Below are positions 1-64,000 of a stretch of 64,000 bases of DNA, one piece after another. Numbering within the stretch: the first letter of the stretch is position 1; the number at the start of each line of letters is the position of its first letter. The stretch lies in NCBI RefSeq assembly GCF_900106015.1, contig NZ_LT629797.1, positions 1,860,001-1,924,000 of the forward strand. Direction: 5' to 3'. The notes below the pieces were generated by a model. It ran no database searches, was not told the origin of the DNA, and saw only the letters and a program-made list of their open reading frames with translations. Origin of the DNA: Pseudomonas sihuiensis. GTDB taxonomy: Bacteria > Pseudomonadota > Gammaproteobacteria > Pseudomonadales > Pseudomonadaceae. The position numbers were made by a program, and so were the translations under genes.

Positions 1-696
1 GAGACCATCGGCGGCGGCCATCTGGAGTACAAGGCTATGGAAATGGCGCGCGAGATGCTCGCCAGCTGCAGCCAGGACACCCGCCTGGAGCGCTTCTCCC
101 TCGGCGCCAGCCTGGGCCAGTGCTGCGGCGGCGCCACCGTGCTGCTGTTCGAGCCCATGGGGCAACCACAGGCGCAGATCGCCGTGTTCGGCGCCGGCCA
201 TGTCGGTCGCGCACTGGTGCCGCTGCTCGCCAGCCTGCCGTGCAAGGTGCGCTGGATCGACTCGCGGGAGAACGAATTTCCCGAGCACATCCCCGCCGGC
301 GTGGAGAAGATCGTGGGTGACGAAGTGGTCGACGAGGTGGAGAACATGCCGCCCGGCAGCTACTACATCGTCATGACTCACAACCACCAGCTCGACCTGG
401 AGCTGACCGCGGCGATCCTCAAACGCGGCAACTTCGCCTACTACGGCCTGATCGGCTCGAAGACCAAGCGCGTCAAGTTCGAGCATCGCCTGCGCGAACG
501 CGGCTTCGCGGACACCCTGATGGCGCGCATGCGCTGCCCCATGGGCCTGCCCGAGGTGAAAGGCAAGCTGCCGGTGGAGATTGCCGTGTCCATCGCCGGC
601 GAGGTGATCGCCACCTATAACGCCAGCTTCGGCCAGGACGTGAAGAAAGGCGAATCCAGCGTCGCCAAGCTGTTGCCGGCCTCGCGCCGGTCCTGA
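1..696 (+). CDS. xdhC: Xanthine dehydrogenase accessory protein XdhC (5' end outside window)
   Basis: The reading frame is open from base 1, beginning with TIGGGHLEYKA, so the N-terminus lies upstream. XdhC family proteins bind the molybdenum cofactor, help sulfurate it and insert it into xanthine dehydrogenase. The visible part has the family motif GQCCGGATVLLFEP and then a Rossmann-like segment (AVFGAGHVGRAL) typical of the C-terminal XdhC domain. Its position just before guaD and the purine cluster suggests it ends an xdhABC operon whose structural genes lie to the left. Identification is strong; only the start is missing. Confidence 0.93.
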   Translation, partial: ETIGGGHLEYKAMEMAREMLASCSQDTRLERFSLGASLGQCCGGATVLLFEPMGQPQAQIAVFGAGHVGRALVPLLASLPCKVRWIDSRENEFPEHIPAGVEKIVGDEVVDEVENMPPGSYYIVMTHNHQLDLELTAAILKRGNFAYYGLIGSKTKRVKFEHRLRERGFADTLMARMRCPMGLPEVKGKLPVEIAVSIAGEVIATYNASFGQDVKKGESSVAKLLPASRRS

Positions 697-847
697 CTCT
701 AGGTGCGCCCAGCGCACCCTACGGGCCGGGCCGTGGCGCGACGAATTCGCGCCGCGCCCAGTAGAGTGCGCCGCGCGCACCAATAACACCGCATTATCCG
801 TGGTGCGCACGGCGCACCGCACTGCCCGCTCAATCGAGACGTAACAG

Positions 848-2149
848 ATGACCACCAATACCAAAGCCTACCGCGCCGCCATCCTGCACAGCCTCGCCGA
901 TCCGGCCGAGGTCGGTGTCGAGCAGTCCTACGAATATTTCGAGGACGGCATCCTGCTGATCGAAAACGGCAAGGTCGCCCAGGTTGGCCCCGCCGCCGAG
1001 CTGTTGCCGAAGCTGGCCGGCGTCGAGATCCAGCACCATCGCGACGCGCTGATTACCCCCGGCTTTATCGACACCCACATCCACTACCCGCAGACCGGCA
1101 TGATCGCCTCCTACGGCGAGCAACTGCTGGACTGGCTCAACACCTACACCTTCCCCACCGAGCGGCAGTTCGAAGACAAGGCCCATGCCAGCGACGTGGC
1201 GGCGATCTTCCTCAAGGAACTGCTGCGCAACGGCACCACCACCGCCCTGGTGTTCGGCACCGTACACCCGCAGTCGGTGGACGCCTTCTTCGAGCAGGCC
1301 GACAAGCTCAACCTGCGCATGATCGCCGGCAAGGTGCTGATGGATCGCAACGCCCCGGACTACCTGACCGACACCGCCGAAACCGGCTATGCCGAGAGCA
1401 AGGCTCTGATCGAACGCTGGCACGGCAAGGGCCGCCTGCACTATGCGGTCACCCCGCGCTTCGCCCCGACCAGTACGCCGCAGCAGCTGGAGCTGGCCGG
1501 CAAGCTGCTGGCCGAGTACCCGGACCTGTATATGCACACCCACCTGTCCGAGAACCGCAAGGAAATCGAATGGGTCAAGGAACTGTTTCCCGAGCGCAAG
1601 GGCTATCTGGACGTCTATGACCACCACAAGCTGATCGGCCCGCGCGCGGTGTTCGCCCATGGCGTGCACCTGTGCGACGACGAGTGCAAGCGCCTCGCCG
1701 AAACCGGCTCGGCGGTGGCCTTCTGCCCGACCTCCAACCTGTTCCTCGGTAGCGGCCTGTTCGACCTGAACAAGCTGGAAGCCCATGGCGTGCGCGTCGG
1801 CCTGGGTACCGATGTCGGCGCCGGCACCAGCTTCAGCCAACTGCAATCGCTGAACGAGGCGTACAAGGTGATGCAGCTGCAGGGCAAGAAACTCGACCCG
1901 TTCAAGTCGCTGTACCTGGCCACCCTGGGCGGCGCCAATGCGCTGTACCTGGACGACAAGCTGGGCAACTTCCAGCCCGGCAAGGACGCCGACTTCCTGG
2001 TGCTGGACTACAACGCCACGCCGCTGATCAGTTACCGCATGCAGCAGGCCAAGAGCCTGGAAGAACGACTGTTCGCCCTGACCATGCTCGGCGATGACCG
2101 CGCCGTGAAAGAGACCTTCGCCGCGGGTGTATCGGTGCACCAGCGCTGA
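848..2149 (+). CDS. guaD: Guanine deaminase
   Basis: A 433-aa amidohydrolase that hydrolyses guanine to xanthine and ammonia in the cytoplasm, feeding xanthine dehydrogenase. The metal-binding motif THIH is at residues 76-79 (H77, H79), a second histidine site MHTHLSEN is near residue 230, HGVHL follows near 275, and the catalytic Asp is in GLGTDVGAG near residue 325. Length is normal for the family. It lies 151 bp after xdhC; that gap holds GTGCGC-type repeats rather than a clear promoter, so co-transcription with xdh is possible. Neither of the two purine operators found elsewhere in the cluster is seen here. Confidence 0.96.
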   Translation: MTTNTKAYRAAILHSLADPAEVGVEQSYEYFEDGILLIENGKVAQVGPAAELLPKLAGVEIQHHRDALITPGFIDTHIHYPQTGMIASYGEQLLDWLNTYTFPTERQFEDKAHASDVAAIFLKELLRNGTTTALVFGTVHPQSVDAFFEQADKLNLRMIAGKVLMDRNAPDYLTDTAETGYAESKALIERWHGKGRLHYAVTPRFAPTSTPQQLELAGKLLAEYPDLYMHTHLSENRKEIEWVKELFPERKGYLDVYDHHKLIGPRAVFAHGVHLCDDECKRLAETGSAVAFCPTSNLFLGSGLFDLNKLEAHGVRVGLGTDVGAGTSFSQLQSLNEAYKVMQLQGKKLDPFKSLYLATLGGANALYLDDKLGNFQPGKDADFLVLDYNATPLISYRMQQAKSLEERLFALTMLGDDRAVKETFAAGVSVHQR

Positions 2150-2197
2150 GCGCAGGTTGCGTGGAGCCACCTAAAGTGAGGCCGGATGCTACTCCGC

Positions 2198-2360
2198 GTA
2201 GGGTGGATTAGCGGCGCTGAACGCTAATCGTAAGGGCGCGGATGAGAGCGGTGCGCCGCGTAATCCACCAGGCGATGGAACGCGTTGCGCCGATGGTGGG
2301 TTACGCCGCATCTAGCAAGGTGCTGTGGCCAGTAGCGGTGATAAGCGGCTAACCCACCCT
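2198..2360. repeat. ~160-bp intergenic repeat, copy 1
   Basis: It begins with GTAGGGTGGATTAGCGGCGC and ends in GGCTAACCCACCCT, with an internal TGGTGGGTTACGCCGC segment. The same architecture recurs at 5503-5664, so this is a dispersed repeat. With the next repeat and a terminator it fills the 415-bp gap between guaD and the GntR gene. No gene is seen in that gap. Confidence 0.7.
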
Positions 2361-2409
2361 GAAACTGAGCGCGGAGATACCTTAAAATTGGATAGGCGGA
2401 CGCCAACTT

Positions 2410-2473
2410 GTGGGAGCCCCGCCCCGGGGCGAAGTTGCTACCAACCCAATTCGCCGCGAGGCGCGGCTCCTAC
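2410..2473. repeat. REP-like inverted repeat
   Basis: The arms read GTGGGAGCCCCGCC...GGCGCGGCTCCTAC and can form a hairpin. It belongs to the TAGGAGC(C/G) family of Pseudomonas intergenic repeats also present at 15548-15621 and 21289-21371. Confidence 0.7.
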
Positions 2474-2514
2474 ACAAGCGTCGAAACAGCTGCAGAGCGC
2501 CGACACCACCAATG

Positions 2515-2546
2515 AAAAAGCCCCGCTGCTCGCGCAGCGGGGCTTT
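2515..2546. terminator. Rho-independent terminator after the GntR regulator
   Basis: AAAGCCCCGCTGC and GCAGCGGGGCTTT form a strong GC stem with a short loop. On the minus strand it is followed by a T-rich tract and lies about 20 bp past the stop of the GntR gene. Confidence 0.85.
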
Positions 2547-2564
2547 CTTGTTACACACAACGAA

Positions 2565-3332
2565 TCAGCGATTGGCAGCGCTACGACCCGGCTTCTTCTT
2601 GGTCTGCAGCAGGTGCGAGAACACCGCGTGCAGATCGTCCGAGGCGCTTTCTTCGTCCAGGTTGAGCTTGCTGTCGATGTGATCCATGTGGTGCATCATC
2701 AGGTGCACCGCACGCTCGGCGTCACGCGCTTCGATGGCGTCGATCAACTGGTTGTGTTCGTCGTAGGAGCAATGTGAGCGGCTGCCGCTTTCGTACTGGG
2801 CGATGATCAACGAGGTCTGCGACACCAGGCTGCGCTGGAAACTCACCAGCGGCGCATTGCGTGCGGCCTCGGCCAGCTTCAGGTGGAACTCGCCGGACAG
2901 GCGAATACCTGCACCACGATCACCACGGGAGAAACTGTCCTGCTCGTCCTTGACCATCTGCCGCAGCTCGGCCAACTGCTCGGCTGTCGCGTGCTCGACG
3001 GCCAGTTCGGTGATGGCGCGCTCTACCAGGCGGCGTGCATAGAAGATCTGCCGAGCTTCTTCGACGCTCGGGCTGGCGACTACCGCACCGCGGTTCGGGC
3101 GCAGCAGTACCACACCCTCGTGGGCCAGGCGTGACAGGGCGCGGCGAATGATGGTGCGACTGACGCCGAAGATCTCACCCAGCGCCTCTTCACTCAGCTT
3201 GGTGCCGGGCGCCAGACGCTGCTCGAGAATGGCATCGAAGATATGGGCATATACGACATCGTCCTGAGTCCCGCTGCGGCTGCTTTTGCCCACGCGCGGC
3301 TGCTTCTTGAGAGGCTGCAATTGATCGTTCAT
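2565..3332 (-). CDS. GntR/FadR-family (FCD) transcriptional regulator of purine catabolism
   Basis: A 255-aa regulator with an N-terminal winged helix-turn-helix (about residues 28-88, including LSEEALGEIFGVSRTIIRRAL) and a C-terminal all-helical FCD effector domain (about 92-220). I chose the ATG at 3332 over an in-frame TTG at 3347; neither has a strong Shine-Dalgarno. It sits between guaD and a purine permease, and its own upstream region carries TTGTACACAA at 3437. That palindrome recurs as TTGTATACAA before most transcription units of the cluster and fits the T-GT-N(0-2)-AC-A pattern of FCD regulators. I infer that this protein binds those sites, probably with a purine-degradation intermediate as ligand. 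The family call is solid; the ligand is unknown. Confidence 0.85.
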   Translation of the reverse strand: MNDQLQPLKKQPRVGKSSRSGTQDDVVYAHIFDAILEQRLAPGTKLSEEALGEIFGVSRTIIRRALSRLAHEGVVLLRPNRGAVVASPSVEEARQIFYARRLVERAITELAVEHATAEQLAELRQMVKDEQDSFSRGDRGAGIRLSGEFHLKLAEAARNAPLVSFQRSLVSQTSLIIAQYESGSRSHCSYDEHNQLIDAIEARDAERAVHLMMHHMDHIDSKLNLDEESASDDLHAVFSHLLQTKKKPGRSAANR

Positions 3333-3436
3333 TCTGGCTCGCGTCAATGAGAGTCGGCGACACTGCGACTCTACTGTGTTCTACCCGGTAGCTGACAAGC
3401 TCCGAGCGAAAAAACATCAGAAAAAAATTAAGACAA

Positions 3437-3446
3437 TTGTACACAA
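3437..3446. promoter_or_regulatory. Putative GntR operator (TTGTACACAA)
   Basis: A perfect 10-bp palindrome 105 bp upstream of the GntR start, suggesting autoregulation. One of at least nine near-identical sites in the purine region. Confidence 0.6.
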
Positions 3447-3768
3447 GTCAATCAGCCCTCACACCCTTCGTTGTATGACGTCATAGCTGACCCTCGCCCG
3501 CATATCACCCACCTCTGAGCGCAGAACAACAAATTCTTTCTTTATATACAGCCGTCTTCTCAGTTCATTAGCGGCTAAGAACCCGGTCAGGCTGCTAAGG
3601 CCGACGCTCGATCGAGCGTCGGCCTCAGCCAAGCAAAAATCCTATCCATCTGTTTTATAAGCATTTTAATTAAAGCCCTGAAGGGATTGTCGCCAAATCC
3701 ATGCGCTTTTCCATCCGCAGGTTCGACTGGTGCGATTAATGCAACATTAAAAACATTAATTGCATTTT

Positions 3769-3778
3769 TTGTATACAA
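3769..3778. promoter_or_regulatory. Putative GntR operator (TTGTATACAA)
   Basis: A perfect copy of the recurring palindrome in an AT-rich stretch, 149 bp upstream of the AzgA-type permease. The 594-bp gap 3333-3926 holds this, the TetR-type site at 3805 and the site at 3437. No gene is seen in the gap. Confidence 0.65.
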
Positions 3779-3804
3779 CAGCATAATCGCGCTCGAGTGA
3801 CTTC

Positions 3805-3820
3805 TTGACCGCTCGGTCAA
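3805..3820. promoter_or_regulatory. Putative RutR-like TetR operator (TTGACC-N4-GGTCAA)
   Basis: A perfect inverted repeat, TTGACCGCTCGGTCAA, 26 bp downstream of the GntR-type palindrome. It resembles the E. coli RutR site (TTGACCA-NN-TGGTCAA). A RutR-like regulator is encoded at 16903-17547. Confidence 0.6.
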
Positions 3821-3926
3821 CAACTTAGCCAAGAAGCACCACCGAAAACACCGCCTGCCTCAGAGAGCATTGTTCTTGCGCAAGGCTCTGGGCGGTACAC
3901 AACAAGAGAGATGAGGAGTACCCGCT

Positions 3927-5267
3927 GTGGAAAGCGTCAAACAAGAACAACACGCGAATCAACTGGCAAGAGGTGGCCTGCTCGACCGCTTCTTCAAACT
4001 GACCGAGCACCGCACCACCATCAAGACCGAGCTGCTGGCCGGCCTGACGACCTTCGTCACCATGGCCTACATCATCTTCGTCAATCCCAACATCATGGCC
4101 ACTGCCGGCATCGATCATGGCGCCGCCTTCGTCGCCACCTGCATCGGGGCGGCCCTGGGCTGCTTCCTGATGGGCCTGTACGCCAACTGGCCAGTGGGCC
4201 TGGCGCCGGGCATGGGCCTGAACGCGTTCTTCACCTACACCGTCGTCGGTGAAATGGGCTACAGCTGGCAGATCGCACTGGGCGCGGTGTTCATCTCCGG
4301 CGTGCTGTTCATGATCATGAGCCTGTCGAAGATCCGCGAATGGCTGCTCAACAGCATCCCGATGAGCCTGCGCTTCGCCATGGGTGCCGGGGTCGGCCTG
4401 TTCCTCGGCCTGATCGGTCTGAAGACCGCCGGGATCGTCGTCGACAGCCCGGCCACCCTATTGACCATGGGCTCGTTCAGTAACCCGTCGGCGCTACTCG
4501 CCGCCGTATGCTTCCTGATGATCGCCGTGCTCAGCCACCGCAACGTGTTTGGCGCCATCCTCTTTAGCATGCTCGGCGTGACTGCCACCGGCTGGGCACT
4601 CGGCCTGGTGGAATACGGTGGCCTGGTGTCGATGCCGCCGAGCCTGGCCCCGACCTTCCTGGCCATGGATATCGCCGGCGCGTTCAACGTGGCGATGATC
4701 AGCGTGATCCTGGCGTTTCTCTTCGTGAACATGTTCGACACCGCCGGCACCCTGATGGGCGTCGCCCACCGCGCCAACCTGGTAGATGAGGATGGCAAGA
4801 TCCAGAACCTGTCCAAGGCGCTGAAAGCCGACTCTACCTCGAGCGTTGTGGGCGCCATGGTCGGCTGCCCGCCGGTGACCAGCTACGTGGAAAGCGCTGC
4901 AGGCGTCGCCGCGGGTGGCCGTACCGGCCTGACCGCCATCACCGTCGGCCTGCTGTTCCTCGCGGCGATGTTCTTCGCCCCGCTGGCTGGCATGATTCCG
5001 GCCTACGCCACCGCGGGCGCGCTGATCTACGTAGCAATGCTGATGATGAGCGGCATGGCGCATATCGATTGGAAGGATCATACCGACACCATCCCGGCTA
5101 TCGTGACCGTGGTGATGATGCCGCTGACCTTCTCCATCGCCAACGGCATCGCCCTGGGGTTCCTCACCTACGCCACGCTGAAACTGCTGACCGGCCAGAG
5201 CGACAAGGTGTCGCTGAGCCTCTATGCGCTGTGCGTGATCTTCATCGCCAAGTTCGCCTTCCTCTGA
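3927..5267 (+). CDS. AzgA-type NCS2 purine permease (hypoxanthine/guanine/adenine)
   Basis: A 446-aa polytopic inner-membrane protein of the AzgA-like branch of the NCS2 family, which takes up adenine, guanine or hypoxanthine by proton symport. Family segments include FVTMAYIIFVNP near residue 42, GLAPGMGLNAFF near 90, FVNMFDTAGTLMG near 265 and the SVVGAMVGCPPVTSYVESAAG region near 305. The start is GTG at 3927, with GGAG about 9 bases upstream. Two palindromic operators (3769, 3805) precede it and a good terminator follows, so it is probably a single-gene unit induced with purine breakdown. The exact base specificity cannot be read from sequence. Confidence 0.9.
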   Translation: MESVKQEQHANQLARGGLLDRFFKLTEHRTTIKTELLAGLTTFVTMAYIIFVNPNIMATAGIDHGAAFVATCIGAALGCFLMGLYANWPVGLAPGMGLNAFFTYTVVGEMGYSWQIALGAVFISGVLFMIMSLSKIREWLLNSIPMSLRFAMGAGVGLFLGLIGLKTAGIVVDSPATLLTMGSFSNPSALLAAVCFLMIAVLSHRNVFGAILFSMLGVTATGWALGLVEYGGLVSMPPSLAPTFLAMDIAGAFNVAMISVILAFLFVNMFDTAGTLMGVAHRANLVDEDGKIQNLSKALKADSTSSVVGAMVGCPPVTSYVESAAGVAAGGRTGLTAITVGLLFLAAMFFAPLAGMIPAYATAGALIYVAMLMMSGMAHIDWKDHTDTIPAIVTVVMMPLTFSIANGIALGFLTYATLKLLTGQSDKVSLSLYALCVIFIAKFAFL

Positions 5268-5290
5268 CGGCAAACACCCCGCGCTGATCG

Positions 5291-5322
5291 AAGCCCCGGC
5301 CCTGTGCCGGGGCTTTTCGTTT
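5291..5322 (+). terminator. Rho-independent terminator of the NCS2 permease
   Basis: AAGCCCCGGC and GCCGGGGCTT form a hairpin followed by TTCGTTT, 24 bp past the permease stop. Confidence 0.85.
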
Positions 5323-5502
5323 GACCGTTCAATACCTCTTGTTGGCGCAAGGCAGCGGCCCAAGCGCCGGACCATGGGCATGTACTCAATACAGGCAGCA
5401 GCGGTTGCCAAGGCAAATCCGGCGGCGCGAGGGGCGTACAGAAACTGGCAGGCAAAGGGGCGATGGGGTGAATCGTCCGCGATGCATGAGACGCGGCAAT
5501 GC

Positions 5503-5664
5503 GTAGGCCGGGTTAGCGGCGCTGGGGGTCGTTATGGGGATCGCCACGCAACCTGGGCGCCGCGTAAGCCAACATTGCGGCGCGGCGGCAGACCGCCATG
5601 GTGGGTTACGGCGCTGGGGGTGGTGGTGTTTGCCTGATCCAGGTTCGCGCCTAACCCACTCTAC
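5503..5664. repeat. ~160-bp intergenic repeat, copy 2
   Basis: Starts GTAGGCCGGGTTAGCGGCGC and ends CCTAACCCACTCTAC, with an internal ATGGTGGGTTACGGCGC. Related in layout to 2198-2360. It occupies most of the 527-bp gap between the permease and uraH; no gene is seen there. Confidence 0.7.
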
Positions 5665-5701
5665 AAAAGCCGGTCAACAACACAGCCCTGAAACACAGCC
5701 C

Positions 5702-5728
5702 AAAAAAAAGCCCGCAGTGTGAGCGGGC
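5702..5728 (-). terminator. Rho-independent terminator of uraH
   Basis: Read on the minus strand, CGCCCGCTCACACTGCGGGC is followed by eight Ts, 67 bp past the uraH stop. Confidence 0.85.
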
Positions 5729-5794
5729 GTAAGGACTCAAACGAGTCTGAGGGTGACAAGCATTCGTCTGGCAGGCGTCTGGCCCGCCAGTCAC

Positions 5795-6148
5795 TCAGCT
5801 ACCGCGGTAGGTGGAGTAGCTGTAAGGAGAAATCAGTAGCGGCACGTGGTAGTGCTCCTGGCCGGCATCGATGCCGAAGCGCAGGACCACGACATCGAGA
5901 AATGCCGTATCCGGCAGTTTCACGCCACGGGCGCGGTAGTAGTCGCCAGCGTGGAAATGCAACTGGTAGACGCCCGTGCGGTAGTCATCACCCTGCAGCA
6001 CCGGCGCATCGCAACGGCCGTCGTGGTTGGTGGTAACGCTGTTGATCAGTTCCAGCTGCGCGCCTTCGACGCGGTACAGCTCGACCTTGATGTCACTCCC
6101 TGGGCAGCCGTGCGCGGCATCCAGTACATGTGTAGTCAAACGTCCCAT
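5795..6148 (-). CDS. uraH: 5-hydroxyisourate hydrolase (transthyretin-like)
   Basis: A 117-aa enzyme that hydrolyses 5-hydroxyisourate, the product of urate oxidation, to OHCU. The N-terminal motif LTTHVLD supplies a conserved His (H7), and the protein ends in the diagnostic SYSTYRGS, matching the family C-terminal YRGS signature; HYHVPLL supplies another conserved His. Length is typical of bacterial members. It is divergent from puuE; the shared 402-bp intergenic region has one TTGTRYACAA palindrome near each gene (6286, 6467). Confidence 0.96.
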   Translation of the reverse strand: MGRLTTHVLDAAHGCPGSDIKVELYRVEGAQLELINSVTTNHDGRCDAPVLQGDDYRTGVYQLHFHAGDYYRARGVKLPDTAFLDVVVLRFGIDAGQEHYHVPLLISPYSYSTYRGS

Positions 6149-6285
6149 GGGTCTCGGATGCCCGCGGCGCCTGGCGCCCTACGAACACCACACCTCCTCT
6201 ACTCTGTTGAAATCGGCTCGTCGCAATGCTCCGACGCAGTGGCAGGATAGCACGCAGATCGAATATAAAACATTTTTCCAATAAA

Positions 6286-6295
6286 TTGTACACAA
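6286..6295. promoter_or_regulatory. Putative GntR operator (TTGTACACAA)
   Basis: A perfect palindrome 138 bp upstream of uraH in the AT-rich divergent uraH/puuE region. It is identical to the site upstream of the GntR gene at 3437. Confidence 0.6.
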
Positions 6296-6466
6296 TAAAT
6301 CCAATTGAAATGCTATCCATGTACCAAACCTGATCACTGCTCACATCATCGCCAGCCAGCAACCACGGCATAACCAGCACGCATTGCTGACCACCTCGGC
6401 AATTTTTTCGCTGTGGCACACCGTAAAGAAAATGATGAAAAGTCGATTTACAAACGGCGACTAACT

Positions 6467-6476
6467 TTGTATACAA
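6467..6476. promoter_or_regulatory. Putative GntR operator (TTGTATACAA)
   Basis: A perfect palindrome 75 bp upstream of the puuE GTG start, so likely close to or within the promoter of the puuE-uraD-allA-puuD operon. Confidence 0.65.
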
Positions 6477-6550
6477 TTACTCATCCCGGTCGCGTAGCCG
6501 TCGATTACCCGGCACGCAGTGACCGCAACGTTCCAGATAGGAAGACTGCA

Positions 6551-7492
6551 GTGAACGCTGATTACCCACGCGATTTGATCGGCTACGGCGCAAACCCGCC
6601 CCACCCGCACTGGCCGGGCGATGCCCGCATCGCCCTATCCTTCGTGCTCAACTACGAAGAAGGCGGTGAACGCAACATTCTTCACGGGGACAAGGAGTCC
6701 GAGGCCTTCCTCTCCGAGATGGTCGCCGCTCAGCCGCTGCAGGGTCAGCGCAACCTGTGCATGGAGTCGCTCTACGAGTACGGCAGCCGCACCGGCGTCT
6801 GGCGCCTGCTCAACCTGTTCAAGAAGCACGACATCCCGCTGACCATCTTCGCCGTGGCCATGGCCGCCCAGCGTCACCCCGAGGTGATCCGCGAGATGGT
6901 CACCGCCGGGCACGAGATCTGCAGCCATGGCTATCGCTGGATCGATTACCAGAACATGGACGAGGCCACCGAGCGCGAGCACATGCTCGAGGCCATCCGC
7001 ATCCTCACCGAGCTGACTGGTGAACGCCCGCTGGGCTGGTATACCGGCCGCCTGGGCCCGAACACCCGACGCATCGTGCGCGAGGAAGGCGGTTTCCTCT
7101 ACGACTCCGACACCTACGACGACGACCTGCCCTACTGGGACCCTGCCAGCACGGCAGAGAAGCCGCACCTGGTGATCCCCTACACCCTGGACACCAACGA
7201 CATGCGCTTCACCCAGGTACAGGGCTTCAACAAGGGCGACGATTTCTTCGAATACCTCAAGGATGCCTTCGACGTGCTCTACGCCGAGGGTGAAGCCGGC
7301 GCACCGAAGATGCTGTCGATCGGCATGCACTGCCGCCTGCTCGGTCGCCCGGCGCGCCTGGCTTCGCTGGCGCGCTTCATCGACTACGTGAAGAGCCATG
7401 ACAAGGTCTGGTGCGCCCGCCGTGTCGACATCGCCAGGCATTGGCATGCCACCCACCCCTTCCGCGCGACCGAACAAGAGAGCCGCCCATGA
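6551..7492 (+). CDS. puuE: Allantoinase PuuE (polysaccharide-deacetylase fold)
   Basis: A 313-aa NodB-fold amidohydrolase that opens the allantoin ring to allantoate. The family start VNADYPRDLIGYGANPPHP is encoded from the GTG at 6551, preceded by AGGAAG. The NodB domain spans about residues 60-200, with HEICSHGYRWIDYQ near residue 122 holding conserved metal-site histidines, followed by GWYTGRLGPNTRRIV. It overlaps uraD by ATGA, indicating translational coupling. It is first in the puuE-uraD-allA-puuD operon, behind the operator at 6467. Confidence 0.94.
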   Translation: MNADYPRDLIGYGANPPHPHWPGDARIALSFVLNYEEGGERNILHGDKESEAFLSEMVAAQPLQGQRNLCMESLYEYGSRTGVWRLLNLFKKHDIPLTIFAVAMAAQRHPEVIREMVTAGHEICSHGYRWIDYQNMDEATEREHMLEAIRILTELTGERPLGWYTGRLGPNTRRIVREEGGFLYDSDTYDDDLPYWDPASTAEKPHLVIPYTLDTNDMRFTQVQGFNKGDDFFEYLKDAFDVLYAEGEAGAPKMLSIGMHCRLLGRPARLASLARFIDYVKSHDKVWCARRVDIARHWHATHPFRATEQESRP

Positions 7493-8004
7493 GCCGTTTC
7501 CAGACCCTGACCCCTTCCCAGCTGAGCCGCGACGCTTTCGTCGCAGCCTTCGCCGACATCTATGAGCACTCGCCCTGGGTCGCCGAGAAAGCCTATGACC
7601 TCGGCCTGGACGATAGCGTGGACGACATCGACAGGCTGCAGCAGCGCATGGCCGATATCCTCCTGTCCGCCAGTCATGAGGCGCAGCTGGCACTGATCAA
7701 CGCGCACCCGGACCTGGCCGGCAAGGCTGCAGTGCGTGGCGAACTGACCGCCTCCAGCACTGCCGAGCAGTCCGGCGCCGGCATCCACGAATGCACCGCC
7801 GAGGAGTTCGCCCGCTTCACCGAACTCAACGACGCCTACAAGGCCAAGTTCGGCTTCCCCTTCATCAAGGCCGTCAAGGGCAGCAACCGCCATCAGATCC
7901 TGGCCGCCTTCGAGGAGCGCATTCACAACACGCCGGAGCAGGAGTTCCAGACCGCCCTGGCCGAGATCAACAAGATCGCCATGTTCCGCCTGCAGCAACT
8001 GTAA
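7489..8004 (+). CDS. uraD: OHCU decarboxylase
   Basis: A 171-aa enzyme that decarboxylates 2-oxo-4-hydroxy-4-carboxy-5-ureidoimidazoline to S-allantoin, completing the urate step after PuuD and UraH. The family catalytic segment INAHPDLAGK (His near residue 67) and the later AEEFARFTELNDAYKAKFGF and KAVKG stretches are present. The ATG at 7489 overlaps the puuE stop. In the P. aeruginosa locus as I recall it, allantoicase lies between uraD and allA; here only 42 bp separate them. Confidence 0.95.
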   Translation: MSRFQTLTPSQLSRDAFVAAFADIYEHSPWVAEKAYDLGLDDSVDDIDRLQQRMADILLSASHEAQLALINAHPDLAGKAAVRGELTASSTAEQSGAGIHECTAEEFARFTELNDAYKAKFGFPFIKAVKGSNRHQILAAFEERIHNTPEQEFQTALAEINKIAMFRLQQL

Positions 8005-8046
8005 GCGCTGCAGCCCCCCCACCCGAACAGAACAAGTAGAACAGCC

Positions 8047-8550
8047 ATGCGTAGCCTGACCATCGAGCCCCTGAGCAAAGAAGCCTTCGCCCCTTTCGGT
8101 GACGTGATCGAAACCGACGGCAGCGACTTCTTCATGATCAACAACGGTTCCACCCGCCGCTATCACAAGCTGGCCACCGTGGAGACCGCACAGCCGGAGG
8201 ACCAGGCCATCATCAGCATCTTCAGCGCCGAAGCACTGGAGATGCCGCTGACCATCCGCATGCTGGAACGCCATCCGCTGGGCAGCCAGGCTTTCATTCC
8301 GCTGCTCGGCAACCCCTTTCTGATCGTGGTCGCGCCAGTTGGCGATGTACCTGTATCAGGGTCCGTCCGTGCCTTCCTCAGCAATGGCAGGCAGGGCATC
8401 AATTACCATCGCGGCGTCTGGCACCACCCGGTGCTGACGATCGAAAAGCGGGATGACTTCCTGGTGGTTGATCGCAGTGGTTCCGGCAACAACTGCGATG
8501 AGCATTTCTTCAATGAGGACGAGCTTCTTCTCCTCAACCCCCACCAATAA
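8047..8550 (+). CDS. allA: Ureidoglycolate lyase
   Basis: A 167-aa cupin-like enzyme (AllA family) that splits ureidoglycolate into glyoxylate and urea, linking purine breakdown to the gcl pathway encoded downstream. Family features include LSKEAFAPFGDVIE at the N-terminus, MLERHPLGSQAFIPL near residue 75 and GINYHRGVWHHPVL near residue 118, with the metal-binding histidine region. It is the third gene of the puuE operon, 42 bp after uraD and 47 bp before puuD. Confidence 0.94.
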   Translation: MRSLTIEPLSKEAFAPFGDVIETDGSDFFMINNGSTRRYHKLATVETAQPEDQAIISIFSAEALEMPLTIRMLERHPLGSQAFIPLLGNPFLIVVAPVGDVPVSGSVRAFLSNGRQGINYHRGVWHHPVLTIEKRDDFLVVDRSGSGNNCDEHFFNEDELLLLNPHQ

Positions 8551-8597
8551 GAGAAGCCCGGGGCTGGCGTGCCTATCCCGGGAAAGAGGTACAGATC

Positions 8598-9935
8598 GTG
8601 GAAGCACATTTCACCGAATGGCTAAACCTGGGCATCCGCTGGATCCATATGATCACCGGTATCGCCTGGATCGGCGCATCGTTCTATTTCGTCTGGCTGG
8701 AGAACAACCTCAACCGTAGCAATCCCCGTGAGGGCCTGTCGGGCGACCTCTGGGCGATTCACGGCGGCGGCATCTACCACCTGGAAAAGTACAAGCTGGC
8801 TCCGCCGAAAATGCCGGAGAACCTGCACTGGTTCAAATGGGAGGCCTACGCCACCTGGCTGTCGGGCGTCGCCCTGCTGCTGGTGGTGTACTACCTCAAC
8901 CCCAGCCTGTACCTGGTCAAGCCGGGCGTCGAGCTGTCCCCGGCAATGGGCATCGCCATCGGCCTCGGTTCCATGGCGATCAGCTATGTGATCTACCACT
9001 TCCTCTGCGATTCGCCGCTGGGTAAACGCCCGGCCCTGCTAGGCGCCGTGCTGTTCGTGCTGATCATCGCCGCCGCCTATGGCTTCAGCCAGATCTTCAG
9101 CGGCCGCGCGGCGTACATTCATGTCGGTGCGATCATCGGCACCATCATGGTCGGCAACGTGTTCTTCACCATCATGCCGGCCCAGCGCGCGCTGGTTAAG
9201 GCCATCGAAACCAACACTACGCCCGATCCGCTGCTGCCGGCCAAGGGCCTGCTGCGCTCGCGCCACAACAACTACTTCACCCTGCCGGTGCTGTTCATCA
9301 TGATCAGCAACCACTTCCCGAGCACCTACGGCAGCCAGTACAACTGGCTGATCCTGGCCGGTATCGCGATCCTGGCCGTGCTGGTGCGTCACTACTTCAA
9401 TACCCGCCACGACAGCAGCAAGTACGTCTGGACCCTGCCGGCCGCAGCCCTGGGCATGATCTGCCTGGCTTACGTCACCGGCCCGCAGACGAAATCGGTC
9501 AGCGCACCGGAAACGGCTCAAGCCCCGGCGATCAAGTACGCTCCCGTTCCTGCTACCGGCCGCCCTGGCACCCCCTCCACTACCAGCGAGCCTGCTGCAG
9601 AGGAAACCCAGGCAAAAGCCGATGCCAGCGAGGATTCAACCACTGCCGCTGACAGCGCGCCACCTGCTGCCAGCACCGATTTTGCCCAAGTCGAAAGCGT
9701 GATCCACGAGCGTTGCACCGTGTGCCACTCGTCGAGTCCCACTAGCCCGATGTTCAGCACCGCACCGGCCGGTTTCATGCTCGACACCCCGGAGCAGATG
9801 AAGGCGCAGGCAGCGAAGATCCACGCGCAAACCGTGGCCACGCAGATCATGCCGCTGGGCAACATCACCCAGATGACCCAGGACGAGCGCGACCTGATTG
9901 GCAGCTGGATCGCCAAAGGCGCTCAGATCAACTGA
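8598..9935 (+). CDS. puuD: Membrane urate hydroxylase PuuD with C-terminal cytochrome c domain
   Basis: A 445-aa membrane-bound urate oxidase that converts urate to 5-hydroxyisourate and is thought to pass electrons through its own haem to the respiratory chain. Residues 1-295 carry about eight membrane segments (WIHMITGIAWIGASFYFVWL at the start). A Pro/Ala/Thr-rich linker follows (about 300-360), then a cytochrome c domain with haem motif CTVCH at residues 373-377 and a Met-rich end (IMPLGNITQM) that could give the axial ligand. The start is GTG at 8598 behind AAAGAGG. It is the last gene of the puuE operon and is followed by two terminators. The c-type haem makes it a client of the ccm operon at 30-37 kb. 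Confidence 0.93.
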   Translation: MEAHFTEWLNLGIRWIHMITGIAWIGASFYFVWLENNLNRSNPREGLSGDLWAIHGGGIYHLEKYKLAPPKMPENLHWFKWEAYATWLSGVALLLVVYYLNPSLYLVKPGVELSPAMGIAIGLGSMAISYVIYHFLCDSPLGKRPALLGAVLFVLIIAAAYGFSQIFSGRAAYIHVGAIIGTIMVGNVFFTIMPAQRALVKAIETNTTPDPLLPAKGLLRSRHNNYFTLPVLFIMISNHFPSTYGSQYNWLILAGIAILAVLVRHYFNTRHDSSKYVWTLPAAALGMICLAYVTGPQTKSVSAPETAQAPAIKYAPVPATGRPGTPSTTSEPAAEETQAKADASEDSTTAADSAPPAASTDFAQVESVIHERCTVCHSSSPTSPMFSTAPAGFMLDTPEQMKAQAAKIHAQTVATQIMPLGNITQMTQDERDLIGSWIAKGAQIN

Positions 9936-9944
9936 TTGCCACAC

Positions 9945-9978
9945 ATGTCGCGCTCATGAGTGGGCGCGACATCTTTTT
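9945..9978 (+). terminator. Rho-independent terminator after puuD
   Basis: ATGTCGCGC and GCGCGACAT form a stem followed by CTTTTT, just past the puuD stop. Confidence 0.8.
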
Positions 9979-9986
9979 ACAGCCAT

Positions 9987-10027
9987 GAACCGCCGGCAGC
10001 GCAAGCTGACCGGCGGTTCAGTTTTTT
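9987..10027 (+). terminator. Second hairpin terminator after puuD
   Basis: GAACCGCCGG and CCGGCGGTTC form a stem followed by AGTTTTTT. The T tract runs directly into the GntR-type palindrome at 10026. Confidence 0.75.
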
Positions 10028-10035
10028 GTGCACAA
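10026..10035. promoter_or_regulatory. Putative GntR operator (TTGTGCACAA)
   Basis: A perfect 10-bp palindrome, a central-base variant of TTGTATACAA, 150 bp upstream of the NCS2 xanthine/urate permease. Confidence 0.55.
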
Positions 10036-10088
10036 TCCATAAATAAATTGTTTTTAACCATGTCCACAAGTTGTATAGTCGGCACATC

Positions 10089-10104
10089 CTGACCGATCGG
10101 ACAA
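10089..10104. promoter_or_regulatory. Putative RutR-like TetR operator (CTGACC-N4-GGACAA)
   Basis: CTGACCGATCGGACAA matches the TTGACC-N4-GGTCAA inverted repeat at 10 of 12 arm positions. It lies 81 bp before the NCS2 permease start. Confidence 0.45.
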
Positions 10105-10185
10105 TTTTTCGATCGATCGGAGCAGAGGTGCCGTGAAGCCTCGTGTAAGCCCATGACCATATAAAAACAACTGGCAGGCTATGAC

Positions 10186-11694
10186 ATGACCACAGACCGC
10201 AACACCCAAGCCCCAGCTGCGCCTTCCGGCAACAGCGACCTGATCTATCAGCTGGACGACACGCCAGCTTTCGCCCCTGCCATCTTCGCGGCGCTACAGC
10301 ATGTGCTGGCCAGCTTCGTCGGCATCATCACCCCTACCCTGATCGTCGGTAGTGCGCTGGGCCTCGGCGCCCATGTGCCTTATCTGGTGAGCATGGCGCT
10401 GTTCGTTTCCGGCCTCGGCACCTTCGTCCAGGCCAAACGCATCGGCCCGATCGGGTCCGGCCTGTTGTGCCTGCAGGGCACCAGCTTCGGTTTTCTCAGC
10501 GTGATTCTCAGCGCCGGCTTCATCGTCAAAGGGCGCGGCGCCAGCGAGGAGGAGATACTCGCCACGCTGTTCGGCATCTGCTTCTGCGCCGCCTTCGTCG
10601 AGATTGCCTTCAGTCAGTTCATCAACAAGCTGCGCAAGGTGATCACCCCGGTGGTGACCGGCACCATCATCTGCCTGATGGGGTTGTCGCTGATCAAGGT
10701 GGGCATGACCGATCTGGCCGGCGGCTATGGCGCGCCGGACCTCGGCGCCCTGCACCACCTGGCCCTCGGCGGCCTGGTGCTGGGCACCATCGTCCTGCTC
10801 AACCGCGCCTCCTCGCAGGTGCTGCGCCTGTCGGCGGTTATCATCGGCCTGACCCTGGGCTTCGCGGTCGCCTGGTTCACCGGCCGGGTGGACTTCGCCA
10901 ACATGGCCGAGGTACCGCTGATCAGCGTGCCGCAACCATTCAAGTACGGCTTCGGCTTCGACTGGATCGCCTTCGTGCCGATCGCGGTGATCTTCCTGAT
11001 CACCCCACTGGAAACCGCAGGCGACCTGACCGCCAACTCGATCATCTCCAAACAGCCGGTCAAAGGTCCGCTGTACATGCGCCGGATCAAATCCGGGGTG
11101 CTGGCCGATGGCTGCAACTCGGCGGTCGCTGCGATGTTCAACAGCCTGCCGATGACCACCTTCAGCCAGAACAACGGGGTAATCCAGCTCACCGGCGTGG
11201 CCAGCCGTCATGTGGGTTTCTACATCGCCAGCATCCTGGTGCTGCTCGGCCTGTTCCCGGTGGTAGGCGCGGTGCTGCAGCTGATGCCCAAGCCGGTGCT
11301 CGGTGGCGCCACCCTGATCATGTTCGGCACCGTCGCGGTGGCCGGTATCAAGATTCTCAGCGAAGCCGGCCTGCACCGCCGCAACGTACTGATCGTGGCC
11401 ATTTCCCTGGGCCTGGGCCTGGGTGTAGCCGGCGTACCGGACGTGCTCTCGCACATGCCGGACGTACTGAAGAACATCTTCGGCTCTCCGATCACCATCG
11501 GAGCCTTCAGCGCCATTCTGCTCAATCTCTTCCTGCCGGATGATCCGCAACTGGAAGAAGAGGATGAAAGCGAATACGACCCCGAGGCGCACCTGCACAC
11601 CGTGCTGCAGAACCGCCCGGACGATGCAGCCATCGACGACAACAGCCTCAAGACTCTCAGCCGCGACCTCGACCCGGCCGCCCGACCAAGCTGA
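10186..11694 (+). CDS. NCS2 (NAT family) xanthine/uric acid permease
   Basis: A 502-aa nucleobase:cation symporter-2 protein with 12-14 predicted membrane spans. It carries the NAT signature (QNNGVIQLTG near residue 328), the FITPLETAGDLTAN-type segment near residue 270 and QGTSFGF near residue 100. The uracil-xanthine permease family transports xanthine, urate or uracil; the location behind puuD and two purine-type operators favours xanthine or urate. The ~45-residue acidic C-terminal tail is cytoplasmic. The next gene, a Tsx-like outer membrane channel, may be co-transcribed. Confidence 0.9.
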   Translation: MTTDRNTQAPAAPSGNSDLIYQLDDTPAFAPAIFAALQHVLASFVGIITPTLIVGSALGLGAHVPYLVSMALFVSGLGTFVQAKRIGPIGSGLLCLQGTSFGFLSVILSAGFIVKGRGASEEEILATLFGICFCAAFVEIAFSQFINKLRKVITPVVTGTIICLMGLSLIKVGMTDLAGGYGAPDLGALHHLALGGLVLGTIVLLNRASSQVLRLSAVIIGLTLGFAVAWFTGRVDFANMAEVPLISVPQPFKYGFGFDWIAFVPIAVIFLITPLETAGDLTANSIISKQPVKGPLYMRRIKSGVLADGCNSAVAAMFNSLPMTTFSQNNGVIQLTGVASRHVGFYIASILVLLGLFPVVGAVLQLMPKPVLGGATLIMFGTVAVAGIKILSEAGLHRRNVLIVAISLGLGLGVAGVPDVLSHMPDVLKNIFGSPITIGAFSAILLNLFLPDDPQLEEEDESEYDPEAHLHTVLQNRPDDAAIDDNSLKTLSRDLDPAARPS

Positions 11695-11770
11695 CCCCTG
11701 GCTTAGACCCAACTCCCGGCGGCACGCCGCCGGGAGACGCACGCTTGCACTACAACAACAAGGAAAACCG

Positions 11771-12631
11771 ATGAAACTCAAGCATCTGCCCCACTGCCTC
11801 GCCCTGTCAGCCGGACTGTTCTCCGGCCAGCAGGCACTCGCTGGCGACCTGCTTTACTGGCAGGACAACAGCCTGTCGTATCTGTACGGCGAGAACTTCC
11901 AGCGCATGAACTTCAACGGCGAAGAACAGCGCACCCAGACCACCTTCACCTTCGAGCACGCCAGTGGCTGGGCCTGGGGCGACGTTTTCTACTTCCTCGA
12001 CTACATCCGCGCCGACAACGTGCAGTCGCGCGGCAGCTTCGACAACGGCACCTTCCGTCAGCATGACAAGAACTCCTTCTACTACATGGAGTTCTCCCCG
12101 CGCATCAGCCTGAGCTGGCTGACTGGGCAGAAGCTGGCCGCCGGCCCGATCAAGGACGTGTTCGCTGCCTTCACCTACGAGAAAGGCGAAGGCGGCCCAG
12201 GCCCGGAGAACTACCTGTATGGTGTCGGCCTGGACTGGGAAGTGCCCGGCTTCACCTACTTCAAGACCAACCTGTATCAGGTGAAGATCAATAACCACAC
12301 CTTCTTCGCCGACAGTGACAGCAACGGCTACGCCACCCAGCTGACCGTCAGCGCGGCTTACCCGTTCAGCCTCGGCGATCAGGACTTCGTCGTCGACGGC
12401 TTCCTCGACTGGCGCTCGCCGTCGCGTGACGCCGGCACCCAGACCTCGGTCGGCTCCTCGATCCAGGTCAAGTGGGATGCGGGCAAGGCCCTGTTCGGCA
12501 AGGAACGCCAGCTCTACGTGGGCACCGAGATCAACATGTGGCGCGCCAAGTACGGCGTGAAACCGGTGGATGGGTCGGACGATCGTTTTGACCAGACCGC
12601 CGTGCAGGCACTGGTCAAGTATCACTTCTGA
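11771..12631 (+). CDS. Tsx-like nucleoside-specific outer membrane channel
   Basis: A 286-aa protein with a signal peptide (about residues 1-24, cleavage after QQALA) and the start GDLLYWQDNSLSYLYGENF typical of the Tsx/OmpK channel family. Alternating amphipathic beta strands run to the C-terminal Phe (VKYHF) used for BAM insertion. The ATG at 11771 follows AAGGAAAA. It lies 76 bp behind the xanthine/urate permease, with a GC hairpin but no T tract between, so both may share the 10.0-kb promoter. I infer it admits purine nucleosides or bases across the outer membrane. Confidence 0.88.
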   Translation: MKLKHLPHCLALSAGLFSGQQALAGDLLYWQDNSLSYLYGENFQRMNFNGEEQRTQTTFTFEHASGWAWGDVFYFLDYIRADNVQSRGSFDNGTFRQHDKNSFYYMEFSPRISLSWLTGQKLAAGPIKDVFAAFTYEKGEGGPGPENYLYGVGLDWEVPGFTYFKTNLYQVKINNHTFFADSDSNGYATQLTVSAAYPFSLGDQDFVVDGFLDWRSPSRDAGTQTSVGSSIQVKWDAGKALFGKERQLYVGTEINMWRAKYGVKPVDGSDDRFDQTAVQALVKYHF

Positions 12632-12681
12632 CCCCTGCCGCAACGCACTTGGCCGACGTCGGGTAGGGACAGCGGCCGGGT

Positions 12682-12719
12682 AAAAAGGGGGATGGGCGCT
12701 CGCGCCCTTCCCCCTTTTT
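12682..12719. terminator. Rho-independent terminator after the Tsx-like gene
   Basis: AAAAAGGGGGATGGGCG and CGCCCTTCCCCCTTTTT form a long, nearly perfect stem ending in Ts, usable on either strand. The 518-bp gap 12632-13149 holds this terminator, a GTGCGC-type repeat near 12768-12789 and four operator-like sites; no gene is seen. Confidence 0.85.
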
Positions 12720-12911
12720 CTTTGCGCCGAAAGATGACCGGTGCGCACAGCCACCTACCTCGGGCCGTAGGGTGCGCCGTGCGCACCGCCTTTATCAAAC
12801 CGGCTTGAATCGCCGCACCAACCCAGCGCTCCGCAATCAGACCAGGCACCGCATCGGTGCAGAATCGGGCCGCCTATCAGGCTTCTTCATCAACGACTTG
12901 CAAGCATGCAA

Positions 12912-12927
12912 CTGACCGCAAGGTCAA
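12912..12927. promoter_or_regulatory. Putative RutR-like TetR operator (CTGACC-N4-GGTCAA)
   Basis: CTGACCGCAAGGTCAA matches the TTGACC-N4-GGTCAA pattern at 11 of 12 arm positions, 223 bp before the NCS1 permease start. Confidence 0.5.
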
Positions 12928-12953
12928 GTTTTTGATCACAATATTTCTATTTT

Positions 12954-12963
12954 TTGTGTGCAA
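12954..12963. promoter_or_regulatory. Degenerate GntR-type site (TTGTGTGCAA)
   Basis: Keeps the outer TTGT and CAA of the palindrome but is imperfect in the centre. First of three such sites upstream of the NCS1 permease. Confidence 0.35.
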
Positions 12964-12996
12964 TTTGTCCGAAAGCCATATTCAGCAACGTATTTT

Positions 12997-13006
12997 CTGT
13001 GTACAA
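12997..13006. promoter_or_regulatory. Putative GntR operator (CTGTGTACAA)
   Basis: Matches TTGTATACAA at 8 of 10 positions, 144 bp before the NCS1 permease. Confidence 0.4.
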
Positions 13007-13042
13007 GACAGTCAGGTTCCCACCGAAATACTGTCGAAATGG

Positions 13043-13052
13043 CTGTATACAT
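13043..13052. promoter_or_regulatory. Putative GntR operator (CTGTATACAT)
   Basis: Matches TTGTATACAA at 8 of 10 positions with an intact GTATAC core, 98 bp before the NCS1 permease. Confidence 0.45.
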
Positions 13053-13149
13053 CGATTCAGTCATGACGCGAATACAAAATCGGAACGGAACCTGCAGACA
13101 AATCTCCTCATACGCCGCCGCGGCGCAAGAACAAAACTGGGAGCTGTCC

Positions 13150-14616
13150 ATGTCCAACACCGAAGATTTTCGCATCAAGAACATCGATCCCTCACTACAC
13201 AACGAGGATCTCGCGCCACTGGCTCCCGAGAAGCGCACCTGGGGCTGGTTCGAGATCTTCAACGTCTGGTCGAACGACATTCAGAGCCTGTTCGGCTATA
13301 CCCTGGCGGCGACGCTGTTCATCTCCTACGGGCTCAATGGCTGGGCAGTGCTGGCCGGTATCGTCCTCGCCGGCTGCATCGTCATGGGCCTGGTGCAGCT
13401 GACCGGCAAGCCCAGCGTCAAGTACGGCATCCCCTTCCCGGTGTTCGCCCGCGCCAGCATGGGCGTGCGCGGTGCCAACTTCCCTGCGCTGGTGCGTGGC
13501 ATCGTCGCCATCTTCTGGTACGGCGTGCAGACCTACTTCGCCTCCACCGCCGTGGCGCTGCTGCTCAACTCGCTGTTGCAGCCGCAAGACCCGGCCGTAT
13601 ACATGGGGCTGACCGCCATCGGCTGGCTGTCCTACGTGATCGTTTGCCTATTTCAGGTCGGTCTGTTCGTCTGCGGCATGAGCTGGATCACCCGCTTCCT
13701 CAACTGGGCCGGGCCGCTGGTCTATGTGGTGATGATCGCCCTGATGGGTCTGATCTGGTATCAGGCCGGCCCGAGTCTGCTCAGCGAGCTGGGCAACATC
13801 TTCAGTGGCACGGGCGAGTACAAGGCCGGCCCGGTGGCCGCGTTCTTCGCCGTGGTCGGCACCATGGTCGCCTACTTCGCCGCCGTGGTGATCAACTACG
13901 GCGACTTCGCCCGCTTCGTCAAAAGCGAGAAGCAGATGACCATCGGCAACTTCCTCGGCCTACCGGTGAGCCTGGCATTCTTCTCGCTGATCGCCCTGGT
14001 GATCACTGCAGGCACCGTGGTGGTGTTCGGCGAGACGCTGACCAACCCGACCGATATCGTTGCCCGGGTAGACAACCTGACCCTGACCATCATCGCCGCG
14101 CTGACCTTCTTCGCCGCGACCGTGGGCATCAACCTGGTGGCCAACTTCATCCCGCCAGCCTATGACCTGGCCAACCTGGCGCCGGCACACATCAGCGCCC
14201 GTACCGGTGGCTTCATCACTGCCGGCATCGCCTTCTTCATCGGCGCGCTGTGGGTGGCTTTCATCAGCAACGTCGGCATCGCCGCCTTCGTCGACACCCT
14301 GGGCGCCGTGCTGGCGCCGCTGTACGGCATCATCGTCGTCGACTATTACCTGGTGCGCCAGCGCAAGCTCGATCTGCAGCAGCTGTTCAGCGCGGAGGTC
14401 GGCTCGGCTTACTACTTCGACGGCGGCTGGAACCGCAAGGCGCTGATCGCCTTTGCCATCGCCTCGGTGTTTTCCGTCGCCTCGGTGTGGGCGCCCGTTC
14501 TTAGCCAGCTGTCGGGTTATTCCTGGCTGCTCGGCGCCCTGCTCGGCGCGCTACTGCACTACGGCCTAATGCACGGCCAGGCGCAGGCGCTGAAACGCGC
14601 CAACGCCAGTATCTGA
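13150..14616 (+). CDS. NCS1-family permease (allantoin/cytosine/purine type)
   Basis: A 488-aa nucleobase:cation symporter-1 protein with about 12 membrane spans. It shows the family N-terminus (RTWGWFEIFNVWSNDIQSLFG), GIPFPVFARASMGVRGAN near residue 97 and the late LYGIIVVDYYLVR near residue 393. NCS1 members import allantoin, hydantoins, cytosine or purines; the context favours allantoin or a purine, but this cannot be settled from sequence. I chose the ATG at 13150 behind GGGAGC; an in-frame extension to 12958 would run through the operators and lacks family similarity. Confidence 0.88.
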   Translation: MSNTEDFRIKNIDPSLHNEDLAPLAPEKRTWGWFEIFNVWSNDIQSLFGYTLAATLFISYGLNGWAVLAGIVLAGCIVMGLVQLTGKPSVKYGIPFPVFARASMGVRGANFPALVRGIVAIFWYGVQTYFASTAVALLLNSLLQPQDPAVYMGLTAIGWLSYVIVCLFQVGLFVCGMSWITRFLNWAGPLVYVVMIALMGLIWYQAGPSLLSELGNIFSGTGEYKAGPVAAFFAVVGTMVAYFAAVVINYGDFARFVKSEKQMTIGNFLGLPVSLAFFSLIALVITAGTVVVFGETLTNPTDIVARVDNLTLTIIAALTFFAATVGINLVANFIPPAYDLANLAPAHISARTGGFITAGIAFFIGALWVAFISNVGIAAFVDTLGAVLAPLYGIIVVDYYLVRQRKLDLQQLFSAEVGSAYYFDGGWNRKALIAFAIASVFSVASVWAPVLSQLSGYSWLLGALLGALLHYGLMHGQAQALKRANASI

Positions 14617-14620
14617 ACGA

Positions 14621-15460
14621 TCACGGACGAGACGAAGCCGGCGCCTGTGCGCCGGCTTTTTCTTTCTGCCGCTCGAGAAAGTCCACCTTCCACTGTTCCA
14701 GACCGATGTAGTCGCTATCCAGGTTGGCCTCGACGCGATAGCTCGCCTTGAGCGCGGCAACCTGAGCCGAGCGCTCGGCAAGAAAGCGATCGAAACGCGC
14801 GATCAGCTGTGGATGACGAGCGCTGGACAGGTGAAAGCTGCCGCGGGTATGCGGCAACTTGGGATCAAAGACCAAAGCACCCGGTCGCGCCCGGATGTTG
14901 TCCAGATAATGGGTGGCCACCACCACGTTGAAGTAGGCGCCATCAGTGTCCTGCTTCAACGCCAGGCGAATCATCTGGCGTAGATCATCGCTGTAGCTCA
15001 GCTGGATCTGCCCACTGTCGATGGCATCTTCGTATCCACGCGGCGTCCAGCCCTGCACCATGGCCAGACGACGGATGTTCTCCAACGCCTGGCCCTGCCG
15101 CTGCGGCGCCACCAGCACGCCGTCGACGTAATCGACCACCGCCTGGCTGTAGTGCAAGGTCATGCCTGCTTTCTGCGCGCCGGCCCAGTACGGGCTGTCG
15201 GGATACTTGAGATCGATCTCGCCACGCTGCAGGGCAGGCAGCAACTGATCCACGGGTAGCGCCTTGTAGCTCAGGCTGATACCGCTGTCGGCAGCGAAAG
15301 CGTCCAGCACCTCACGAGCGAAGCCACGGTACTGACCTTCGCCATCGAGGCTGTAGTGCGGGGCGAATGGCAGGTCCTCGACGCCGACTACATAGGTCTG
15401 CGCCAGGGCAGCGGGCGTCAGCATAATGGTGGAAAACAGGCACAGTCGTACGGGCTGCAT
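14621..15460 (-). CDS. Periplasmic solute-binding protein (SBP family 3)
   Basis: A 279-aa secreted protein with a signal peptide (residues 1-20, cleavage near ALA-QTYVVG) and the bilobal SBP_bac_3 layout: VGVEDLPFAPHYSLDGEGQYRGFAREVLDAF, then a second lobe from about residue 110. The ATG at 15460 has an excellent AAGGAGG. Such proteins bind polar amino acids or related solutes for ABC transport, but no permease or ATPase lies next to it, so it may be an orphan receptor. No purine operator precedes it. Its C-terminal codons are shared with the terminator of the convergent NCS1 permease. Confidence 0.8.
   Translation of the reverse strand: MQPVRLCLFSTIMLTPAALAQTYVVGVEDLPFAPHYSLDGEGQYRGFAREVLDAFAADSGISLSYKALPVDQLLPALQRGEIDLKYPDSPYWAGAQKAGMTLHYSQAVVDYVDGVLVAPQRQGQALENIRRLAMVQGWTPRGYEDAIDSGQIQLSYSDDLRQMIRLALKQDTDGAYFNVVVATHYLDNIRARPGALVFDPKLPHTRGSFHLSSARHPQLIARFDRFLAERSAQVAALKASYRVEANLDSDYIGLEQWKVDFLERQKEKAGAQAPASSRP
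14635..14667 (+). terminator. Rho-independent terminator of the NCS1 permease, inside the end of the opposing gene
   Basis: AAGCCGGCGC and GCGCCGGCTTTTTC form the hairpin and T tract 18 bp after the permease stop. It overlaps the last codons of the convergent binding-protein gene (stop at 14621). Confidence 0.85.
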
Positions 15461-15547
15461 TGAAAGCCTCCTTATTGTTGTTTTGAGATTGCAGTGAGGG
15501 CTTAGTGTCGCGTCAGGCATTAGATGTCGGTCAGGCGTCAGGCCTGA

Positions 15548-15621
15548 GTAGGAGCCCCGCCTCGGGGCGAAGCTTTTCAGTCGTCTGAACCGGCCCATGC
15601 GCCGCGGGGCGCGGCTCCTAC
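15548..15621. repeat. REP-like inverted repeat
   Basis: Arms GTAGGAGCCCCGCC...GGGCGCGGCTCCTAC. Same family as 2410-2473. Confidence 0.7.
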
Positions 15622-15694
15622 AAGGACTCTGCAGCCTGCTGTAATTGATGTGGCGGTCTCGGCCCATAGGCAACAGATTATTCGTCTCGCGACA

Positions 15695-16690
15695 CTAACC
15701 GCCGGTCATGCTCATGAAGCGCACCACCTGCACCTGCTCGTCGGTGGCGAAATGGTGCCGCTCGGGCTTCAGACGCAACGCCTCGATCAGTGCCTGGCGT
15801 AGGCGCTCGCTGTCACCCGGATGCGCGCGCAGCAGGCGCTTGAGATCCAGCGCGTTGTCGTGGCCGAGACAGAGCACCAGCTTGCCCTCGGCGGTGACAC
15901 GCACACGGTTGCAGTCGCCGCAGAAGTTGTGGCTGTGCGGCGAGATGAAACCTACCTGGGTCTGCGTACCGACCACCTGCCAGTAGCGCGATGGCCCGCC
16001 AGTGACCTTGCTGCTACGCACCAGTGCATGGCGCTGCTCGATGCGCTGGCGCACCTCATCGCTGGAGCAGAAGGTCTGCTCGCGGCTGTGGCTGACCACG
16101 CTGCCCAGCGGCATTTCCTCGATGAAGCTGATGTCCAGCCCGCGCTCGACGGCAAACTCGACCAGATCCAGCACCTCATCGTCGTTGCGCCCGCTCTGCA
16201 CCACACTGTTGAGCTTGATCCTGTCGAAGCCTGCGGCACGCGCGGCGTCGATGCCGGCCAGCACCTGGTCGAGCTTGTCACGTCGGGTGAAGGCGGCGAA
16301 GCGCTCGCGCTGCAGTGAATCCAGGCTGATGTTCAAGCGCCGCACACCCGCCGCGCGCAACGGCGCGGCCATCTCCGCCAGTTGCGAGCCATTGGTGGTA
16401 ATGGCCAGGTCATCCAGCTCGTCACGCTCACCCAGGCGCTGCAACAGGCTCAGCAGATTCTTGCGTACCAATGGCTCGCCACCGGTGATACGAATACGCC
16501 GCACGCCCAGCCCGATAAAGGCGTCGGCCACGGCATACAGCTCTTCCAGGCTGAGAATCTGCGCACGCGGCGCGAACTGCATGTCTTCACTCATGCAGTA
16601 GGTGCAGCGAAAATCGCAGCGATCGGTCGCCGACAAACGCAGGTAGGTGATGCGCCGACCGAATGGGTCGACGAGCTGATGGGTATTCAC
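15695..16690 (-). CDS. moaA: GTP 3',8-cyclase MoaA
   Basis: A 331-aa radical-SAM enzyme for the first step of molybdenum cofactor synthesis, forming 3',8-cyclo-GTP. The SAM-binding cluster cysteines are C25, C29 and C32 (DRCDFRCTYC). The C-terminal cluster lies in FCGDCNRVRV...LVLCLG, and the protein ends in the conserved GG. Its presence inside a purine-degradation island makes sense because xanthine dehydrogenase needs Moco. A GntR-type palindrome and a TetR-type half-palindrome lie upstream (16772, 16786), shared with the divergent TetR gene. It is probably a pathway-dedicated paralogue; a housekeeping moaA is expected elsewhere. Confidence 0.95.
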   Translation of the reverse strand: MNTHQLVDPFGRRITYLRLSATDRCDFRCTYCMSEDMQFAPRAQILSLEELYAVADAFIGLGVRRIRITGGEPLVRKNLLSLLQRLGERDELDDLAITTNGSQLAEMAAPLRAAGVRRLNISLDSLQRERFAAFTRRDKLDQVLAGIDAARAAGFDRIKLNSVVQSGRNDDEVLDLVEFAVERGLDISFIEEMPLGSVVSHSREQTFCSSDEVRQRIEQRHALVRSSKVTGGPSRYWQVVGTQTQVGFISPHSHNFCGDCNRVRVTAEGKLVLCLGHDNALDLKRLLRAHPGDSERLRQALIEALRLKPERHHFATDEQVQVVRFMSMTGG

Positions 16691-16771
16691 GGTGGGTCTC
16701 CTGCAGCGTCACGCGCCGAGACTTTTTGTCATGGATAACGCTATGCGCGATAGAAACAGAAAAGCGAATTC

Positions 16772-16781
16772 TTGTATACAG
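16772..16781. promoter_or_regulatory. Putative GntR operator (TTGTATACAG)
   Basis: Matches the cluster palindrome at 9 of 10 positions, between divergent moaA (82 bp away) and the TetR gene (121 bp away). Confidence 0.55.
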
Positions 16782-16785
16782 AAAT

Positions 16786-16801
16786 TTGACCCGAGAGTCA
16801 G
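16786..16801. promoter_or_regulatory. Putative RutR-like TetR operator (TTGACC-N4-AGTCAG)
   Basis: TTGACCCGAGAGTCAG has a perfect left arm and a 4/6 right arm. It lies 5 bp from the GntR-type site and upstream of the TetR gene itself, suggesting autoregulation. Confidence 0.4.
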
Positions 16802-16902
16802 TTAAACGCTGAGCAGCCCGTGGCCGCTGGCTTGAGCCTCGCGCAAAGCCGGTGCTACCATGCCCGACCGCCGCCCGGCGGCAGAGCAAACCACAGGGCC
16901 TT

Positions 16903-17547
16903 ATGACCAGCATTCGCGAGCGTAACAAAGAGCTCATCCTGCGCGCAGCCAGCGAAGAGTTCGCCGACAAGGGCTTCGCCGCCACCAAGACCAGCGACAT
17001 TGCGGCCAAGGCAGGCCTGCCCAAGCCCAACGTCTACTACTACTTCAAGTCCAAGGAAAACCTCTACCGCGAGGTCCTGGAAAGCATCATCGAGCCACTG
17101 CTGGCCGCCTCTGCCCCCTTCAACCAGCCGGGCCATCCGAGCGAAGTGCTGACCGCCTACATCCGCTCGAAGATCCGCATCTCCCGTGAACTGCCGCATG
17201 CCTCCAAGGTATTTGCCAGCGAGATCATGCACGGTGCGCCGCACCTGTCGCCGGAACAGACCGAACAGCTCAACGCCCAGGCCAAGCACAACATCGCCTG
17301 CATCCAGCGCTGGATCGATCAGGGCCTGATGGCGAAAGTCGACCCGCATCACCTGCTGTTCAGCATCTGGGCAGCGACCCAGACCTACGCCGACTTCGAC
17401 TGGCAGATCTCCACCGTCACCGGCAAGGCCAGCCTGGACGACGCCGACTACGAAGCCGCCGCGCAGACCATCATTCGCCTGGTGCTCAAAGGCTGTGATG
17501 TCAGCCCGATGCCGTCGATGGCCTCCGAACTGGTGACCAGCGCCTAG
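16903..17547 (+). CDS. RutR-like TetR-family regulator
   Basis: A 214-aa regulator with an N-terminal TetR HTH (about residues 10-55, with TKTSDIAAKAGLPKPNVYYYFKSK) and a C-terminal domain resembling E. coli RutR: YIRSKIRISRELPHASKVF, then EIMHGAP and FSIWAATQTYADFDWQ. RutR senses uracil/thymine and controls pyrimidine and purine genes. The ATG at 16903 is chosen because family similarity begins there. It sits between moaA and gcl, and RutR-like palindromes lie in front of five neighbouring units, so I infer control of this purine island. The ligand here is unproven. Confidence 0.85.
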   Translation: MTSIRERNKELILRAASEEFADKGFAATKTSDIAAKAGLPKPNVYYYFKSKENLYREVLESIIEPLLAASAPFNQPGHPSEVLTAYIRSKIRISRELPHASKVFASEIMHGAPHLSPEQTEQLNAQAKHNIACIQRWIDQGLMAKVDPHHLLFSIWAATQTYADFDWQISTVTGKASLDDADYEAAAQTIIRLVLKGCDVSPMPSMASELVTSA

Positions 17548-17586
17548 GCGACTGTTCCGTTGTAGGGTTTCCCGACATCCGTCACC

Positions 17587-17677
17587 GTAGGGCGTGCATA
17601 CGCCGAGCGCTCGAGCGCAGTACGCCATTTCCGGGTTTTGGCGGACTGCTCGCTGGCGCTCGCTGAGTCCGCCCTAC
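17587..17677. repeat. GTAGGGCG...CGCCCTAC inverted repeat
   Basis: Ends GTAGGGCGTGCATACGCC and GAGTCCGCCCTAC, with a GCTCGCTGGCGCTCGCTGAG core. It fills part of the TetR/GlcG-like gap (17548-17826), where no gene is seen. Confidence 0.6.
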
Positions 17678-17725
17678 GCCTGCCCTGAGATTTCACGTCC
17701 AGCTTCGGCCTTCAGACCACATCCC

Positions 17726-17811
17726 GTAGGCCGTACTCGCGCAGCAGTACGCCGTTGCAATGGCTGACTGTTCGCGTCGCTACGAGCGGCCGGCGATCCG
17801 GTCAGCCCTAC
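17726..17811. repeat. GTAGGCCGTACTCGCG repeat
   Basis: Begins GTAGGCCGTACTCGCGCAGC and ends GTCAGCCCTAC. A fragment with the same GTACTCGCG-AGCAGTAC core occurs at about 37189-37210. Confidence 0.55.
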
Positions 17812-17826
17812 GACTGCTCTGGAACC

Positions 17827-18261
17827 CTACACCCCCGCATCCGCCTTCAGGCCGAGCGACTCCAGCGCACTCACCGCACACTGCTCGTCGATATCCGAGG
17901 TGTCGCCGGTGATGCCGACGGCGCCGATCACTTCGCCGCGTTCATCGCGAATCAATACCCCTCCCGGCGCGGGTACCAGGCTGCCTTGAGCCAGGTTGTT
18001 CACCGCCCCGATAAAGGCCGGGCGCTGCTGCGCGTCGGCGGCGATCAGGCGCGAGCCCTTGCCCAGGGCCAGCGCGCCCCAGGCCTTGCCGATGGCGATC
18101 TGCGGGCGCAGCAGGCTGGCGCCGTCCTCGCGCTGCAGGCTGATCAGATGCCCGCCAGCATCCAGTACGGCGACGGTCAGCGGCGCCGCCTTTATCTCGC
18201 GGCCCACGGCCAGCGCGCGGTTACCGATGGCGTTGGCGGTTTGCAGGTTCAAGTTGCTCAT
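17827..18261 (-). CDS. GlcG/HbpS-family (DUF336) protein
   Basis: A 144-aa protein of the GlcG/HbpS family, with the conserved VAVLDAGGHLISLQREDGA near residue 29 and the LVPAPGGVLIRDERGEVIGAVGITGD stretch near residue 93. Family members bind haem or accompany glycolate, diol or aromatic catabolism genes; no enzymatic role is established. It is divergent from gcl across a 335-bp regulatory gap, and TTGTATACAT lies 150 bp upstream. Placement beside glyoxylate carboligase echoes its association with glycolate/glyoxylate metabolism, but its job here is unknown. Confidence 0.8.
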   Translation of the reverse strand: MSNLNLQTANAIGNRALAVGREIKAAPLTVAVLDAGGHLISLQREDGASLLRPQIAIGKAWGALALGKGSRLIAADAQQRPAFIGAVNNLAQGSLVPAPGGVLIRDERGEVIGAVGITGDTSDIDEQCAVSALESLGLKADAGV

Positions 18262-18410
18262 GCTGGTGACTCCTGAAGTGACGAAGGGAACGAAACACCC
18301 GGAGCGAAACCGGCACTGCGCACGCCGACAGCCCTAGGCAATCCAAAGCTCGCCCTCACTATCCCACCAGAAACAAAAAATTCAACCACTACATACAATA
18401 TTATTTTTTA

Positions 18411-18420
18411 TTGTATACAT
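18411..18420. promoter_or_regulatory. Putative GntR operator (TTGTATACAT)
   Basis: 9 of 10 matches, in an AT-rich stretch 150 bp upstream of the GlcG-like gene. The 335-bp gap 18262-18596 holds this and two further operators (18517, 18561); no gene is seen. Confidence 0.55.
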
Positions 18421-18516
18421 TAATCGCGACACATCTCTTCGCTTGCACTGCCAACCCCGTCAAACGGGCGTTTCAAAAGAATTTGGCCCAGGCGACAGGC
18501 TGCATCGGAAAAAATG

Positions 18517-18532
18517 TTGACCGCGAAGTCAT
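18517..18532. promoter_or_regulatory. Putative RutR-like TetR operator (TTGACC-N4-AGTCAT)
   Basis: TTGACCGCGAAGTCAT has a perfect left arm and a 4/6 right arm, 64 bp before gcl. Confidence 0.4.
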
Positions 18533-18560
18533 GGCCTGCATAGAATCCGAGCCAGGTGTT

Positions 18561-18570
18561 TTGTATACAA
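18561..18570. promoter_or_regulatory. Putative GntR operator (TTGTATACAA)
   Basis: A perfect palindrome only 26 bp before the gcl start codon, where a bound repressor would block initiation or early elongation. Confidence 0.65.
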
Positions 18571-18596
18571 TCTGATAACAAAAGAGGCACAAGATT

Positions 18597-20372
18597 ATGG
18601 CCAGAATGAGAGCAATCGAGGCAGCCGTACTGGTTATGCGCCGCGAAGGCGTCGATACCGCGTTCGGCGTCCCCGGCGCTGCCATCAACCCCCTGTATGC
18701 CGCACTGAAGAAACTCGGTGGCATCGATCACGTCCTGGCCCGTCACGTCGAAGGCGCTTCGCACATGGCCGAGGGTTACACCCGCACCAATGCCGGCAAT
18801 ATCGGCGTGTGCATCGGCACCTCGGGCCCGGCCGGCACCGACATGGTCACCGGTCTGTACTCGGCCTCGGCCGACTCCATCCCGATTCTGTGCATCACCG
18901 GCCAGGCGCCGCGTGCGCGTATGCACAAGGAAGATTTCCAGGCGGTCGACATCACCAGCATCGTCGGCCCGGTAACCAAGTGGGCCACCACCGTGATGGA
19001 ACCCGGCCAGGTGCCGCGCGCCTTCCAGCGTGCCTTCCATGAAATGCGCAGCGGCCGCCCCGGCCCAGTGCTGATCGACCTGCCGTTCGACGTGCAGATG
19101 GCCGAGATCGAATTCGATATCGACGCCTACGAGCCGCTGCCGGTGGCCAAGCCGACCACCAGCCGCGTCCAGGCCGAGAAGGCCATCGCCATGCTCAACG
19201 ACGCCGAGCGCCCGCTGCTGGTCGCCGGTGGCGGCATCTTCAATGCCGACGCGCAAGACAAGCTGGTGGAGTTCGCCGAGCTGACCGGTGTACCGGTGGT
19301 GCCGACCCTGATGGGCTGGGGCGCGATTCCGGACGATCACAAGCTGATGGTCGGCATGGTCGGTCTGCAGACCTCGCACCGCTACGGCAACGCCACCCTG
19401 CTCGCTTCCGACCTGGTGTTCGGCATCGGCAACCGTTGGGCCAACCGCCACACCGGCTCGGTCGACGTCTACACCGAGGGCCGCAAGTTCATCCACGTCG
19501 ACATCGAACCGACCCAGATTGGCCGCGTGTTCAACCCGGACCTGGGTATCGCCTCCGACGCCGGCAACGCGCTGGACGCCTTCCTCGAGGTTGCCCGCGA
19601 GTGGAAAGCCGCTGGCAAGCTGAAGGACCGCAGCGCCTGGGTCGAAGCCTGCCGCGAGCGCAAGCGCACCCTGCAGCGCAAGACCCACTTCGACAACGTG
19701 CCGGCCAAGCCGCAGCGCGTCTACGAAGAGATGAACGAAGCCTTCGGCAAGGACACCTGCTACGTCAGCACCATCGGTCTGTCGCAGATCGCCGGCGCGC
19801 AGTTCCTGCACGTGTACAAGCCGCGCCACTGGATCAACTGCGGCCAGGCCGGCCCGCTGGGCTGGACCATTCCGGCAGCCCTGGGTGTGGTCAAGGCCGA
19901 CCCGCAGCGTCAGGTCGTGGCACTGTCTGGCGACTATGACTTCCAGTTCATGATCGAGGAGCTGGCCGTCGGCGCGCAGTTCAACCTGCCGTACATCCAC
20001 GTGCTGGTGAACAACTCCTACCTGGGCCTGATCCGTCAGGCGCAGCGCGGCTTCGACATCGATTACTGCGTGCAGCTGGCGTTCGAGAACATCAACGCGC
20101 CGGAGCTCAACGGTTACGGCGTCGATCACGTCGCCGTGGTCGAGGGCCTGGGCTGCAAGGCGATCCGCGTGTTCGACCCGAACGAGCTGCAGAACGCCTT
20201 CGCCGAAGCCAAGCGCCTGATGGCCGAGCACCGCGTACCGGTGGTGGTGGAGATCATCCTGGAGCGTGTCACCAACATCTCCATGGGCACCGAGATCAAC
20301 GCCATCAACGAGTTCGAGGAACTGGCCGAGCGCGGCGTCGACGCCCCGACCGCCATCTCGCTGCTGGATTGA
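18597..20372 (+). CDS. gcl: Glyoxylate carboligase
   Basis: A 591-aa ThDP/FAD enzyme that joins two glyoxylates into tartronate semialdehyde with CO2 release. V51 in [12 protein letters not shown] replaces the catalytic Glu of other ThDP enzymes, a hallmark of Gcl. The ThDP/Mg motif [15 protein letters not shown]...NNSYLGL is near residues 442-480. Length is typical. It opens a unit that continues with hyi, glxR, ttuD and pyk, converting glyoxylate from AllA into pyruvate. A perfect operator palindrome lies just before the start and a TetR-type site further up. Confidence 0.97.
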
Positions 20373-20413
20373 TCAGTACGCCGGGTGTGCCACGCGCACC
20401 CGGCCACCACGAC

Positions 20414-20471
20414 GTAGCCCGGATGCAATCCGGGAAGACCGCAACATCGCCCCGGATTGCATCCGGGCTAC
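20414..20471. repeat. GTAGCCCGGATGCAATCCGGG inverted repeat, copy 1
   Basis: Both arms read GTAGCCCGGATGCAATCCGG toward a short centre. It ends 5 bp before the hyi Shine-Dalgarno (AAGGAG). Related copies are at 25356-25416 and 35642-35698. Confidence 0.75.
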
Positions 20472-20486
20472 GACAAGGAGCACACC

Positions 20487-21269
20487 ATGCCCCGTTTTGC
20501 TGCCAACCTGTCCATGCTGTTCACCGAAGTGGACTTTCTGGACCGTTTCGCCGCCGCCGCCGAAGCCGGTTTCAGCGGCGTGGAATACCTCTTCCCCTAT
20601 GACTTCCCGGTGGAAGAGATCAAGGCCCGCCTGGACGCCAACAAGCTCGAGCAGGTGCTGTTCAACCTGCCGGCAGGCGACTGGGGCAAGGGCGAGCGCG
20701 GCATCGCCTGCCACCCGGATCGCGTCGAGGAATTCCGCGCCGGCGTCGACCAGGCCATTGCCTACGCCAAGGTGCTGGGCAACAAGCAGATCAACTGCCT
20801 GGCCGGCATCCGCCCGCAGGGCGTGGATTGCGCCACCGTCGAGAAGACCTTCGTCGACAACCTGCGCTATGCGGCCGACAAGCTGGCTGGCGCCGGCATT
20901 CGCCTGGTCATGGAAGCCATCAACACCCGTGACATTCCCGGCTTCTACCTCAGCACCACCAAGCAGGCCCTGGACATCCGCGACAAGGTCGGCAGCACCA
21001 ACCTGTACCTGCAGTACGACATCTACCACATGCAGATCATGGAAGGTGACCTGGCCCGCACGGTTGAAAGCAACCTGGCCGCCATCAACCACGTGCAGCT
21101 GGCCGACAACCCGGGCCGCAACGAGCCGGGCACCGGCGAGATCAACTACCGCTTCCTCTTCGAGCACCTGGATCGCATCGGCTACCAGGGCTGGATCGGC
21201 TGTGAGTACAAGCCGCTGACCACCACAACCGCCGGCCTCGGCTGGCTGAAAACCCATAACGCGATCTGA
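20487..21269 (+). CDS. hyi: Hydroxypyruvate isomerase
   Basis: A 260-aa xylose-isomerase-like TIM-barrel enzyme interconverting hydroxypyruvate and tartronate semialdehyde. Family features are MPRFAANLSMLFTE at the start, GVEYLFPYDF near residue 33, VMEAINTRDIPGFYL near residue 141 (metal-site Glu) and QYDIYHMQIMEGDL near residue 176. The ATG at 20487 has AAGGAG 7 bases upstream. It is second in the gcl unit, and the repeat between gcl and hyi could modulate their relative expression. Confidence 0.95.
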   Translation: MPRFAANLSMLFTEVDFLDRFAAAAEAGFSGVEYLFPYDFPVEEIKARLDANKLEQVLFNLPAGDWGKGERGIACHPDRVEEFRAGVDQAIAYAKVLGNKQINCLAGIRPQGVDCATVEKTFVDNLRYAADKLAGAGIRLVMEAINTRDIPGFYLSTTKQALDIRDKVGSTNLYLQYDIYHMQIMEGDLARTVESNLAAINHVQLADNPGRNEPGTGEINYRFLFEHLDRIGYQGWIGCEYKPLTTTTAGLGWLKTHNAI

Positions 21270-21288
21270 CAGGCGACAGCGGAGCTCT

Positions 21289-21371
21289 GTAGGAGCGGGT
21301 TCACCCGCGAACACCGGCGAAGCCGGTGCCAGTCACCGCGGTGCCTGCTTCGCGGGTAAACCCGCTCCTAC
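21289..21371. repeat. GTAGGAGCGGGTTCACCCGCG inverted repeat
   Basis: Arms GTAGGAGCGGGTTCACCCGCG and CGCGGGTAAACCCGCTCCTAC flank an ACCGGCGAAGCCGGT inner hairpin; a classical Pseudomonas REP pair between hyi and glxR. Confidence 0.8.
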
Positions 21372-21414
21372 AGGGCTGTGCACCTGATTCAACAATTCAA
21401 CGAGGTTATCTCTC

Positions 21415-22305
21415 ATGGCTAAAATCGGATTCATCGGCACCGGCATCATGGGCAAGCCCATGGCGCAGAACCTGCAGAAGGCCGGCCACACCCTGTTCTT
21501 CTCCGAGCACTTCGACAAGGCGCCGGCCGACCTGGTTGGCGACAACGGCATCGCCCTGGCCAACCCGAAGGAAGTGGCCCAGGAAGCCGAATTCATCATC
21601 GTCATGGTCCCGGACACTCCGCAGGTCGAGGACGTGCTGTTCCGCGCCGACGGCGTTGCCGCTGGCGTCGGTGCCGGCAAGGTGGTGATCGACATGAGCT
21701 CGATCTCCCCCACCGCCACCAAGGCCTTCGCCGAGAAGATCAAGGCCACCGGCGCCGCCTACCTGGACGCCCCGGTGTCCGGCGGCGAAGTCGGTGCCAA
21801 GGCCGCCACCCTGTCGATCATGGTCGGCGGCTGCCCGAACGCCTTCGAACGCGCCCTGCCGCTGTTCCAGGCCATGGGCAAGAACATCACCCGCGTCGGC
21901 GGCAACGGTGACGGCCAGACCGCCAAGGTGGCCAACCAGATCATCGTCGCGCTGAACATCCAGGCGGTGGCCGAAGCACTGCTGTTCGCCGCCAAGAACG
22001 GCGCCGACCCGGCCAAGGTGCGTGAAGCGCTGATGGGCGGCTTCGCCGGCTCGAAGATCCTCGAAGTGCACGGCGAGCGCATGATCAAGGGCACCTTCGA
22101 TCCGGGCTTCCGCATCAGCCTGCACCAGAAGGACCTCAACCTGGCGCTGTCCGGCGCCCGCGAGCTGGGCCTGAACCTGCCCAACACCGCCAACGCCCAG
22201 CAGGTGTTCAGCACCTGCGCGGCCCTCGGCGGCAGCGGCTGGGACCACTCTGCCCTGATCAAGGGTCTGGAGCATATGGCCAACTTCAATATCCGCGGCG
22301 AGTAA
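21415..22305 (+). CDS. glxR: Tartronate semialdehyde reductase (2-hydroxy-3-oxopropionate reductase)
   Basis: A 296-aa beta-hydroxyacid dehydrogenase that reduces tartronate semialdehyde to D-glycerate with NAD(P)H. The Rossmann motif IGFIGTGIMGKPMAQNL is at residues 4-20, the substrate motif LDAPVSGGEVGAKA near residue 118, and the catalytic Lys in GQTAKVANQI near residue 170. Length is normal. Third in the gcl-hyi-glxR-ttuD-pyk set, separated from hyi by 145 bp containing a REP pair. Confidence 0.96.
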   Translation: MAKIGFIGTGIMGKPMAQNLQKAGHTLFFSEHFDKAPADLVGDNGIALANPKEVAQEAEFIIVMVPDTPQVEDVLFRADGVAAGVGAGKVVIDMSSISPTATKAFAEKIKATGAAYLDAPVSGGEVGAKAATLSIMVGGCPNAFERALPLFQAMGKNITRVGGNGDGQTAKVANQIIVALNIQAVAEALLFAAKNGADPAKVREALMGGFAGSKILEVHGERMIKGTFDPGFRISLHQKDLNLALSGARELGLNLPNTANAQQVFSTCAALGGSGWDHSALIKGLEHMANFNIRGE

Positions 22306-22328
22306 CAGAGCGCCCTCTCAGGAAATCC

Positions 22329-22375
22329 GTGGGAGGGGCTTTAGCCGCGACTGTCGCCGCTGAAGCGCCTCCCAC
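22329..22375. repeat. GTGGGAGG...CCTCCCAC inverted repeat
   Basis: Outer arms GTGGGAGGGGCTTTAGCCGCG and GAAGCGCCTCCCAC. First of two repeats in the 358-bp glxR/ttuD gap, which holds no gene. Confidence 0.65.
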
Positions 22376-22520
22376 AGATCCCGAAGGCCGCGTTTCGCCC
22401 ACCCTTTCGACCTTCCTGGCAGGAGGTGTCACGGCCCGATTGCCAGGTTGGTCGATTCCATTCCCCAGGCGCTGCCACGCGGCGCCTGCGGACTGGAATC
22501 GATCCACCGAGAGAACATTG

Positions 22521-22627
22521 ATCGTTCCCACGCTCTGCGTAGGCATACATCCCGTGACGCTCCGCGTCACACAACAGCAGACGCCTTAGCGTCTCGCCAG
22601 GCGTTACCACGCGGACGTGGGAACGAT
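22521..22627. repeat. ATCGTTCCCACGC repeat element (~107 bp)
   Basis: Outer arms ATCGTTCCCACG and GGACGTGGGAACGAT enclose a GTGACGCTCCGCGTCAC hairpin. This layout is common in Pseudomonas intergenic regions. Confidence 0.7.
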
Positions 22628-22663
22628 CATCCAGCGTCACCCCCAGAACAAGAGAACACCGCC

Positions 22664-23935
22664 ATGACCTTCGATCCGCAACGCCTGCTGCGCGACCTGT
22701 TCGCCACCGCCATCGCCGCCGCGCATCCGCGCCAGGTGCTGGCCGACTTTCTTCCCGCCGACCGCAGCGGCCGCGTCATCGTCATCGGCGCGGGCAAGGC
22801 CGCGGCGGCCATGGCCGAGGTGATCGAGCAGGAGTGGCAAGGCGAGGTCAGCGGCCTGGTGGTGACCCGCTACGAGCACGGCGCCGACTGCAAGAAGATC
22901 GAAGTGGTGGAAGCCGCCCACCCGGTACCGGACGACGCCGGCGAGCGTGTCGCCCGCCGCGTGCTGGAGCTGGTGTCGAACCTGTCCGAAGACGACCGGG
23001 TGATCTTCCTCCTCTCCGGCGGCGGCTCCTCGCTGCTGGCGCTGCCGGCAGACGGCATCAGCCTCAAGGACAAGCAGGCGATCAACAAGGCGCTGCTGAA
23101 ATCCGGCGCCACCATCGGCGAGATGAACTGCGTGCGCAAGCACCTCTCGGCGATCAAGGGCGGCCGCCTGGCCAAGGCCTGCTGGCCGGCCACCGTGTAC
23201 ACCTACGCCATCTCCGACGTGCCCGGCGACGAGGCCACGGTGATCGCTTCCGGTCCCACCGTGGGCGACCCCACCACCTCGGCCGAAGCCCTGGCGATTC
23301 TCGCCCGCTACGCCATCGACATCCCGGCCAACGTGCGCGCCTGGCTGCAGGACCCACGCTCGGAAACGGTCAAGCCCGGCGACCCGGTACTCGCCCGTAG
23401 CCACTTCCAGCTGATCGCCACACCGCAGCAATCGCTCGACGCCGCCGCCGCCAAGGCCGAGGCAGCCGGACTGCCGGTGCTGATTCTCGGCGACCTGGAA
23501 GGCGAGTCGCGCGACGTGGCCAAGGTGCATGCCGGCATCGCCCGCCAGGTGCAACTGCACGGCCAGCCGATCAAGCCGCCGTGCGTGATTCTTTCCGGCG
23601 GCGAAACCACCGTCACCGTACGCGGCAACGGCCGTGGCGGGCGCAACGCCGAATTCCTCCTCAGCCTCACCGACAGCCTCAAGGGCCTGCCCGGCGTCTA
23701 CGCGCTGGCCGGCGACACCGACGGCATCGACGGCTCCGAAGACAACGCCGGCGCCATCATGACGCCCTACAGCTACGCCCGCGCCGGCATCAAGGGCCTG
23801 TCCGCCCGCGACGAACTGGACAACAACAACGGCTATGGCTACTTCGCCGCCCTCGACGAGCTGATCGTCACCGGCCCGACCCGTACCAACGTCAACGATT
23901 TCCGCGCCATTCTGATTCTCGAGAACAACCAATGA
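22664..23935 (+). CDS. ttuD: Glycerate 2-kinase (MOFRL family)
   Basis: A 423-aa class II glycerate kinase that phosphorylates D-glycerate to 2-phosphoglycerate. The glycerate kinase N-terminal domain (about 10-240) contains VIVIGAGKAAAAMAEV near residue 38 and FLLSGGGSSLLALP near residue 115. The C-terminal MOFRL domain contains GGETTVTVRGNGRGGRNAEF near residue 312. The ATG at 22664 fits the family start. Its stop overlaps the pyk start by ATGA, so the two are translationally coupled; the 2-phosphoglycerate made here becomes PEP via enolase, then pyruvate via Pyk. Confidence 0.95.
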   Translation: MTFDPQRLLRDLFATAIAAAHPRQVLADFLPADRSGRVIVIGAGKAAAAMAEVIEQEWQGEVSGLVVTRYEHGADCKKIEVVEAAHPVPDDAGERVARRVLELVSNLSEDDRVIFLLSGGGSSLLALPADGISLKDKQAINKALLKSGATIGEMNCVRKHLSAIKGGRLAKACWPATVYTYAISDVPGDEATVIASGPTVGDPTTSAEALAILARYAIDIPANVRAWLQDPRSETVKPGDPVLARSHFQLIATPQQSLDAAAAKAEAAGLPVLILGDLEGESRDVAKVHAGIARQVQLHGQPIKPPCVILSGGETTVTVRGNGRGGRNAEFLLSLTDSLKGLPGVYALAGDTDGIDGSEDNAGAIMTPYSYARAGIKGLSARDELDNNNGYGYFAALDELIVTGPTRTNVNDFRAILILENNQ

Positions 23936-25347
23936 ACGCCGACAAGAAAGTAAAGATCCTCGCCACCCTCGGCCCGGCCATCCGCGACGCCACGCATATC
24001 CGCCAGTTGGTCGAGGCCGGGGTCAACCTGTTCCGCCTCAACTTCAGCCACGGCGAACACGCCGACCACGCCCAGCGCTACCAGTGGGTGCGCGAGGTAG
24101 AGCGCGAGCTGAACCAGCCCATCGGCATCCTTATGGACCTGCAGGGGCCCAAGCTGCGCGTCGGCCGTTTCGCCGAAGGCAAGGTGCAGCTGGTCAACGG
24201 CCAGAGCCTGCGCCTGGACCTGGACGCCACGCCCGGCGACGCCAGCCGGGTCAACCTGCCCCACCCGGAAATCATCGAAGCCCTGCAGCCGGGCATGAGC
24301 CTGCTGCTGGACGACGGCCGCCTGCGCCTGAAAGTGACCGGCAAGCAGGCCGATGCGGTAGACACCTGCGTGATCGCCGGTGGCGAGCTGTCCGACCGCA
24401 AGGGCGTCAACGTGCCCGAGGCGGTGCTGCAACTGTCGCCGCTGACCGAAAAGGATCGTCGCGACCTGGCCTTCGGCCTGGAGCTGGGCGTGGACTGGGT
24501 GGCGCTGTCCTTCGTACAGCGCCCCGAGGACATCGTCGAAGCCCGTGAGCTGATTGGCGGCAAGGCCTTCCTGATGGCCAAGATCGAGAAGCCCTCGGCG
24601 GTGCAGCATCTCGAAGAAATCGCCAAGCTGTGCGACGCCATCATGGTGGCGCGCGGCGATCTGGGCGTGGAAGTGCCGGCCGAGAACGTGCCGCGCATTC
24701 AGAAGGACATCGTGCGCACCTGCCGCCAACTGGGCCGCCCGGTAGTGGTCGCCACGCAGATGCTCGAATCCATGCGCTTCTCCCCGGCGCCGACCCGCGC
24801 CGAGGTCACCGATGTGGCCAACGCCGTGGCCGAAGGCGCCGATGCGGTGATGCTGTCGGCCGAGACCGCCTCCGGCGACTACCCGCTGGAAACCGTGCAG
24901 ATGATGAGCAAGATCATCCGCCAGGTGGAAAACGGCCCGGACTACCAGAGCCAGCTCGACGTCGGCCGCCCGCAGGCAGAAGCCACCGCCAGCGACGCCA
25001 TCAGTTGCGCCATCCGCCGCATCAGTTCGATCCTGCCGGTGGCGGCCCTGGTCAACTACACCGAATCCGGTGCCAGCAGCCTGCGCGCCTCGCGCGAGCG
25101 GCCCAAGGCGCCGATCTTGAGCCTGACGCCGAGCCTGACCACCGCCCGCCGCCTGACCGTGGCCTGGGGCATCTACTCGGTGGTCAACGAGCGCCTGCGC
25201 CGGGTCGAGGAAGTCACCAGCACCGCGCTGGAGATCGCCCAGGCCCAGGACATGGCCAAGCGCGGCGAAACCGTGGTGATCACCGCCGGCGAACCCTTCG
25301 GCCAGCCCGGCAGCACCAACAGCCTGAGGATCGAAACGCTGCATTGA
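23932..25347 (+). CDS. pyk: Pyruvate kinase (glyoxylate-pathway isozyme)
   Basis: A 471-aa pyruvate kinase converting PEP and ADP to pyruvate and ATP. Family landmarks are KILATLGPA at the start, FRLNFSHGEH near residue 29, the active-site stretch FLMAKIEKPSAVQHLEEI near residue 210 and IMVARGDLGVEVP near residue 237, and the regulatory C-terminal domain from about 345. The ATG at 23932 overlaps the ttuD stop. It ends the purine-to-pyruvate set and is followed by a repeat rather than a clear terminator. Confidence 0.95.
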   Translation: MNADKKVKILATLGPAIRDATHIRQLVEAGVNLFRLNFSHGEHADHAQRYQWVREVERELNQPIGILMDLQGPKLRVGRFAEGKVQLVNGQSLRLDLDATPGDASRVNLPHPEIIEALQPGMSLLLDDGRLRLKVTGKQADAVDTCVIAGGELSDRKGVNVPEAVLQLSPLTEKDRRDLAFGLELGVDWVALSFVQRPEDIVEARELIGGKAFLMAKIEKPSAVQHLEEIAKLCDAIMVARGDLGVEVPAENVPRIQKDIVRTCRQLGRPVVVATQMLESMRFSPAPTRAEVTDVANAVAEGADAVMLSAETASGDYPLETVQMMSKIIRQVENGPDYQSQLDVGRPQAEATASDAISCAIRRISSILPVAALVNYTESGASSLRASRERPKAPILSLTPSLTTARRLTVAWGIYSVVNERLRRVEEVTSTALEIAQAQDMAKRGETVVITAGEPFGQPGSTNSLRIETLH

Positions 25348-25355
25348 CTCACCCC

Positions 25356-25416
25356 GTAGCCCGGATGAAATCCGGGGAATGCTCGACTGCTGCTTCCCGG
25401 CTTTCATCCGGGCTAC
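25356..25416. repeat. GTAGCCCGGATGAAATCCGGG inverted repeat, copy 2
   Basis: Same family as 20414-20471, with arms GTAGCCCGGATGAAATCCGG and CTTTCATCCGGGCTAC. Confidence 0.75.
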
Positions 25417-25533
25417 GCATAAAGCCAACGTAGGGTGTCGCGGGGCCGCCTAGGCCTTGCGTACCTGCTATGGCAAAGCGGTTTTGGTGCGCACGGCGCA
25501 CCTTACACGGCTCCTCCAAACGACACGGACGCC

Positions 25534-25574
25534 CCCCCTCTCCCGCTTGCGGGAGAGGGGCTGGGGGGAGAGGG
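25534..25574. repeat. CCCTCTCCCGC-TTGC-GGGAGAGGG hairpin repeat
   Basis: A perfect CCCTCTCCCGC/GCGGGAGAGGG hairpin followed by CTGGGGGGAGAGGG, a common genomic repeat. It lies 20 bp before the urea transporter start and could affect its translation. Confidence 0.65.
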
Positions 25575-25593
25575 CTCTCTTGGCGCATACATC

Positions 25594-26508
25594 ATGCCTC
25601 CACTACCAACCTCACACCCTGCCCTGCAAAGCCTGCGCGCCCTGCTCAGCGGCTTCGCCCAGATCTTCCTGCAACAGCACCCAGGTTGCGGCCTGCTGGT
25701 ACTGCTCGCCATTCTGATCGGCGCACCCGAGCTGCTACCCGGTGCCCTGCTCGGCGGCCTGACCTCGACGTGGGTGGCGCAGCGCCGTGGCTACCCGGAA
25801 GCGGACATCGCCATTGGTCTGTACGGCTACAACGGCGTCCTGCTCGGCCTGCTGCTCAGCCTGAAACTGCCGTGGACGCCGCTGCTGCCCGGGCTGATCG
25901 TCGCCAGCGCCACCCTGTCCAGCCTGCTGCTGGCACCCTGGATGCGGCGCATGCGCCAGCATGGCTGGCTGCCCGCCTTCACCTTTCCCTTCGTGCTGCT
26001 GGGTTGGCTGCTGCTGGCACTGCTCGCTCAGCTGGAGCTGTCAGCTGCACCCCCAGCCAGCACGCCCGACGCGCCGGCGCTGAACCTCCTGCAGCTGATA
26101 CTCGCCGTGCTGCGTGGCCTCGGTCAGGTGATCTTCCTCGACTCGCCACTGGCCGGCCTGTGCCTCCTGCTCGGCTTGCGCCTGGCCGATGGCCGCATGG
26201 CGCTATGGGCGCTGCTGGGTTCTAGCAGCGGCTTCGCCCTGGCGATTTTCCATGGTTGGCCCAGCGATGGTGCCCTCGCCGGCCTCTACGGCTATAACGC
26301 CACCCTCGCCTCCATCGCACTGGCCCAGGTACACCGCAACCTCTGGGTGCCCGCCCTCGGCATCCTGCTCGCCCTGCTGCTGCAGCCCGGTTTCAGTGCC
26401 CTCGGCCTGCCGGCACTGACCATGCCCTTCATCCTCGCCTGCTGGCTGATCAGGGCCGGTGCACAAAGTTGGCAAAAGGCAGTCAAGGACAGCACCCCGA
26501 CGTTCTAG
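25594..26508 (+). CDS. Urea transporter (UT family)
   Basis: A 304-aa inner-membrane protein with about ten spans and the internal duplication typical of urea channels: GLYGYNGVLLGLLLSLKLPW near residue 76 and GLYGYNATLASIALAQVHRN near residue 230. The ATG at 25594 is chosen since similarity begins after it; upstream in-frame codons run through a repeat. Allantoate and ureidoglycolate breakdown release urea, so a urea channel next to the purine island is sensible, though urease genes are not in the window. No operator palindrome precedes it. Confidence 0.88.
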   Translation: MPPLPTSHPALQSLRALLSGFAQIFLQQHPGCGLLVLLAILIGAPELLPGALLGGLTSTWVAQRRGYPEADIAIGLYGYNGVLLGLLLSLKLPWTPLLPGLIVASATLSSLLLAPWMRRMRQHGWLPAFTFPFVLLGWLLLALLAQLELSAAPPASTPDAPALNLLQLILAVLRGLGQVIFLDSPLAGLCLLLGLRLADGRMALWALLGSSSGFALAIFHGWPSDGALAGLYGYNATLASIALAQVHRNLWVPALGILLALLLQPGFSALGLPALTMPFILACWLIRAGAQSWQKAVKDSTPTF

Positions 26509-26544
26509 AATCGCGCAACCGACCGCAAAGGGAGCGCGCGGAAC

Positions 26545-26928
26545 ATGGACAGACGAATTCTCGGCCTCAGCTTGCTACTGGCAACCGCTGCGACCTGCGC
26601 AGAGTCAAACCCGAGCCTGATCGGCCCGGTCAGCGATATCGTGGTGATCGCAGATGGACTCGGCCCGGAGCAAGACAACTGCCAGAGCTTCAAGGTCGGC
26701 GAAGCAATGGTCGCCGATTTCCTGCGTCACGCCCTCCTCATCACCCACCGCCATGAGCACGACTGGCACCTCCACGGCCCCTGCCAGGCCCATGGAACCT
26801 TGAGCACCCGTTACGGTGAATGGCAGTGGCAGCTACTCAATCTGGGCACCGCGCGGATTACAGCGGCCACCGGTGAAACCTTCGTGCTCGGTGATCCGCG
26901 GGAGGAGTCTTTGCTGGAAGGGGATTGA
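26545..26928 (+). CDS. Small secreted protein, function unknown
   Basis: A 127-aa product with a probable signal peptide (MDRRILGLSLLLATAATCA, cleavage near residue 19), leaving a soluble acidic protein of about 108 residues. Two further Cys are present (NCQSF, GPCQAH), spaced for a possible disulfide. It starts 36 bp after the urea transporter with a GGGAG-type Shine-Dalgarno and may be co-transcribed. I do not recognise a family. Confidence 0.65.
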   Translation: MDRRILGLSLLLATAATCAESNPSLIGPVSDIVVIADGLGPEQDNCQSFKVGEAMVADFLRHALLITHRHEHDWHLHGPCQAHGTLSTRYGEWQWQLLNLGTARITAATGETFVLGDPREESLLEGD

Positions 26929-27015
26929 GAACAGAGCAGCAAGCGCAACCACGACCTTGCCCTCACTGCGCCTTACTGCCTAGGCTGTGCCCTTTCGCTT
27001 AATTTGGACCTTGCC

Positions 27016-27882
27016 ATGGAAAACCGGCAGAGCTGGCGTCAACGCATCTACATCATCATCTTCGAAACCAGCACGCCCGCGGCGCAGCGCTTCGACAACT
27101 GGCTGCTGGTGACCATCCTCGCCAGCCTGGTGGTGGTGATGCTCGACAGCATCGAGCACTTCCACAACCAGTACGCCGATGTGTTCGGCGCGCTGGAGTG
27201 GTTCTTCACCGCGCTATTCGCCATCGAGTACGGCTTGCGCCTGTACAGCTCGCCCAAACCGATGCGCTATGCCTTCAGTTTCTTCGGCCTGGTGGACCTG
27301 CTGGCGGTGCTGCCGGCCATCCTGGCGTTGATGTTCGCCGATGCGCAGTACCTGATGATCGTCCGCGTAATCCGCATGATCCGCATCTTCCGTGTGCTCA
27401 AGCTGCGCCAGTACCTGACCCAGGCCAACTTCCTGCTGGTGGCGCTGCGCGGCAGCAAGCAGAAGATCGTGGTGTTTCTGGTGAGCGTCTCGACCCTGGT
27501 CACCGTTTATGGCGCGCTGATGTACGTGATCGAAGGGCCTGCCAACGGCTTCACCAGCATTCCCACCGGTATCTATTGGGCGGTGGTGACGCTGACCACC
27601 GTGGGCTTCGGCGACATCACCCCGCAAACACCCGTAGGCCAGATGCTCGCTACGCTGGTGATGATCACCGGCTACTCGATCATCGCCGTGCCCACCGGCA
27701 TTTTCACCGCCGAACTGGCCAACGCCATGCGCCAGGACGGGCTGATGGAGCACGACTGCCCGCATTGTCGGAAGAACCGTCACGAGCATAGTGCGGCGTT
27801 CTGCAGTCGCTGCGGTGGGCCATTGTTCAGCCGGCAGACGGGCACTTCATCGCCGACACCGGACGCACCTGAAACAGACTGA
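27016..27882 (+). CDS. Voltage-gated potassium channel-like protein with C-terminal zinc-ribbon motif
   Basis: A 288-aa six-span ion transporter. The S4-like segment at about residues 114-131 (MIVRVIRMIRIFRVLKLR) has arginines every third position, as in voltage sensors, and the selectivity filter TTVGFGD is at 194-200. Unusually, the C-terminus has CPHC (248-251) and CSRCGG (about 263-268), a zinc-ribbon-like pair beyond S6. I chose ATG 27016 over TTG 27004. Likely a K+ channel of the inner membrane; the gating signal is unknown. Confidence 0.87.
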   Translation: MENRQSWRQRIYIIIFETSTPAAQRFDNWLLVTILASLVVVMLDSIEHFHNQYADVFGALEWFFTALFAIEYGLRLYSSPKPMRYAFSFFGLVDLLAVLPAILALMFADAQYLMIVRVIRMIRIFRVLKLRQYLTQANFLLVALRGSKQKIVVFLVSVSTLVTVYGALMYVIEGPANGFTSIPTGIYWAVVTLTTVGFGDITPQTPVGQMLATLVMITGYSIIAVPTGIFTAELANAMRQDGLMEHDCPHCRKNRHEHSAAFCSRCGGPLFSRQTGTSSPTPDAPETD

Positions 27883-27965
27883 AGCAAAACCGATCGGCCA
27901 TCGCGTGGTCATAAAGTCGCCCTGTGGGCTATAAAGCCCGACTTTTTAGCTGAAGGAAGCGCGCC

Positions 27966-29423
27966 ATGGCCGTTACCACCAATGAATCCACGGCACCTGC
28001 CAAGGCTGCCTGGATTGGCCTGATTCTGGGCCCCTTGCTACTGCTCGTCTGCCTGGTCACCGAGCCGCCAGCCGGCCTCTCCAGCACCGCCTGGGCCACC
28101 ATCGGCCTGACCTTGCTGATGGCCACCTGGTGGTCGACCGAAGCCATTCCGATTCCGGCCACTTCGCTGCTGCCAATCCTGTTGATCCCGGCGCTGGGCA
28201 TCGACAGTCTCAACGCTGCGACCGCGCCCTATGCCAACCCGACCATCTACCTGTTCCTCGGTGGTTTCGTCCTGGGCCTGGCCATGGAGCGCTGGAACCT
28301 GCACAAGCGCATCGCGCTGATGACGCTGCTGGCCATGGGCAGCAGGCCCAGCAGGCAGATCGCCGGGTTCATGATGGCCACGGCCTTTCTCAGCATGTGG
28401 GTGAGCAACACCGCCACCACCATCATGATGCTGCCCATTGGCCTTTCGGTGATCGGCATGCTCACCAGCGAGCAGAGCACCAGCGAAGCCGACCGTGAGC
28501 GCTTCGCCACCGCCCTGCTGCTGGCAATCGCCTACGCCGCCAGCGTCGGCGGCATCGCCACGCTGATCGGCACCCCGCCCAACGCCCTGCTGGCTGCCTT
28601 CCTCGCCGACAACTATGACGTGCAGATCGGCTTCGGCCAGTGGATGCTGCTGGGCGTGCCGGTGGCGGTGCTCATGCTGGCGTTCATCTGGTGGTGGCTG
28701 ACCCGTGGCGGTTTCAACCTTGCCGGTCATGACAGCACACAGCTGATTCGCAGCGAGCTGGCCGAGCTCGGCCCGCTGAGCCGTGGCGAGAAGCTGGTGG
28801 CACTGGTGTTCGTGGTCACCGCGCTGGCCTGGGTATTCCAACCGCTGATCTCCGGCTGGGTACCCGGCGTCAATGACACCAGCATCGCCATTGCTGCGGC
28901 GCTGGCGTTGTTCATGATTCCGGTGGACGTCAAACAGCGCGTGTTTCTGATGAACTGGGAAAGCGCCAGCAAACTGCCCTGGGGCGTGCTGCTGCTGTTC
29001 GGCGGCGGCCTGTCGCTGGCCGGGGTGATTCGCAGCACAGGTCTGGCCGAATGGATCGCACAGAGCCTCGGTGCGCTGGGCGCCCTGCCGGTGATCGCGA
29101 TGATCGGCGTGGTGGTGCTGGTGATCATCTTCCTTACCGAGGTCACCTCCAATACTGCCACCGCAGCCGCCTTCCTGCCGCTGCTGGGGGCGCTGGCCGT
29201 ATCGCAGGGCATGCCGGCCGAACTGCTGGCGATTCCTGCCGCCATCGCCGCCAGCTGCGCCTTCATGATGCCGGTGGCGACACCGCCTAACGCCATCGTG
29301 TTCGGCACCGGGCATATGAAGATACAGTCGATGATCAAGGCAGGCTTCGCCCTCAACCTGTTCGGCGTGGTGCTGGTGACGTTGATCTGCTATGTGCTGG
29401 TGGGCATGATCTGGGCGCATTGA
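27966..29423 (+). CDS. DASS/SLC13-family anion transporter
   Basis: A 485-aa inner-membrane transporter with 11-12 spans and the paired SNT signatures of the divalent anion:Na+ symporter family: SMWVSNTATTIMMLPIG near residue 141 and EVTSNTATAAAFLP near residue 392. Family members carry dicarboxylates, citrate or sulfate; specificity here cannot be told. It stands alone between the channel gene and a terminator. Confidence 0.88.
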   Translation: MAVTTNESTAPAKAAWIGLILGPLLLLVCLVTEPPAGLSSTAWATIGLTLLMATWWSTEAIPIPATSLLPILLIPALGIDSLNAATAPYANPTIYLFLGGFVLGLAMERWNLHKRIALMTLLAMGSRPSRQIAGFMMATAFLSMWVSNTATTIMMLPIGLSVIGMLTSEQSTSEADRERFATALLLAIAYAASVGGIATLIGTPPNALLAAFLADNYDVQIGFGQWMLLGVPVAVLMLAFIWWWLTRGGFNLAGHDSTQLIRSELAELGPLSRGEKLVALVFVVTALAWVFQPLISGWVPGVNDTSIAIAAALALFMIPVDVKQRVFLMNWESASKLPWGVLLLFGGGLSLAGVIRSTGLAEWIAQSLGALGALPVIAMIGVVVLVIIFLTEVTSNTATAAAFLPLLGALAVSQGMPAELLAIPAAIAASCAFMMPVATPPNAIVFGTGHMKIQSMIKAGFALNLFGVVLVTLICYVLVGMIWAH

Positions 29424-29443
29424 GCCTGGATCGCACTAACAAG

Positions 29444-29467
29444 AACGGCGCCTTCGGGCGCCGTTTT
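29444..29467. terminator. Terminator after the DASS transporter
   Basis: AACGGCGCCTTCGGGCGCCGTTTT: a perfect GC stem with a TTCG loop and T tract, 20 bp past the stop. Confidence 0.88.
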
Positions 29468-29533
29468 CATGTGCGGTTGTAGGGTGAGTGCAACCTGCCA
29501 GGTCGATTTGCGGGTTTCACCCGCCCCGCGCAA

Positions 29534-29860
29534 TCAGCGGTTCTGATACTGGCGAAACAACCCCGGCGGGATACCCGAACTGTCGGTTTCCTTCCACGGC
29601 CCGCCTGCTTGCGACGACCAGCTCCAGCCGCCGTCCCAGCGGTAGAAGATGCGCTCGCGGTAGTACAGATCACGCGCACCTTCGACTACATAGACGCCCA
29701 GCCCCGGGTTCCAGTGGCTCTTCACCCCAGGCGGCGGCGCGTAGCGCGGGTGCGACGGCTGCTGCACCGGCGGCAACTGGCCAACCGGTGTACTCGGTTG
29801 CTGCAATACGCAGCCGCTCAGGCCAAGCCCGAGTACGCAGGCCAGCACCAAACGCTTCAC
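29534..29860 (-). CDS. Small lipoprotein of unknown function
   Basis: A 108-aa product with a lipoprotein signal peptide and lipobox LSGC (Cys16). It continues with a proline-rich stretch and a Tyr/Trp-rich end (YRERIFYRWDGGWSWSSQ). Its start abuts the ccmI stop (29860), so it is the distal gene of the ccm transcript. I do not recognise a defined function. Confidence 0.75.
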   Translation of the reverse strand: MKRLVLACVLGLGLSGCVLQQPSTPVGQLPPVQQPSHPRYAPPPGVKSHWNPGLGVYVVEGARDLYYRERIFYRWDGGWSWSSQAGGPWKETDSSGIPPGLFRQYQNR

Positions 29861-31068
29861 TATGGCTGCCCGTCGCGGCTGTCGATCAGTAGCGTCTGTA
29901 AGTCAGTGGCCGTGTTGGCCACCGGACCGCTCTGGCCGATCCATTCACCCTGAGTGGCATTGCCAGCGCGCGATATACGCGCCACCAGTTGTACCTGGTC
30001 GAATTGGGAGATTTTCAGCTGTGGCATCATCGCATCCACATCCGACAGGCTGACTTGCGCCGGCAGGTCGGAAACCTTCAGGCGCTTGACCGCCAACGGC
30101 ACTGGCGGGCCACTGAGGGCACGGGCAAAGATGAACACGGCATCGTCCGGCTGCACGTTCTGCTGCACGTCGGGCGCCAGCGATACGCTGACCTGCAGCG
30201 CCTGAACCTTGGCGTCCGGCTCGGCTGCAGCGCTGGGCTGCTCGCCCTCAGCCATCTGCTGGCGGGCACGTTCGATACCACCGGCGATGGCCGCACGGGA
30301 CGGATCCTGCTCCGGCAACACGGCGACCAGACGCTCCCAGTAGCGCACGGCATCGGCATAGCGCTGGCTTTCGTAGGCAGCGATACCCAGCAGACCGAGA
30401 CTGGTGACCTCTTCCGGATCAGCCTGCAACGCTTCGTCGGTAAGCGCCTGCAGTTGCTCGTTCCACTGTTTGCCTTCGGCGAAATACAGCGCCTGCGCCC
30501 ATTGGCCGAGCAGTTCCGGGGCACGCCCGGCGATCTCAACGGCACGCTCGAAGGCCTTGGCGGCATCGCCGGCACGCTCCTGCGCCATATAGGTACGACC
30601 GAGGAAGTACCAGGCCTCGGCAGACTCCGGCTGTTGCTGCACGGTCTGCTCCAGGCGCGCAGTCATCTCCTCGATGCTTTGCGGCTGCGCAGCGGCCAGT
30701 TGGCGAGTCTGTACGACCTCATCGACAGCGCCCCAGTGCAGATAAAGGGCAACCCCCAGCACCGGCACCAGCAGCGCCGACACCAGCGGAATCTTGCCGC
30801 CGAGCACGCTGCTGCGGCGCTGCACGCCTTCGGTATCATCCAGCAGCTCGCGCGCCGCCTCGGCACGACCGGCCTCCATCTGCGCTTCATCGAGCACGCC
30901 AGCCTGGAGTTGGTTTTCCAGCTCCTGCAGGCGCTCCTGATAGAGGGTGACGTTAAGTGCGGTACGGTCTTCTTCGGCCTGCAGCTTGCGAATACGCAGT
31001 ACCGGAATCAGTAGAAACGCCAGGGCAGTCAGCAACAGCAGCCCGGCGGGCAACCAGAAATCGATCAT
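29860..31068 (-). CDS. ccmI: Cytochrome c maturation protein CcmI
   Basis: A 402-aa apocytochrome chaperone of the CcmFHI haem-ligation complex. It has two N-terminal membrane segments ([20 protein letters not shown], and one near residues 92-110), then periplasmic TPR repeats (about 140-290, e.g. [25 protein letters not shown]) and a C-terminal domain. Start and stop nearly overlap its neighbours, as expected in a tight operon. Confidence 0.94.
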
Positions 31069-31700
31069 CGGTCTTTGTTGTCCTGAGAGTTTTGCTCGAG
31101 CAACGCGGCGAGGCGCGCCTGCTCATCGACGGAGAGGCCAGCAGCAGAGCGGTCTTTGTTCTGGCCACGGCGGCGCAGAACGATCACCCCGAGCACACCG
31201 AAACCTATCAGCAGCAGGCCGGCCGGGCCGTACCAGAGCAGCAGCGTGCGACTGGTCAGCGGTGGCTTGTAGAGCACGAAGTCGCCATAGCGCGAGACCA
31301 GGAAATCAATGATTTCCTCGTTGCTCTTGCCCTCTTCGAGCATGCGGAAGATCTCATTGCGCAGGTCCATGGCGATCGGCGCATCGGAGTCGGCGATGTT
31401 CTGGTTCTGGCACTTCGGGCAGCGCAGCTCTTCGATCAGATTGCGATAGCGCTGACGCTCGGCCTCGTTGGCGAACTCGAAGGTATCGATGGCGGCATGG
31501 GCGCTGGCCAACAGCCCCAGTGCCAGACCGGCAGAAATCAGCAGACGTTTAGGCAGGCGCCATGAAAACGTCGCGAGCGAAGAGCAGGCAAGGCGAAAGC
31601 AGGCGAAGAAGCGGAGTTTACAAGTTGTAAATGAGCATTTGACCGGGCTGGCGCTCCAGCCTGTTTTCAACGCAGCATGATCGAGCGCAGTAGTTTTCAT
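31065..31700 (-). CDS. ccmH: Cytochrome c maturation protein CcmH with repeat-derived N-terminal extension
   Basis: CcmH is the thiol-disulfide partner that keeps apocytochrome CXXCH reduced; the motif RCPKCQNQN (C94, C97 in this numbering) and a C-terminal membrane anchor ([21 protein letters not shown]) are intact. Frame ATG 31700 overlaps the ccmG stop (ATGA), giving 211 aa. The normal signal peptide ([19 protein letters not shown]) begins only at residue 51. Residues 2-49 are encoded by a MITE-like repeat (31556-31706) whose relative lies at 60355. No in-frame ATG lies between the repeat and the signal peptide; TTG at codon 11 and CTG near codon 49 are the only alternatives. The extension adds four Cys. 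Whether it is tolerated or bypassed is unknown. Confidence 0.88.
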
Positions 31701-31706
31701 GGTGCC
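31556..31706 (-). repeat. MITE-like element, copy 1, at the ccmG/ccmH junction
   Basis: Ends are inverted repeats, GGCGCCATGAAAACG on the plus strand and GGCACCATGAAAACT on the minus strand. Read on the minus strand, its interior (CTGCGTTGAAAACAGGCT, AAATGCTCATTTACA, TGTAAACTCCGCTTC, TTCGCCTTGC) matches the element at 60355-60492 with substitutions and small length differences. It supplies the ccmG stop and the ccmH ATG. No transposase is encoded. Confidence 0.8.
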
Positions 31707-32239
31707 TGTGCCTCGTCGACCAGTTCTCGATAGATCGGCGCCAGCGTCTCGCGCCAGATCCGCTCGTCGATGGTGCCGACGAACTTGTGACGGATAATGC
31801 CCTTGGCATCGACGAAGAAGGTTTCCGGCGCGCCGTACACCCCCAGGTCCAGCCCCAGGCTGCCCTTGGCGTCCTCGATGTTGAGCTGATACGGATTGTG
31901 CAGGTCGCGCAGCCATTTCTGCGCCGGTTCGCGCTGATCCTTGTAGTTGACCCCATGGATCACCACGCCAGCCTCGGCCAGCTTGTTCAGCACCGGATGC
32001 TCGTGACGGCAGGCCGGGCACCAGGTGGCCCAGACGTTGACCAGCGCAGGCCGGCCCTTGATGTCAGCCTCGCTGAGGGTGCGCTCGGGATCGTCCAGCG
32101 CCGGCAGGCTGAAAGCCGGAAACGGCTTGCCGATCAGCGCCGAGGGCAACTCGGACGGGTCGAGGAACAGGCCGCGATAGAGGAATACGGCAATCGCCAG
32201 AAAGGCCAGCAGCGGCAACAGCAGAAGCAGGCGTCTCAT
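31697..32239 (-). CDS. ccmG: Thiol:disulfide interchange protein CcmG/DsbE
   Basis: A 180-aa membrane-anchored thioredoxin that reduces apocytochrome c or CcmH in the periplasm. The N-terminal anchor is at residues 1-21, the active site WCPAC is at 73-77 (C74, C77), and the family GVNYKDQREPAQKWL and PETFFVDAKGIIRHK segments follow. Its start overlaps the ccmF stop. Its last codons and stop fall in the edge of the MITE-like repeat, so the native C-terminus may have been altered by a few residues. Confidence 0.95.
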   Translation of the reverse strand: MRRLLLLLPLLAFLAIAVFLYRGLFLDPSELPSALIGKPFPAFSLPALDDPERTLSEADIKGRPALVNVWATWCPACRHEHPVLNKLAEAGVVIHGVNYKDQREPAQKWLRDLHNPYQLNIEDAKGSLGLDLGVYGAPETFFVDAKGIIRHKFVGTIDERIWRETLAPIYRELVDEAQAP

Positions 32240-34209
32240 GCGCTGGCCTCCTGCATGCCCAGGGCTTCGCGCACGCGGGTTCTGACCTTGATGCGGTAGC
32301 GCTTGTCGGCTGCAGCGAGGAAGCCACCGAGGCCCATCAGCAGCGCACCCAGCCAGATCCAGCGGACGAACGGTTTGATGTGAATGCGTACGGCCCAGGC
32401 GCCCTGCTCCAGCGGCTCGCCGAGGGCGACGAACAGGTCGCGAGTGAAGCCGGCATCGATGCCCGCCTCGGTCATGGTCGCCTGCTGCACGGTGTACAGG
32501 CGCTTCTCCGGGTGCAGCACGCTGATCTGCCGCTCGCCGTCGAACACACGCACCGTGCCCTTGTCGGAAATGAAGTTGGGGCCTTCATGATGCACCGCGC
32601 CCTCAAACTGGAAGCGATAGCCGCCCAATTCCACCGAGTCACCCGGCGCCATACGCAGATCGCGCTCGTAGCTGCCAAGGCTGGTGAGCACCACACCCAG
32701 GGCGCATACGGCGAAACCGAAGTGCGCCATCTGCATGCCCCAGTAGCTGCGGCCCAGGCTCGGCAGGCCTTTTAGCAGGCCCTTGTGCCGGGTCTTGTCG
32801 AGGATGTCGCGCACGCCAGCCAGGATCACCCAGAAGGCCAGCAGGCAAACGGCCAGAACGGCCCAGTGGAAATCGCCATGCAGGAAAGTGGCGACTACCG
32901 CCAGCACCACGCTGGCCACCAGCACCGGTGCCAGCATGCTGCCCAACCATTTCAGCGGGGTATCCTTCCAGCGCACCAGCACGCCGACACTGATCACCGC
33001 CATCAGCAGTGCCATCAGCGGCAGGAACAGCGCGTTGAAGTAAGGCGGGCCGACCGACAGCTTGGCGCCGGTCAGCGCATCGAGCACCAGCGGGTAGAGG
33101 GTGCCGAGCAGAATCATCGCGGCCGACACCACCAGCACGATGTTGTTGACCAACAGCAGCGCCTCACGCGACCACAAGCCAAAGCCGACCTGGCTCTTGA
33201 CCACCGGCGCGCGCACGGCGAACAACGCCAGCGAACCGCCCACCACCACCAGCAGGAAGGCGAGAATGAACACGCCGCGCTCCGGGTCGGTGGCAAAAGC
33301 ATGCACGGAGGTCAGCACACCAGAGCGAACCAGGAAGGTACCCAGCAGGCTGAGGGAGAAGGCGGCGATGGCCAGCAGCACCGTCCAGCTCTTGAACACG
33401 CCGCGCTTCTCGGTCACGGCGAGAGAATGGATCAGCGCAGTGCCCACCAGCCAGGGCATGAAGGAGGCGTTCTCCACAGGGTCCCAGAACCACCAGCCGC
33501 CCCAGCCGAGCTCGTAGTAGGCCCACCAGGAGCCCAGGGCGATACCGATGCCGAGGAAGGCCCAGGCGACGATGGTCCAGGGACGCGACCAGCGCGCCCA
33601 GGCCGCATCCAGCTTGCCGCCAAGCAGCGCGGCGATGGCGAAGGCGAAGGCCACCGAAAAGCCGACATAGCCCATGTACAGCATCGGCGGATGCACGATC
33701 AGGCCGAAGTCCTGCAACAAGGGATTGAGGTCGCGGCCATCAGCCGGCGAGTTCGGCAGCAGACGTTCGAAGGGGTTGGAGGTGACGATCAGGAACAGCA
33801 GAAAACCGATGCTGATCATGCCCATCACTGCCAGCACACGGGCGAGCATCTCTTCCGGCAGGTGGCGCGAGAAGATCGCCACGGCGAAGGTCCAGCCCGC
33901 CAGAATCAACGCCCACAGCAGCAGGGAGCCTTCGTGTGCGCCCCACACCGCACTGAACTTGTAGTACCAGGGCAGTGCCGTGTTGGAGTTGTTGGCCACG
34001 TAGGCGACGGAGAAATCGTCGACCATGAATGCATAGGTCAGACAGATGAAGGAAAACAACAGAAAGGCGAACTGACCCCAGGCAGCCGGCTGCGCCAGGC
34101 TCATCCATTGGTGGTCACCGCGCCAGGCACCGATCAGCGGTAGCGTCGCCTGTACCAGGCACAGGCACAGCGCCAGAATCATCGCCAGATGGCCGAGCTC
34201 GGGAATCAT
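32236..34209 (-). CDS. ccmF: Haem lyase CcmF
   Basis: A 657-aa polytopic membrane protein that attaches haem to apocytochrome c with CcmH and CcmI. It carries the tryptophan-rich haem-handling WWD signature [20 protein letters not shown] near residue 233. Conserved histidines and many membrane spans follow, ending with a periplasmic domain and a last span ([20 protein letters not shown]). Overlaps ccmE and ccmG by 4 bp each. Confidence 0.96.
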
Positions 34210-34694
34210 TGTGCGCTCTCCTGCTGATAGCCTTGTTTGGCGGCCTTGGCCTCGTTGTGCTTCTGCATCATTCCGCTCTTTTCCAGCGCCTGCATGACTT
34301 CAGGCGGCATGTAGTTCTCGTCGTGCTTGGCCAGTACCTCGTCGGCCACCAACACGCCCTCTGCATTGACACGCCCCAGAGCGACGATGCCCTGCCCTTC
34401 ACGAAACAGATCCGGCAGGATGCCGCTGTAGCGAATGGTCACGCCATGGGCGCCATCGGTGACGACGAAGTCGACTTCCAGGGTATCGGGGGAGCGCTTC
34501 ACCGAGCCCTCTTCGACCAGACCACCGGCACGAATGCGCGTGCCCTCGGGCGCTTCGCCATTGGCGATCTGACTCGGGGTGTAGAACAGGTTGATGTTCT
34601 CCTGCAGCGCGGTCAGCGCCAGCGCCACGGCGATGCTGACGCCACAGAGGATGGCCAGAACGATGTACAGGCGTTTCTTGCGAACCGGATTCAC
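34206..34694 (-). CDS. ccmE: Haem chaperone CcmE
   Basis: A 162-aa periplasmic haem chaperone tethered by one N-terminal span (residues 9-29). The haem-binding His is H124 in [11 protein letters not shown], with Y128 as neighbour. An OB-fold domain spans about 45-130. It takes haem from CcmC and passes it to CcmF. Overlaps ccmF and ccmD by 4 bp. Confidence 0.96.
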
Positions 34695-34867
34695 TTCGAC
34701 TTCTCCCGGCGCAAACGACGCGCCTCGTCTTGCAGGTAACGGCGGCGCGCCAGGATTGGCAGCACCACATTCAACGCCAGGATCGCCAGGCTGACGCCGT
34801 AGGCACTCCAGACGAATACACCATGAGTGCCCATGGCGAGAAACTCGGAGAACGACGCGAAACTCAT
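34691..34867 (-). CDS. ccmD: CcmD, small subunit of the CcmABCD complex
   Basis: A 58-aa protein with one membrane span ([23 protein letters not shown]) and a basic cytoplasmic tail rich in Arg/Lys. CcmD helps release haem-loaded CcmE from CcmC. I place the start at ATG 34867 ([13 protein letters not shown]), which overlaps the ccmC stop by 4 bp; a longer frame to 34909 would run into ccmC. Confidence 0.92.
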
Positions 34868-35619
34868 GCCTTGCCCTCCACCAATGTCTGCACTTCGGCT
34901 TTCACCCAACTGCTGCGCGCTTCACGCTTGAGCACTTCAAGACGCATGCGATAGAGCAGTACGGCGCCGAAGAAGCAGTAGAACCCCAGCACCGCCAGCA
35001 GCAGCGGCAGCCACATCTCCATCGGCATGGCCGGTTTTTCGGTGATCTTGAAGGTGGCGGTCTGGTGCAGTGAGTTCCACCATTCCACCGAGTACTTGAT
35101 GATCGGAATGTTGACCACACCGACGATGGCGAGCACGGCACAGGCCTTGGCGGCGCTGTCGCGGTTGCTGATCGCATTGCCCAGGGCGATGACGCCGAAA
35201 TACAGGAACAGCAGGATCAGCATCGAGGTCAGGCGCGCGTCCCATACCCAGTAGGTGCCCCAGGTCGGTTTGCCCCAGATGGCACCGGTGAGCAGCGCGA
35301 TGGCAGTCATCCAGGCGCCGATGGGGGCAGCCTGCTGCAGGGCGACATCGGCCAGCTTCATCTTCCACACCAGCCCGACCAGGCCGGCGATCGCCAGGGT
35401 CACGTAGATCGACTGCGCCAGGAAAGCCGCCGGAACATGAATGTAGATGATGCGAAAGCTATTGCCCTGCTGGTAGTCCGGCGGCGCGAACGCCAGGCCC
35501 CAGATCAGGCCAGCGGCGATCAGCAACACAGCAGCGATACTGAGCCAAGGCAGCCAGCGGCCGCTCATCTCATAGAACCACTTGGGCGAACCCCACTTGT
35601 GAAACCACGTCCAGTTCAT
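34864..35619 (-). CDS. ccmC: Haem transporter/handler CcmC
   Basis: A 251-aa membrane protein with six spans that presents haem to CcmE. The WWD-type motif is [20 protein letters not shown] near residue 115, with flanking conserved His ([15 protein letters not shown] near 57, and another near residue 184). Ninety-three bp separate it from ccmB, occupied by a REP-like repeat rather than the usual tight overlap. Confidence 0.95.
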
Positions 35620-35641
35620 TCAGTCGACTCATCATCTACAC

Positions 35642-35698
35642 GTAGCCCGGATGCAATCCGGGGAGGCTATCAAGAGCTCCCGGATCGCATCCGGGCAC
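35642..35698. repeat. GTAGCCCGGATGCAATCCGGG inverted repeat, copy 3
   Basis: Arms GTAGCCCGGATGCAATCCGG and CCGGATCGCATCCGGGCAC in the ccmB/ccmC gap. Same family as 20414 and 25356; the right arm is slightly degenerate. Confidence 0.72.
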
Positions 35699-35712
35699 AT
35701 CACGGTTCGTTC

Positions 35713-36384
35713 TTATTCGCCGACACTGATGGTCAGACCGGCGGCAATCGCAAAAGGTGTCAGGGTCACCGCCAGGGCGGTGAGGCTGGCCAGCCACAAC
35801 AGGTGACCGCTAGCCGGCAGTCCTTGCAAGGCCGCCTGCAGCGCCCCGCTGCCAAGAATCAGCACCGGGATGTACAGCGGCAGAATCAGCAGCGCCAGCA
35901 GCAGGCCGCCGCGCTTAAGACCAACGGTGAGCGCCGCGCCCACCGCGCCGAGCAGGCTCAGCACCGGGGTGCCGAGCAGCAGGGAAATCAGCAGTACCGG
36001 CAGGCAACGCCCAGGCAGACCAAGCATCAGCGCCAGCACAGGCGCCAGCAAAACCAGCGCCAGACCGCTGAAAAGCCAGTGTGCCAGCACCTTGGCCAAC
36101 ACCAGAAGAGGCAGGGGGTGCGACGAAAGGACCCACTGTTCCAGAGAGCCATCCTCGAAATCACTGCGGAAAAGCCCGTCCAGCGAGAGCAGCACGGCCA
36201 AAAGGGCTGCGACCCAGACCAGACCCGGAGAAAGGGTTTGCAACAATTGCGTCTCTGGTCCCACCGCCAGCGGGAACAGCGCAATGACGATGGCGAAGAA
36301 TACCAGGGGGTTGGCCAGGTCGGACGGACGACGAGCAAGCAGACGCATTTCGCGCGACAGCAGTTGAGTGAAAACGTTGCTCAT
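35713..36384 (-). CDS. ccmB: CcmB, membrane subunit of the CcmAB transporter
   Basis: A 223-aa protein with six membrane spans and the family start [20 protein letters not shown]. With CcmA it provides the ATP-driven release of holo-CcmE. The ATG at 36384 overlaps the ccmA stop by 4 bp. Confidence 0.95.
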
Positions 36385-37025
36385 GCGGCGTACTGCCCCA
36401 GATCCAGATTGCGATAGGTCGCCGGTGTGCATTGCAGGCTGTGGTGAGTAGTCAGCACCACGACGCCACCACGCTCGCAATGGCCGGCCAGATGCGCTTC
36501 GAGTTGCGCCACGCCACTCTTGTCCAGCGCAGTGAAAGGCTCATCGAGCACCCATAGCGGCGGCGTGTCGAGCAGATAAAGGCGTGCCAGCGCGACACGG
36601 CGCTGTTGGCCGGCCGACAGGGTATGGCAGGGAACATCTTCGAAACCGCGCAGGCCGACCGCTTCCAGCGCCTGCCAGATCGCCTCGCGACTGGCCGGGC
36701 GATGCAGCGCGCAGAGCCAGGCCAGGTTCTCTTCGGCAGTCAGCAGGCCCTTGATGCCGGCGGCATGGCCAATCCACAACAGGTTGCGCGCCAGTTCACT
36801 GCGCTGCTCGGCCAGGGCCTGGCCCTGCAAAAGGATGTCGCCGGAGGTCGGCTGACGCAGGCCAGCGATCAGCCGTAACAGGCTGGTCTTGCCGCTGCCG
36901 TTGGGGCCGCTGATCTGCAGCATGTCGCCTGGCTGCAGAGCGAAGTGCAACTGCTCGAAGAGCATGCGCCAGTCCCGCTCACAGCTGAGCGCCACGGCTT
37001 CGAGAAGGGGAACGGGACGGGTCAT
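36381..37025 (-). CDS. ccmA: CcmA, ATPase of the cytochrome c maturation transporter
   Basis: A 214-aa ABC ATPase with Walker [10 protein letters not shown] near residue 40, signature [14 protein letters not shown] near residue 135 and Walker [14 protein letters not shown] near residue 155. It opens the ccmABCDEFGHI operon. A 204-bp gap separates it from the divergent FliK-like gene. Confidence 0.95.
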
Positions 37026-37229
37026 CGATACCTGGCAGGGTTAAAGTCGACGGTGCTCCGGCCGCTATACTGACGCGTGCCGGAAGTGCGCTGCGCAACG
37101 GGACGGCATTATACATGTCGCGTCACTGCCCCCGCAGTCAGCATTTTCGACAGGGTGTTAATCTGTCGCAGGCAAATCGGCCTTAGGCTGTACTCGCGAA
37201 GCAGTACACCATCAGATACGTGAGAGCCC

Positions 37230-38759
37230 ATGAGCGAAATCAGCAGCCCACGCCCGCTTCCCCCTGCCGTGCCGGTGATTCGCAACACTGCGACCGCGGC
37301 AGACATGGCCGTGCGTCTGTTGCAGCCGCTGGAAGGCATGCTGGCGGCCGGCGAAAGCGCCAAGGCCGAAGTCGTGGCGATTCGTGAGCAGGCGCAAAGC
37401 TTCCAACTGCTGCTCAAACTGACCCTCGCCGGTGGCAAGCAGGCGACTCTGCAAGCCGAAAGCCCCAGGCCACTGGCCCAGGGCAGCGCACTGGTGGTCA
37501 CAGCACTGTCGGACACTCGTCTGGCGCTGGCCTTGCAGGCTGGCGGTGACAAGCCGCTGACCAGCCTTGACCTGCAACAACTACCACCCGGCACGCTGGT
37601 GCAGGGCAAGGTCGTCAGCAGCGCCCCGCTGCCGACACAGAATGCGCAGACAATCTATCGCCTGGTGGTGAACCTGCTCAATACCCCGCTCGCCGGCAGC
37701 CAGCTGGCGCTCGACAGTCCGCAGGCGCTGCCGCTCGGCAGCCTGCTCAGCGCGCAGGTGCAGGGCAGCCAGAGCCTCGCCTTCCTGCCGCTCAGTGGCC
37801 GCCTCGATCAATTGGTACTGGGCCAGCAACTGGCCGTCCAGCAGAATCGCCAGGCATCGCTGGAGGGTCTGTTCAAGGGCCTGCAGAAGCTGAGCGGCGG
37901 CGATGAAGCCCTGCGCGGCAGTATCGACAAACTGCTTGGCGCCCTCCCCGACAGCACCCAGCTGAGTACCGCCAAGGGCCTGGCCCAGGCACTCGAAGGC
38001 AGCGGTGTGCTGCTCGAAGCCAAACTGCTGCAGGGCCAGACCGGTACACTGCCGCAGGACCTGAAGGCCAACCTACTGCGTCTGATCGCCCAGCTGATGC
38101 CGCAACTGCCAGGGGTTTCCGGTCCCCTTGCCGGCCTGCAGAACGCCCTCGGCCAGAACCTGCCCAACCTGGCCCGGCAACTGCTCGGCGCAGGCGCTGC
38201 CGGGTCGGCACGCCAACAGGCGCTGACCTTTCCCCTGCCCTCACGCTTGCTGCAGAACATGGATGGCGAAGCCGACCTGGAAACCCTGCTGAAGCTCGCC
38301 GCAGCGGCCGTCTCACGGCTGCAGACGCACCAACTGTCGAGCCTCGCGCAAACCCAGGTCGACGCCAACGGCAACCTGCTGACCACCTGGCAGCTGGAGC
38401 TGCCCATGCGCCATCAGCAGGAGGTGATTCCGCTGCAGGTCAAACTGCAGCGCGAAGACAGCGCCAAGGCGGAAAAAGCGGAACAGAAGGAAACACTCTG
38501 GCGCGTGGAACTGGCCTTCGATCTCGACCACCTTGGCCCACTGCAAGTTCGGGCTCAGTTGCTACGCGGCAGCCTCTCCAGCCAGTTATGGGCCGAACGC
38601 GCCGATACCGCATCGCTGATCAACGCCGAACTGGGCAACCTGCGTGAGCGCCTGCAAGCCGCGGGCCTGGAAGTCGGCGAACTGGCCTGCAGCCAGGGCA
38701 TGCCGCCGCAAGGGCCGAAGACCTCGCTGGAACAACGCTGGGTGGACGAAACCGCATGA
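37230..38759 (+). CDS. FliK-like hook-length-control family protein (second copy)
   Basis: A 509-aa Leu/Gln/Ala-rich protein with a low-complexity N-terminal half and a conserved C-terminal region (about residues 385-480: MRHQQEVIPLQVKLQRED and ELAFDLDHLGPLQVRAQL) resembling the C-terminal FliK domain. It overlaps by ATGA with a small FlhB-C-terminus-like gene, recalling the FliK/FlhB substrate-switch pair. The canonical fliK is at 60651. The role of this pair is not established; a switch for another flagellar or type III substrate is a guess. Confidence 0.75.
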   Translation: MSEISSPRPLPPAVPVIRNTATAADMAVRLLQPLEGMLAAGESAKAEVVAIREQAQSFQLLLKLTLAGGKQATLQAESPRPLAQGSALVVTALSDTRLALALQAGGDKPLTSLDLQQLPPGTLVQGKVVSSAPLPTQNAQTIYRLVVNLLNTPLAGSQLALDSPQALPLGSLLSAQVQGSQSLAFLPLSGRLDQLVLGQQLAVQQNRQASLEGLFKGLQKLSGGDEALRGSIDKLLGALPDSTQLSTAKGLAQALEGSGVLLEAKLLQGQTGTLPQDLKANLLRLIAQLMPQLPGVSGPLAGLQNALGQNLPNLARQLLGAGAAGSARQQALTFPLPSRLLQNMDGEADLETLLKLAAAAVSRLQTHQLSSLAQTQVDANGNLLTTWQLELPMRHQQEVIPLQVKLQREDSAKAEKAEQKETLWRVELAFDLDHLGPLQVRAQLLRGSLSSQLWAERADTASLINAELGNLRERLQAAGLEVGELACSQGMPPQGPKTSLEQRWVDETA

Positions 38760-39103
38760 GCCGCAAGCCGCAGTCCGAAGCGCGTCAGGCCATCGCCCTC
38801 AACTATGACGGGCAAACCGCGCCAATACTCAGCGCCAAGGGTGATGACGAACTGGCCGAAGCCATCCTCGCCATCGCTCGCGAATACGAAGTACCGATTT
38901 ACGAAAATGCCGAGTTGGTGCGTCTGCTGGCGCGCCTGGAACTGGGCGACGCCATTCCGCAAGCGCTGTATCGCTGCATTGCCGAGATCATCGCCTTCGC
39001 CTGGTACTTGCAGGGCAAGACACCGGAAGGTTTCGAGCAGGGGCAGGACAGCGAGCGCGACGTGACGCCGACGCTACCCCGCTTGAGCGGGCCGACTCGC
39101 TGA
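38756..39103 (+). CDS. FhlB-like protein (FlhB cytoplasmic-domain homologue)
   Basis: A 115-aa soluble protein matching the part of FlhB just after the NPTH autocleavage site: AIALNYDGQTAPILSAKGDDELAEAILAIA aligns with AVALKYDPEKGGAPLLLAKGGDFLALKIREIA of FlhB at 54791. The NPTH motif itself is absent, so this is the released C-terminal fragment without membrane domain. Translationally coupled to the FliK-like gene upstream. It may replace or compete with the FlhB C-terminus at the export gate. Confidence 0.82.
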   Translation: MSRKPQSEARQAIALNYDGQTAPILSAKGDDELAEAILAIAREYEVPIYENAELVRLLARLELGDAIPQALYRCIAEIIAFAWYLQGKTPEGFEQGQDSERDVTPTLPRLSGPTR

Positions 39104-39198
39104 TTTCGCGACGGAACACATGCAGGGCAAGAAAAAGCTTGGCTATGTCTGCGTTAGCTGTTGCCAAGCGGTTCAAAGCTTCGCGACTGAAGCCGCTC

Positions 39199-39612
39199 CT
39201 ACGGTTTTTTGGGCTGGTGCAGGCGGCTGATCAGCTCGGCCTCGGCCTTGCTCAGGCCACAGGACTGGGTCAGGTCATCGACGCTGGCGCCCATGCCCAC
39301 CAGGCGAGCAGCCTGGGTGAACGACAGGCTGCTGGGGTCACGCTGTTCGATCTGGCTGACCTTGTCCGGCAGCGGCGCCACTACTCGGCGCAGCTCATGC
39401 AGCTCTTCGCCCATGCGAATGCTGCCGGTCAGGTAGGCGTCGAGACGCTTGCTCAGCTCCCTGATCCGCGCATCGCGCACGGCGTCACGCTTGGCCTGCT
39501 CAACCAGCAGGCGCTGCTGGTTGCGGTACAGGCCTTTGCAGACGATGCCCAATGCCACGCATAGCAGCGCCACGAAGGCCAGGGCCGCGGCAAGCATGGC
39601 GAACTCGGACAT
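39199..39612 (-). CDS. DUF2802-family membrane protein at the end of the che operon
   Basis: A 137-aa protein with one N-terminal membrane span (about 5-27), a coiled-coil-like region (AKRDAVRDARIRELSKRLDAYL) and a short helical C-terminus (ARLVGMGASVDDLTQSCGLSKAEAELISRLH) typical of DUF2802 proteins beside cheW in pseudomonads. Function unknown. Its stop TAG is the start of a TAGGAGCGGCTTC repeat, so the extreme C-terminus may have been set by repeat insertion. Confidence 0.78.
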   Translation of the reverse strand: MSEFAMLAAALAFVALLCVALGIVCKGLYRNQQRLLVEQAKRDAVRDARIRELSKRLDAYLTGSIRMGEELHELRRVVAPLPDKVSQIEQRDPSSLSFTQAARLVGMGASVDDLTQSCGLSKAEAELISRLHQPKKP

Positions 39613-39615
39613 GGC

Positions 39616-40095
39616 TCAGATGCTCTCCAGCTCCGACCACTCTTCCTCGGACATCATCTTGTCCAGTTCGACCAGGATCAGCAGCTCGCCGTTCTTGTTG
39701 CACACGCCCTGGATGAACTTGGCCGACTCGTCGTTACCGACGTTCGGTGCAGTCTCGATCTCGGACTGACGCAGGTAGACCACTTCGGCCACGCTATCGA
39801 CCAGGATGCCGACCACTTGCTTGTCCGCTTCGATGATGACGATACGGGTGTTGTCGGTGACCGGCGCCGAACCCAGGCCGAAACGCTGGCGGGTATCGAT
39901 TACGGTAACCACGTTGCCACGCAGGTTGATGATGCCCAGCACATAGCTCGGAGCACCCGGTACCGGGGCGATCTCGGTGTAACGCAGGACTTCCTGCACC
40001 TGCATCACGTTAATGCCGTAGGTCTCGTTATCCAGGCGAAAGGTCACCCACTGCAGAATCGGATCTTCGGCACCCTGTGCAGAACTTTTCTTCAT
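39616..40095 (-). CDS. cheW: Chemotaxis coupling protein CheW
   Basis: A 159-aa CheW-fold adaptor linking receptors to CheA. The CheW domain covers about residues 15-150, with VTFRLDNETYGINVMQVQEVL near residue 17 and GIINLRGNVVTVIDTRQRFGL near residue 53. It is 3 bp before the DUF2802 gene and belongs to the che operon downstream of the IS-disrupted cheB. Confidence 0.95.
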   Translation of the reverse strand: MKKSSAQGAEDPILQWVTFRLDNETYGINVMQVQEVLRYTEIAPVPGAPSYVLGIINLRGNVVTVIDTRQRFGLGSAPVTDNTRIVIIEADKQVVGILVDSVAEVVYLRQSEIETAPNVGNDESAKFIQGVCNKNGELLILVELDKMMSEEEWSELESI

Positions 40096-40191
40096 GTCCC
40101 TAGCCTCATCAAAAACCGCTCAGTGCGGCATGCGCGGGTCGACCCGCTTGTCATCAACTATAAGAGCCCGTTGGCACTGGCTCACCAATTC

Positions 40192-40995
40192 TCAATGCAG
40201 TTTGCCGCCATTCAGGCGTTTCGCCCCGCCGCTGGCGATCAGCTCGGCCAGTGCCGCGACGTCGAGCAGCGCGCACATGTGCTCGATCACCGTGCCGGCC
40301 AGCCAGGGCCGCTGGGTACGCTGGCTGCGCCACTTGACCTCGCTCGGGTCCAGGCGAATCGAACGGCTGACCTGATGCACGGCCAGCCCCCACTCGTAGC
40401 CCTGCACCGAAATCACGTACTGCAGGCCTTCGCGGAAGTCATCTCGGTAACGCTCCGGCATCACCCAGCGCGCAGTGTCCAGCACCTTCAGGTTACCGGC
40501 CTGGCTCGGCAGGATACCGAGGAACCAATCCGGCTGCCCGAACAGCGGTGTCAGCTCCTGACCTTCCAGTGGGTAAATCGACCCCAAGCAGATCAATGGC
40601 ACGGCCAGGGTCAACCCGGCAACGTCGAACAGCAGGCATTCGAACGGCTCCTCGGCCCAGGCAGGGCGACCATCGACCAACAGCGCAGCCGGCTGTGGCG
40701 CCAGCTCGGCAGCGGGAGCAAGCGCCGGCGGCGCCTCGTCGATGAGCGGAGCCTGTATCGGCGCGAGTAATTCAACCGGTGCGACGTCCATCTGTACCAG
40801 CGGTTCAACCACGCTAGCGGGCACAACCGGCTCAACCAGCCGCGCATCGCGCACCTGCTCCTCGAGCACAGCGGCCTCGAACTCGTCGAGGCTGACGGAC
40901 ATCTCCAGTTCGGCAGCGGCCTCCTGTAGCAGCCCGTCAAGGTAGGACTGCAGGGCCAACTGGGAACGCGTGGCGGTGGCGAGGTTACGGCTCAT
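40192..40995 (-). CDS. CheW-domain protein, ParP-like
   Basis: A 267-aa protein with an N-terminal helix (residues 1-45), a Pro/Ala/Val-rich linker (about 50-120) and a C-terminal CheW-like domain (about 125-260, FECLLFDVAGLTLAVPL onward). It lies next to a ParA-like ATPase, the arrangement of ParC/ParP, which in Vibrio places polar chemotaxis arrays. ParP links ParC to CheA and receptors. I infer the same role here; the family call as CheW-like is firm. Confidence 0.8.
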   Translation of the reverse strand: MSRNLATATRSQLALQSYLDGLLQEAAAELEMSVSLDEFEAAVLEEQVRDARLVEPVVPASVVEPLVQMDVAPVELLAPIQAPLIDEAPPALAPAAELAPQPAALLVDGRPAWAEEPFECLLFDVAGLTLAVPLICLGSIYPLEGQELTPLFGQPDWFLGILPSQAGNLKVLDTARWVMPERYRDDFREGLQYVISVQGYEWGLAVHQVSRSIRLDPSEVKWRSQRTQRPWLAGTVIEHMCALLDVAALAELIASGGAKRLNGGKLH

Positions 40996-41081
40996 GACTG
41001 GAACCCGGAATAAGATCTTGACAGCCTATCGGCCGCTGCATGCTCCGACTTGAGTGTCGCAGTTCAACACAGACGCTCATT

Positions 41082-41870
41082 TCAAGCCACCTGCGCCGCC
41101 GGGTGATGAGTCAGAAGATGCTTGAGCAGTGCCCGATAGGCGATCACGCCACGGCTGCCCGCATCGAACTGCGAAGGCGTCCGCCCTGCCCGACTGGCAT
41201 CACGCAAGCGCGTATCGACCGGAATATAGGCCGGCCACAGGTGCTCGGGATAGGTATTGCGCAGCACCCGCAGCGTGCTCATGGACGCCTGGGTACGACG
41301 GTCGAACAGCGTCGGCACGATGGTGTAGGGCAAGGCCTGCTTGCGCGAACGGTTGATCATCGCCAGCGTGGTGATCATGCGCTCCAGGCCCTTCACCGCG
41401 AGGAACTCGGTCTGTACCGGAATCACCAGTTGCTGGCTGGCTGCCAGGGCATTGACCATCAGTACGCCGAGCAGTGGCGGGCTGTCGATGACAGCATGAT
41501 CGAAATCCTGCCACAGCTGCGCCAGGCTCTTGGCGATTACCAGACCCAGGCCACTCTGCCCCGGTGACTGGCGCTCGAGCGTGGCCAGCGCGGTGCTCGA
41601 CGGCAACAGGGAGATATTCTCGTGACTGGTGCTGTGCAGCAGCTGCTTGGGCAGGCCTTGCGGCACATTGCCCTGATGCAGGAACAGATCGAAGCAACTG
41701 TGCTCCAGCGCATCGGGGTCATGACCGAAATAACTGGTCATCGACCCATGCGGATCGAGATCGACCACGACCACACGCTTGCCGGCATCGGCCAACAGGC
41801 CTGCCAGGGCGATGGAGGTGGTGGTCTTGCCGACCCCACCCTTCTGATTGGCTACTGCCCAGACTTTCAT
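41082..41870 (-). CDS. ParA-like ATPase of the chemotaxis operon (ParC-type)
   Basis: A 262-aa deviant-Walker ATPase. The P-loop KGGVGKTTTS is at residues 10-19, the A' motif VVVVDLDPHGSMTSYF near 35, and the Walker B-like HAVIDSPPLLGVLMVNAL near 112. Located between motD and the ParP-like gene; by analogy with Vibrio ParC it should recruit chemotaxis arrays to the flagellated pole. Not a chromosome-partition ParA: no parB or parS is nearby. Confidence 0.87.
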   Translation of the reverse strand: MKVWAVANQKGGVGKTTTSIALAGLLADAGKRVVVVDLDPHGSMTSYFGHDPDALEHSCFDLFLHQGNVPQGLPKQLLHSTSHENISLLPSSTALATLERQSPGQSGLGLVIAKSLAQLWQDFDHAVIDSPPLLGVLMVNALAASQQLVIPVQTEFLAVKGLERMITTLAMINRSRKQALPYTIVPTLFDRRTQASMSTLRVLRNTYPEHLWPAYIPVDTRLRDASRAGRTPSQFDAGSRGVIAYRALLKHLLTHHPAAQVA

Positions 41871-41952
41871 TTTCTCTCATCCTCCCGGCAAGAGGCGCTC
41901 AGGCCGAGAATGGCTATCGCACGCACGCAGCAGGCGACTGGGATTTGACGGC

Positions 41953-42762
41953 TCACGACTGTGGAACCCCCGACGTAGGCGCTGGTGCAGGTTGCGTGCC
42001 AGCCTCTGACTGCTGGGTCGCGGCACTGCCAGCGCCACGTCGCGTGTCGAGGTTGCGCGAAATCACCAGCACGACCCGGCGATTACGCCCCCTGCCCTCG
42101 GCTGTGGCATTGTCCGCTACCGGCTGGAACTCGCCGTAACCGACAGCAGCCAGACGTGAAGGGTCGACACCATCCATGGCCAGCATACGCACGATGCTCG
42201 CCGCGCGCGCCGCAGACAACTCCCAGTTGGTCGGATACTGCGCTGTCTGAATTGGCACGTTGTCGGTGAAACCTTCCACCTTTATCGGGTTCTGATAAGG
42301 CGCCAGAATCTTGGCGAGCTTCTCGATGATGTCGAACGCCTGATTGTTTGGAATGGCATCACCACTGGGAAACAACAGACTGGAGCTGAGCTCGATCTCG
42401 ATCCACATCTCGTTGCCGCGTATGGTCAGCTGATCACTCTTGATCAGCTCGCCAAACACCTCGCGCACGCTGGAGGCGATGCTTTGCAGGGCCGAATCCG
42501 AGCTGGGGTCGTCCATCGAGGTGTTATCAGGCTCACTGGTGCGCGGCCGTTCCTCACCGACCGGAATCGGCTTGATCGAGCGTTCAGGCTGATTGAACAC
42601 GCCCGTCAGCGACTCCGAGAGGATCTTGTACTTGCCTTCGTTGATCGAGGAAATCGAGTACATCACCACAAAAAAGGCGAATAGCAAGGTGATGAAGTCG
42701 GCATAGGAGACCAGCCAACGCTCGTGATTCTCGTGCTCTTCATGATGCCGCCTGCGCGCCAT
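41953..42762 (-). CDS. motD: Flagellar stator protein MotD
   Basis: A 269-aa MotB-type stator subunit. The single span (WLVSYADFITLLFAFFVVMYSI, about 16-37) carries the essential proton-accepting Asp of SYADF. The OmpA-like peptidoglycan-binding domain lies at about 120-240 (VEGFTDNVPIQTAQYPTNWELSAARAASI). Pairs with MotC. MotCD is the second stator of Pseudomonas, important for swarming torque. Downstream of the IS-disrupted cheB. Confidence 0.93.
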   Translation of the reverse strand: MARRRHHEEHENHERWLVSYADFITLLFAFFVVMYSISSINEGKYKILSESLTGVFNQPERSIKPIPVGEERPRTSEPDNTSMDDPSSDSALQSIASSVREVFGELIKSDQLTIRGNEMWIEIELSSSLLFPSGDAIPNNQAFDIIEKLAKILAPYQNPIKVEGFTDNVPIQTAQYPTNWELSAARAASIVRMLAMDGVDPSRLAAVGYGEFQPVADNATAEGRGRNRRVVLVISRNLDTRRGAGSAATQQSEAGTQPAPAPTSGVPQS

Positions 42763-42774
42763 GCCATACCTCCA

Positions 42775-43515
42775 TCAGTCCATGAAGCCTTGCAGCTTCA
42801 GTTCGATAGAGCGCGGGTTCTCACCCTCGGCGATGGACAGGATGCCCTCCAGCAGCATCTCGCGGTAACGCGACTGGCGCAGAGCAATGGACTTGAGCTT
42901 GTTGCCCATCGGTAGCAGCAGCAGGTTGGCGAAGCCGACGCCGTAGATGGTGGCAACGAACGCCACGGCAATGCCGCTGCCGAGCATGCTCGGATCAGCC
43001 AGGTTGCCCATCACGTGAATCAGGCCCATCACTGCACCGATAATACCGATGGTTGGTGCATAACCACCCATGCTCTCGAACACCTTGGCGGCCTGGATAT
43101 CGCGCGCCTCCTGGGTATAGAGATCGACCTCCAGAATGCTGCGAATGGATTCCGGCTCGGCGCCGTCGACCAGCAACTGCAGACCTTTGCGCGCATAGGG
43201 GTCAGGCTCGGCATCGGCCACTGCCTCCAGGCCGAGCAGGCCTTCCTTGCGTGCCACCATGCTCCAACCGGTCACACGATTGATACCGCCGACCAGATCG
43301 ATACGCGGCGGGAAAAAGATCCAGCGCATGATGCTCATGGCACGCTTGAACACCTGCACCGGCGCCTGCAGAAAAGCCGCGCCCAGCGTGCCGCCGATGA
43401 CGATCAGCGCCGCCGGACCGTTGAGCAAGGCACCAGCGTGCCCGCCTTCGAGATAATTGCCGCCCAGAATGGCAACGAACGCCAGGATGACGCCAATCAG
43501 GCTCAGTACATCCAT
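42775..43515 (-). CDS. motC: Flagellar stator protein MotC
   Basis: A 246-aa MotA-type proton channel subunit with four spans (MDVLSLIGVILAFVAILGGN at the start; VMGLIHVMGNLADPSMLGSGIAVAFVATIYGVG in the last pair) and a cytoplasmic loop with conserved charged residues. I place the start at ATG 43515, where family similarity begins; an in-frame ATG at 43521 would add two residues. Coupled with motD, 12 bp downstream. Confidence 0.93.
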   Translation of the reverse strand: MDVLSLIGVILAFVAILGGNYLEGGHAGALLNGPAALIVIGGTLGAAFLQAPVQVFKRAMSIMRWIFFPPRIDLVGGINRVTGWSMVARKEGLLGLEAVADAEPDPYARKGLQLLVDGAEPESIRSILEVDLYTQEARDIQAAKVFESMGGYAPTIGIIGAVMGLIHVMGNLADPSMLGSGIAVAFVATIYGVGFANLLLLPMGNKLKSIALRQSRYREMLLEGILSIAEGENPRSIELKLQGFMD

Positions 43516-43827
43516 GCGCATGTTTCCGACTTAGCGTTCGTCACTGGCAGGCCTCGGTCAGGTGCCGGCCGATGTCATCCAGGCCGTAGACCGCATCCGC
43601 CAGATTGGCTTTGACCACGGCCATGGGCATGCCATAGATCACGCAACTGGCCTCGTCCTGCGCCCACACCTGGCTACCGCCCTGTTTGAGCAGGCGCGCA
43701 CCCTCACGGCCATCGGCGCCCATACCGGTGAGTACCACGGCCAGCACCTTGTCACCGTAAGACTTGGCGGCAGAGCCGAAAGTGATATCGACACAGGGTT
43801 TGTAGTTGAGGCGTTCGTCACCCGGCA

Positions 43828-43835
43828 GGATTTTT
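43828..43835. repeat. Target-site duplication, left copy (GGATTTTT)
   Basis: Identical to 45141-45148 on the other side of the IS. 8 bp is the usual length for the ISL3 family. Confidence 0.93.
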
Positions 43836-45140
43836 GGTTCATCGCGCTTTCCCGGGGAAGGCGGCCTTGATTTTCAGGAAGAAGTAGTCTGAGTCCCGGA
43901 AGCCATAGGCCATGCGCTTGATCACCTTGATACGGTTGTTCACACCCTCCAACAGGCTGGTATGCATAGGGAAATTGGCGCTGGCGAGGATGCCGCGAAT
44001 ATAGCGTCTAAGGTTTTTGGCGAAGCGCTGTAGCGGTGCCAAACCGCTGTCACGGGCCTGCCGTAGCCAGGCCCGCCAGCGTTGCCAGCCCTCCCATACG
44101 CTCGGGGCGTACCAAACTTCCTTCAGCGCGTCCTTGAGCACATAAACCGTGGCCAATGGCTGGTTGGCAGCAAGCAACTCCTGTAGCTGAACGGCTTGGC
44201 TGTCCTTGAGGTTTTCTGCATTGCGCAGTAGCAGCCAGCGGCTGCGCTTGACCACCTTGCGTGCCGGTTTGTCATCGCGCAACAGGTTGGCCTGGTCGAC
44301 GCGGATGCGGTCAATCACCTCACGCCCGTAGCGCGCCACCACATGGAACAGGTCGTACACCACTTCGGCTTGAGGGCAATGCTGCTTTACCTCCAGATCG
44401 AAGGCGGTGTTCATGTCCATGGCAACCGCCTCGATTTGCTGGCAGCGCTCACCGAGCAATTCGAAGAACGGACGAATGGCCTCACGGCTATTGCCGTGAC
44501 CGACCCACAGTACCCGCGTTCGCTCGGCGTCCATGATCACCGTGGCATAGCGATGGCCTTTGTGTAGAGCGAACTCATCCATCACCAGGCGACGTACAGT
44601 GCCTGGCTCGAAATCCCCCACCTCGGCCTCCAGGCGGCGTTTGTCGAGTGTCTTGAGGGTGTGCCAGTGCAATCCAGTGAGTTGGCTGACGTGGCTGATG
44701 GGCAATATCCGCAGCAAGCCCTCGAGCCAGACCCGTAAACGCTGAGTCAGGCGAGAGGACGGCTCAAGCCAGTCGATCCGCTCGGTCACTCGGCCACAGC
44801 GCAGGCAGTCAACGCGACGTACGGGCAGTTGGAGCAACACGCGCTGATCCAACAGATCACGATCACGCACTTGGCGCAGACGCCGCTCATGAATCAATGG
44901 ACTGGGCTGCTGACAGCGTCCGCACCGGGGCAGTCGTGCGGCCTGGGGTTCCAGCTCAATCAGCAGGGTGTTTTCAGCAACGGAGCGAGAGGCGACGACT
45001 TCGTAGCCTGGCCAGAAAGCGGCAAGATCAATAGGATGCACGGCGACAGCAGAGTGTGGGTGTTGGTGTGTTTGGCGACTGCCAATTTACCCACTTCCCT
45101 GTCTGTCAACTCGCTCTTCCCCCAGAGTCCGCGAAGAACC
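43836..45140 (-). mobile_element. ISL3-family insertion sequence inside cheB
   Basis: A 1305-bp element bounded by imperfect terminal inverted repeats (GGTTCATCGCG at the left, GGTTCTTCGCG at the right when read inward) and flanked by the 8-bp direct repeat GGATTTTT at 43828-43835 and 45141-45148. It encodes one transposase on the minus strand, the same direction as cheB. The intact duplication implies a fairly recent insertion. Confidence 0.95.
43839..45041 (-). CDS. ISL3-family transposase
   Basis: A 400-aa transposase. The N-terminal zinc-finger-like region has Cys pairs CGRC (about residues 41-44) and CLRCGR (about 79-84). The catalytic core carries the ISL3 features [20 protein letters not shown] near residue 152, [31 protein letters not shown] near 208, and [21 protein letters not shown] near 362 with the last catalytic Glu. 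The start is GTG at 45041. Full length with no visible frameshift, so potentially active. Confidence 0.94.
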
Positions 45141-45148
45141 GGATTTTT
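45141..45148. repeat. Target-site duplication, right copy (GGATTTTT)
   Basis: Pairs with 43828-43835. Deleting the IS and one copy rejoins cheB in frame. Confidence 0.93.
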
Positions 45149-46032
45149 ATCGCGCCACGCGCATCGACCATCATCTGCTTGCCACCAGGTGCCAGCAGCG
45201 CCAGGCCTGGGCGCAGGATATCGCCATCCTCAGCTTCCTTGACCTGAATGCGGCAGAGCTTGTCCAGGCGCTCGGCGAAAGCCTTAGTGAAGGCCGCCGG
45301 CATATGCTGGATCAGAACCAGCGGCGCCGGAAAATTGGCCGGAAGCTGGGTCAGCACGCGCTGCAGCGCCACCGGGCCACCGGTCGAGGTGCCGATGGCC
45401 ACCAGCTTGTAGGCCTTGCGCTTGGGCGCTGATGACGTAGGGGCTGCGCCACCGGCCGCTGCCGCCGGACGCGCAGCAACAGGAGCCGGTGCAGCAGGTC
45501 GCGTCGAGACAGCAGGACGACTGGTCGGCGCCGCGCTCGGACTAGCCGCAGTCGGCGCCGGAGCCACCGCGGCCGCACTGAAACGGCGGTTGCTGCGCGC
45601 GATGCTGTGCACCTTCTCGCACAGCATCTGCTTGACCTTTTCGGGGTTGCGCGAGATGTCTTCGAAGTTCTTCGGCAGGAAATCCACAGCCCCCGCATCC
45701 AGCGCATCGAGCGTGACGCGGGCGCCTTCATGAGTCAGCGAGGAGAACATCAGCACCGGCGTCGGACAGCGCTGCATGATGTTTCGAACCGCAGTGATGC
45801 CATCCATCATCGGCATCTCGTAATCCATGGTGATCACGTCGGGCTTGAGCGCCAACGCCTGATCAATGGCTTCCCGCCCATTGGTGGCCGTGCCCACGAC
45901 CTGAATACTGGGGTCAGCAGACAGAATTTCCGACACGCGCCGACGGAAGAAACCGGAGTCGTCTACCACCAAGACCTTGACTACCATACACACTCCTAGA
46001 CGGCGTGGACCTCGGGTCCACGCCGCGAAACA

Positions 46033-48252
46033 TCAGAACCGTCGAGCGTAGCGCTTGAGCATGCTCGGTACGTCGAGAATCAATGCAATGCGTCCGTCGC
46101 CCGTGATCGTGGCGCCGGACATCCCGGGCGTGCCTTGCAGCATCTTGCCCAGCGGCTTGATTACCACTTCTTCCTGGCCGACCAGTTGATCGACGACAAA
46201 GCCGATGCGTTGGCTGCCAACGGTGACGATCACCACATGGCCTTCACCCTGCCCCTCCTGGAATGCCTGCGGCACCAGCCAGCGCTTGAGGTAGAACAGC
46301 GGCAGCGCCTTGTCGCGCACGATCACCACTTCCTGGCCGTCGACCACGTTGGTACGCGACAGGTCGAGATGGAAGATCTCGTTGACGTTGACCAGCGGGA
46401 AGGCGAAGGCCTGATTCTCCAGCATCACCATCAGCGTCGGCATGATCGCCAGGGTCAGCGGCACCTTGATGACGATCTTCGAACCCTGGCCCTTCTGCGA
46501 GAACACGTTGACCGTGCCATTGAGCTGGGAGATCTTGGTTTTCACCACATCCATGCCGACACCACGGCCGGATACGTCGGAAATCTCGGTCTTGGTCGAG
46601 AAGCCCGGAGCGAAGATCAGGTTGTAGCATTCGAACTCGTTGAGGCGATCGGCCGCGTCCTTGTCCAGCAGGCCTTTCTCGACGGCCTTGGCACGTAGCA
46701 CGTCAGCATCCATGCCTTTGCCGTCGTCGGTGATCGACAGCAGGATATGGTCGCCTTCCTGCTCGGCGGACAGCACCACGCGGCCTGCGCGAGCCTTGCC
46801 GGCCTTCTCGCGTTCTTCCGGGGTTTCAACGCCGTGGTCGACAGCGTTGCGCACCAAGTGCACCAGCGGGTCAGCCAAGGCCTCGACCAGGTTCTTGTCG
46901 AGGTCGGTTTCCTCGCCCACCAACTCGAGGTTGATTTCCTTCTTCAGGTTGCGCGCCAGATCGCGCACCAGGCGCGGAAAGCGGCCGAAGACCTTCTTGA
47001 TCGGCTGCATGCGGGTTTTCATCACCGAGGTCTGCAGATCCGCAGTCACCACGTCGAGGTTCGACACTGCCTTGGACATCGCCTCGTCGCCGCTGTTGAG
47101 CCCCAGGCGTACCAGACGGTTACGCACCAGCACCAGTTCGCCGACCATGTTCATGATCTCGTCGAGGCGCGCGGTGTCGACCCGTACGGTGGTTTCCGCT
47201 TCGCTCGCGGCCGGCGCCTTGTCAGCAGCCGGCGCGGGCGCGGCAGAAGCACGAGCAGCAGCAGGCTCAGGTTTGGCTGCTGCGGGCTTGGCAGGCGCGG
47301 CGGCCTTGGGCACTGCTGCAGGTTTGGCCGCGGCGGCAGGCGCTGGCGCCGGCTCAGCGGGCGGCACGAATTTGCCCTTGCCGTGCAATTGATCGAGCAG
47401 CGCCTCGAACTCGTCATCGGTGATCTCATCACCCGCCGGAGCGGGCGCTGCAGCAACGGCTGCAACCGGAGCAGCAGCTTCGGCGGTGGCCGAGAACTGG
47501 CCTTTGCCATGCAGTTGATCGAGCAGCGCTTCGAACTCGTCATCGGTGATCTCATCACCTGCCGCTGCGCCAGCAGGCGCAGAAGCAACTACCGCAGCGG
47601 CAGGCGTTTCGACCGTACCGGCGAACTGCCCTTTGCCGTGCAACTGATCGAGCAGCGACTCGAACTCGTCATCGGTGATCTCATCGCTGGCACTGGTCTG
47701 TGCACTCGGGGCGGCAGCCGGCGCGTCACCCAGGGCATCGAGCAGTTGCTCGAATTCGCTGTCGGTGATGTCGCCCGCGGCAGCGGACGGCGTAGCTGGC
47801 TGAGACACCGGCACGGGTTCCGGCTCGGCCTGCTGCACCGGCGCAGGAGCCGCTTCGGCGCCGCCCGGTTCGGCCAGGCGTGCCAATGCCGCCAGAAGTT
47901 CAGGCGACGCGGGCGTCGGCTCGCGGCGCTCACGCACCTCGCCGAACATGCCATTGATAGCATCAAGAGCCTCGAGCACCACATCCATCAACTCCGACTC
48001 GACGCGACGCTCACCCTTGCGCAGGATGTCGAAGACGTTTTCGGCGATATGGCAGCACTCCACCAACTCGTTGAGTTGGAGGAAACCCGCTCCACCCTTG
48101 ACGGTATGAAAACCGCGGAAGATGGCATTGAGCAGGTTCATGTCGTCCGGTCGGCTTTCCAGCTCGACTAACTGTTCGGACAACTGTTCGAGAATCTCGC
48201 CGGCCTCTACCAGGAAATCCTGGAGGATCTCTTCATCGGCGCCGAAGCTCAT
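46033..48252 (-). CDS. cheA: Chemotaxis histidine kinase CheA with repeated acidic linker modules
   Basis: A 739-aa kinase. The Hpt domain (1-105) has phospho-His H49 in GFHTVKGGAGFLQ. A long Ala/Pro-rich linker (about 130-340) contains four near-repeats of ITDDEFEALLDQLHGKG spaced about 40 residues. Dimerisation begins near VRVDTARLDEIMNMVGELVL (~350), the ATPase follows with the N-box LVHLVRNAVDHGVET, and a CheW-like regulatory domain ends the protein. It phosphorylates CheY and CheB. Its partner CheB is disrupted downstream, 46 bp away. Confidence 0.97.
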   Translation of the reverse strand: MSFGADEEILQDFLVEAGEILEQLSEQLVELESRPDDMNLLNAIFRGFHTVKGGAGFLQLNELVECCHIAENVFDILRKGERRVESELMDVVLEALDAINGMFGEVRERREPTPASPELLAALARLAEPGGAEAAPAPVQQAEPEPVPVSQPATPSAAAGDITDSEFEQLLDALGDAPAAAPSAQTSASDEITDDEFESLLDQLHGKGQFAGTVETPAAAVVASAPAGAAAGDEITDDEFEALLDQLHGKGQFSATAEAAAPVAAVAAAPAPAGDEITDDEFEALLDQLHGKGKFVPPAEPAPAPAAAAKPAAVPKAAAPAKPAAAKPEPAAARASAAPAPAADKAPAASEAETTVRVDTARLDEIMNMVGELVLVRNRLVRLGLNSGDEAMSKAVSNLDVVTADLQTSVMKTRMQPIKKVFGRFPRLVRDLARNLKKEINLELVGEETDLDKNLVEALADPLVHLVRNAVDHGVETPEEREKAGKARAGRVVLSAEQEGDHILLSITDDGKGMDADVLRAKAVEKGLLDKDAADRLNEFECYNLIFAPGFSTKTEISDVSGRGVGMDVVKTKISQLNGTVNVFSQKGQGSKIVIKVPLTLAIMPTLMVMLENQAFAFPLVNVNEIFHLDLSRTNVVDGQEVVIVRDKALPLFYLKRWLVPQAFQEGQGEGHVVIVTVGSQRIGFVVDQLVGQEEVVIKPLGKMLQGTPGMSGATITGDGRIALILDVPSMLKRYARRF

Positions 48253-48264
48253 ATTGTGTGCTCC

Positions 48265-49053
48265 TTAGAACCCTAGGCTGGACAGCAGGTCGTCGACATC
48301 GTCTTGGTTGGAGGCAACGTCATCACGCTTATCGGCATGAATCTGCGGACCTTCACCCTGCGATGGCTCTTTTGATTTTCCCTGTTCGGTACGCAGCGCT
48401 GCGTAGTCGTGCTGAATACCGGCAAAACGGTCGACCTGACTGGCCATGAGCATCAGCTTGAGCAGGTTGCTTTCCACTTCGATCACCAGTTGGGTGACAC
48501 GCTTGATCACCTGGCCGGTAAGGTCCTGATAGTCCTGAGCCAACAGAATGCCGTTGAGGTGGTCGGAGAGCTTGGCGCCATCTCGTTCACTGCGGGCGAG
48601 GAACAGCTCGACACGCTTGGCCAGTTCACGAAAGCCGTCTACTCCAATTTCACGACGCATGAAACGGCCCCACTCGACGCTCAGGCTCTGTGCCTCATTG
48701 CTCAGGTCGTTGACCAGCGGCGCACTCTGCTCCACCAGATCCATGGTCCGGTTGGCGGCCTTCTCGGTCATGGTCACGACGTAGTTCAGGCGCTCGGTAG
48801 CGTCGGCGATCTGCGACAGCTCCTGGGTATGCGGCATACGCGGATCGAGCTGAAAATTGACAATGGCGTTGTGCAGTTCACGGGTCAGTTTGCCGACCTC
48901 GTGATACAGCCCGCGATCGCGGACCTTGTTCAGCTCGTTGATCAGTTGCACCGCGGCGCCGAAATTACCTTGCTCAAGGCTATCGACCAGATCGCGGGCA
49001 TTGTTTTTCAGGGTCGACTCAAGGTCACCCAGCGTGGAGTCATCATGTTCCAT
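48265..49053 (-). CDS. cheZ: CheY-P phosphatase CheZ
   Basis: A 262-aa mostly helical protein that dephosphorylates CheY-P. The catalytic stretch LAQDYQDLTGQVIKRV near residue 170 supplies the Asp and Gln that act on CheY, and the C-terminus (DVDDLLSSLGF) is the amphipathic CheY-binding helix. Sits between cheY and cheA in the operon. Confidence 0.95.
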   Translation of the reverse strand: MEHDDSTLGDLESTLKNNARDLVDSLEQGNFGAAVQLINELNKVRDRGLYHEVGKLTRELHNAIVNFQLDPRMPHTQELSQIADATERLNYVVTMTEKAANRTMDLVEQSAPLVNDLSNEAQSLSVEWGRFMRREIGVDGFRELAKRVELFLARSERDGAKLSDHLNGILLAQDYQDLTGQVIKRVTQLVIEVESNLLKLMLMASQVDRFAGIQHDYAALRTEQGKSKEPSQGEGPQIHADKRDDVASNQDDVDDLLSSLGF

Positions 49054-49072
49054 AGCACCCTCGCGGCTGACA

Positions 49073-49447
49073 TCAGCCGTTGACCCGCTCGAAGATCTTC
49101 TCGATCTTTTCCTTCAACACCTGAGCGGTGAAGGGTTTGACCACGTAGCCATTCACACCGGCCTGGGCCGCCTCGATGATCTGATCGCGCTTGGCTTCAG
49201 CGGTCACCATCAGCACCGGCAGGTGCTTGAGGCGCTCGTCGGCACGTACGGCGCGCAGCAGGTCGATGCCGGTCATGCCGGGCATGTTCCAGTCGGTCAC
49301 CAGAAAGTCGAAGCTACCGCTTTGCAGCATCGGCAGCGCCGAGGTGCCGTCATCGGCTTCCGCGGTGTTGGTGAAACCCAAGTCCCGCAAGAGGTTCTTG
49401 ATGATCCGTCGCATCGTCGAGAAATCGTCAACGATGAGGATTTTCAT
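49073..49447 (-). CDS. cheY: Chemotaxis response regulator CheY
   Basis: A 124-aa single receiver domain. The acid pocket is D7/D8, the phosphoacceptor is D52 ([11 protein letters not shown]), the conserved Thr lies in VLMVTAEAK and the Lys in YVVKPFT. The start is ATG 49447, where similarity to other CheY proteins begins. First gene of the cheYZAB unit, behind a sigma-28-like promoter. Confidence 0.96.
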
Positions 49448-49482
49448 GTTCTTGTCCAAGTCGACCTCCGTACAGTCCCAAA

Positions 49483-49510
49483 CGTATTGCGCTTGCAACT
49501 ACGTCCTTTA
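49483..49510 (-). promoter_or_regulatory. Possible sigma-28 (FliA) promoter of cheY
   Basis: On the minus strand TAAAG (49510-49506), a 15-bp spacer and GCAATACG (49490-49483) resemble TAAAG-N15-GCCGATAA, about 35 bp before the cheY start. The -10 match is partial. Confidence 0.4.
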
Positions 49511-49547
49511 ATCGTGAAACCGTTTTGCGCCTGCGAGTACGCCGCGT

Positions 49548-50294
49548 TCAGCCAGCACGCCATTCACTCAGCCGCGAGCGCAAACGCGCCGCGCACTGGC
49601 TGTGCAACTGGCTCACGCGTGACTCACTAACCCCCAGCACTTCACCGATTTCCTTCAAGTTCAGTTCTTCATCGTAATACAGCGCCAGCACCAGACGTTC
49701 GCGCTCCGGCAAACCGGCGATGGCATCGGCCAAGGCCGCCTGGAAGCGTTCGTCTTCGAGGTCCCGCGAAGGTTCGAGGTGAGTGTGTCCGGCGTCTTCG
49801 TGCAACCCGCCATGCTCACCGTCCTGCAACAGGTCGTCGAAACTGAACAGGCGGCTGCCCAAAGTGTCGCCAAGAATGCCGTAGTAATCCTCCAGACTCA
49901 ATTGGAGTTCGGCCGCAACCTCGTGATCTTTAGCGTCCCGCCCGGTTCTTGCCTCAACGACACGAATGGCATCGCTGACCATACGGCTGTTGCGGTGCAC
50001 CGAACGCGGCGCCCAATCACCCTTGCGCACCTCGTCGAGCATGGAGCCGCGAATACGGATACCGGCGAAGGTCTCGAAACTGGCACCCTTGCTGGAGTCG
50101 TATTTGCGTGAGGCTTCGAGCAGGCCGATCATGCCGGCCTGGATAAGATCATCGACCTGCACGCTGGCCGGCAGACGAGCCAGCAGGTGGTAGGCGATGC
50201 GCTTGACCAGCGGCGCATAGCGCTCGATCAGCTGGTGCTGGGAGTCCTGCGCCTGAGCCTTGTTGTACATACGAAGTCCAGAGGCTGCTGTCAT
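49548..50294 (-). CDS. fliA: Flagellar sigma factor FliA (sigma-28)
   Basis: A 248-aa sigma factor with region 2 (LIERYAPLVKRIAYHLLARLP...DLIQAGMIGLLEA), region 3 and region 4 (ELNLKEIGEVLGVSESRVSQLHSQ, the -35-reading HTH). It transcribes late flagellar and chemotaxis genes. The start ATG 50294 overlaps the fleN stop (ATGA) and matches the family MTAASG...MYNKAQAQ opening. Last gene of flhA-flhF-fleN-fliA. Confidence 0.97.
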   Translation of the reverse strand: MTAASGLRMYNKAQAQDSQHQLIERYAPLVKRIAYHLLARLPASVQVDDLIQAGMIGLLEASRKYDSSKGASFETFAGIRIRGSMLDEVRKGDWAPRSVHRNSRMVSDAIRVVEARTGRDAKDHEVAAELQLSLEDYYGILGDTLGSRLFSFDDLLQDGEHGGLHEDAGHTHLEPSRDLEDERFQAALADAIAGLPERERLVLALYYDEELNLKEIGEVLGVSESRVSQLHSQCAARLRSRLSEWRAG

Positions 50295-51121
50295 ACGGCC
50301 GAGTCTGCGGTCGGTTGTTGCACCAGACGCTCGACGAAAAACTCCAGATGACCACGGGGATTGGCCGGTAACGGCCAGGTATCTACCTTCTGAGCTATCG
50401 CCTTGAACGCCAGGGCGCACTTGGATCGAGGGAAGGCTTCATAGACAGCACGCTGCTTTTGCACGGCCTTGCGCACACACTCATCGTAGGGCACGGCACC
50501 GACATACTGCAGGGCGACATCGAGGAAGCGATCCGTCACCTTGGTCAGCTTAGCAAAGAGATTTCGTCCTTCCTGCGGGCTGTGGGCCATATTGGCCAGT
50601 ACGCGGAAGCGGCTGATGCCGTGATCGCGATTGAGCAGTTTGATCAGCGCGTAGGCATCGGTAATCGAGGTGGGCTCATCGCAGACCACCACAAGGATCT
50701 CCTGCGCCGCACGCACGAAGCTGACCACCGCATCACCGATACCGGCAGCGGTGTCGATCACCAGCACGTCAAGATTTTCGCTGATGTCACTGAACGCCTG
50801 GATCAACCCGGCGTGCTGCATCGGCGTGAGGCTGACCATGCTCTGCGTACCGGATGCTGCCGGCACGATGCGCACGCCGCCCGGCCCCTGCAGCAGGACG
50901 TCACGCAGATCGCATTCACCCGCGATGACATCGGCCAGGGTGCGCTTGGGCGTCAGGCCCAACAGAACGTCGACGTTGGCCAAGCCAAGGTCGGCGTCCA
51001 TCAGCATGACCCGACGGCCAAGATCGGCCAGGGCCATGGACAGATTGACCGACACATTGGTCTTGCCGACGCCACCCTTGCCGCCAGTCACCGCAATCAC
51101 CTGTACGGGATGCATACCCAT
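50291..51121 (-). CDS. fleN: Flagellar number regulator FleN (FlhG)
   Basis: A 276-aa MinD-like ATPase that limits flagellum number, in Pseudomonas by antagonising FleQ. The deviant Walker A KGGVGKTN is near residues 14-21, and LMDADLGLANVDVLLGL and VLVIDTAAGIGD follow. The C-terminus VQQPTADSAV resembles the family end. Confirms a polar, number-controlled flagellum together with flhF. Confidence 0.96.
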   Translation of the reverse strand: MGMHPVQVIAVTGGKGGVGKTNVSVNLSMALADLGRRVMLMDADLGLANVDVLLGLTPKRTLADVIAGECDLRDVLLQGPGGVRIVPAASGTQSMVSLTPMQHAGLIQAFSDISENLDVLVIDTAAGIGDAVVSFVRAAQEILVVVCDEPTSITDAYALIKLLNRDHGISRFRVLANMAHSPQEGRNLFAKLTKVTDRFLDVALQYVGAVPYDECVRKAVQKQRAVYEAFPRSKCALAFKAIAQKVDTWPLPANPRGHLEFFVERLVQQPTADSAV

Positions 51122-51235
51122 GTTCTTTCTACACCTTGTCTAACTTCGACTTGGCCCTACAGGTCGTTGGAAAGCACCTGTTGAGGCCGTTCACTCCCGC
51201 ACCACGTGGCGAGAGGGTGCAACATTCTCGCTGCT

Positions 51236-52546
51236 TCAACCGGCTCGCTTGGCCGGATTGTGATAGAGGCCGGCGAACATCTGCGCCATGGCGTCCTCAC
51301 TCGGCTCCTCGGCAGCCTGCAGCCCAACGGCACGGCTGACCAGCTGATGGCTACGCGGCACGTGCAGATCGTCCGGTATCCGCGGCCCGTCCGTCACATA
51401 GGCTACCGGCAGTTGCTGGCCTATAGCCAGACCTAAAACCTCACCCAGACTCGCAGCTTCGTCCAGTTTCGTCAGTATGCAGCCTGAAAGGCCACAACGC
51501 TTGTAACTATGGTAGGCCGCCTTGAGCACTTGGCTCTGACTTGTTGCGGCCAGTACCAGATAATTCTTCGCCTTGATGCGTGCCGAGGCCAGACTCTCCA
51601 ACTGCAGACGCAGCGCCGGATCGTTGCCTGGCAGGCCAGCGGTATCGACCAACACCACGCGTTTCTTGGCCAGCGGCGCCAGAGCCTGCAGCAGAGACTG
51701 ACCGGGGTCGATCTGAGTCACCGACACACCGAGGATGCGCCCCAGGGTCTTGAGCTGTTCCTGCGCGCCAATACGGAAGCTGTCCATGCTCACCAGAGCG
51801 ACCTGTTGCGAGCCGTACTTAAGCACATAACGCGCAGCCAGCTTGGCCAGGGTGGTGGTCTTGCCCATGCCGGCCGGACCGACCAGCGCGATCACACCAC
51901 CCTCTTCCAGCGGTTCGACCTTGGGCGTAGTGATCGCGTGAGCCAGATGCGCCAGCAACATACGCCAGGCCTGACGCGGCTCGGCCACACCGGCTACCTT
52001 GCTCAGCAGCGCCTGCGATAGCTCGGCAGACAGCCCCATACGCTGCAGGCGGCGCCACAGATTGGCCTGCTGCGGGCGACGGTTCTGCAGTTGCCCCCAG
52101 GCGATGGAACCCAGTTGTACTTCGATCAGCTCACGCAAGCCGTGCAGCTCGAAGCGCATGGCTTCCAGTGCGCGCGGGTCGACCGTAGGCGTAGCAGGTA
52201 CAGGGGCCTCGACCGGGCGCTGCGGCTTGACCAGGGTCGCGGGTAGCTCGGGTGCCAGCAGCGATTCATTGGCGAACAATTGACGGTCCTTGCCGGCATC
52301 CTGCTCGGCACGCGTGGTCAGCTCCGCCTGGGCGCTGGCGATGCGCGCCTGGGTCTTGCGCAGCTCGGCTTCCAGCGCCGGGTTCGGGCGCACCGGCGCC
52401 GGCGCCTGATAATCCAGCGCAGCGGTTAGCTCGACACCACCGGCAACTCGGCGATTGCCGATGATCGAGGCATCGGCGCCCAATTCATCACGCACCAGTT
52501 TCATGGCGGTCCGCATATCGGCGGCGAAGAAGCGTTTGACCTGCAT
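51236..52546 (-). CDS. flhF: Signal-recognition-type GTPase FlhF
   Basis: A 436-aa SRP-like GTPase that places the flagellum at the cell pole. An N-terminal basic/linker region (about 1-150) precedes the NG domain: G1 ALVGPAGMGKTTTLAKLA near residue 217, VSMDSFRIGAQEQLKT near 246 and VLVDTAGLPGND near 295. Sits between flhA (11 bp upstream) and fleN. Confidence 0.96.
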   Translation of the reverse strand: MQVKRFFAADMRTAMKLVRDELGADASIIGNRRVAGGVELTAALDYQAPAPVRPNPALEAELRKTQARIASAQAELTTRAEQDAGKDRQLFANESLLAPELPATLVKPQRPVEAPVPATPTVDPRALEAMRFELHGLRELIEVQLGSIAWGQLQNRRPQQANLWRRLQRMGLSAELSQALLSKVAGVAEPRQAWRMLLAHLAHAITTPKVEPLEEGGVIALVGPAGMGKTTTLAKLAARYVLKYGSQQVALVSMDSFRIGAQEQLKTLGRILGVSVTQIDPGQSLLQALAPLAKKRVVLVDTAGLPGNDPALRLQLESLASARIKAKNYLVLAATSQSQVLKAAYHSYKRCGLSGCILTKLDEAASLGEVLGLAIGQQLPVAYVTDGPRIPDDLHVPRSHQLVSRAVGLQAAEEPSEDAMAQMFAGLYHNPAKRAG

Positions 52547-52557
52547 GACCCTTTACC

Positions 52558-54687
52558 TCAGTTCTGGCCAACCGTAGCGACTATGGTGACCTGCTTGTTG
52601 TCCGGAATTTCCTGGTAGGCCAACACGTGCATGCTGGGTACCGCCAGCCGCGCGAAGCGCGACAACATCGCCCGGACCGGTCCGGCCACCAGTAGAATCA
52701 CCGGCTTGCCGAGCATTTCCTGGCGCTGCGCCGCTTCCACCAGGGAACGCTGCAGCTTCTCGGCCATGCCCGGTTCGAGGAGGATGCCATCCTCACCGCC
52801 CTGACCGGCCTTCTGCAGACTGTTGAGCAAGATCTGTTCCAACCTTGGCTCGAGGGTTATCACAGGCAGCTCCGGCTCTAGTCCCACGATGCCTTGCACG
52901 ACGGCACGGGCCAGCGACACGCGCACCGCGGCGACCATCGCGGCGGGATCTTGACTCTTCGGCGCGACGTTGGCGATGGCCTCGGCGATGGTGCGGATGT
53001 CGCGCACCGGCACCTGCTCCTGGAGCAGCGCCTGCAGCACCTTGAGCAGGGTCGACAGCGATACCAGACCCGGCACCAACTCCTCGGCCAGCTTCGGCGA
53101 ACTCTTGGCCAGCAATTGCATCAGCTGCTGCACTTCCTCGTGCCCCAGCAGCTCGTGGGCATGCTTGTGCAGGATCTGATTGAGGTGAGTGGCGACCACG
53201 GTACTGGCATCGACCACGGTATAGCCCAGCGACTGCGCCTGATCGCGCTGAGTGGGGTCGATCCACACGGCCTCCAGACCGAACGCCGGATCCTTGGCGG
53301 CGATGCCATTGAGCGGGCCGAACACCTGGCCGGGGTTGATCGCCAGTTCGCGATCCGGATACACCTCGGCCTCGGCCACGCTGACGCCCATGAGCGTCAA
53401 GCGGTAGGCGTTGGGCGCCAGATCGAGGTTGTCGCGAATATGCACCGAGGGCATGAGAAAGCCCATTTCCTGAGACAGCTTCTTGCGCACACCCTTGATT
53501 CGCGCCAGCAGCTGGCCACCCTGGTTGCGATCGACCAGCGGAATCAGCCGGTAACCAACCTCCAGGCCGACCATGTCCACCGGGGTGACGTCGTCCCAGC
53601 CCAGTTCCTTGACCTCCTGCGCCTTCTGCGCCGGCAGCAGCTCCTGTTGGCGCTGTACCTCCTTGACCTCCTCTTCCTTGGTCTTGCGCTGCTTGTTGGC
53701 GATCCAGTAGGCGGCGCCAGCGGCCACCAGGCCCAGGCTGATAAAAGAGAAATGCGGCATGCCGGGCACCAGACCCATGGCAATCATGATCGCCGCCGCC
53801 ACCGCCAACGCCCGCGGCGAAGCGAACATCTGCCGGTTGACCTGGGCGCCCATGTCCTCGGAGCTGGAAACACGGGTCACCATCACTGCGGCGGCGGTGG
53901 ACAGCAGCAGGGAGGGAATCTGCGCCACCAGGCCGTCGCCGATGGTCAGCAGGGTGTAGACCTTGCCCGCCTCGGCGAACGGCAGGCCGTGCTGCAGCAC
54001 GCCGATGGCGATACCGCCGATGAGGTTGATGAACAGAATCAGCAGGCCGGCGATGGCGTCGCCGCGGACGAACTTGCTGGCACCGTCCATCGAGCCGTAG
54101 AAATCTGCCTCCTGCGCCACTTCACTGCGGCGTTTCTTGGCTTCGTTCTGATCGATCAGGCCAGCATTGAGGTCGGCGTCGATAGCCATCTGCTTGCCAG
54201 GCATGGCATCGAGGGTGAAGCGCGCGCTCACTTCGGAAATCCGTCCGGCACCCTTGGTGACCACCACGAAGTTGATGATCATGAGGATGGCGAACACCAC
54301 GATACCGACCACGTAGTTACCGCCGATCACCACCTCACCGAAGGCCTGGATCACCTGCCCCGCCGCGCCGTGGCCCTCGTGGCCGTTGAGCAGCACCACG
54401 CGGGTCGAAGCCACGTTCAGCGCCAGACGCAACAACGTGGCCGCCAGCAGGATGGTAGGGAACACGGCGAAATCCAGCGGTCGCAACGCATAGATGCTGA
54501 CCAGCAGCACGACGATGGACAGCGCGATGCTGAAGGTGAACAGAGTGTCGAGCAGAAACGGCGGGATCGGCAGCATGACCATGCCGAGCATGACCAGCAG
54601 CAGCAGGGGGATACCCAGGTTGCCGTGGCGCAAACCTGCAAGGTTGCTGCGTACGTCACCGATTAGCTGTGCGCGATCTACTGCCAC
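52558..54687 (-). CDS. flhA: Flagellar export gate protein FlhA
   Basis: A 709-aa gate of the flagellar type III export apparatus, with eight N-terminal membrane spans (to about residue 330) and a cytoplasmic substrate-docking domain. The FHIPEP-type signature LNVASTRVVLLNGHEG...AFGEVVIGGNYVVG is near residues 85-125. I favour the GTG at 54687 (VAVDRAQLIGDVRSN), where family similarity starts, over the ATG at 54705. First gene of flhA-flhF-fleN-fliA behind a sigma-54 promoter match. Confidence 0.95.
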   Translation of the reverse strand: MAVDRAQLIGDVRSNLAGLRHGNLGIPLLLLVMLGMVMLPIPPFLLDTLFTFSIALSIVVLLVSIYALRPLDFAVFPTILLAATLLRLALNVASTRVVLLNGHEGHGAAGQVIQAFGEVVIGGNYVVGIVVFAILMIINFVVVTKGAGRISEVSARFTLDAMPGKQMAIDADLNAGLIDQNEAKKRRSEVAQEADFYGSMDGASKFVRGDAIAGLLILFINLIGGIAIGVLQHGLPFAEAGKVYTLLTIGDGLVAQIPSLLLSTAAAVMVTRVSSSEDMGAQVNRQMFASPRALAVAAAIMIAMGLVPGMPHFSFISLGLVAAGAAYWIANKQRKTKEEEVKEVQRQQELLPAQKAQEVKELGWDDVTPVDMVGLEVGYRLIPLVDRNQGGQLLARIKGVRKKLSQEMGFLMPSVHIRDNLDLAPNAYRLTLMGVSVAEAEVYPDRELAINPGQVFGPLNGIAAKDPAFGLEAVWIDPTQRDQAQSLGYTVVDASTVVATHLNQILHKHAHELLGHEEVQQLMQLLAKSSPKLAEELVPGLVSLSTLLKVLQALLQEQVPVRDIRTIAEAIANVAPKSQDPAAMVAAVRVSLARAVVQGIVGLEPELPVITLEPRLEQILLNSLQKAGQGGEDGILLEPGMAEKLQRSLVEAAQRQEMLGKPVILLVAGPVRAMLSRFARLAVPSMHVLAYQEIPDNKQVTIVATVGQN

Positions 54688-54744
54688 GTCCCTACCCCAA
54701 ACCATTCAATCTTTTGACGCGAAAGTGCGTCCTGAAGGGGTAAT

Positions 54745-54760
54745 GGCAAGAAGCGTTCCA
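54745..54760 (-). promoter_or_regulatory. Sigma-54 (RpoN) promoter of flhA
   Basis: On the minus strand TGGAACGCTTCTTGCC matches TGGCACG-N4-TTGCW with one change in the -24 box, 57 bp upstream of the flhA GTG. Confidence 0.7.
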
Positions 54761-54790
54761 TAAATGACAGGGCAGCGCCCAAGACGCACG

Positions 54791-55927
54791 TTACGAATCA
54801 CGACGCAGATCTGGCGGGATGGGCAAATCCGGTAACGGGCCGGGGCGCTTGCCCTTGCCGGCCTGGTACTGACGCAGCTGATAGACGTAGGCCAGCACCT
54901 GCGCCACCGCCAGATAGAGACCGGCGGGGATTTCCTGATCGAGCTCGGTAGAGTAGTAAACGGCCCGCGCCAGCCCCGGTGATTCCAACACCATCACCTT
55001 GTGCTCCTGGGCGATCTCACGAATCTTCAGCGCCAGGAAGTCGCCGCCCTTGGCCAGCAACAGCGGCGCCCCTCCCTTCTCCGGGTCGTACTTGAGCGCC
55101 ACGGCGAAGTGCGTCGGGTTGGTAATCACCACATCGGCCTGCGGTACGGCCTGCATCATGCGGCGTTCAGCCATTTCACGCTGCAACTGACGAATGCGTC
55201 CCTTGACCTCGGGTTTGCCCTCGGTGTCCTTGTACTCGTCGCGCACCTCCTGCTTGGTCATCTTCAGCTTCTGCTTGTGACTCCACAGCTGGAATGGCGC
55301 ATCCACGGCGGCGATCAGGATCAGGCCACAGGACAGCCAAAAAGCGCTCCAGCCGACCACCTTCAGACTGTGCAGGATGGCCGGCTCGATGGGCTCATTG
55401 GCGATGGCCAGCAAATCGTCCTGATCCACCGAAAGTACCACCAGCGCCACGGCGAGGATGACCAGGAACTTGGCCAACGCTTTGAGCAACTCGACCAGCG
55501 CCTGAACCGAGAACATGCGTTTGAGCCCCGCCAGCGGATTCATCCGACTGGCCTTGGGCTGCAGTGCTTCCGTGGAAAATAGCCAGCCGCCCAAAGCGAT
55601 GGGGCCGACGATAGAGGCGATCAGCAAGGCGATCAAGAATGGCTGCATCGCCAGCAGGGCTTCCTTGCCGGAAGCCAGCAGGTAAAGCGCCATGCTGCGC
55701 TCGCTCATCAACACCTCACGCGGCAGGCTGAAATTGCCGCGCATGATGTCCATCAGCACGTTGCCCATGTAGGCACCGAAGATAATCAGGGCCATGGTGC
55801 CGGTGAGGGTGACCGCCAGGGTATTGAGCTCCTTGGAACGGGCGATCTGGCCTTTCTTGCGCGACTCTTCAAGTCGCTTGCCTGTGGGTTCCTCGCTTTT
55901 GTCGGCACCGCTCTCGCTTTCGGCCAT
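54791..55927 (-). CDS. flhB: Flagellar export switch protein FlhB
   Basis: A 378-aa export-gate protein with four membrane spans (about 30-210) and a cytoplasmic domain carrying the autocleavage site N270-P271-T272-H273 (VVITNPTHFAVALKYD). Cleavage switches export from hook to filament substrates with FliK. A soluble homologue of its C-terminal part is encoded at 38756. Last gene of the fliL-to-flhB operon. Confidence 0.97.
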   Translation of the reverse strand: MAESESGADKSEEPTGKRLEESRKKGQIARSKELNTLAVTLTGTMALIIFGAYMGNVLMDIMRGNFSLPREVLMSERSMALYLLASGKEALLAMQPFLIALLIASIVGPIALGGWLFSTEALQPKASRMNPLAGLKRMFSVQALVELLKALAKFLVILAVALVVLSVDQDDLLAIANEPIEPAILHSLKVVGWSAFWLSCGLILIAAVDAPFQLWSHKQKLKMTKQEVRDEYKDTEGKPEVKGRIRQLQREMAERRMMQAVPQADVVITNPTHFAVALKYDPEKGGAPLLLAKGGDFLALKIREIAQEHKVMVLESPGLARAVYYSTELDQEIPAGLYLAVAQVLAYVYQLRQYQAGKGKRPGPLPDLPIPPDLRRDS

Positions 55928-55929
55928 GG

Positions 55930-56706
55930 CTACCTCACCAGAGCGAATTCACCCAGCTGCTGCAAAGCATCGCTGGCCAGCGCCTGGAACAGGCTGCCGA
56001 AATCGGAAAGGCTGATCCAGTAGATCACCAGGCCCAGGGCCAGCGTCAACGGGAAACCGATGGAAAAGATATTGAGCTGTGGCGCTGCGCGCGTCATCAC
56101 GCCAAATGCCAGGTTGATCACCAGCAACGCAGTCACTGCCGGCAAGGTCAACAGCAGGCCCGCGCCGATCACCCAACTCAGCTTGCCCGCCAGTGTCCAG
56201 TAATGGTTGACCATGAAACCCTGGCCGTAAGGCAAGGTGACGAAACTCTCCGCCAGAATCTCCAACGCCACCAGATGACCGTTGATCGCCAGAAACAGCA
56301 GGGTCACCAGCATCAGCATGAACTGGCCAAGCACCGGCACCGACACGCCATTGGTCGGGTCCACCATGGAGGCGAAGCCCAGGCCCATCTGCATGGCGAT
56401 AATCTGCCCGGCCACGGCAAACAGGTGGAAGAACAACTGCAGGATGAAGCCGAACATGGCGCCGATCAGCACCTGTTCAAGTATCAGCAACAGACTGCGC
56501 AAGTTCAGCGCATCAACCTGCGGCATCGGCGGCAATACCGGCACCAGCACGATGGTGATGGCCAGCGCCAGATACAGGCGCACACGGGTCGGAACCAGTT
56601 GGGTGCCGATGATCGGCATGACCATCAACATCGCGGCGATGCGGAACAACGGCAGCAGAAACTGGCCCACCCAGCTGCTGATCTGCGCATCGCTCAACTC
56701 CAACAT
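55930..56706 (-). CDS. fliR: Flagellar export protein FliR
   Basis: A 258-aa integral membrane component of the export gate with about six spans, starting SWVGQFLLPLFRIAAMLMVMPIIG. Two bp before flhB. Confidence 0.95.
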   Translation of the reverse strand: MLELSDAQISSWVGQFLLPLFRIAAMLMVMPIIGTQLVPTRVRLYLALAITIVLVPVLPPMPQVDALNLRSLLLILEQVLIGAMFGFILQLFFHLFAVAGQIIAMQMGLGFASMVDPTNGVSVPVLGQFMLMLVTLLFLAINGHLVALEILAESFVTLPYGQGFMVNHYWTLAGKLSWVIGAGLLLTLPAVTALLVINLAFGVMTRAAPQLNIFSIGFPLTLALGLVIYWISLSDFGSLFQALASDALQQLGEFALVR

Positions 56707-56713
56707 GGCACCC

Positions 56714-56983
56714 TCAGCCGATCAGGTAGGGAATGTTCTGGATCAGCGTCTGGGTGTACTCCATCAGCTGACTGACCAGCCAGGGGCCGGCCCAGATCAG
56801 GGTAACCAGCATCACGATCAGGCGCGGCAGGAAGCTCAGCGTCTGTTCGTTGATTTGCGTGGCCGCCTGGAACATGGCCACGATCAACCCCACCACCAGA
56901 CTCGGCACCACGGCCAGACCGACGATCAGCACGATCAGCCAGAGCGCTTCACGAAACAGATCAACCGCAACCTCGGGAGTCAT
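56714..56983 (-). CDS. fliQ: Flagellar export protein FliQ
   Basis: An 89-aa two-span export-gate subunit beginning MTPEVAVDLFREALWLIVLI. I place the start at ATG 56983, preceded by GAGG; an adjacent ATG at 56986 is also possible. Length matches the family. Confidence 0.95.
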   Translation of the reverse strand: MTPEVAVDLFREALWLIVLIVGLAVVPSLVVGLIVAMFQAATQINEQTLSFLPRLIVMLVTLIWAGPWLVSQLMEYTQTLIQNIPYLIG

Positions 56984-56994
56984 CATGAGCCTCG

Positions 56995-57780
56995 CTATAA
57001 GGTGCCGAAACTGGCGGCCAGTGTGCCCATGATCAGCGCCCAACCATCGACCAGGACGAACAGCATGATCTTGAACGGCAAGGAGATGATCAGTGGCGAG
57101 AGCATCATCATGCCCATTGCCATGAGGATACTGGCGACCACCATGTCGATGATCAGAAACGGAATGAAGATCATGAAGCCGATCTGGAACGCGGTCTTCA
57201 ACTCGGAGGTGACGAACGCCGGCACCAGAATGGTCAACGGCACGTCCTCCACGCTGGCCAGGTCGGTGCGTTTGGACAGTCGCACGAACAGTTCCAGGTC
57301 GCTCTCACGGGTCTGCGCCAGCATGAAGTCGCGAATCGGCACCTCTGCCCGGCTCAGCGCTTCTTGAGCGATGATTTCCTCGTTCAGGTAGGGCTGCAGG
57401 GCATCGGTGTTAATCCGGTCGAAGATCGGCGCCATGATGAACATCGTCAGAAACAGCGCCAGGCCAACGAGAATCTGGTTCGAGGGGGTCTGCTGCAGAC
57501 CCAGGGCCTGACGCAGAATGGAAAAGACGATGATGATCCGCGTGAAGCTGGTCATCAGCATGACGAACGCCGGGATGAAACTCAGCGCCGTCATGATCAG
57601 CAAAATCTGCAGGCTGACCGAATATTCCTGCTGCCCCTCGGCATCCGTCGACAGGGTAATGGCCGGGATCGACAATGGGTTGCTGCCCTGCTGAATCAGC
57701 GAACTGGTACCCGGCGGATCTTCGGCGAACGCCAGTGAAGCAGCCAGGCTCAGCAGCACTACCAGCAACAAACGCAACAT
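56995..57780 (-). CDS. fliP: Flagellar export protein FliP
   Basis: A 261-aa core export-gate protein with a cleavable signal peptide (residues 1-19, ending AFA) and four spans. Family segments are [35 protein letters not shown] near residue 55 and [32 protein letters not shown] near residue 200. Overlaps the fliO stop by one base (TGATG). Confidence 0.96.
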
Positions 57781-58211
57781 CAGGATTTGTCCTTCTGATC
57801 CTTGCCCAGCAGCTCCATCAGGCGCTGGGCGAACTCCGGCGTAGCGGGCTCGGCATCGGACAGGTGCACGGGCTCCTTGAGCACATGCAGAGGTGCGATA
57901 CGTCCGGCAGACAATCCCAGCAGAATCTGCTCGTTGCCCACCTGCACCAGCACCAGGCGATCACGCGGCCCCAGCGGTTGCGTGGCCAACAGCTTGATCA
58001 CCTGCCCGCTGCGTGGCGCCAGTTGCTGCACGCGGCGTAGCAGCCAGGCCAGGACGAAGATCAGGCCGATGACCAGCAGCAACCCCAGCAGCAACTGCCC
58101 CAACTGGCCGGCCACATCGCTGCCGGCCATGGGCGTGGCGGCCTTGTCCGCAGGCTCGGCTGCCAGCGCAAACCCGGGCAGCGCAAGCAACAACGCTAAA
58201 AGTCGGGCCAT
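57780..58211 (-). CDS. fliO: Flagellar protein FliO
   Basis: A 143-aa protein with a signal-peptide-like start, one span (about 38-60) and a small cytoplasmic domain ([28 protein letters not shown]). FliO stabilises the FliP ring during assembly. Between fliN and fliP. Confidence 0.92.
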
Positions 58212-58213
58212 GA

Positions 58214-58690
58214 TCAGCGCAGCTTCTTGATACGTTCGCTGGGGCTGATCACGTCCGTCAGGCGGATGCCGAACTTCTCGTTGACCACCACCACCTCGCC
58301 GTGAGCGATCAGGGTGCCGTTGACCAGCACATCGAGCGGCTCACCAGCCAGGCGATCCAACTCGATCACCGAGCCCTGGTTGAGCTGCAGCAGGTTGCGG
58401 ATGGTGATATCGGTATTGCCGACCTCCATGGAAATGGACACCGGAATGTCGAGAATCACATCCAGGTTCGGCCCTTCGAGATTGACCGGCAGGTTGCTGG
58501 TGGGGGGCGCGCTACCGAACTCTTCCATCGGCGCACGCGGCGCTGCAGGTTGCGCCGCCTGAGCGGCACCCTGCCCGGCCAGCATGGCATCGATATCGTC
58601 CTGACCTGCATCACCTGCCTCGGCCAGCGCCGCGGCCCATTCATCGGCCAGTGCCTGCTCCTCGGGGGAGGTGTTCTCTTCGTCTGCCAT
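58214..58690 (-). CDS. fliN: Flagellar motor switch protein FliN
   Basis: A 158-aa C-ring protein. The N-terminal half is acidic and Ala/Pro-rich; the conserved SpoA/SPOA domain occupies about 75-155 (LDVILDIPVSISMEVGNTDITIRNLLQLNQGSVIELDRLAGEPLDVLVNG). Binds FliM and CheY-P. Confidence 0.95.
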   Translation of the reverse strand: MADEENTSPEEQALADEWAAALAEAGDAGQDDIDAMLAGQGAAQAAQPAAPRAPMEEFGSAPPTSNLPVNLEGPNLDVILDIPVSISMEVGNTDITIRNLLQLNQGSVIELDRLAGEPLDVLVNGTLIAHGEVVVVNEKFGIRLTDVISPSERIKKLR

Positions 58691-58760
58691 CGTCGTTCCT
58701 CGCCTGGCTTCAGCTATTCGCTCACATCGGGCCTAGCGGCCCTGAAGCATGACCAGCACT

Positions 58761-59732
58761 TCAGCGCTGGCGTTCGATTGGTTCCAGCACCTGCAGGGCC
58801 AGATTGCCCTTGTGTGCGCCTAGTTTGACCTTGAAAGTCGGTACGCCATTAGCACGCATGACCACATGCTCCGGCAATTCCACCGGAATCACATCGCCCG
58901 GCTGCATGTGCAGGATGTCGCGCAACTTCAACTGGCGGCGCGCGACCGTGGCCGCGAGCGGCACGCTGACATCGAGGATGTCCTCACGCAGCGCCTTGAT
59001 CCAGCGCTCGTCCTGATCGTCGACATCGGACTGAAAGCCGGCATCGAGCATCTCGCGGATCGGTTCGATCATCGAGTACGGCATGGTGATATGCAGGTCA
59101 CCACCACCGCCGTCGAGCTCGATATGGAAGGTCGACACCACCACCACTTCACTGGGGCTGACGATATTGGCCAGCGCCGGATTGACCTCGGAGTTGACGT
59201 ACTCGAAGTTGATATCCATCACCGCGTGCCAGGCCTCACGCAGGTCGACGAACGCCTGGTCGAGCACCATGCGCACCACGCGCAGTTCGGTGGGGGTGAA
59301 CTCGCGCCCCTCGATCTTGGCGTGACGGCCGTCACCGCCAAAGAAATTGTCGACCAGCTTGAATACCAACTTGGCATCGAGGATGAACAGACCGGTGCCG
59401 CGCAACGGCTTCATCTTCACCAGGTTGAGACTGGTAGGCACGTACAGCGAATGCACGTATTCGCCGAACTTCATCACCTGCACACCACCGACGGCGACGT
59501 CGGCCGAGCGGCGCAGCAGGTTGAACATGCTGATGCGGGTATAACGGGCAAAGCGCTCGTTGATCATCTCCAGCGTCGGCATGCGCCCACGGACGATACG
59601 ATCCTGACTGGTCAGGTCATATTGCTTGACGCTACCCGGCTCGGCAGCGTCCTCGGTTTCCACCAGGCCGTCATCGACGCCATGCAACAGCGCATCGATC
59701 TCGTCCTGGGAAAGCAGGTCTTGCACGGCCAT
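58761..59732 (-). CDS. fliM: Flagellar motor switch protein FliM
   Basis: A 323-aa C-ring protein. The N-terminal CheY-P-binding motif LLSQDEIDALLHGV is at residues 5-18, the middle CheC-like domain at about 45-230 and the C-terminal SPOA domain at about 245-320. Lies 12 bp after fliL. Confidence 0.96.
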   Translation of the reverse strand: MAVQDLLSQDEIDALLHGVDDGLVETEDAAEPGSVKQYDLTSQDRIVRGRMPTLEMINERFARYTRISMFNLLRRSADVAVGGVQVMKFGEYVHSLYVPTSLNLVKMKPLRGTGLFILDAKLVFKLVDNFFGGDGRHAKIEGREFTPTELRVVRMVLDQAFVDLREAWHAVMDINFEYVNSEVNPALANIVSPSEVVVVSTFHIELDGGGGDLHITMPYSMIEPIREMLDAGFQSDVDDQDERWIKALREDILDVSVPLAATVARRQLKLRDILHMQPGDVIPVELPEHVVMRANGVPTFKVKLGAHKGNLALQVLEPIERQR

Positions 59733-59744
59733 CTTCGGCTCCCG

Positions 59745-60266
59745 CTACTGCAACACGAAATTGGTGAACAGCACCTGCTCGACCACAGTGCTGCCGGTTT
59801 CTTTCTGCGCCAGCTCCTGCACGCTGGCCAGCGCCTGCTGCAACAGCATTTCCTTGCCCAGCGGTGTTTGCAGCACGGCGAAGTCCTGACCGGAGAGCAG
59901 CATCACCAGGCGATTACGCAGTACCGGCATGTGTACCTTGAGCTTCTCCATCCCTGCGGCATCGCGACTCATCAGGGCCATGCTCACCTGCAGGTAGCGG
60001 GTGCGATTCTGATAATTGAAATTGACCACGAAGGCCGGCATCAGATCCTGGTAGATGGCCGGCTGGCGCACTGGAGCCGCCGGTGCCGCGGCCTCTGCGG
60101 GCTCAGCCGCCTCGCTCTTGTCGCCCTTGCTGAGAATGAACCAGGTGCCGCCCACGGAAAGGCCGACGGCCAGAAGCAGGCCCACCACGATCAGGATGAT
60201 CAGTTTGAGCTTGCTCTTGCCGGCGGGTTGTCCGTCGACAGCCGGTGCCGCTTCTTTCTTAGCCAT
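59745..60266 (-). CDS. fliL: Flagellar basal-body protein FliL
   Basis: A 173-aa stator-associated protein with a short cytoplasmic tail, one span (about 22-44) and a periplasmic SPFH-like domain ending in TNFVLQ. First gene of fliLMNOPQR-flhB, behind a sigma-54 promoter match (60316-60331). Confidence 0.95.
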   Translation of the reverse strand: MAKKEAAPAVDGQPAGKSKLKLIILIVVGLLLAVGLSVGGTWFILSKGDKSEAAEPAEAAAPAAPVRQPAIYQDLMPAFVVNFNYQNRTRYLQVSMALMSRDAAGMEKLKVHMPVLRNRLVMLLSGQDFAVLQTPLGKEMLLQQALASVQELAQKETGSTVVEQVLFTNFVLQ

Positions 60267-60315
60267 GCCAATAATCCGTCAGTACCTACGTTCTTTCCGC
60301 ATTCAAAGGGTTAAG

Positions 60316-60331
60316 AGCAAGTGTTATGCCA
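60316..60331 (-). promoter_or_regulatory. Sigma-54 (RpoN) promoter of fliL
   Basis: On the minus strand TGGCATAACACTTGCT matches TGGCACG-N4-TTGCW (GG and GC cores intact), 50 bp upstream of fliL. Confidence 0.7.
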
Positions 60332-60354
60332 GCAGATGAGCTGACTTGTCTAAC

Positions 60355-60492
60355 AGGCTGTTGAAAAACTATCTGCGTTGCCACTGCTGCGTTAAAAACA
60401 GGCTCAAAATGCTCATTTACAGCTCGTAAACTCCGCTTTTTCGCCTATTTTTGCCTTGCATTGGCTGCCTCGCCTACGTTTTTCAACGGCCT
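60355..60492 (+). repeat. MITE-like element, copy 2, upstream of fliL
   Basis: Terminal inverted repeats AGGCTGTTGAAAAAC and AGGCCGTTGAAAAAC, read inward, enclose a core closely matching the element inside ccmH (31556-31706). It sits about 24 bp upstream of the fliL -24 box. With a GC hairpin at 60552 it fills the 384-bp fliL/fliK gap, where no gene is seen. Confidence 0.8.
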
Positions 60493-60551
60493 GCTAACTC
60501 CGGGCTGCGGATTTAACAGCGCCGCGCCCTTGCTGTCACCCAAAATACATG

Positions 60552-60580
60552 CGCCCGGGCACCTTTCGATGACCCGGGCG
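60552..60580 (-). terminator. Possible terminator after fliK
   Basis: CGCCCGGG and CCCGGGCG form a stem 71 bp past the fliK stop. On the minus strand only a weak ATGTATTTTG tract follows. Confidence 0.4.
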
Positions 60581-60650
60581 AATGCAAGTCTAGCGGAGCA
60601 ACGCCCATCGTCGGGCCATGCCGTGTAACGCCATCCGGTGCGCGTGCCAC

Positions 60651-61877
60651 TCAGGCGTAATAGTCAACCAGCCCACGACCGGCAACCAGGCGCTCGCCAT
60701 GCACCTCCTGCTGAACACCCGTGAGCAATTCCTCACTGCCCAGTCGCTCATCGCGTCCAGCCGCACTGCCACGCCCCCCCTCGCCCTGCCCTTGCCAGCC
60801 GCGATTGAGCGACTGATCGGAAACATTGGCGTCAGCCAGGTTCATACCCTGCTGAGCGAACAGCTCACGCAGGCGATGCATCTGACCTTCCAGCGCATCA
60901 CGCACCCCGGCATTGGGGCTGGCAAACGTCACCTGGGCCTGATCCTGAGACAGATTCACCCGCACTTCGAGACGCCCAAGATCGGCAGGGTCCAGCTGAA
61001 TCTCAGCCGACTTGAGGTTCTGACTGGACAGCCACATGACACGATCCACCACCGCCTCGCTCCAGCCGCCCTGTTGCATGGCGACCGGCTGACCGGGTAC
61101 CAGTGGCAGGCGTTGCGCGGCGCCAGCCTGATGGTTGAGCGCCTGCGTCAGCGCATTGAGCTTGCTGACGAACTGATCCGGGCGATTGGGCTGCACGCTG
61201 TCCTTGAGGCTTTCCAATGCTTCCTTGGTCAGGCTTTCCAGCGGCAGCTCAAGCATCGACTCCTCGCTGCTCTCAGCAAGCGGCTCGCCCTTGCCCATGG
61301 CTGCCATGGCGGCGGCGAAATCCGTACTGGTCGCCACTCGGGTACTTTTGGCCGCTGCATCCTGTGGTGCCTGGGCCTTGCCTGCCTCCTCCATCGACTG
61401 CTTGAGCAGCGCCAGTGGGTCGAGCGCATCATTTTCCAGCACAGGCTCGCCCTGCTCGGCGGCAGCCGGGGCGGCGCCGCTAATGATCAAAGCCGGCACA
61501 TCCGACGCCACTTCGGCTAACGGAGCCTCCTCCAGCGGAACCTGAATACCACCCAGCGCCATCGCCAGAAGTGGATCGAGCTCTTCTTCCCCCCCTTCCT
61601 GGGCCGGCAAGGAGTTGCCGGGCGCGGCAACCACAGGCTGCTCGGCGGCAGCCGGGGCAGCCTCGGTTTCTTCCCTGGCGGTATCAGCGCTCTGCTCCGG
61701 GCTGGTTTTATCAGTGCTGCCAGCACCCTCGCCAGGCTTGGCCTGACGCTCCCTTGCATAGACCTCGGCAAAGCTGGAAGCACCGTTATTCCTGGGTTCC
61801 AGCGCTTTGGCCGGCTGCTTCGCTTTGCTCTTCACCTCAGGCGTAGCCTGCAGGCGTAGGTCGGGCAACGCGGACAT
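60651..61877 (-). CDS. fliK: Flagellar hook-length control protein FliK
   Basis: A 408-aa secreted ruler protein. The N-terminal two thirds are Ala/Glu/Pro-rich and unstructured. The conserved Flg_hook domain is at about residues 270-350 (VMWLSSQNLKSAEIQLDPADLGRLEVRVNLSQDQAQVTF), and a glycine-rich tail follows. It signals FlhB to switch substrates. It is a separate unit with its own sigma-54 promoter match. A second FliK-like gene is at 37230. Confidence 0.93.
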   Translation of the reverse strand: MSALPDLRLQATPEVKSKAKQPAKALEPRNNGASSFAEVYARERQAKPGEGAGSTDKTSPEQSADTAREETEAAPAAAEQPVVAAPGNSLPAQEGGEEELDPLLAMALGGIQVPLEEAPLAEVASDVPALIISGAAPAAAEQGEPVLENDALDPLALLKQSMEEAGKAQAPQDAAAKSTRVATSTDFAAAMAAMGKGEPLAESSEESMLELPLESLTKEALESLKDSVQPNRPDQFVSKLNALTQALNHQAGAAQRLPLVPGQPVAMQQGGWSEAVVDRVMWLSSQNLKSAEIQLDPADLGRLEVRVNLSQDQAQVTFASPNAGVRDALEGQMHRLRELFAQQGMNLADANVSDQSLNRGWQGQGEGGRGSAAGRDERLGSEELLTGVQQEVHGERLVAGRGLVDYYA

Positions 61878-61913
61878 GGACGCTCTCCGTCTGATGGGTC
61901 GTGACAGGACCAG

Positions 61914-61929
61914 AGCAAAGGGCGGGCCA
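61914..61929 (-). promoter_or_regulatory. Sigma-54 (RpoN) promoter of fliK
   Basis: On the minus strand TGGCCCGCCCTTTGCT matches TGGCACG-N4-TTGCW with one change, 37 bp upstream of the fliK ATG. Confidence 0.72.
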
Positions 61930-61944
61930 ACTCGTGAAAAGGCG

Positions 61945-62298
61945 TCAGGCGCGATAGCGCTGACGCTCGGACTTGAACAGGATGCGGACGATGGCGAACT
62001 CGCGCTCGATCTGCTCGATCAGGGCCGGAGCCGGCTCCAGGGCCGCGCGCCGCCCCGCGTCTTCGAGTTCCTTGCACAAGCTGGCTAGAAGCACCGCTCC
62101 CATGTTGCTGCAGCTGCCCTTGAAGCTGTGCGCAGCCAGGCGCAGGCCCTGCGCATCACCCTCGGTCGCAGCCACATGCAGCAGACGCAGACGCTCCTCG
62201 GAATCGGCCACGAAGGTATCGAGCAGAATCGGGTATTCGTCCTCCATGACGTCCTGCAGGGCCGCCAGGACGGCTTCGTCGAGATGGATATCGGACAC
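61945..62298 (-). CDS. hptB: Histidine phosphotransfer protein HptB
   Basis: A 117-aa single Hpt domain with phospho-His in LAAHSFKGSCSNMGA near residue 58. The start is GTG at 62298 with GGGAGTGA upstream. It follows hsbR, matching the Pseudomonas HptB-HsbR-HsbA phosphorelay module that links hybrid kinases to FlgM and motility; in some species this module lies between fliJ and fliK, as it appears to here. Confidence 0.88.
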   Translation of the reverse strand: MSDIHLDEAVLAALQDVMEDEYPILLDTFVADSEERLRLLHVAATEGDAQGLRLAAHSFKGSCSNMGAVLLASLCKELEDAGRRAALEPAPALIEQIEREFAIVRILFKSERQRYRA

Positions 62299-62327
62299 CG
62301 GGTCACTCCCTGAACAACAGCGTCGCA

Positions 62328-64000
62328 TTATGCCTCAGAGGACCAGCAAAACTCCACGCTGACTCCCTGGCCAACCGGGGCAATCTGGAAACCGTCGCTG
62401 AGCTGACGAACCAGGGCAAGACCGCGACCACACAGAGCTTCGTCACCAAGCGCCATGACGGTGACCGGATCGAATCCGGGACCACTGTCCTCGACACGGA
62501 CGATCAGTCGCCCTCCCCCTTCTTCCGGCAGCATCTGCAAATGAAATCGTACATAGCCATCCTGCAAGGACGCCAGACGCAGACGTCGCTCCCGATAATA
62601 CTCGGCAAAGCCGCTGGCATCCTGCTTGAGCGAGGAGTCCAGCCCCATTACCCCATGCTCCAGGGCATTGGAATAGAGCTCGGCGAGCACGGTATACAGC
62701 TCGCCACCACGCGGCCGCAACGCCCGCACGTCCAGCAGCAGCTGCAGCAAAAATGGCAGTGGGTTGAAGTGACGCAGGCTCAGCGCTCGAAACTCGAAAC
62801 TGGCCGACCAGTCCATCACGCTGCCCTGACCGCTGTCGGCAAAGGCCAATGGGCGAGGATGCTCGTCGTCTTCGGCCAAGCCGACCTGAACCATGCTGAC
62901 GTCATCCTGTTGCTCGCCACGGAACGCCGCCAGCGCCAGCTGGATTTCCTCGAACAATGCCTGCGGTTGACGATTGGCGTCCAGAAGCTCGAGCAGGCGC
63001 GCCTCGCCGAATAGCTGCCCTTGCTGGTCACTGGCCTCGAGCACGCCATCACTGAGCAGAAAAATACGATCTCCCGGCGCCAGCGGATAGACCTCACAGC
63101 GATCACTGAACGCCGCTGGTTCGAGGATTCCCAGGGGCAGATGGCGTGACACCAATGACTGACGCGGGCGACCATCGCCATGTAGCAGGTAGCCATCTGG
63201 CAACCCACCACTCCACACCTCGAGCAAGCCTCGCTTGCTGCTGATATTGAGCACGGTGGCGCAGCAGAAAACACCCACCGGTAGGATGCGCTTGAGCTTG
63301 GCATTGATCTCGCGAAGGATCTCGGCAAGGGCATGACCTTTGGCCGTCATGCCGTAGAACACCTCGGCCAGCGGCATCGCGCCAATAGCCGCCGGCAAAC
63401 CATGACCGGTGAAATCGCCCAGCATCACGTGCATGCCGCCAGACGGTTTGTACGCCGCCAGCAGCAAATCACCGTTGAACAGCGCGTAGGGCGACTGCAT
63501 GTAACGGATGCTCGGCGCATCCAGACAGCCGGAATGCGCCACCTTGTCGAATACCGCCTTGGCCGCACGTTGCTCGTGCAGCAGATGCTCGTTGTGCTGG
63601 GCGATCAGGTCGCGCTGTTGCAATACCGTGTCGTGCAGACGGCGCAGACGATCCATCGCCCCGATCTTGGCCTCGAGTATCACCTGGTTGTAGGGCTTGG
63701 CGAGAAAGTCGTCGCCGCCGGCCTCAAGACAACGCACCAGCGCCTCGCCCTCGGTCAACGACGTGAGGAAGATGATCGGCACCAGCGCCTCGCCGGCCTG
63801 ATCCTTGATCCGCCGCGCCGCCTCGAAGCCATCCATAACCGGCATCAGCGCATCCATCAGCACCAGGTGCGGACGCTCCTGCTCGAACAGGGCGACCGCC
63901 TCCAGGCCATTGCTGGCGGTCAATACGCGGTGGCCCTGACGACTGACGATGGTGGACAACAGCATGCGGTCGGCCGCGTTGTCCTCGGCGATCAGAATGG
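62328..64000 (-). CDS. hsbR: HsbR: response regulator with PP2C phosphatase and anti-sigma kinase domains (5' end outside window)
   Basis: Open to base 64000 with ILIAEDNAADRMLLS, the start of a receiver domain; only the first few codons are missing. The receiver has phospho-Asp in LVLMDALMPVMDG. A SpoIIE-type PP2C phosphatase domain follows (GGMHVMLGDFTGHGLPAAIGAMPLAEVF; LSDGVLEA), then a C-terminal GHKL ATPase of the RsbW type (VRVEDSGPGFDPVTV, LCGRGLALVRQLSD). In the known system HsbR controls phosphorylation of the anti-sigma antagonist HsbA, which acts on FlgM. HptB is next downstream. Confidence 0.9.
   Translation of the reverse strand, partial: ILIAEDNAADRMLLSTIVSRQGHRVLTASNGLEAVALFEQERPHLVLMDALMPVMDGFEAARRIKDQAGEALVPIIFLTSLTEGEALVRCLEAGGDDFLAKPYNQVILEAKIGAMDRLRRLHDTVLQQRDLIAQHNEHLLHEQRAAKAVFDKVAHSGCLDAPSIRYMQSPYALFNGDLLLAAYKPSGGMHVMLGDFTGHGLPAAIGAMPLAEVFYGMTAKGHALAEILREINAKLKRILPVGVFCCATVLNISSKRGLLEVWSGGLPDGYLLHGDGRPRQSLVSRHLPLGILEPAAFSDRCEVYPLAPGDRIFLLSDGVLEASDQQGQLFGEARLLELLDANRQPQALFEEIQLALAAFRGEQQDDVSMVQVGLAEDDEHPRPLAFADSGQGSVMDWSASFEFRALSLRHFNPLPFLLQLLLDVRALRPRGGELYTVLAELYSNALEHGVMGLDSSLKQDASGFAEYYRERRLRLASLQDGYVRFHLQMLPEEGGGRLIVRVEDSGPGFDPVTVMALGDEALCGRGLALVRQLSDGFQIAPVGQGVSVEFCWSSEA

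Follow-up and report, generated by a model that had tools for sequence, protein, structure and literature searches.

Results and Discussion

In the purine cluster of the 64-kb window (the whole stretch of DNA analysed here) a second palindrome, TTGACC-N4-GGTCAA, recurs beside sites of the TTGTATACAA type, which raises the question of what protein might read it and in response to which signal. The first-pass annotation had listed five such palindromes, and all of them are real and as described by mismatch count, from the perfect copy at 3805 to those with two deviations (Table 1). Their adjacency to TTGTATACAA-type sites was likewise borne out with gaps of 4–53 bp to the nearest one, the neighbours at 10026 and 12954 themselves carrying two mismatches. 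The motif is better given as YTGACY-N4-RGTCAR (TetR-type palindrome, T site below). A scoring matrix made from the xdhA promoters of 30 genomes only, holding no sequence of the window, puts exactly these five sites at the top in 64 kb. The suggested likeness to the E. coli RutR site was also found with this matrix, as in the 10 kb around E. coli rut its top match falls between rutA and rutR at 12.6 bits (runner-up 6.1), so that the predicted operator is a 16-bp palindrome of RutR type. The sites stand upstream of the permeases, tetR and gcl as annotated, with the correction that 16786 is also upstream of the divergent moaA. Most likely, these palindromes are the places where a relative of RutR, the E. 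coli pyrimidine regulator, controls how Pseudomonas breaks down xanthine and takes up purines.

Chance palindromes were considered as an explanation and rejected. A genome-wide motif scan (5.48 Mb) placed three of the six sites with at most one mismatch in the purine cluster (P 1.5e-6, with the region picked post hoc), and five of the 12 exact YTGACY-N4-RGTCAR matches lie inside the 23 kb spanning xdhA to gcl (P 1.0e-9). Site totals per genome are no higher than those of the pattern reversed as a control (12 sites against 9 in this genome, and fewer than the control in 7 of the 12 genomes compared) and were rejected as evidence; thus position and conservation carry the argument, not number. 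T sites of at least 9 bits are present in 0/280 control upstreams of hyi, glxR, ttuD, puuD and sbp. The upstream survey used distinct upstreams of at least 250 bp from genes with at least 60% identity, hence n=29 for xdhA.

Table 1: Genes, promoter elements and predicted sites in the window (bits for T sites from the xdhA-derived matrix; mismatches of T sites counted against TTGACC-N4-GGTCAA).
Feature	Position	Strand	Basis
GntR/FCD regulator in UgmR (PA1520) position	2565..3332	-	PF07729, PF00392; named by gene order and site
Proposed ncs2a promoter TTGCAT-16-CATAAT	3760..3787	+	read from sequence
UgmR/GntR-type site TTGTATACAA in ncs2a -35/-10 spacer	3769..3778		in 12/12 loci
T site TTGACCGCTCGGTCAA, 18 bp downstream of proposed ncs2a -10	3805..3820		0 mismatches; 19.1 bits
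ncs2a, NCS2 permease in PA1519 position	3927..5267	+	PF00860
Decayed counterpart (CTGACCACCTCGGCAA) of weak genus-wide uraH-puuE T site	6387..6402		3 mismatches; -1.5 bits
GntR-type site TTGTGCACAA	10026..10035		2 mismatches
Weak T site CTGACCGATCGGACAA upstream of ncs2b	10089..10104		2 mismatches; 11.5 bits
ncs2b, xanthine-permease (pbuX) type NCS2 permease	10186..11694	+	TIGR03173 433.9 bits vs cut-off 414.15
T site CTGACCGCAAGGTCAA upstream of NCS1 permease	12912..12927		1 mismatch; 18.8 bits
GntR-type site TTGTGTGCAA	12954..12963		2 mismatches
NCS1 permease	13147..14616	+	PF02133
moaA (molybdenum cofactor, required by xanthine dehydrogenase)	15695..16690	-	TIGR02666 376.7 bits vs cut-off 284.05
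GntR-type site TTGTATACAG, 4 bp off moaA-tetR T site	16772..16781		≤1 mismatch in 12/19 moaA upstreams
T site TTGACCCGAGAGTCAG, divergent moaA-tetR intergenic region	16786..16801		2 mismatches; 18.1 bits
RutR-like TetR-family regulator (tetR), 214 aa	16903..17547	+	PF08362 209.1 bits, PF00440 61.7 bits
Second UgmR-type site TTGTATACAT upstream of gcl	18411..18420		sequence match
T site TTGACCGCGAAGTCAT, first half also proposed gcl -35	18517..18532		2 mismatches; 11.9 bits
Proposed gcl -10 TAGAAT	18541..18546	+	sequence; invariant in 12 clade members
UgmR-type site TTGTATACAA downstream of gcl -10	18561..18570		sequence match
gcl, glyoxylate carboligase	18597..20372	+	TIGR01504 1185.5 bits vs cut-off 711.2

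A probable tandem operator at xdhA

The strongest copy of the motif lies outside the window, about 4.4 kb before it, as a tandem pair with 23–24 bp between copies over the -35 element of xdhA (xanthine dehydrogenase). The exact tandem occurs a single time in 87 of 119 same-genus genomes (reversed control 0/119), and all 30 exact tandems that were fetched stand before xdhA. Among the 30 xdhA loci read, out of 32 xdhA-positive genomes (G003 and G034 being outside), each upstream has at least one T site and 29 have the tandem pair, and a GntR-type site at up to two mismatches is found in 0/30. As xdhA is the main conserved target and carries the T site without a GntR-type site, the TetR protein would be first a regulator of xanthine dehydrogenase. 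The 32 genomes without the exact tandem comprise four without xdhA, four with a mismatched or single site and 24 outside the loci read. Activation at xdhA was rejected because the second operator sits over the -35. In 32 genomes tetR and xdhA are found together and in three both are missing (Fisher 1.7e-5, phylogeny ignored), and in the sole genome with tetR but without xdhA, tetR is interrupted by an in-frame stop. For G002 the tetR gene was located, its sequence being outside the comparison.

Permease, moaA-tetR, puuE and gcl promoters

Conservation in relatives, on which the first-pass annotation had let its idea depend, was found, and so was the pairing of both sites. At ncs2a, which takes the position of the hypoxanthine/guanine importer PA1519 (PMC11633122), TTGC and CATAAT of the promoter are kept in all 12 aligned loci and the T site is present in 12/12, always 34–36 bp from the UgmR-type site (30 of 31 UgmR-type loci were read, 18 of these being without ncs2a inside the fetched stretch). 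Upstream of ncs2b the best T match in relatives lies 63–64 bp from the GntR-like site in 7/7 promoters, with 3.1–11.2 bits and two of seven reaching at least 9, and the 10089 site is weak yet position-conserved. Upstream of the NCS1 permease, which scores 253.3 bits against the allantoin permease model (cut-off 620), six of eight relatives have a T site of at least 9 bits. The same threshold is reached in 14/19 moaA upstreams, where the site is in the TetR protein's own promoter. Only 17 of 89 distinct tetR upstreams have a T site, and thus autoregulation is not seen outside the moaA-tetR arrangement. That uraH/puuE has no good T site holds for the window; elsewhere in the genus the uraH-puuE intergenic region carries a weak one (at least 5 bits in 19/23 loci, at least 9 in 10/23), and a UgmR-type site at up to one mismatch is present in 23/23 puuE upstreams.

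Since the xdhA and ncs2a dyads are conserved while their centres vary, -35 function as the full explanation of the motif was rejected. For the 18517 site taken by itself, the possibility that it is a -35 element and no operator has to be taken seriously, although we lean against it. The gcl promoter reads TTGACC-18-TAGAAT with TTGACC of the site doubling as -35, a hexamer that most gcl promoters keep although they have no dyad, and the score of the site is far under that of xdhA. Against this, TTGACC and the right-half T and C are invariant in 12 clade members and R and G are nearly so, while N4 and the remaining spacer positions differ between members. Among 91 distinct gcl upstreams 80 have a UgmR-type site at up to one mismatch and 12 a T dyad of at least 9 bits at -78 to -81, with mostly just the -35 half TTGACC left elsewhere; the gcl T site is lineage-specific.

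The RutR-like TetR protein and its ligand

The protein encoded at 16903 had been called RutR-like, which is correct for family and domains, as both TetR_N and TetR_C_3 (PF08362) are present, its best PDB match is E. coli RutR (3loc, 8.8e-40) and RutR entries take fold-match ranks 1–8 (TM 0.56–0.61) with an AlphaFold model that is weak (mean pLDDT 70.3, pTM 0.63) and therefore supporting only. It is, however, not RutR by clade, score and W77. It stays under the curated RutR models (TIGR03613 176.1 vs cut-off 368, NF011584 157.6 vs 230), and in a tree with 35 of 125 distinct sequences it falls into a separate clade (branch 100/99). Rows from three Pseudomonas genomes cluster with E. coli RutR (100/100), and L300, L301 and L305 are placed with it at 100/100. 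RutR contacts uracil through the W77/W167 sandwich, Q171, Y97 and Q179' (PMC10891134). In 103/103 relatives of the 16903 protein the stacking W77 is Ile or Leu and H172 is changed to T, and the uracil-edge residues Y97, W167, Q171 and Q179 are kept in all of them, as are K52 and K62, without which E. coli RutR does not bind DNA (PMC10891134). As these tests set the protein apart from RutR, uracil and thymine are not the first ligands to expect. It probably senses xanthine.

The same protein and operator might instead respond to allantoin and so explain why allantoin induces gcl, for which UgmR does not account: Pgcl is induced by allantoin, UgmR is relieved by urate and not by allantoin, PA1504 has been named a possible regulator that is under study (PMC12694930), and a T dyad stands at gcl in this lineage. 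We consider this unlikely, as the most conserved target xdhA acts upstream of urate, two steps ahead of allantoin, as most gcl upstreams are without the dyad, and as the kept pocket residues would bind the uracil ring, which is part of xanthine and absent from allantoin. A plain RutR function, with uracil or thymine as ligand coupling the pyrimidine state to purine breakdown, would agree with the E. coli RutR entries being the best PDB matches by sequence and fold, with a DNA motif identical in kind and with gcl-hyi-glxR among the listed E. coli RutR targets (PMC6790063), but the exchange of W77 and H172 in every relative, the separate clade, the TIGR03613 score and the lack of rut genes in the window neighbourhood make it very unlikely. 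Most improbable is that the RutR-like paralog encoded at 3046032 of the genome binds the T sites, alone or along with the 16903 protein: the paralog has K52, N54, Y57, Y58 and K62 in common with the 16903 protein and a T site of 15.5 bits 6 kb away before an 8-oxoguanine deaminase gene, and in other families (L295, L302) W77-keeping RutR-like proteins have as neighbours permease or channel genes that carry strong T sites, but in five loci the paralog's own promoters are without T site, the top score ranging from -9.4 to 6.5 bits, and three genomes (G001, G013, G028) have the paralog type without xdhA and without an ortholog of the 16903 protein.

Proposed regulation

From the sites with their conservation and spacing, the gene co-occurrence, the protein family and the pocket residues we infer binding, repression, ligand and regulatory logic as follows, a proposal that as a whole we hold with good confidence. 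YTGACY-N4-RGTCAR would be the operator of the RutR-like TetR protein, bound as a dimer that represses xdhABC(-guaD) via two tandem operators over the -35. It would likewise repress the hypoxanthine/guanine-type permease, there from a site that lies shortly past the -10. Repression would extend to the NCS1 permease, to moaA, to the gene of the TetR protein itself and, weakly, to the xanthine-type permease, with gcl added in this lineage. An oxypurine, most likely xanthine, would free the repressor from its operators. The protein at 2565 has the GntR and FCD domains of UgmR and corresponding sites at the gcl and uraH/puuE genes; in P. aeruginosa UgmR binds upstream of gcl and PA1513-PA1518 and is relieved by urate (PMC12694930). 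This UgmR-type protein would hold uraH/puuE and co-control the permeases, moaA/tetR and gcl, so that shared promoters should open fully only with both repressors off. The order of sites is reversed between promoters: at ncs2a the GntR site occupies the promoter core and is followed by the T site, and the opposite holds at gcl.

The annotated dual control thus stands in so far as a RutR-like palindrome, probably bound by the 16903 protein, lies beside a GntR-type site at several promoters. Its two-class scheme does not, and dual control of gcl is not general. As xdhA has a T site and no GntR-type site, three promoter classes are suggested: TetR only (xdhA), both (permeases, moaA/tetR and this lineage's gcl) and GntR only (uraH/puuE in this lineage). 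The 16903 protein is best read as repressing the oxypurine arm, which takes in xanthine dehydrogenase, purine uptake and moaA, and as working alongside a UgmR-type repressor that senses urate. With more reserve, and with somewhat more doubt than belief, we suggest a wider picture in which a genus-wide RutR relative was re-tuned from pyrimidines to purines by loss of one of the two uracil-sandwiching tryptophans and, keeping the RutR DNA motif, senses xanthine as a dedicated xanthine dehydrogenase repressor via a unique tandem operator. Together with urate-sensing UgmR it might form a two-input gate for substrate and product of one enzyme, with the arrangement of the hypoxanthine/guanine permease mirrored at gcl in one lineage.

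The proposal points to a candidate mode of control for xanthine dehydrogenase throughout Pseudomonas. It also presents a family in which the DNA motif is retained although the signal has probably shifted from pyrimidines to purines, and it supplies a concrete regulon, an operator and a testable ligand for the TetR protein PA1504, left open in a December 2025 paper (PMC12694930).

Comparison with known systems

In the literature we found no description of such sites (RegPrecise tables and supplements being outside the search) and nothing on RutR with xanthine in Pseudomonas. XdhR of Streptomyces, a TetR protein, and the XdhR/HucR-type MarR regulators repress xanthine dehydrogenase or urate genes, but they belong to other subfamilies and use other operators than the 16903 protein. 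PA1504 of P. aeruginosa resembles the latter by a gene neighbourhood of the same type, whereas sites, regulon and ligand are not described for it in the accessible passages; a ChIP-seq study in P. aeruginosa, as far as its text was available, placed PA1504 among motility regulators and not with purine genes (PMC13086498), which counts against our proposal. The UgmR (PA1520) regulon is similar in that the GntR gene adjoins a permease gene and guaD, but it explains neither xdhA nor the second palindrome. The gcl operon is among the listed E. coli RutR targets (PMC6790063, PMC10163214), and with the xdhA-derived matrix no site was found directly upstream of E. coli gcl. With E. coli RutR and its rutA-rutR and carAB operators the 16903 protein has in common the TetR_C_3 domain, the DNA motif, K52/K62 and most uracil-contact residues, but it differs in clade, in W77 and H172 and in its score under the RutR family cut-off, and its predicted targets are xanthine dehydrogenase and purine permeases instead of rut.

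Results and Discussion

The first-pass annotation had proposed that a second palindrome (TTGACC-N4-GGTCAA), here called the TetR-type T site and written YTGACY-N4-RGTCAR, may bring purine transport and the glyoxylate branch under dual control with a RutR-like regulator, and its five palindromes were all found in place, each adjoining TTGTATACAA-type (GntR-type) sites. Each of them lies between genes, and intergenic DNA makes up 20% of the window. With up to three mismatches the window holds 55 T-type sites vs 20.3 expected, and a motif scan of the whole genome (5.48 Mb) gave six sites at up to one mismatch, three of them in the purine cluster. As a reversed control pattern was commoner than the motif at two mismatches genome-wide (586 vs 262), site counts are no proof, and the proof has to come from location and conservation.

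This was provided by xdhA, about 4.4 kb ahead of the window start and present in 32 of 36 genomes (own and 35 of the same genus). All 30 upstreams read carry at least one T site at up to one mismatch, 29 carry two with a spacing of 23–24 bp, and in none of the 30 was a TTGTATACAA site found at up to two mismatches. We built a symmetrised matrix from 42 distinct xdhA-upstream sites, none from the window, and its best five matches in the 64 kb were the same five palindromes (19.1, 18.8, 18.1, 11.9 and 11.5 bits), followed by a sixth match at 6.1 bits; a Markov null expects 1.1 sites at 8 bits or more. Among 119 genomes of the genus, 87 contain the exact T tandem, one copy each, and none of the 119 contains its reversed control; all 30 fetched tandems precede xdhA (58–123 bp). 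A draw of 229 genomes across the class gave it in two, that of the window and a member of another genus in the same family, likewise before xdhA. Three stretches titled Pseudomonas viridiflava or Pantoea (L050, L072, L096) hold clusters typical of other Pseudomonas and are probably mislabelled.

T sites and their neighbouring genes. Positions are those of the window, the genome or a fetched stretch (L); counts are distinct upstreams with a T site (at least 9 bits, xdhA-derived matrix, within 300 bp) or a GntR-type site (at most one mismatch).
Gene	Gene position	T site	T	GntR-type
xdhA		genome 1855538, 1855561	29/29	0/29
ncs2a (NCS2 permease)	3927	3805	12/12	12/12
ncs2b (pbuX-type NCS2 permease)	10186	10089	2/7	
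NCS1 permease	13147	12912	6/8	
tetR (RutR-like)	16903..17547 (+)	16786	17/89	
gcl	18597	18517	15/91 (12 at -78 to -81)	80/91
uraH/puuE			10/23	23/23 (puuE)
moaA			14/19	
guaD			1/8	
8-oxoguanine deaminase		L346 1610 (genome 3052709)		
FadL-type transporter		L343 (genome 645861)		
pykF		L197 7267; L202 14050		
W77-keeping RutR-like genes		L295 8250, 8423; L302 3085		

By the same measure no T site was found in Tsx upstreams (0/10) or in the control upstreams of hyi (0/88), glxR (0/85), ttuD (0/60), puuD (0/31) and sbp (0/16). Promoter anatomy differs between targets, all -10 and -35 elements being predictions read from the sequence. At xdhA there are T sites alone, two of them, the second beginning with TTGACC as -35 (mostly TTGACC-17/18-TAGATT or TAAATT). 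At ncs2a a TTGC-type -35, the GntR site within the spacer, a CATAAT -10 and then the T site follow each other in 12/12 loci, with a start-to-start offset of 34–36 bp between the two sites in each, and ncs2b keeps a 63–64 bp offset in 7/7 loci despite its weak T site. In the window's lineage the gcl T site lies across -35 and spacer, followed by a TAGAAT -10 and the GntR site. Three gcl copies (L272, L273 and L274 from G022, G020 and G024, the last a second copy) have neither site upstream. Between uraH and puuE (window 6286-6476 and 23 relatives) most of the genus has a weak site, CTGACCNNNCRGGCAR, whose right half always has G for T. In the window's lineage this site has decayed; it could be a low-affinity operator or the site of another protein.

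A tetR match (at least 77% identity) was present in all 32 xdhA-positive genomes of the 36, a statistic that ignores kinship, and three genomes (G001, G013, G028) have neither gene. G014, without xdhA, GntR gene and gcl, has a tetR copy with an in-frame stop (L306 5681-6115). G026 has tetR, and its xdhA carries the T pair, but neither a GntR gene nor gcl was matched at the thresholds applied; the T sites are therefore independent of the GntR partner.

Elsewhere in the own genome a 15.5-bit T site lies about 100 bp ahead of an 8-oxoguanine deaminase gene (704 bits vs a cut-off of 532). Genes for nucleoside ABC transport precede the site, a second RutR-like gene is 6 kb away, and the deaminase is a possible further target. 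A 21-bit site precedes a FadL-type outer membrane transporter gene. In two genomes CTGACAAAAAAGTCAA and CTGACAAAAAGGTCAA (16.3 and 15.1 bits) lie about 15 bp past ttuD and ahead of pykF, with none seen in the window.

The window protein (214 aa, TetR_N and TetR_C_3 domains) has E. coli RutR as nearest solved structure, by sequence and by a weak structure model, and falls below the cut-off of both curated RutR models. In a 35-row tree, where L299 and some other rows are long and of unsure placement, its clade is separate from E. coli RutR (support 100/99), while same-genus proteins from G008, G022 and G023 group with the latter (100/100). RutR is described to sandwich uracil between W167 and W77, with contacts from Q171, Q179' and, via water, Y97, and to require K52 and K62 for DNA binding (PMC10891134). 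Across 103 distinct sequences related to the window protein, K52, K62, Y97, W167, Q171 and Q179 never vary and position 172 is always Thr, but position 77 is Ile in 79 and Leu in 24; of the other RutR-like proteins, 17 of 18 keep W77. Strong T sites also occur in two further families of the order, at W77-keeping RutR-like genes that neighbour either a gene for an NCS2 permease or one resembling a channel gene (Tsx-like by eye).

We propose that the window protein would repress xdhA and gcl by covering the -35, and ncs2a by covering the start region. As preferred ligand we infer xanthine, because it is the XDH substrate and guanine deaminase product and because its pyrimidine-2,4-dione ring is what the retained pocket residues bind; loss of W77 may open one pocket face and give room for a larger ring. 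P. aeruginosa UgmR is reported to respond to urate and not to allantoin (PMC12694930), hence the shared promoters would receive two signals, the XDH substrate and the XDH product.

How allantoin induces gcl is posed as a question in PMC12694930, which mentions PA1504 as one possibility being studied and whose SELEX set lacks it; PA1504 is listed for motility in PMC13086498. RutR regulons have been reported in 68 genomes of 13 groups (PMC5343134), the main text giving no details for these purine genes; its tables or RegPrecise may hold an earlier prediction of these sites. The permease adjoining the GntR gene (2565..3332, -) occupies the place of PA1519, described as a hypoxanthine/guanine importer (PMC11633122). 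Reviews name the E. coli gcl operon as RutR target, and directly upstream of E. coli gcl the xdhA-derived matrix found no site. Around E. coli rut its best match is the rutA-rutR intergenic site, and E. coli RutR thus appears to have its DNA motif in common with the T sites of the window protein.
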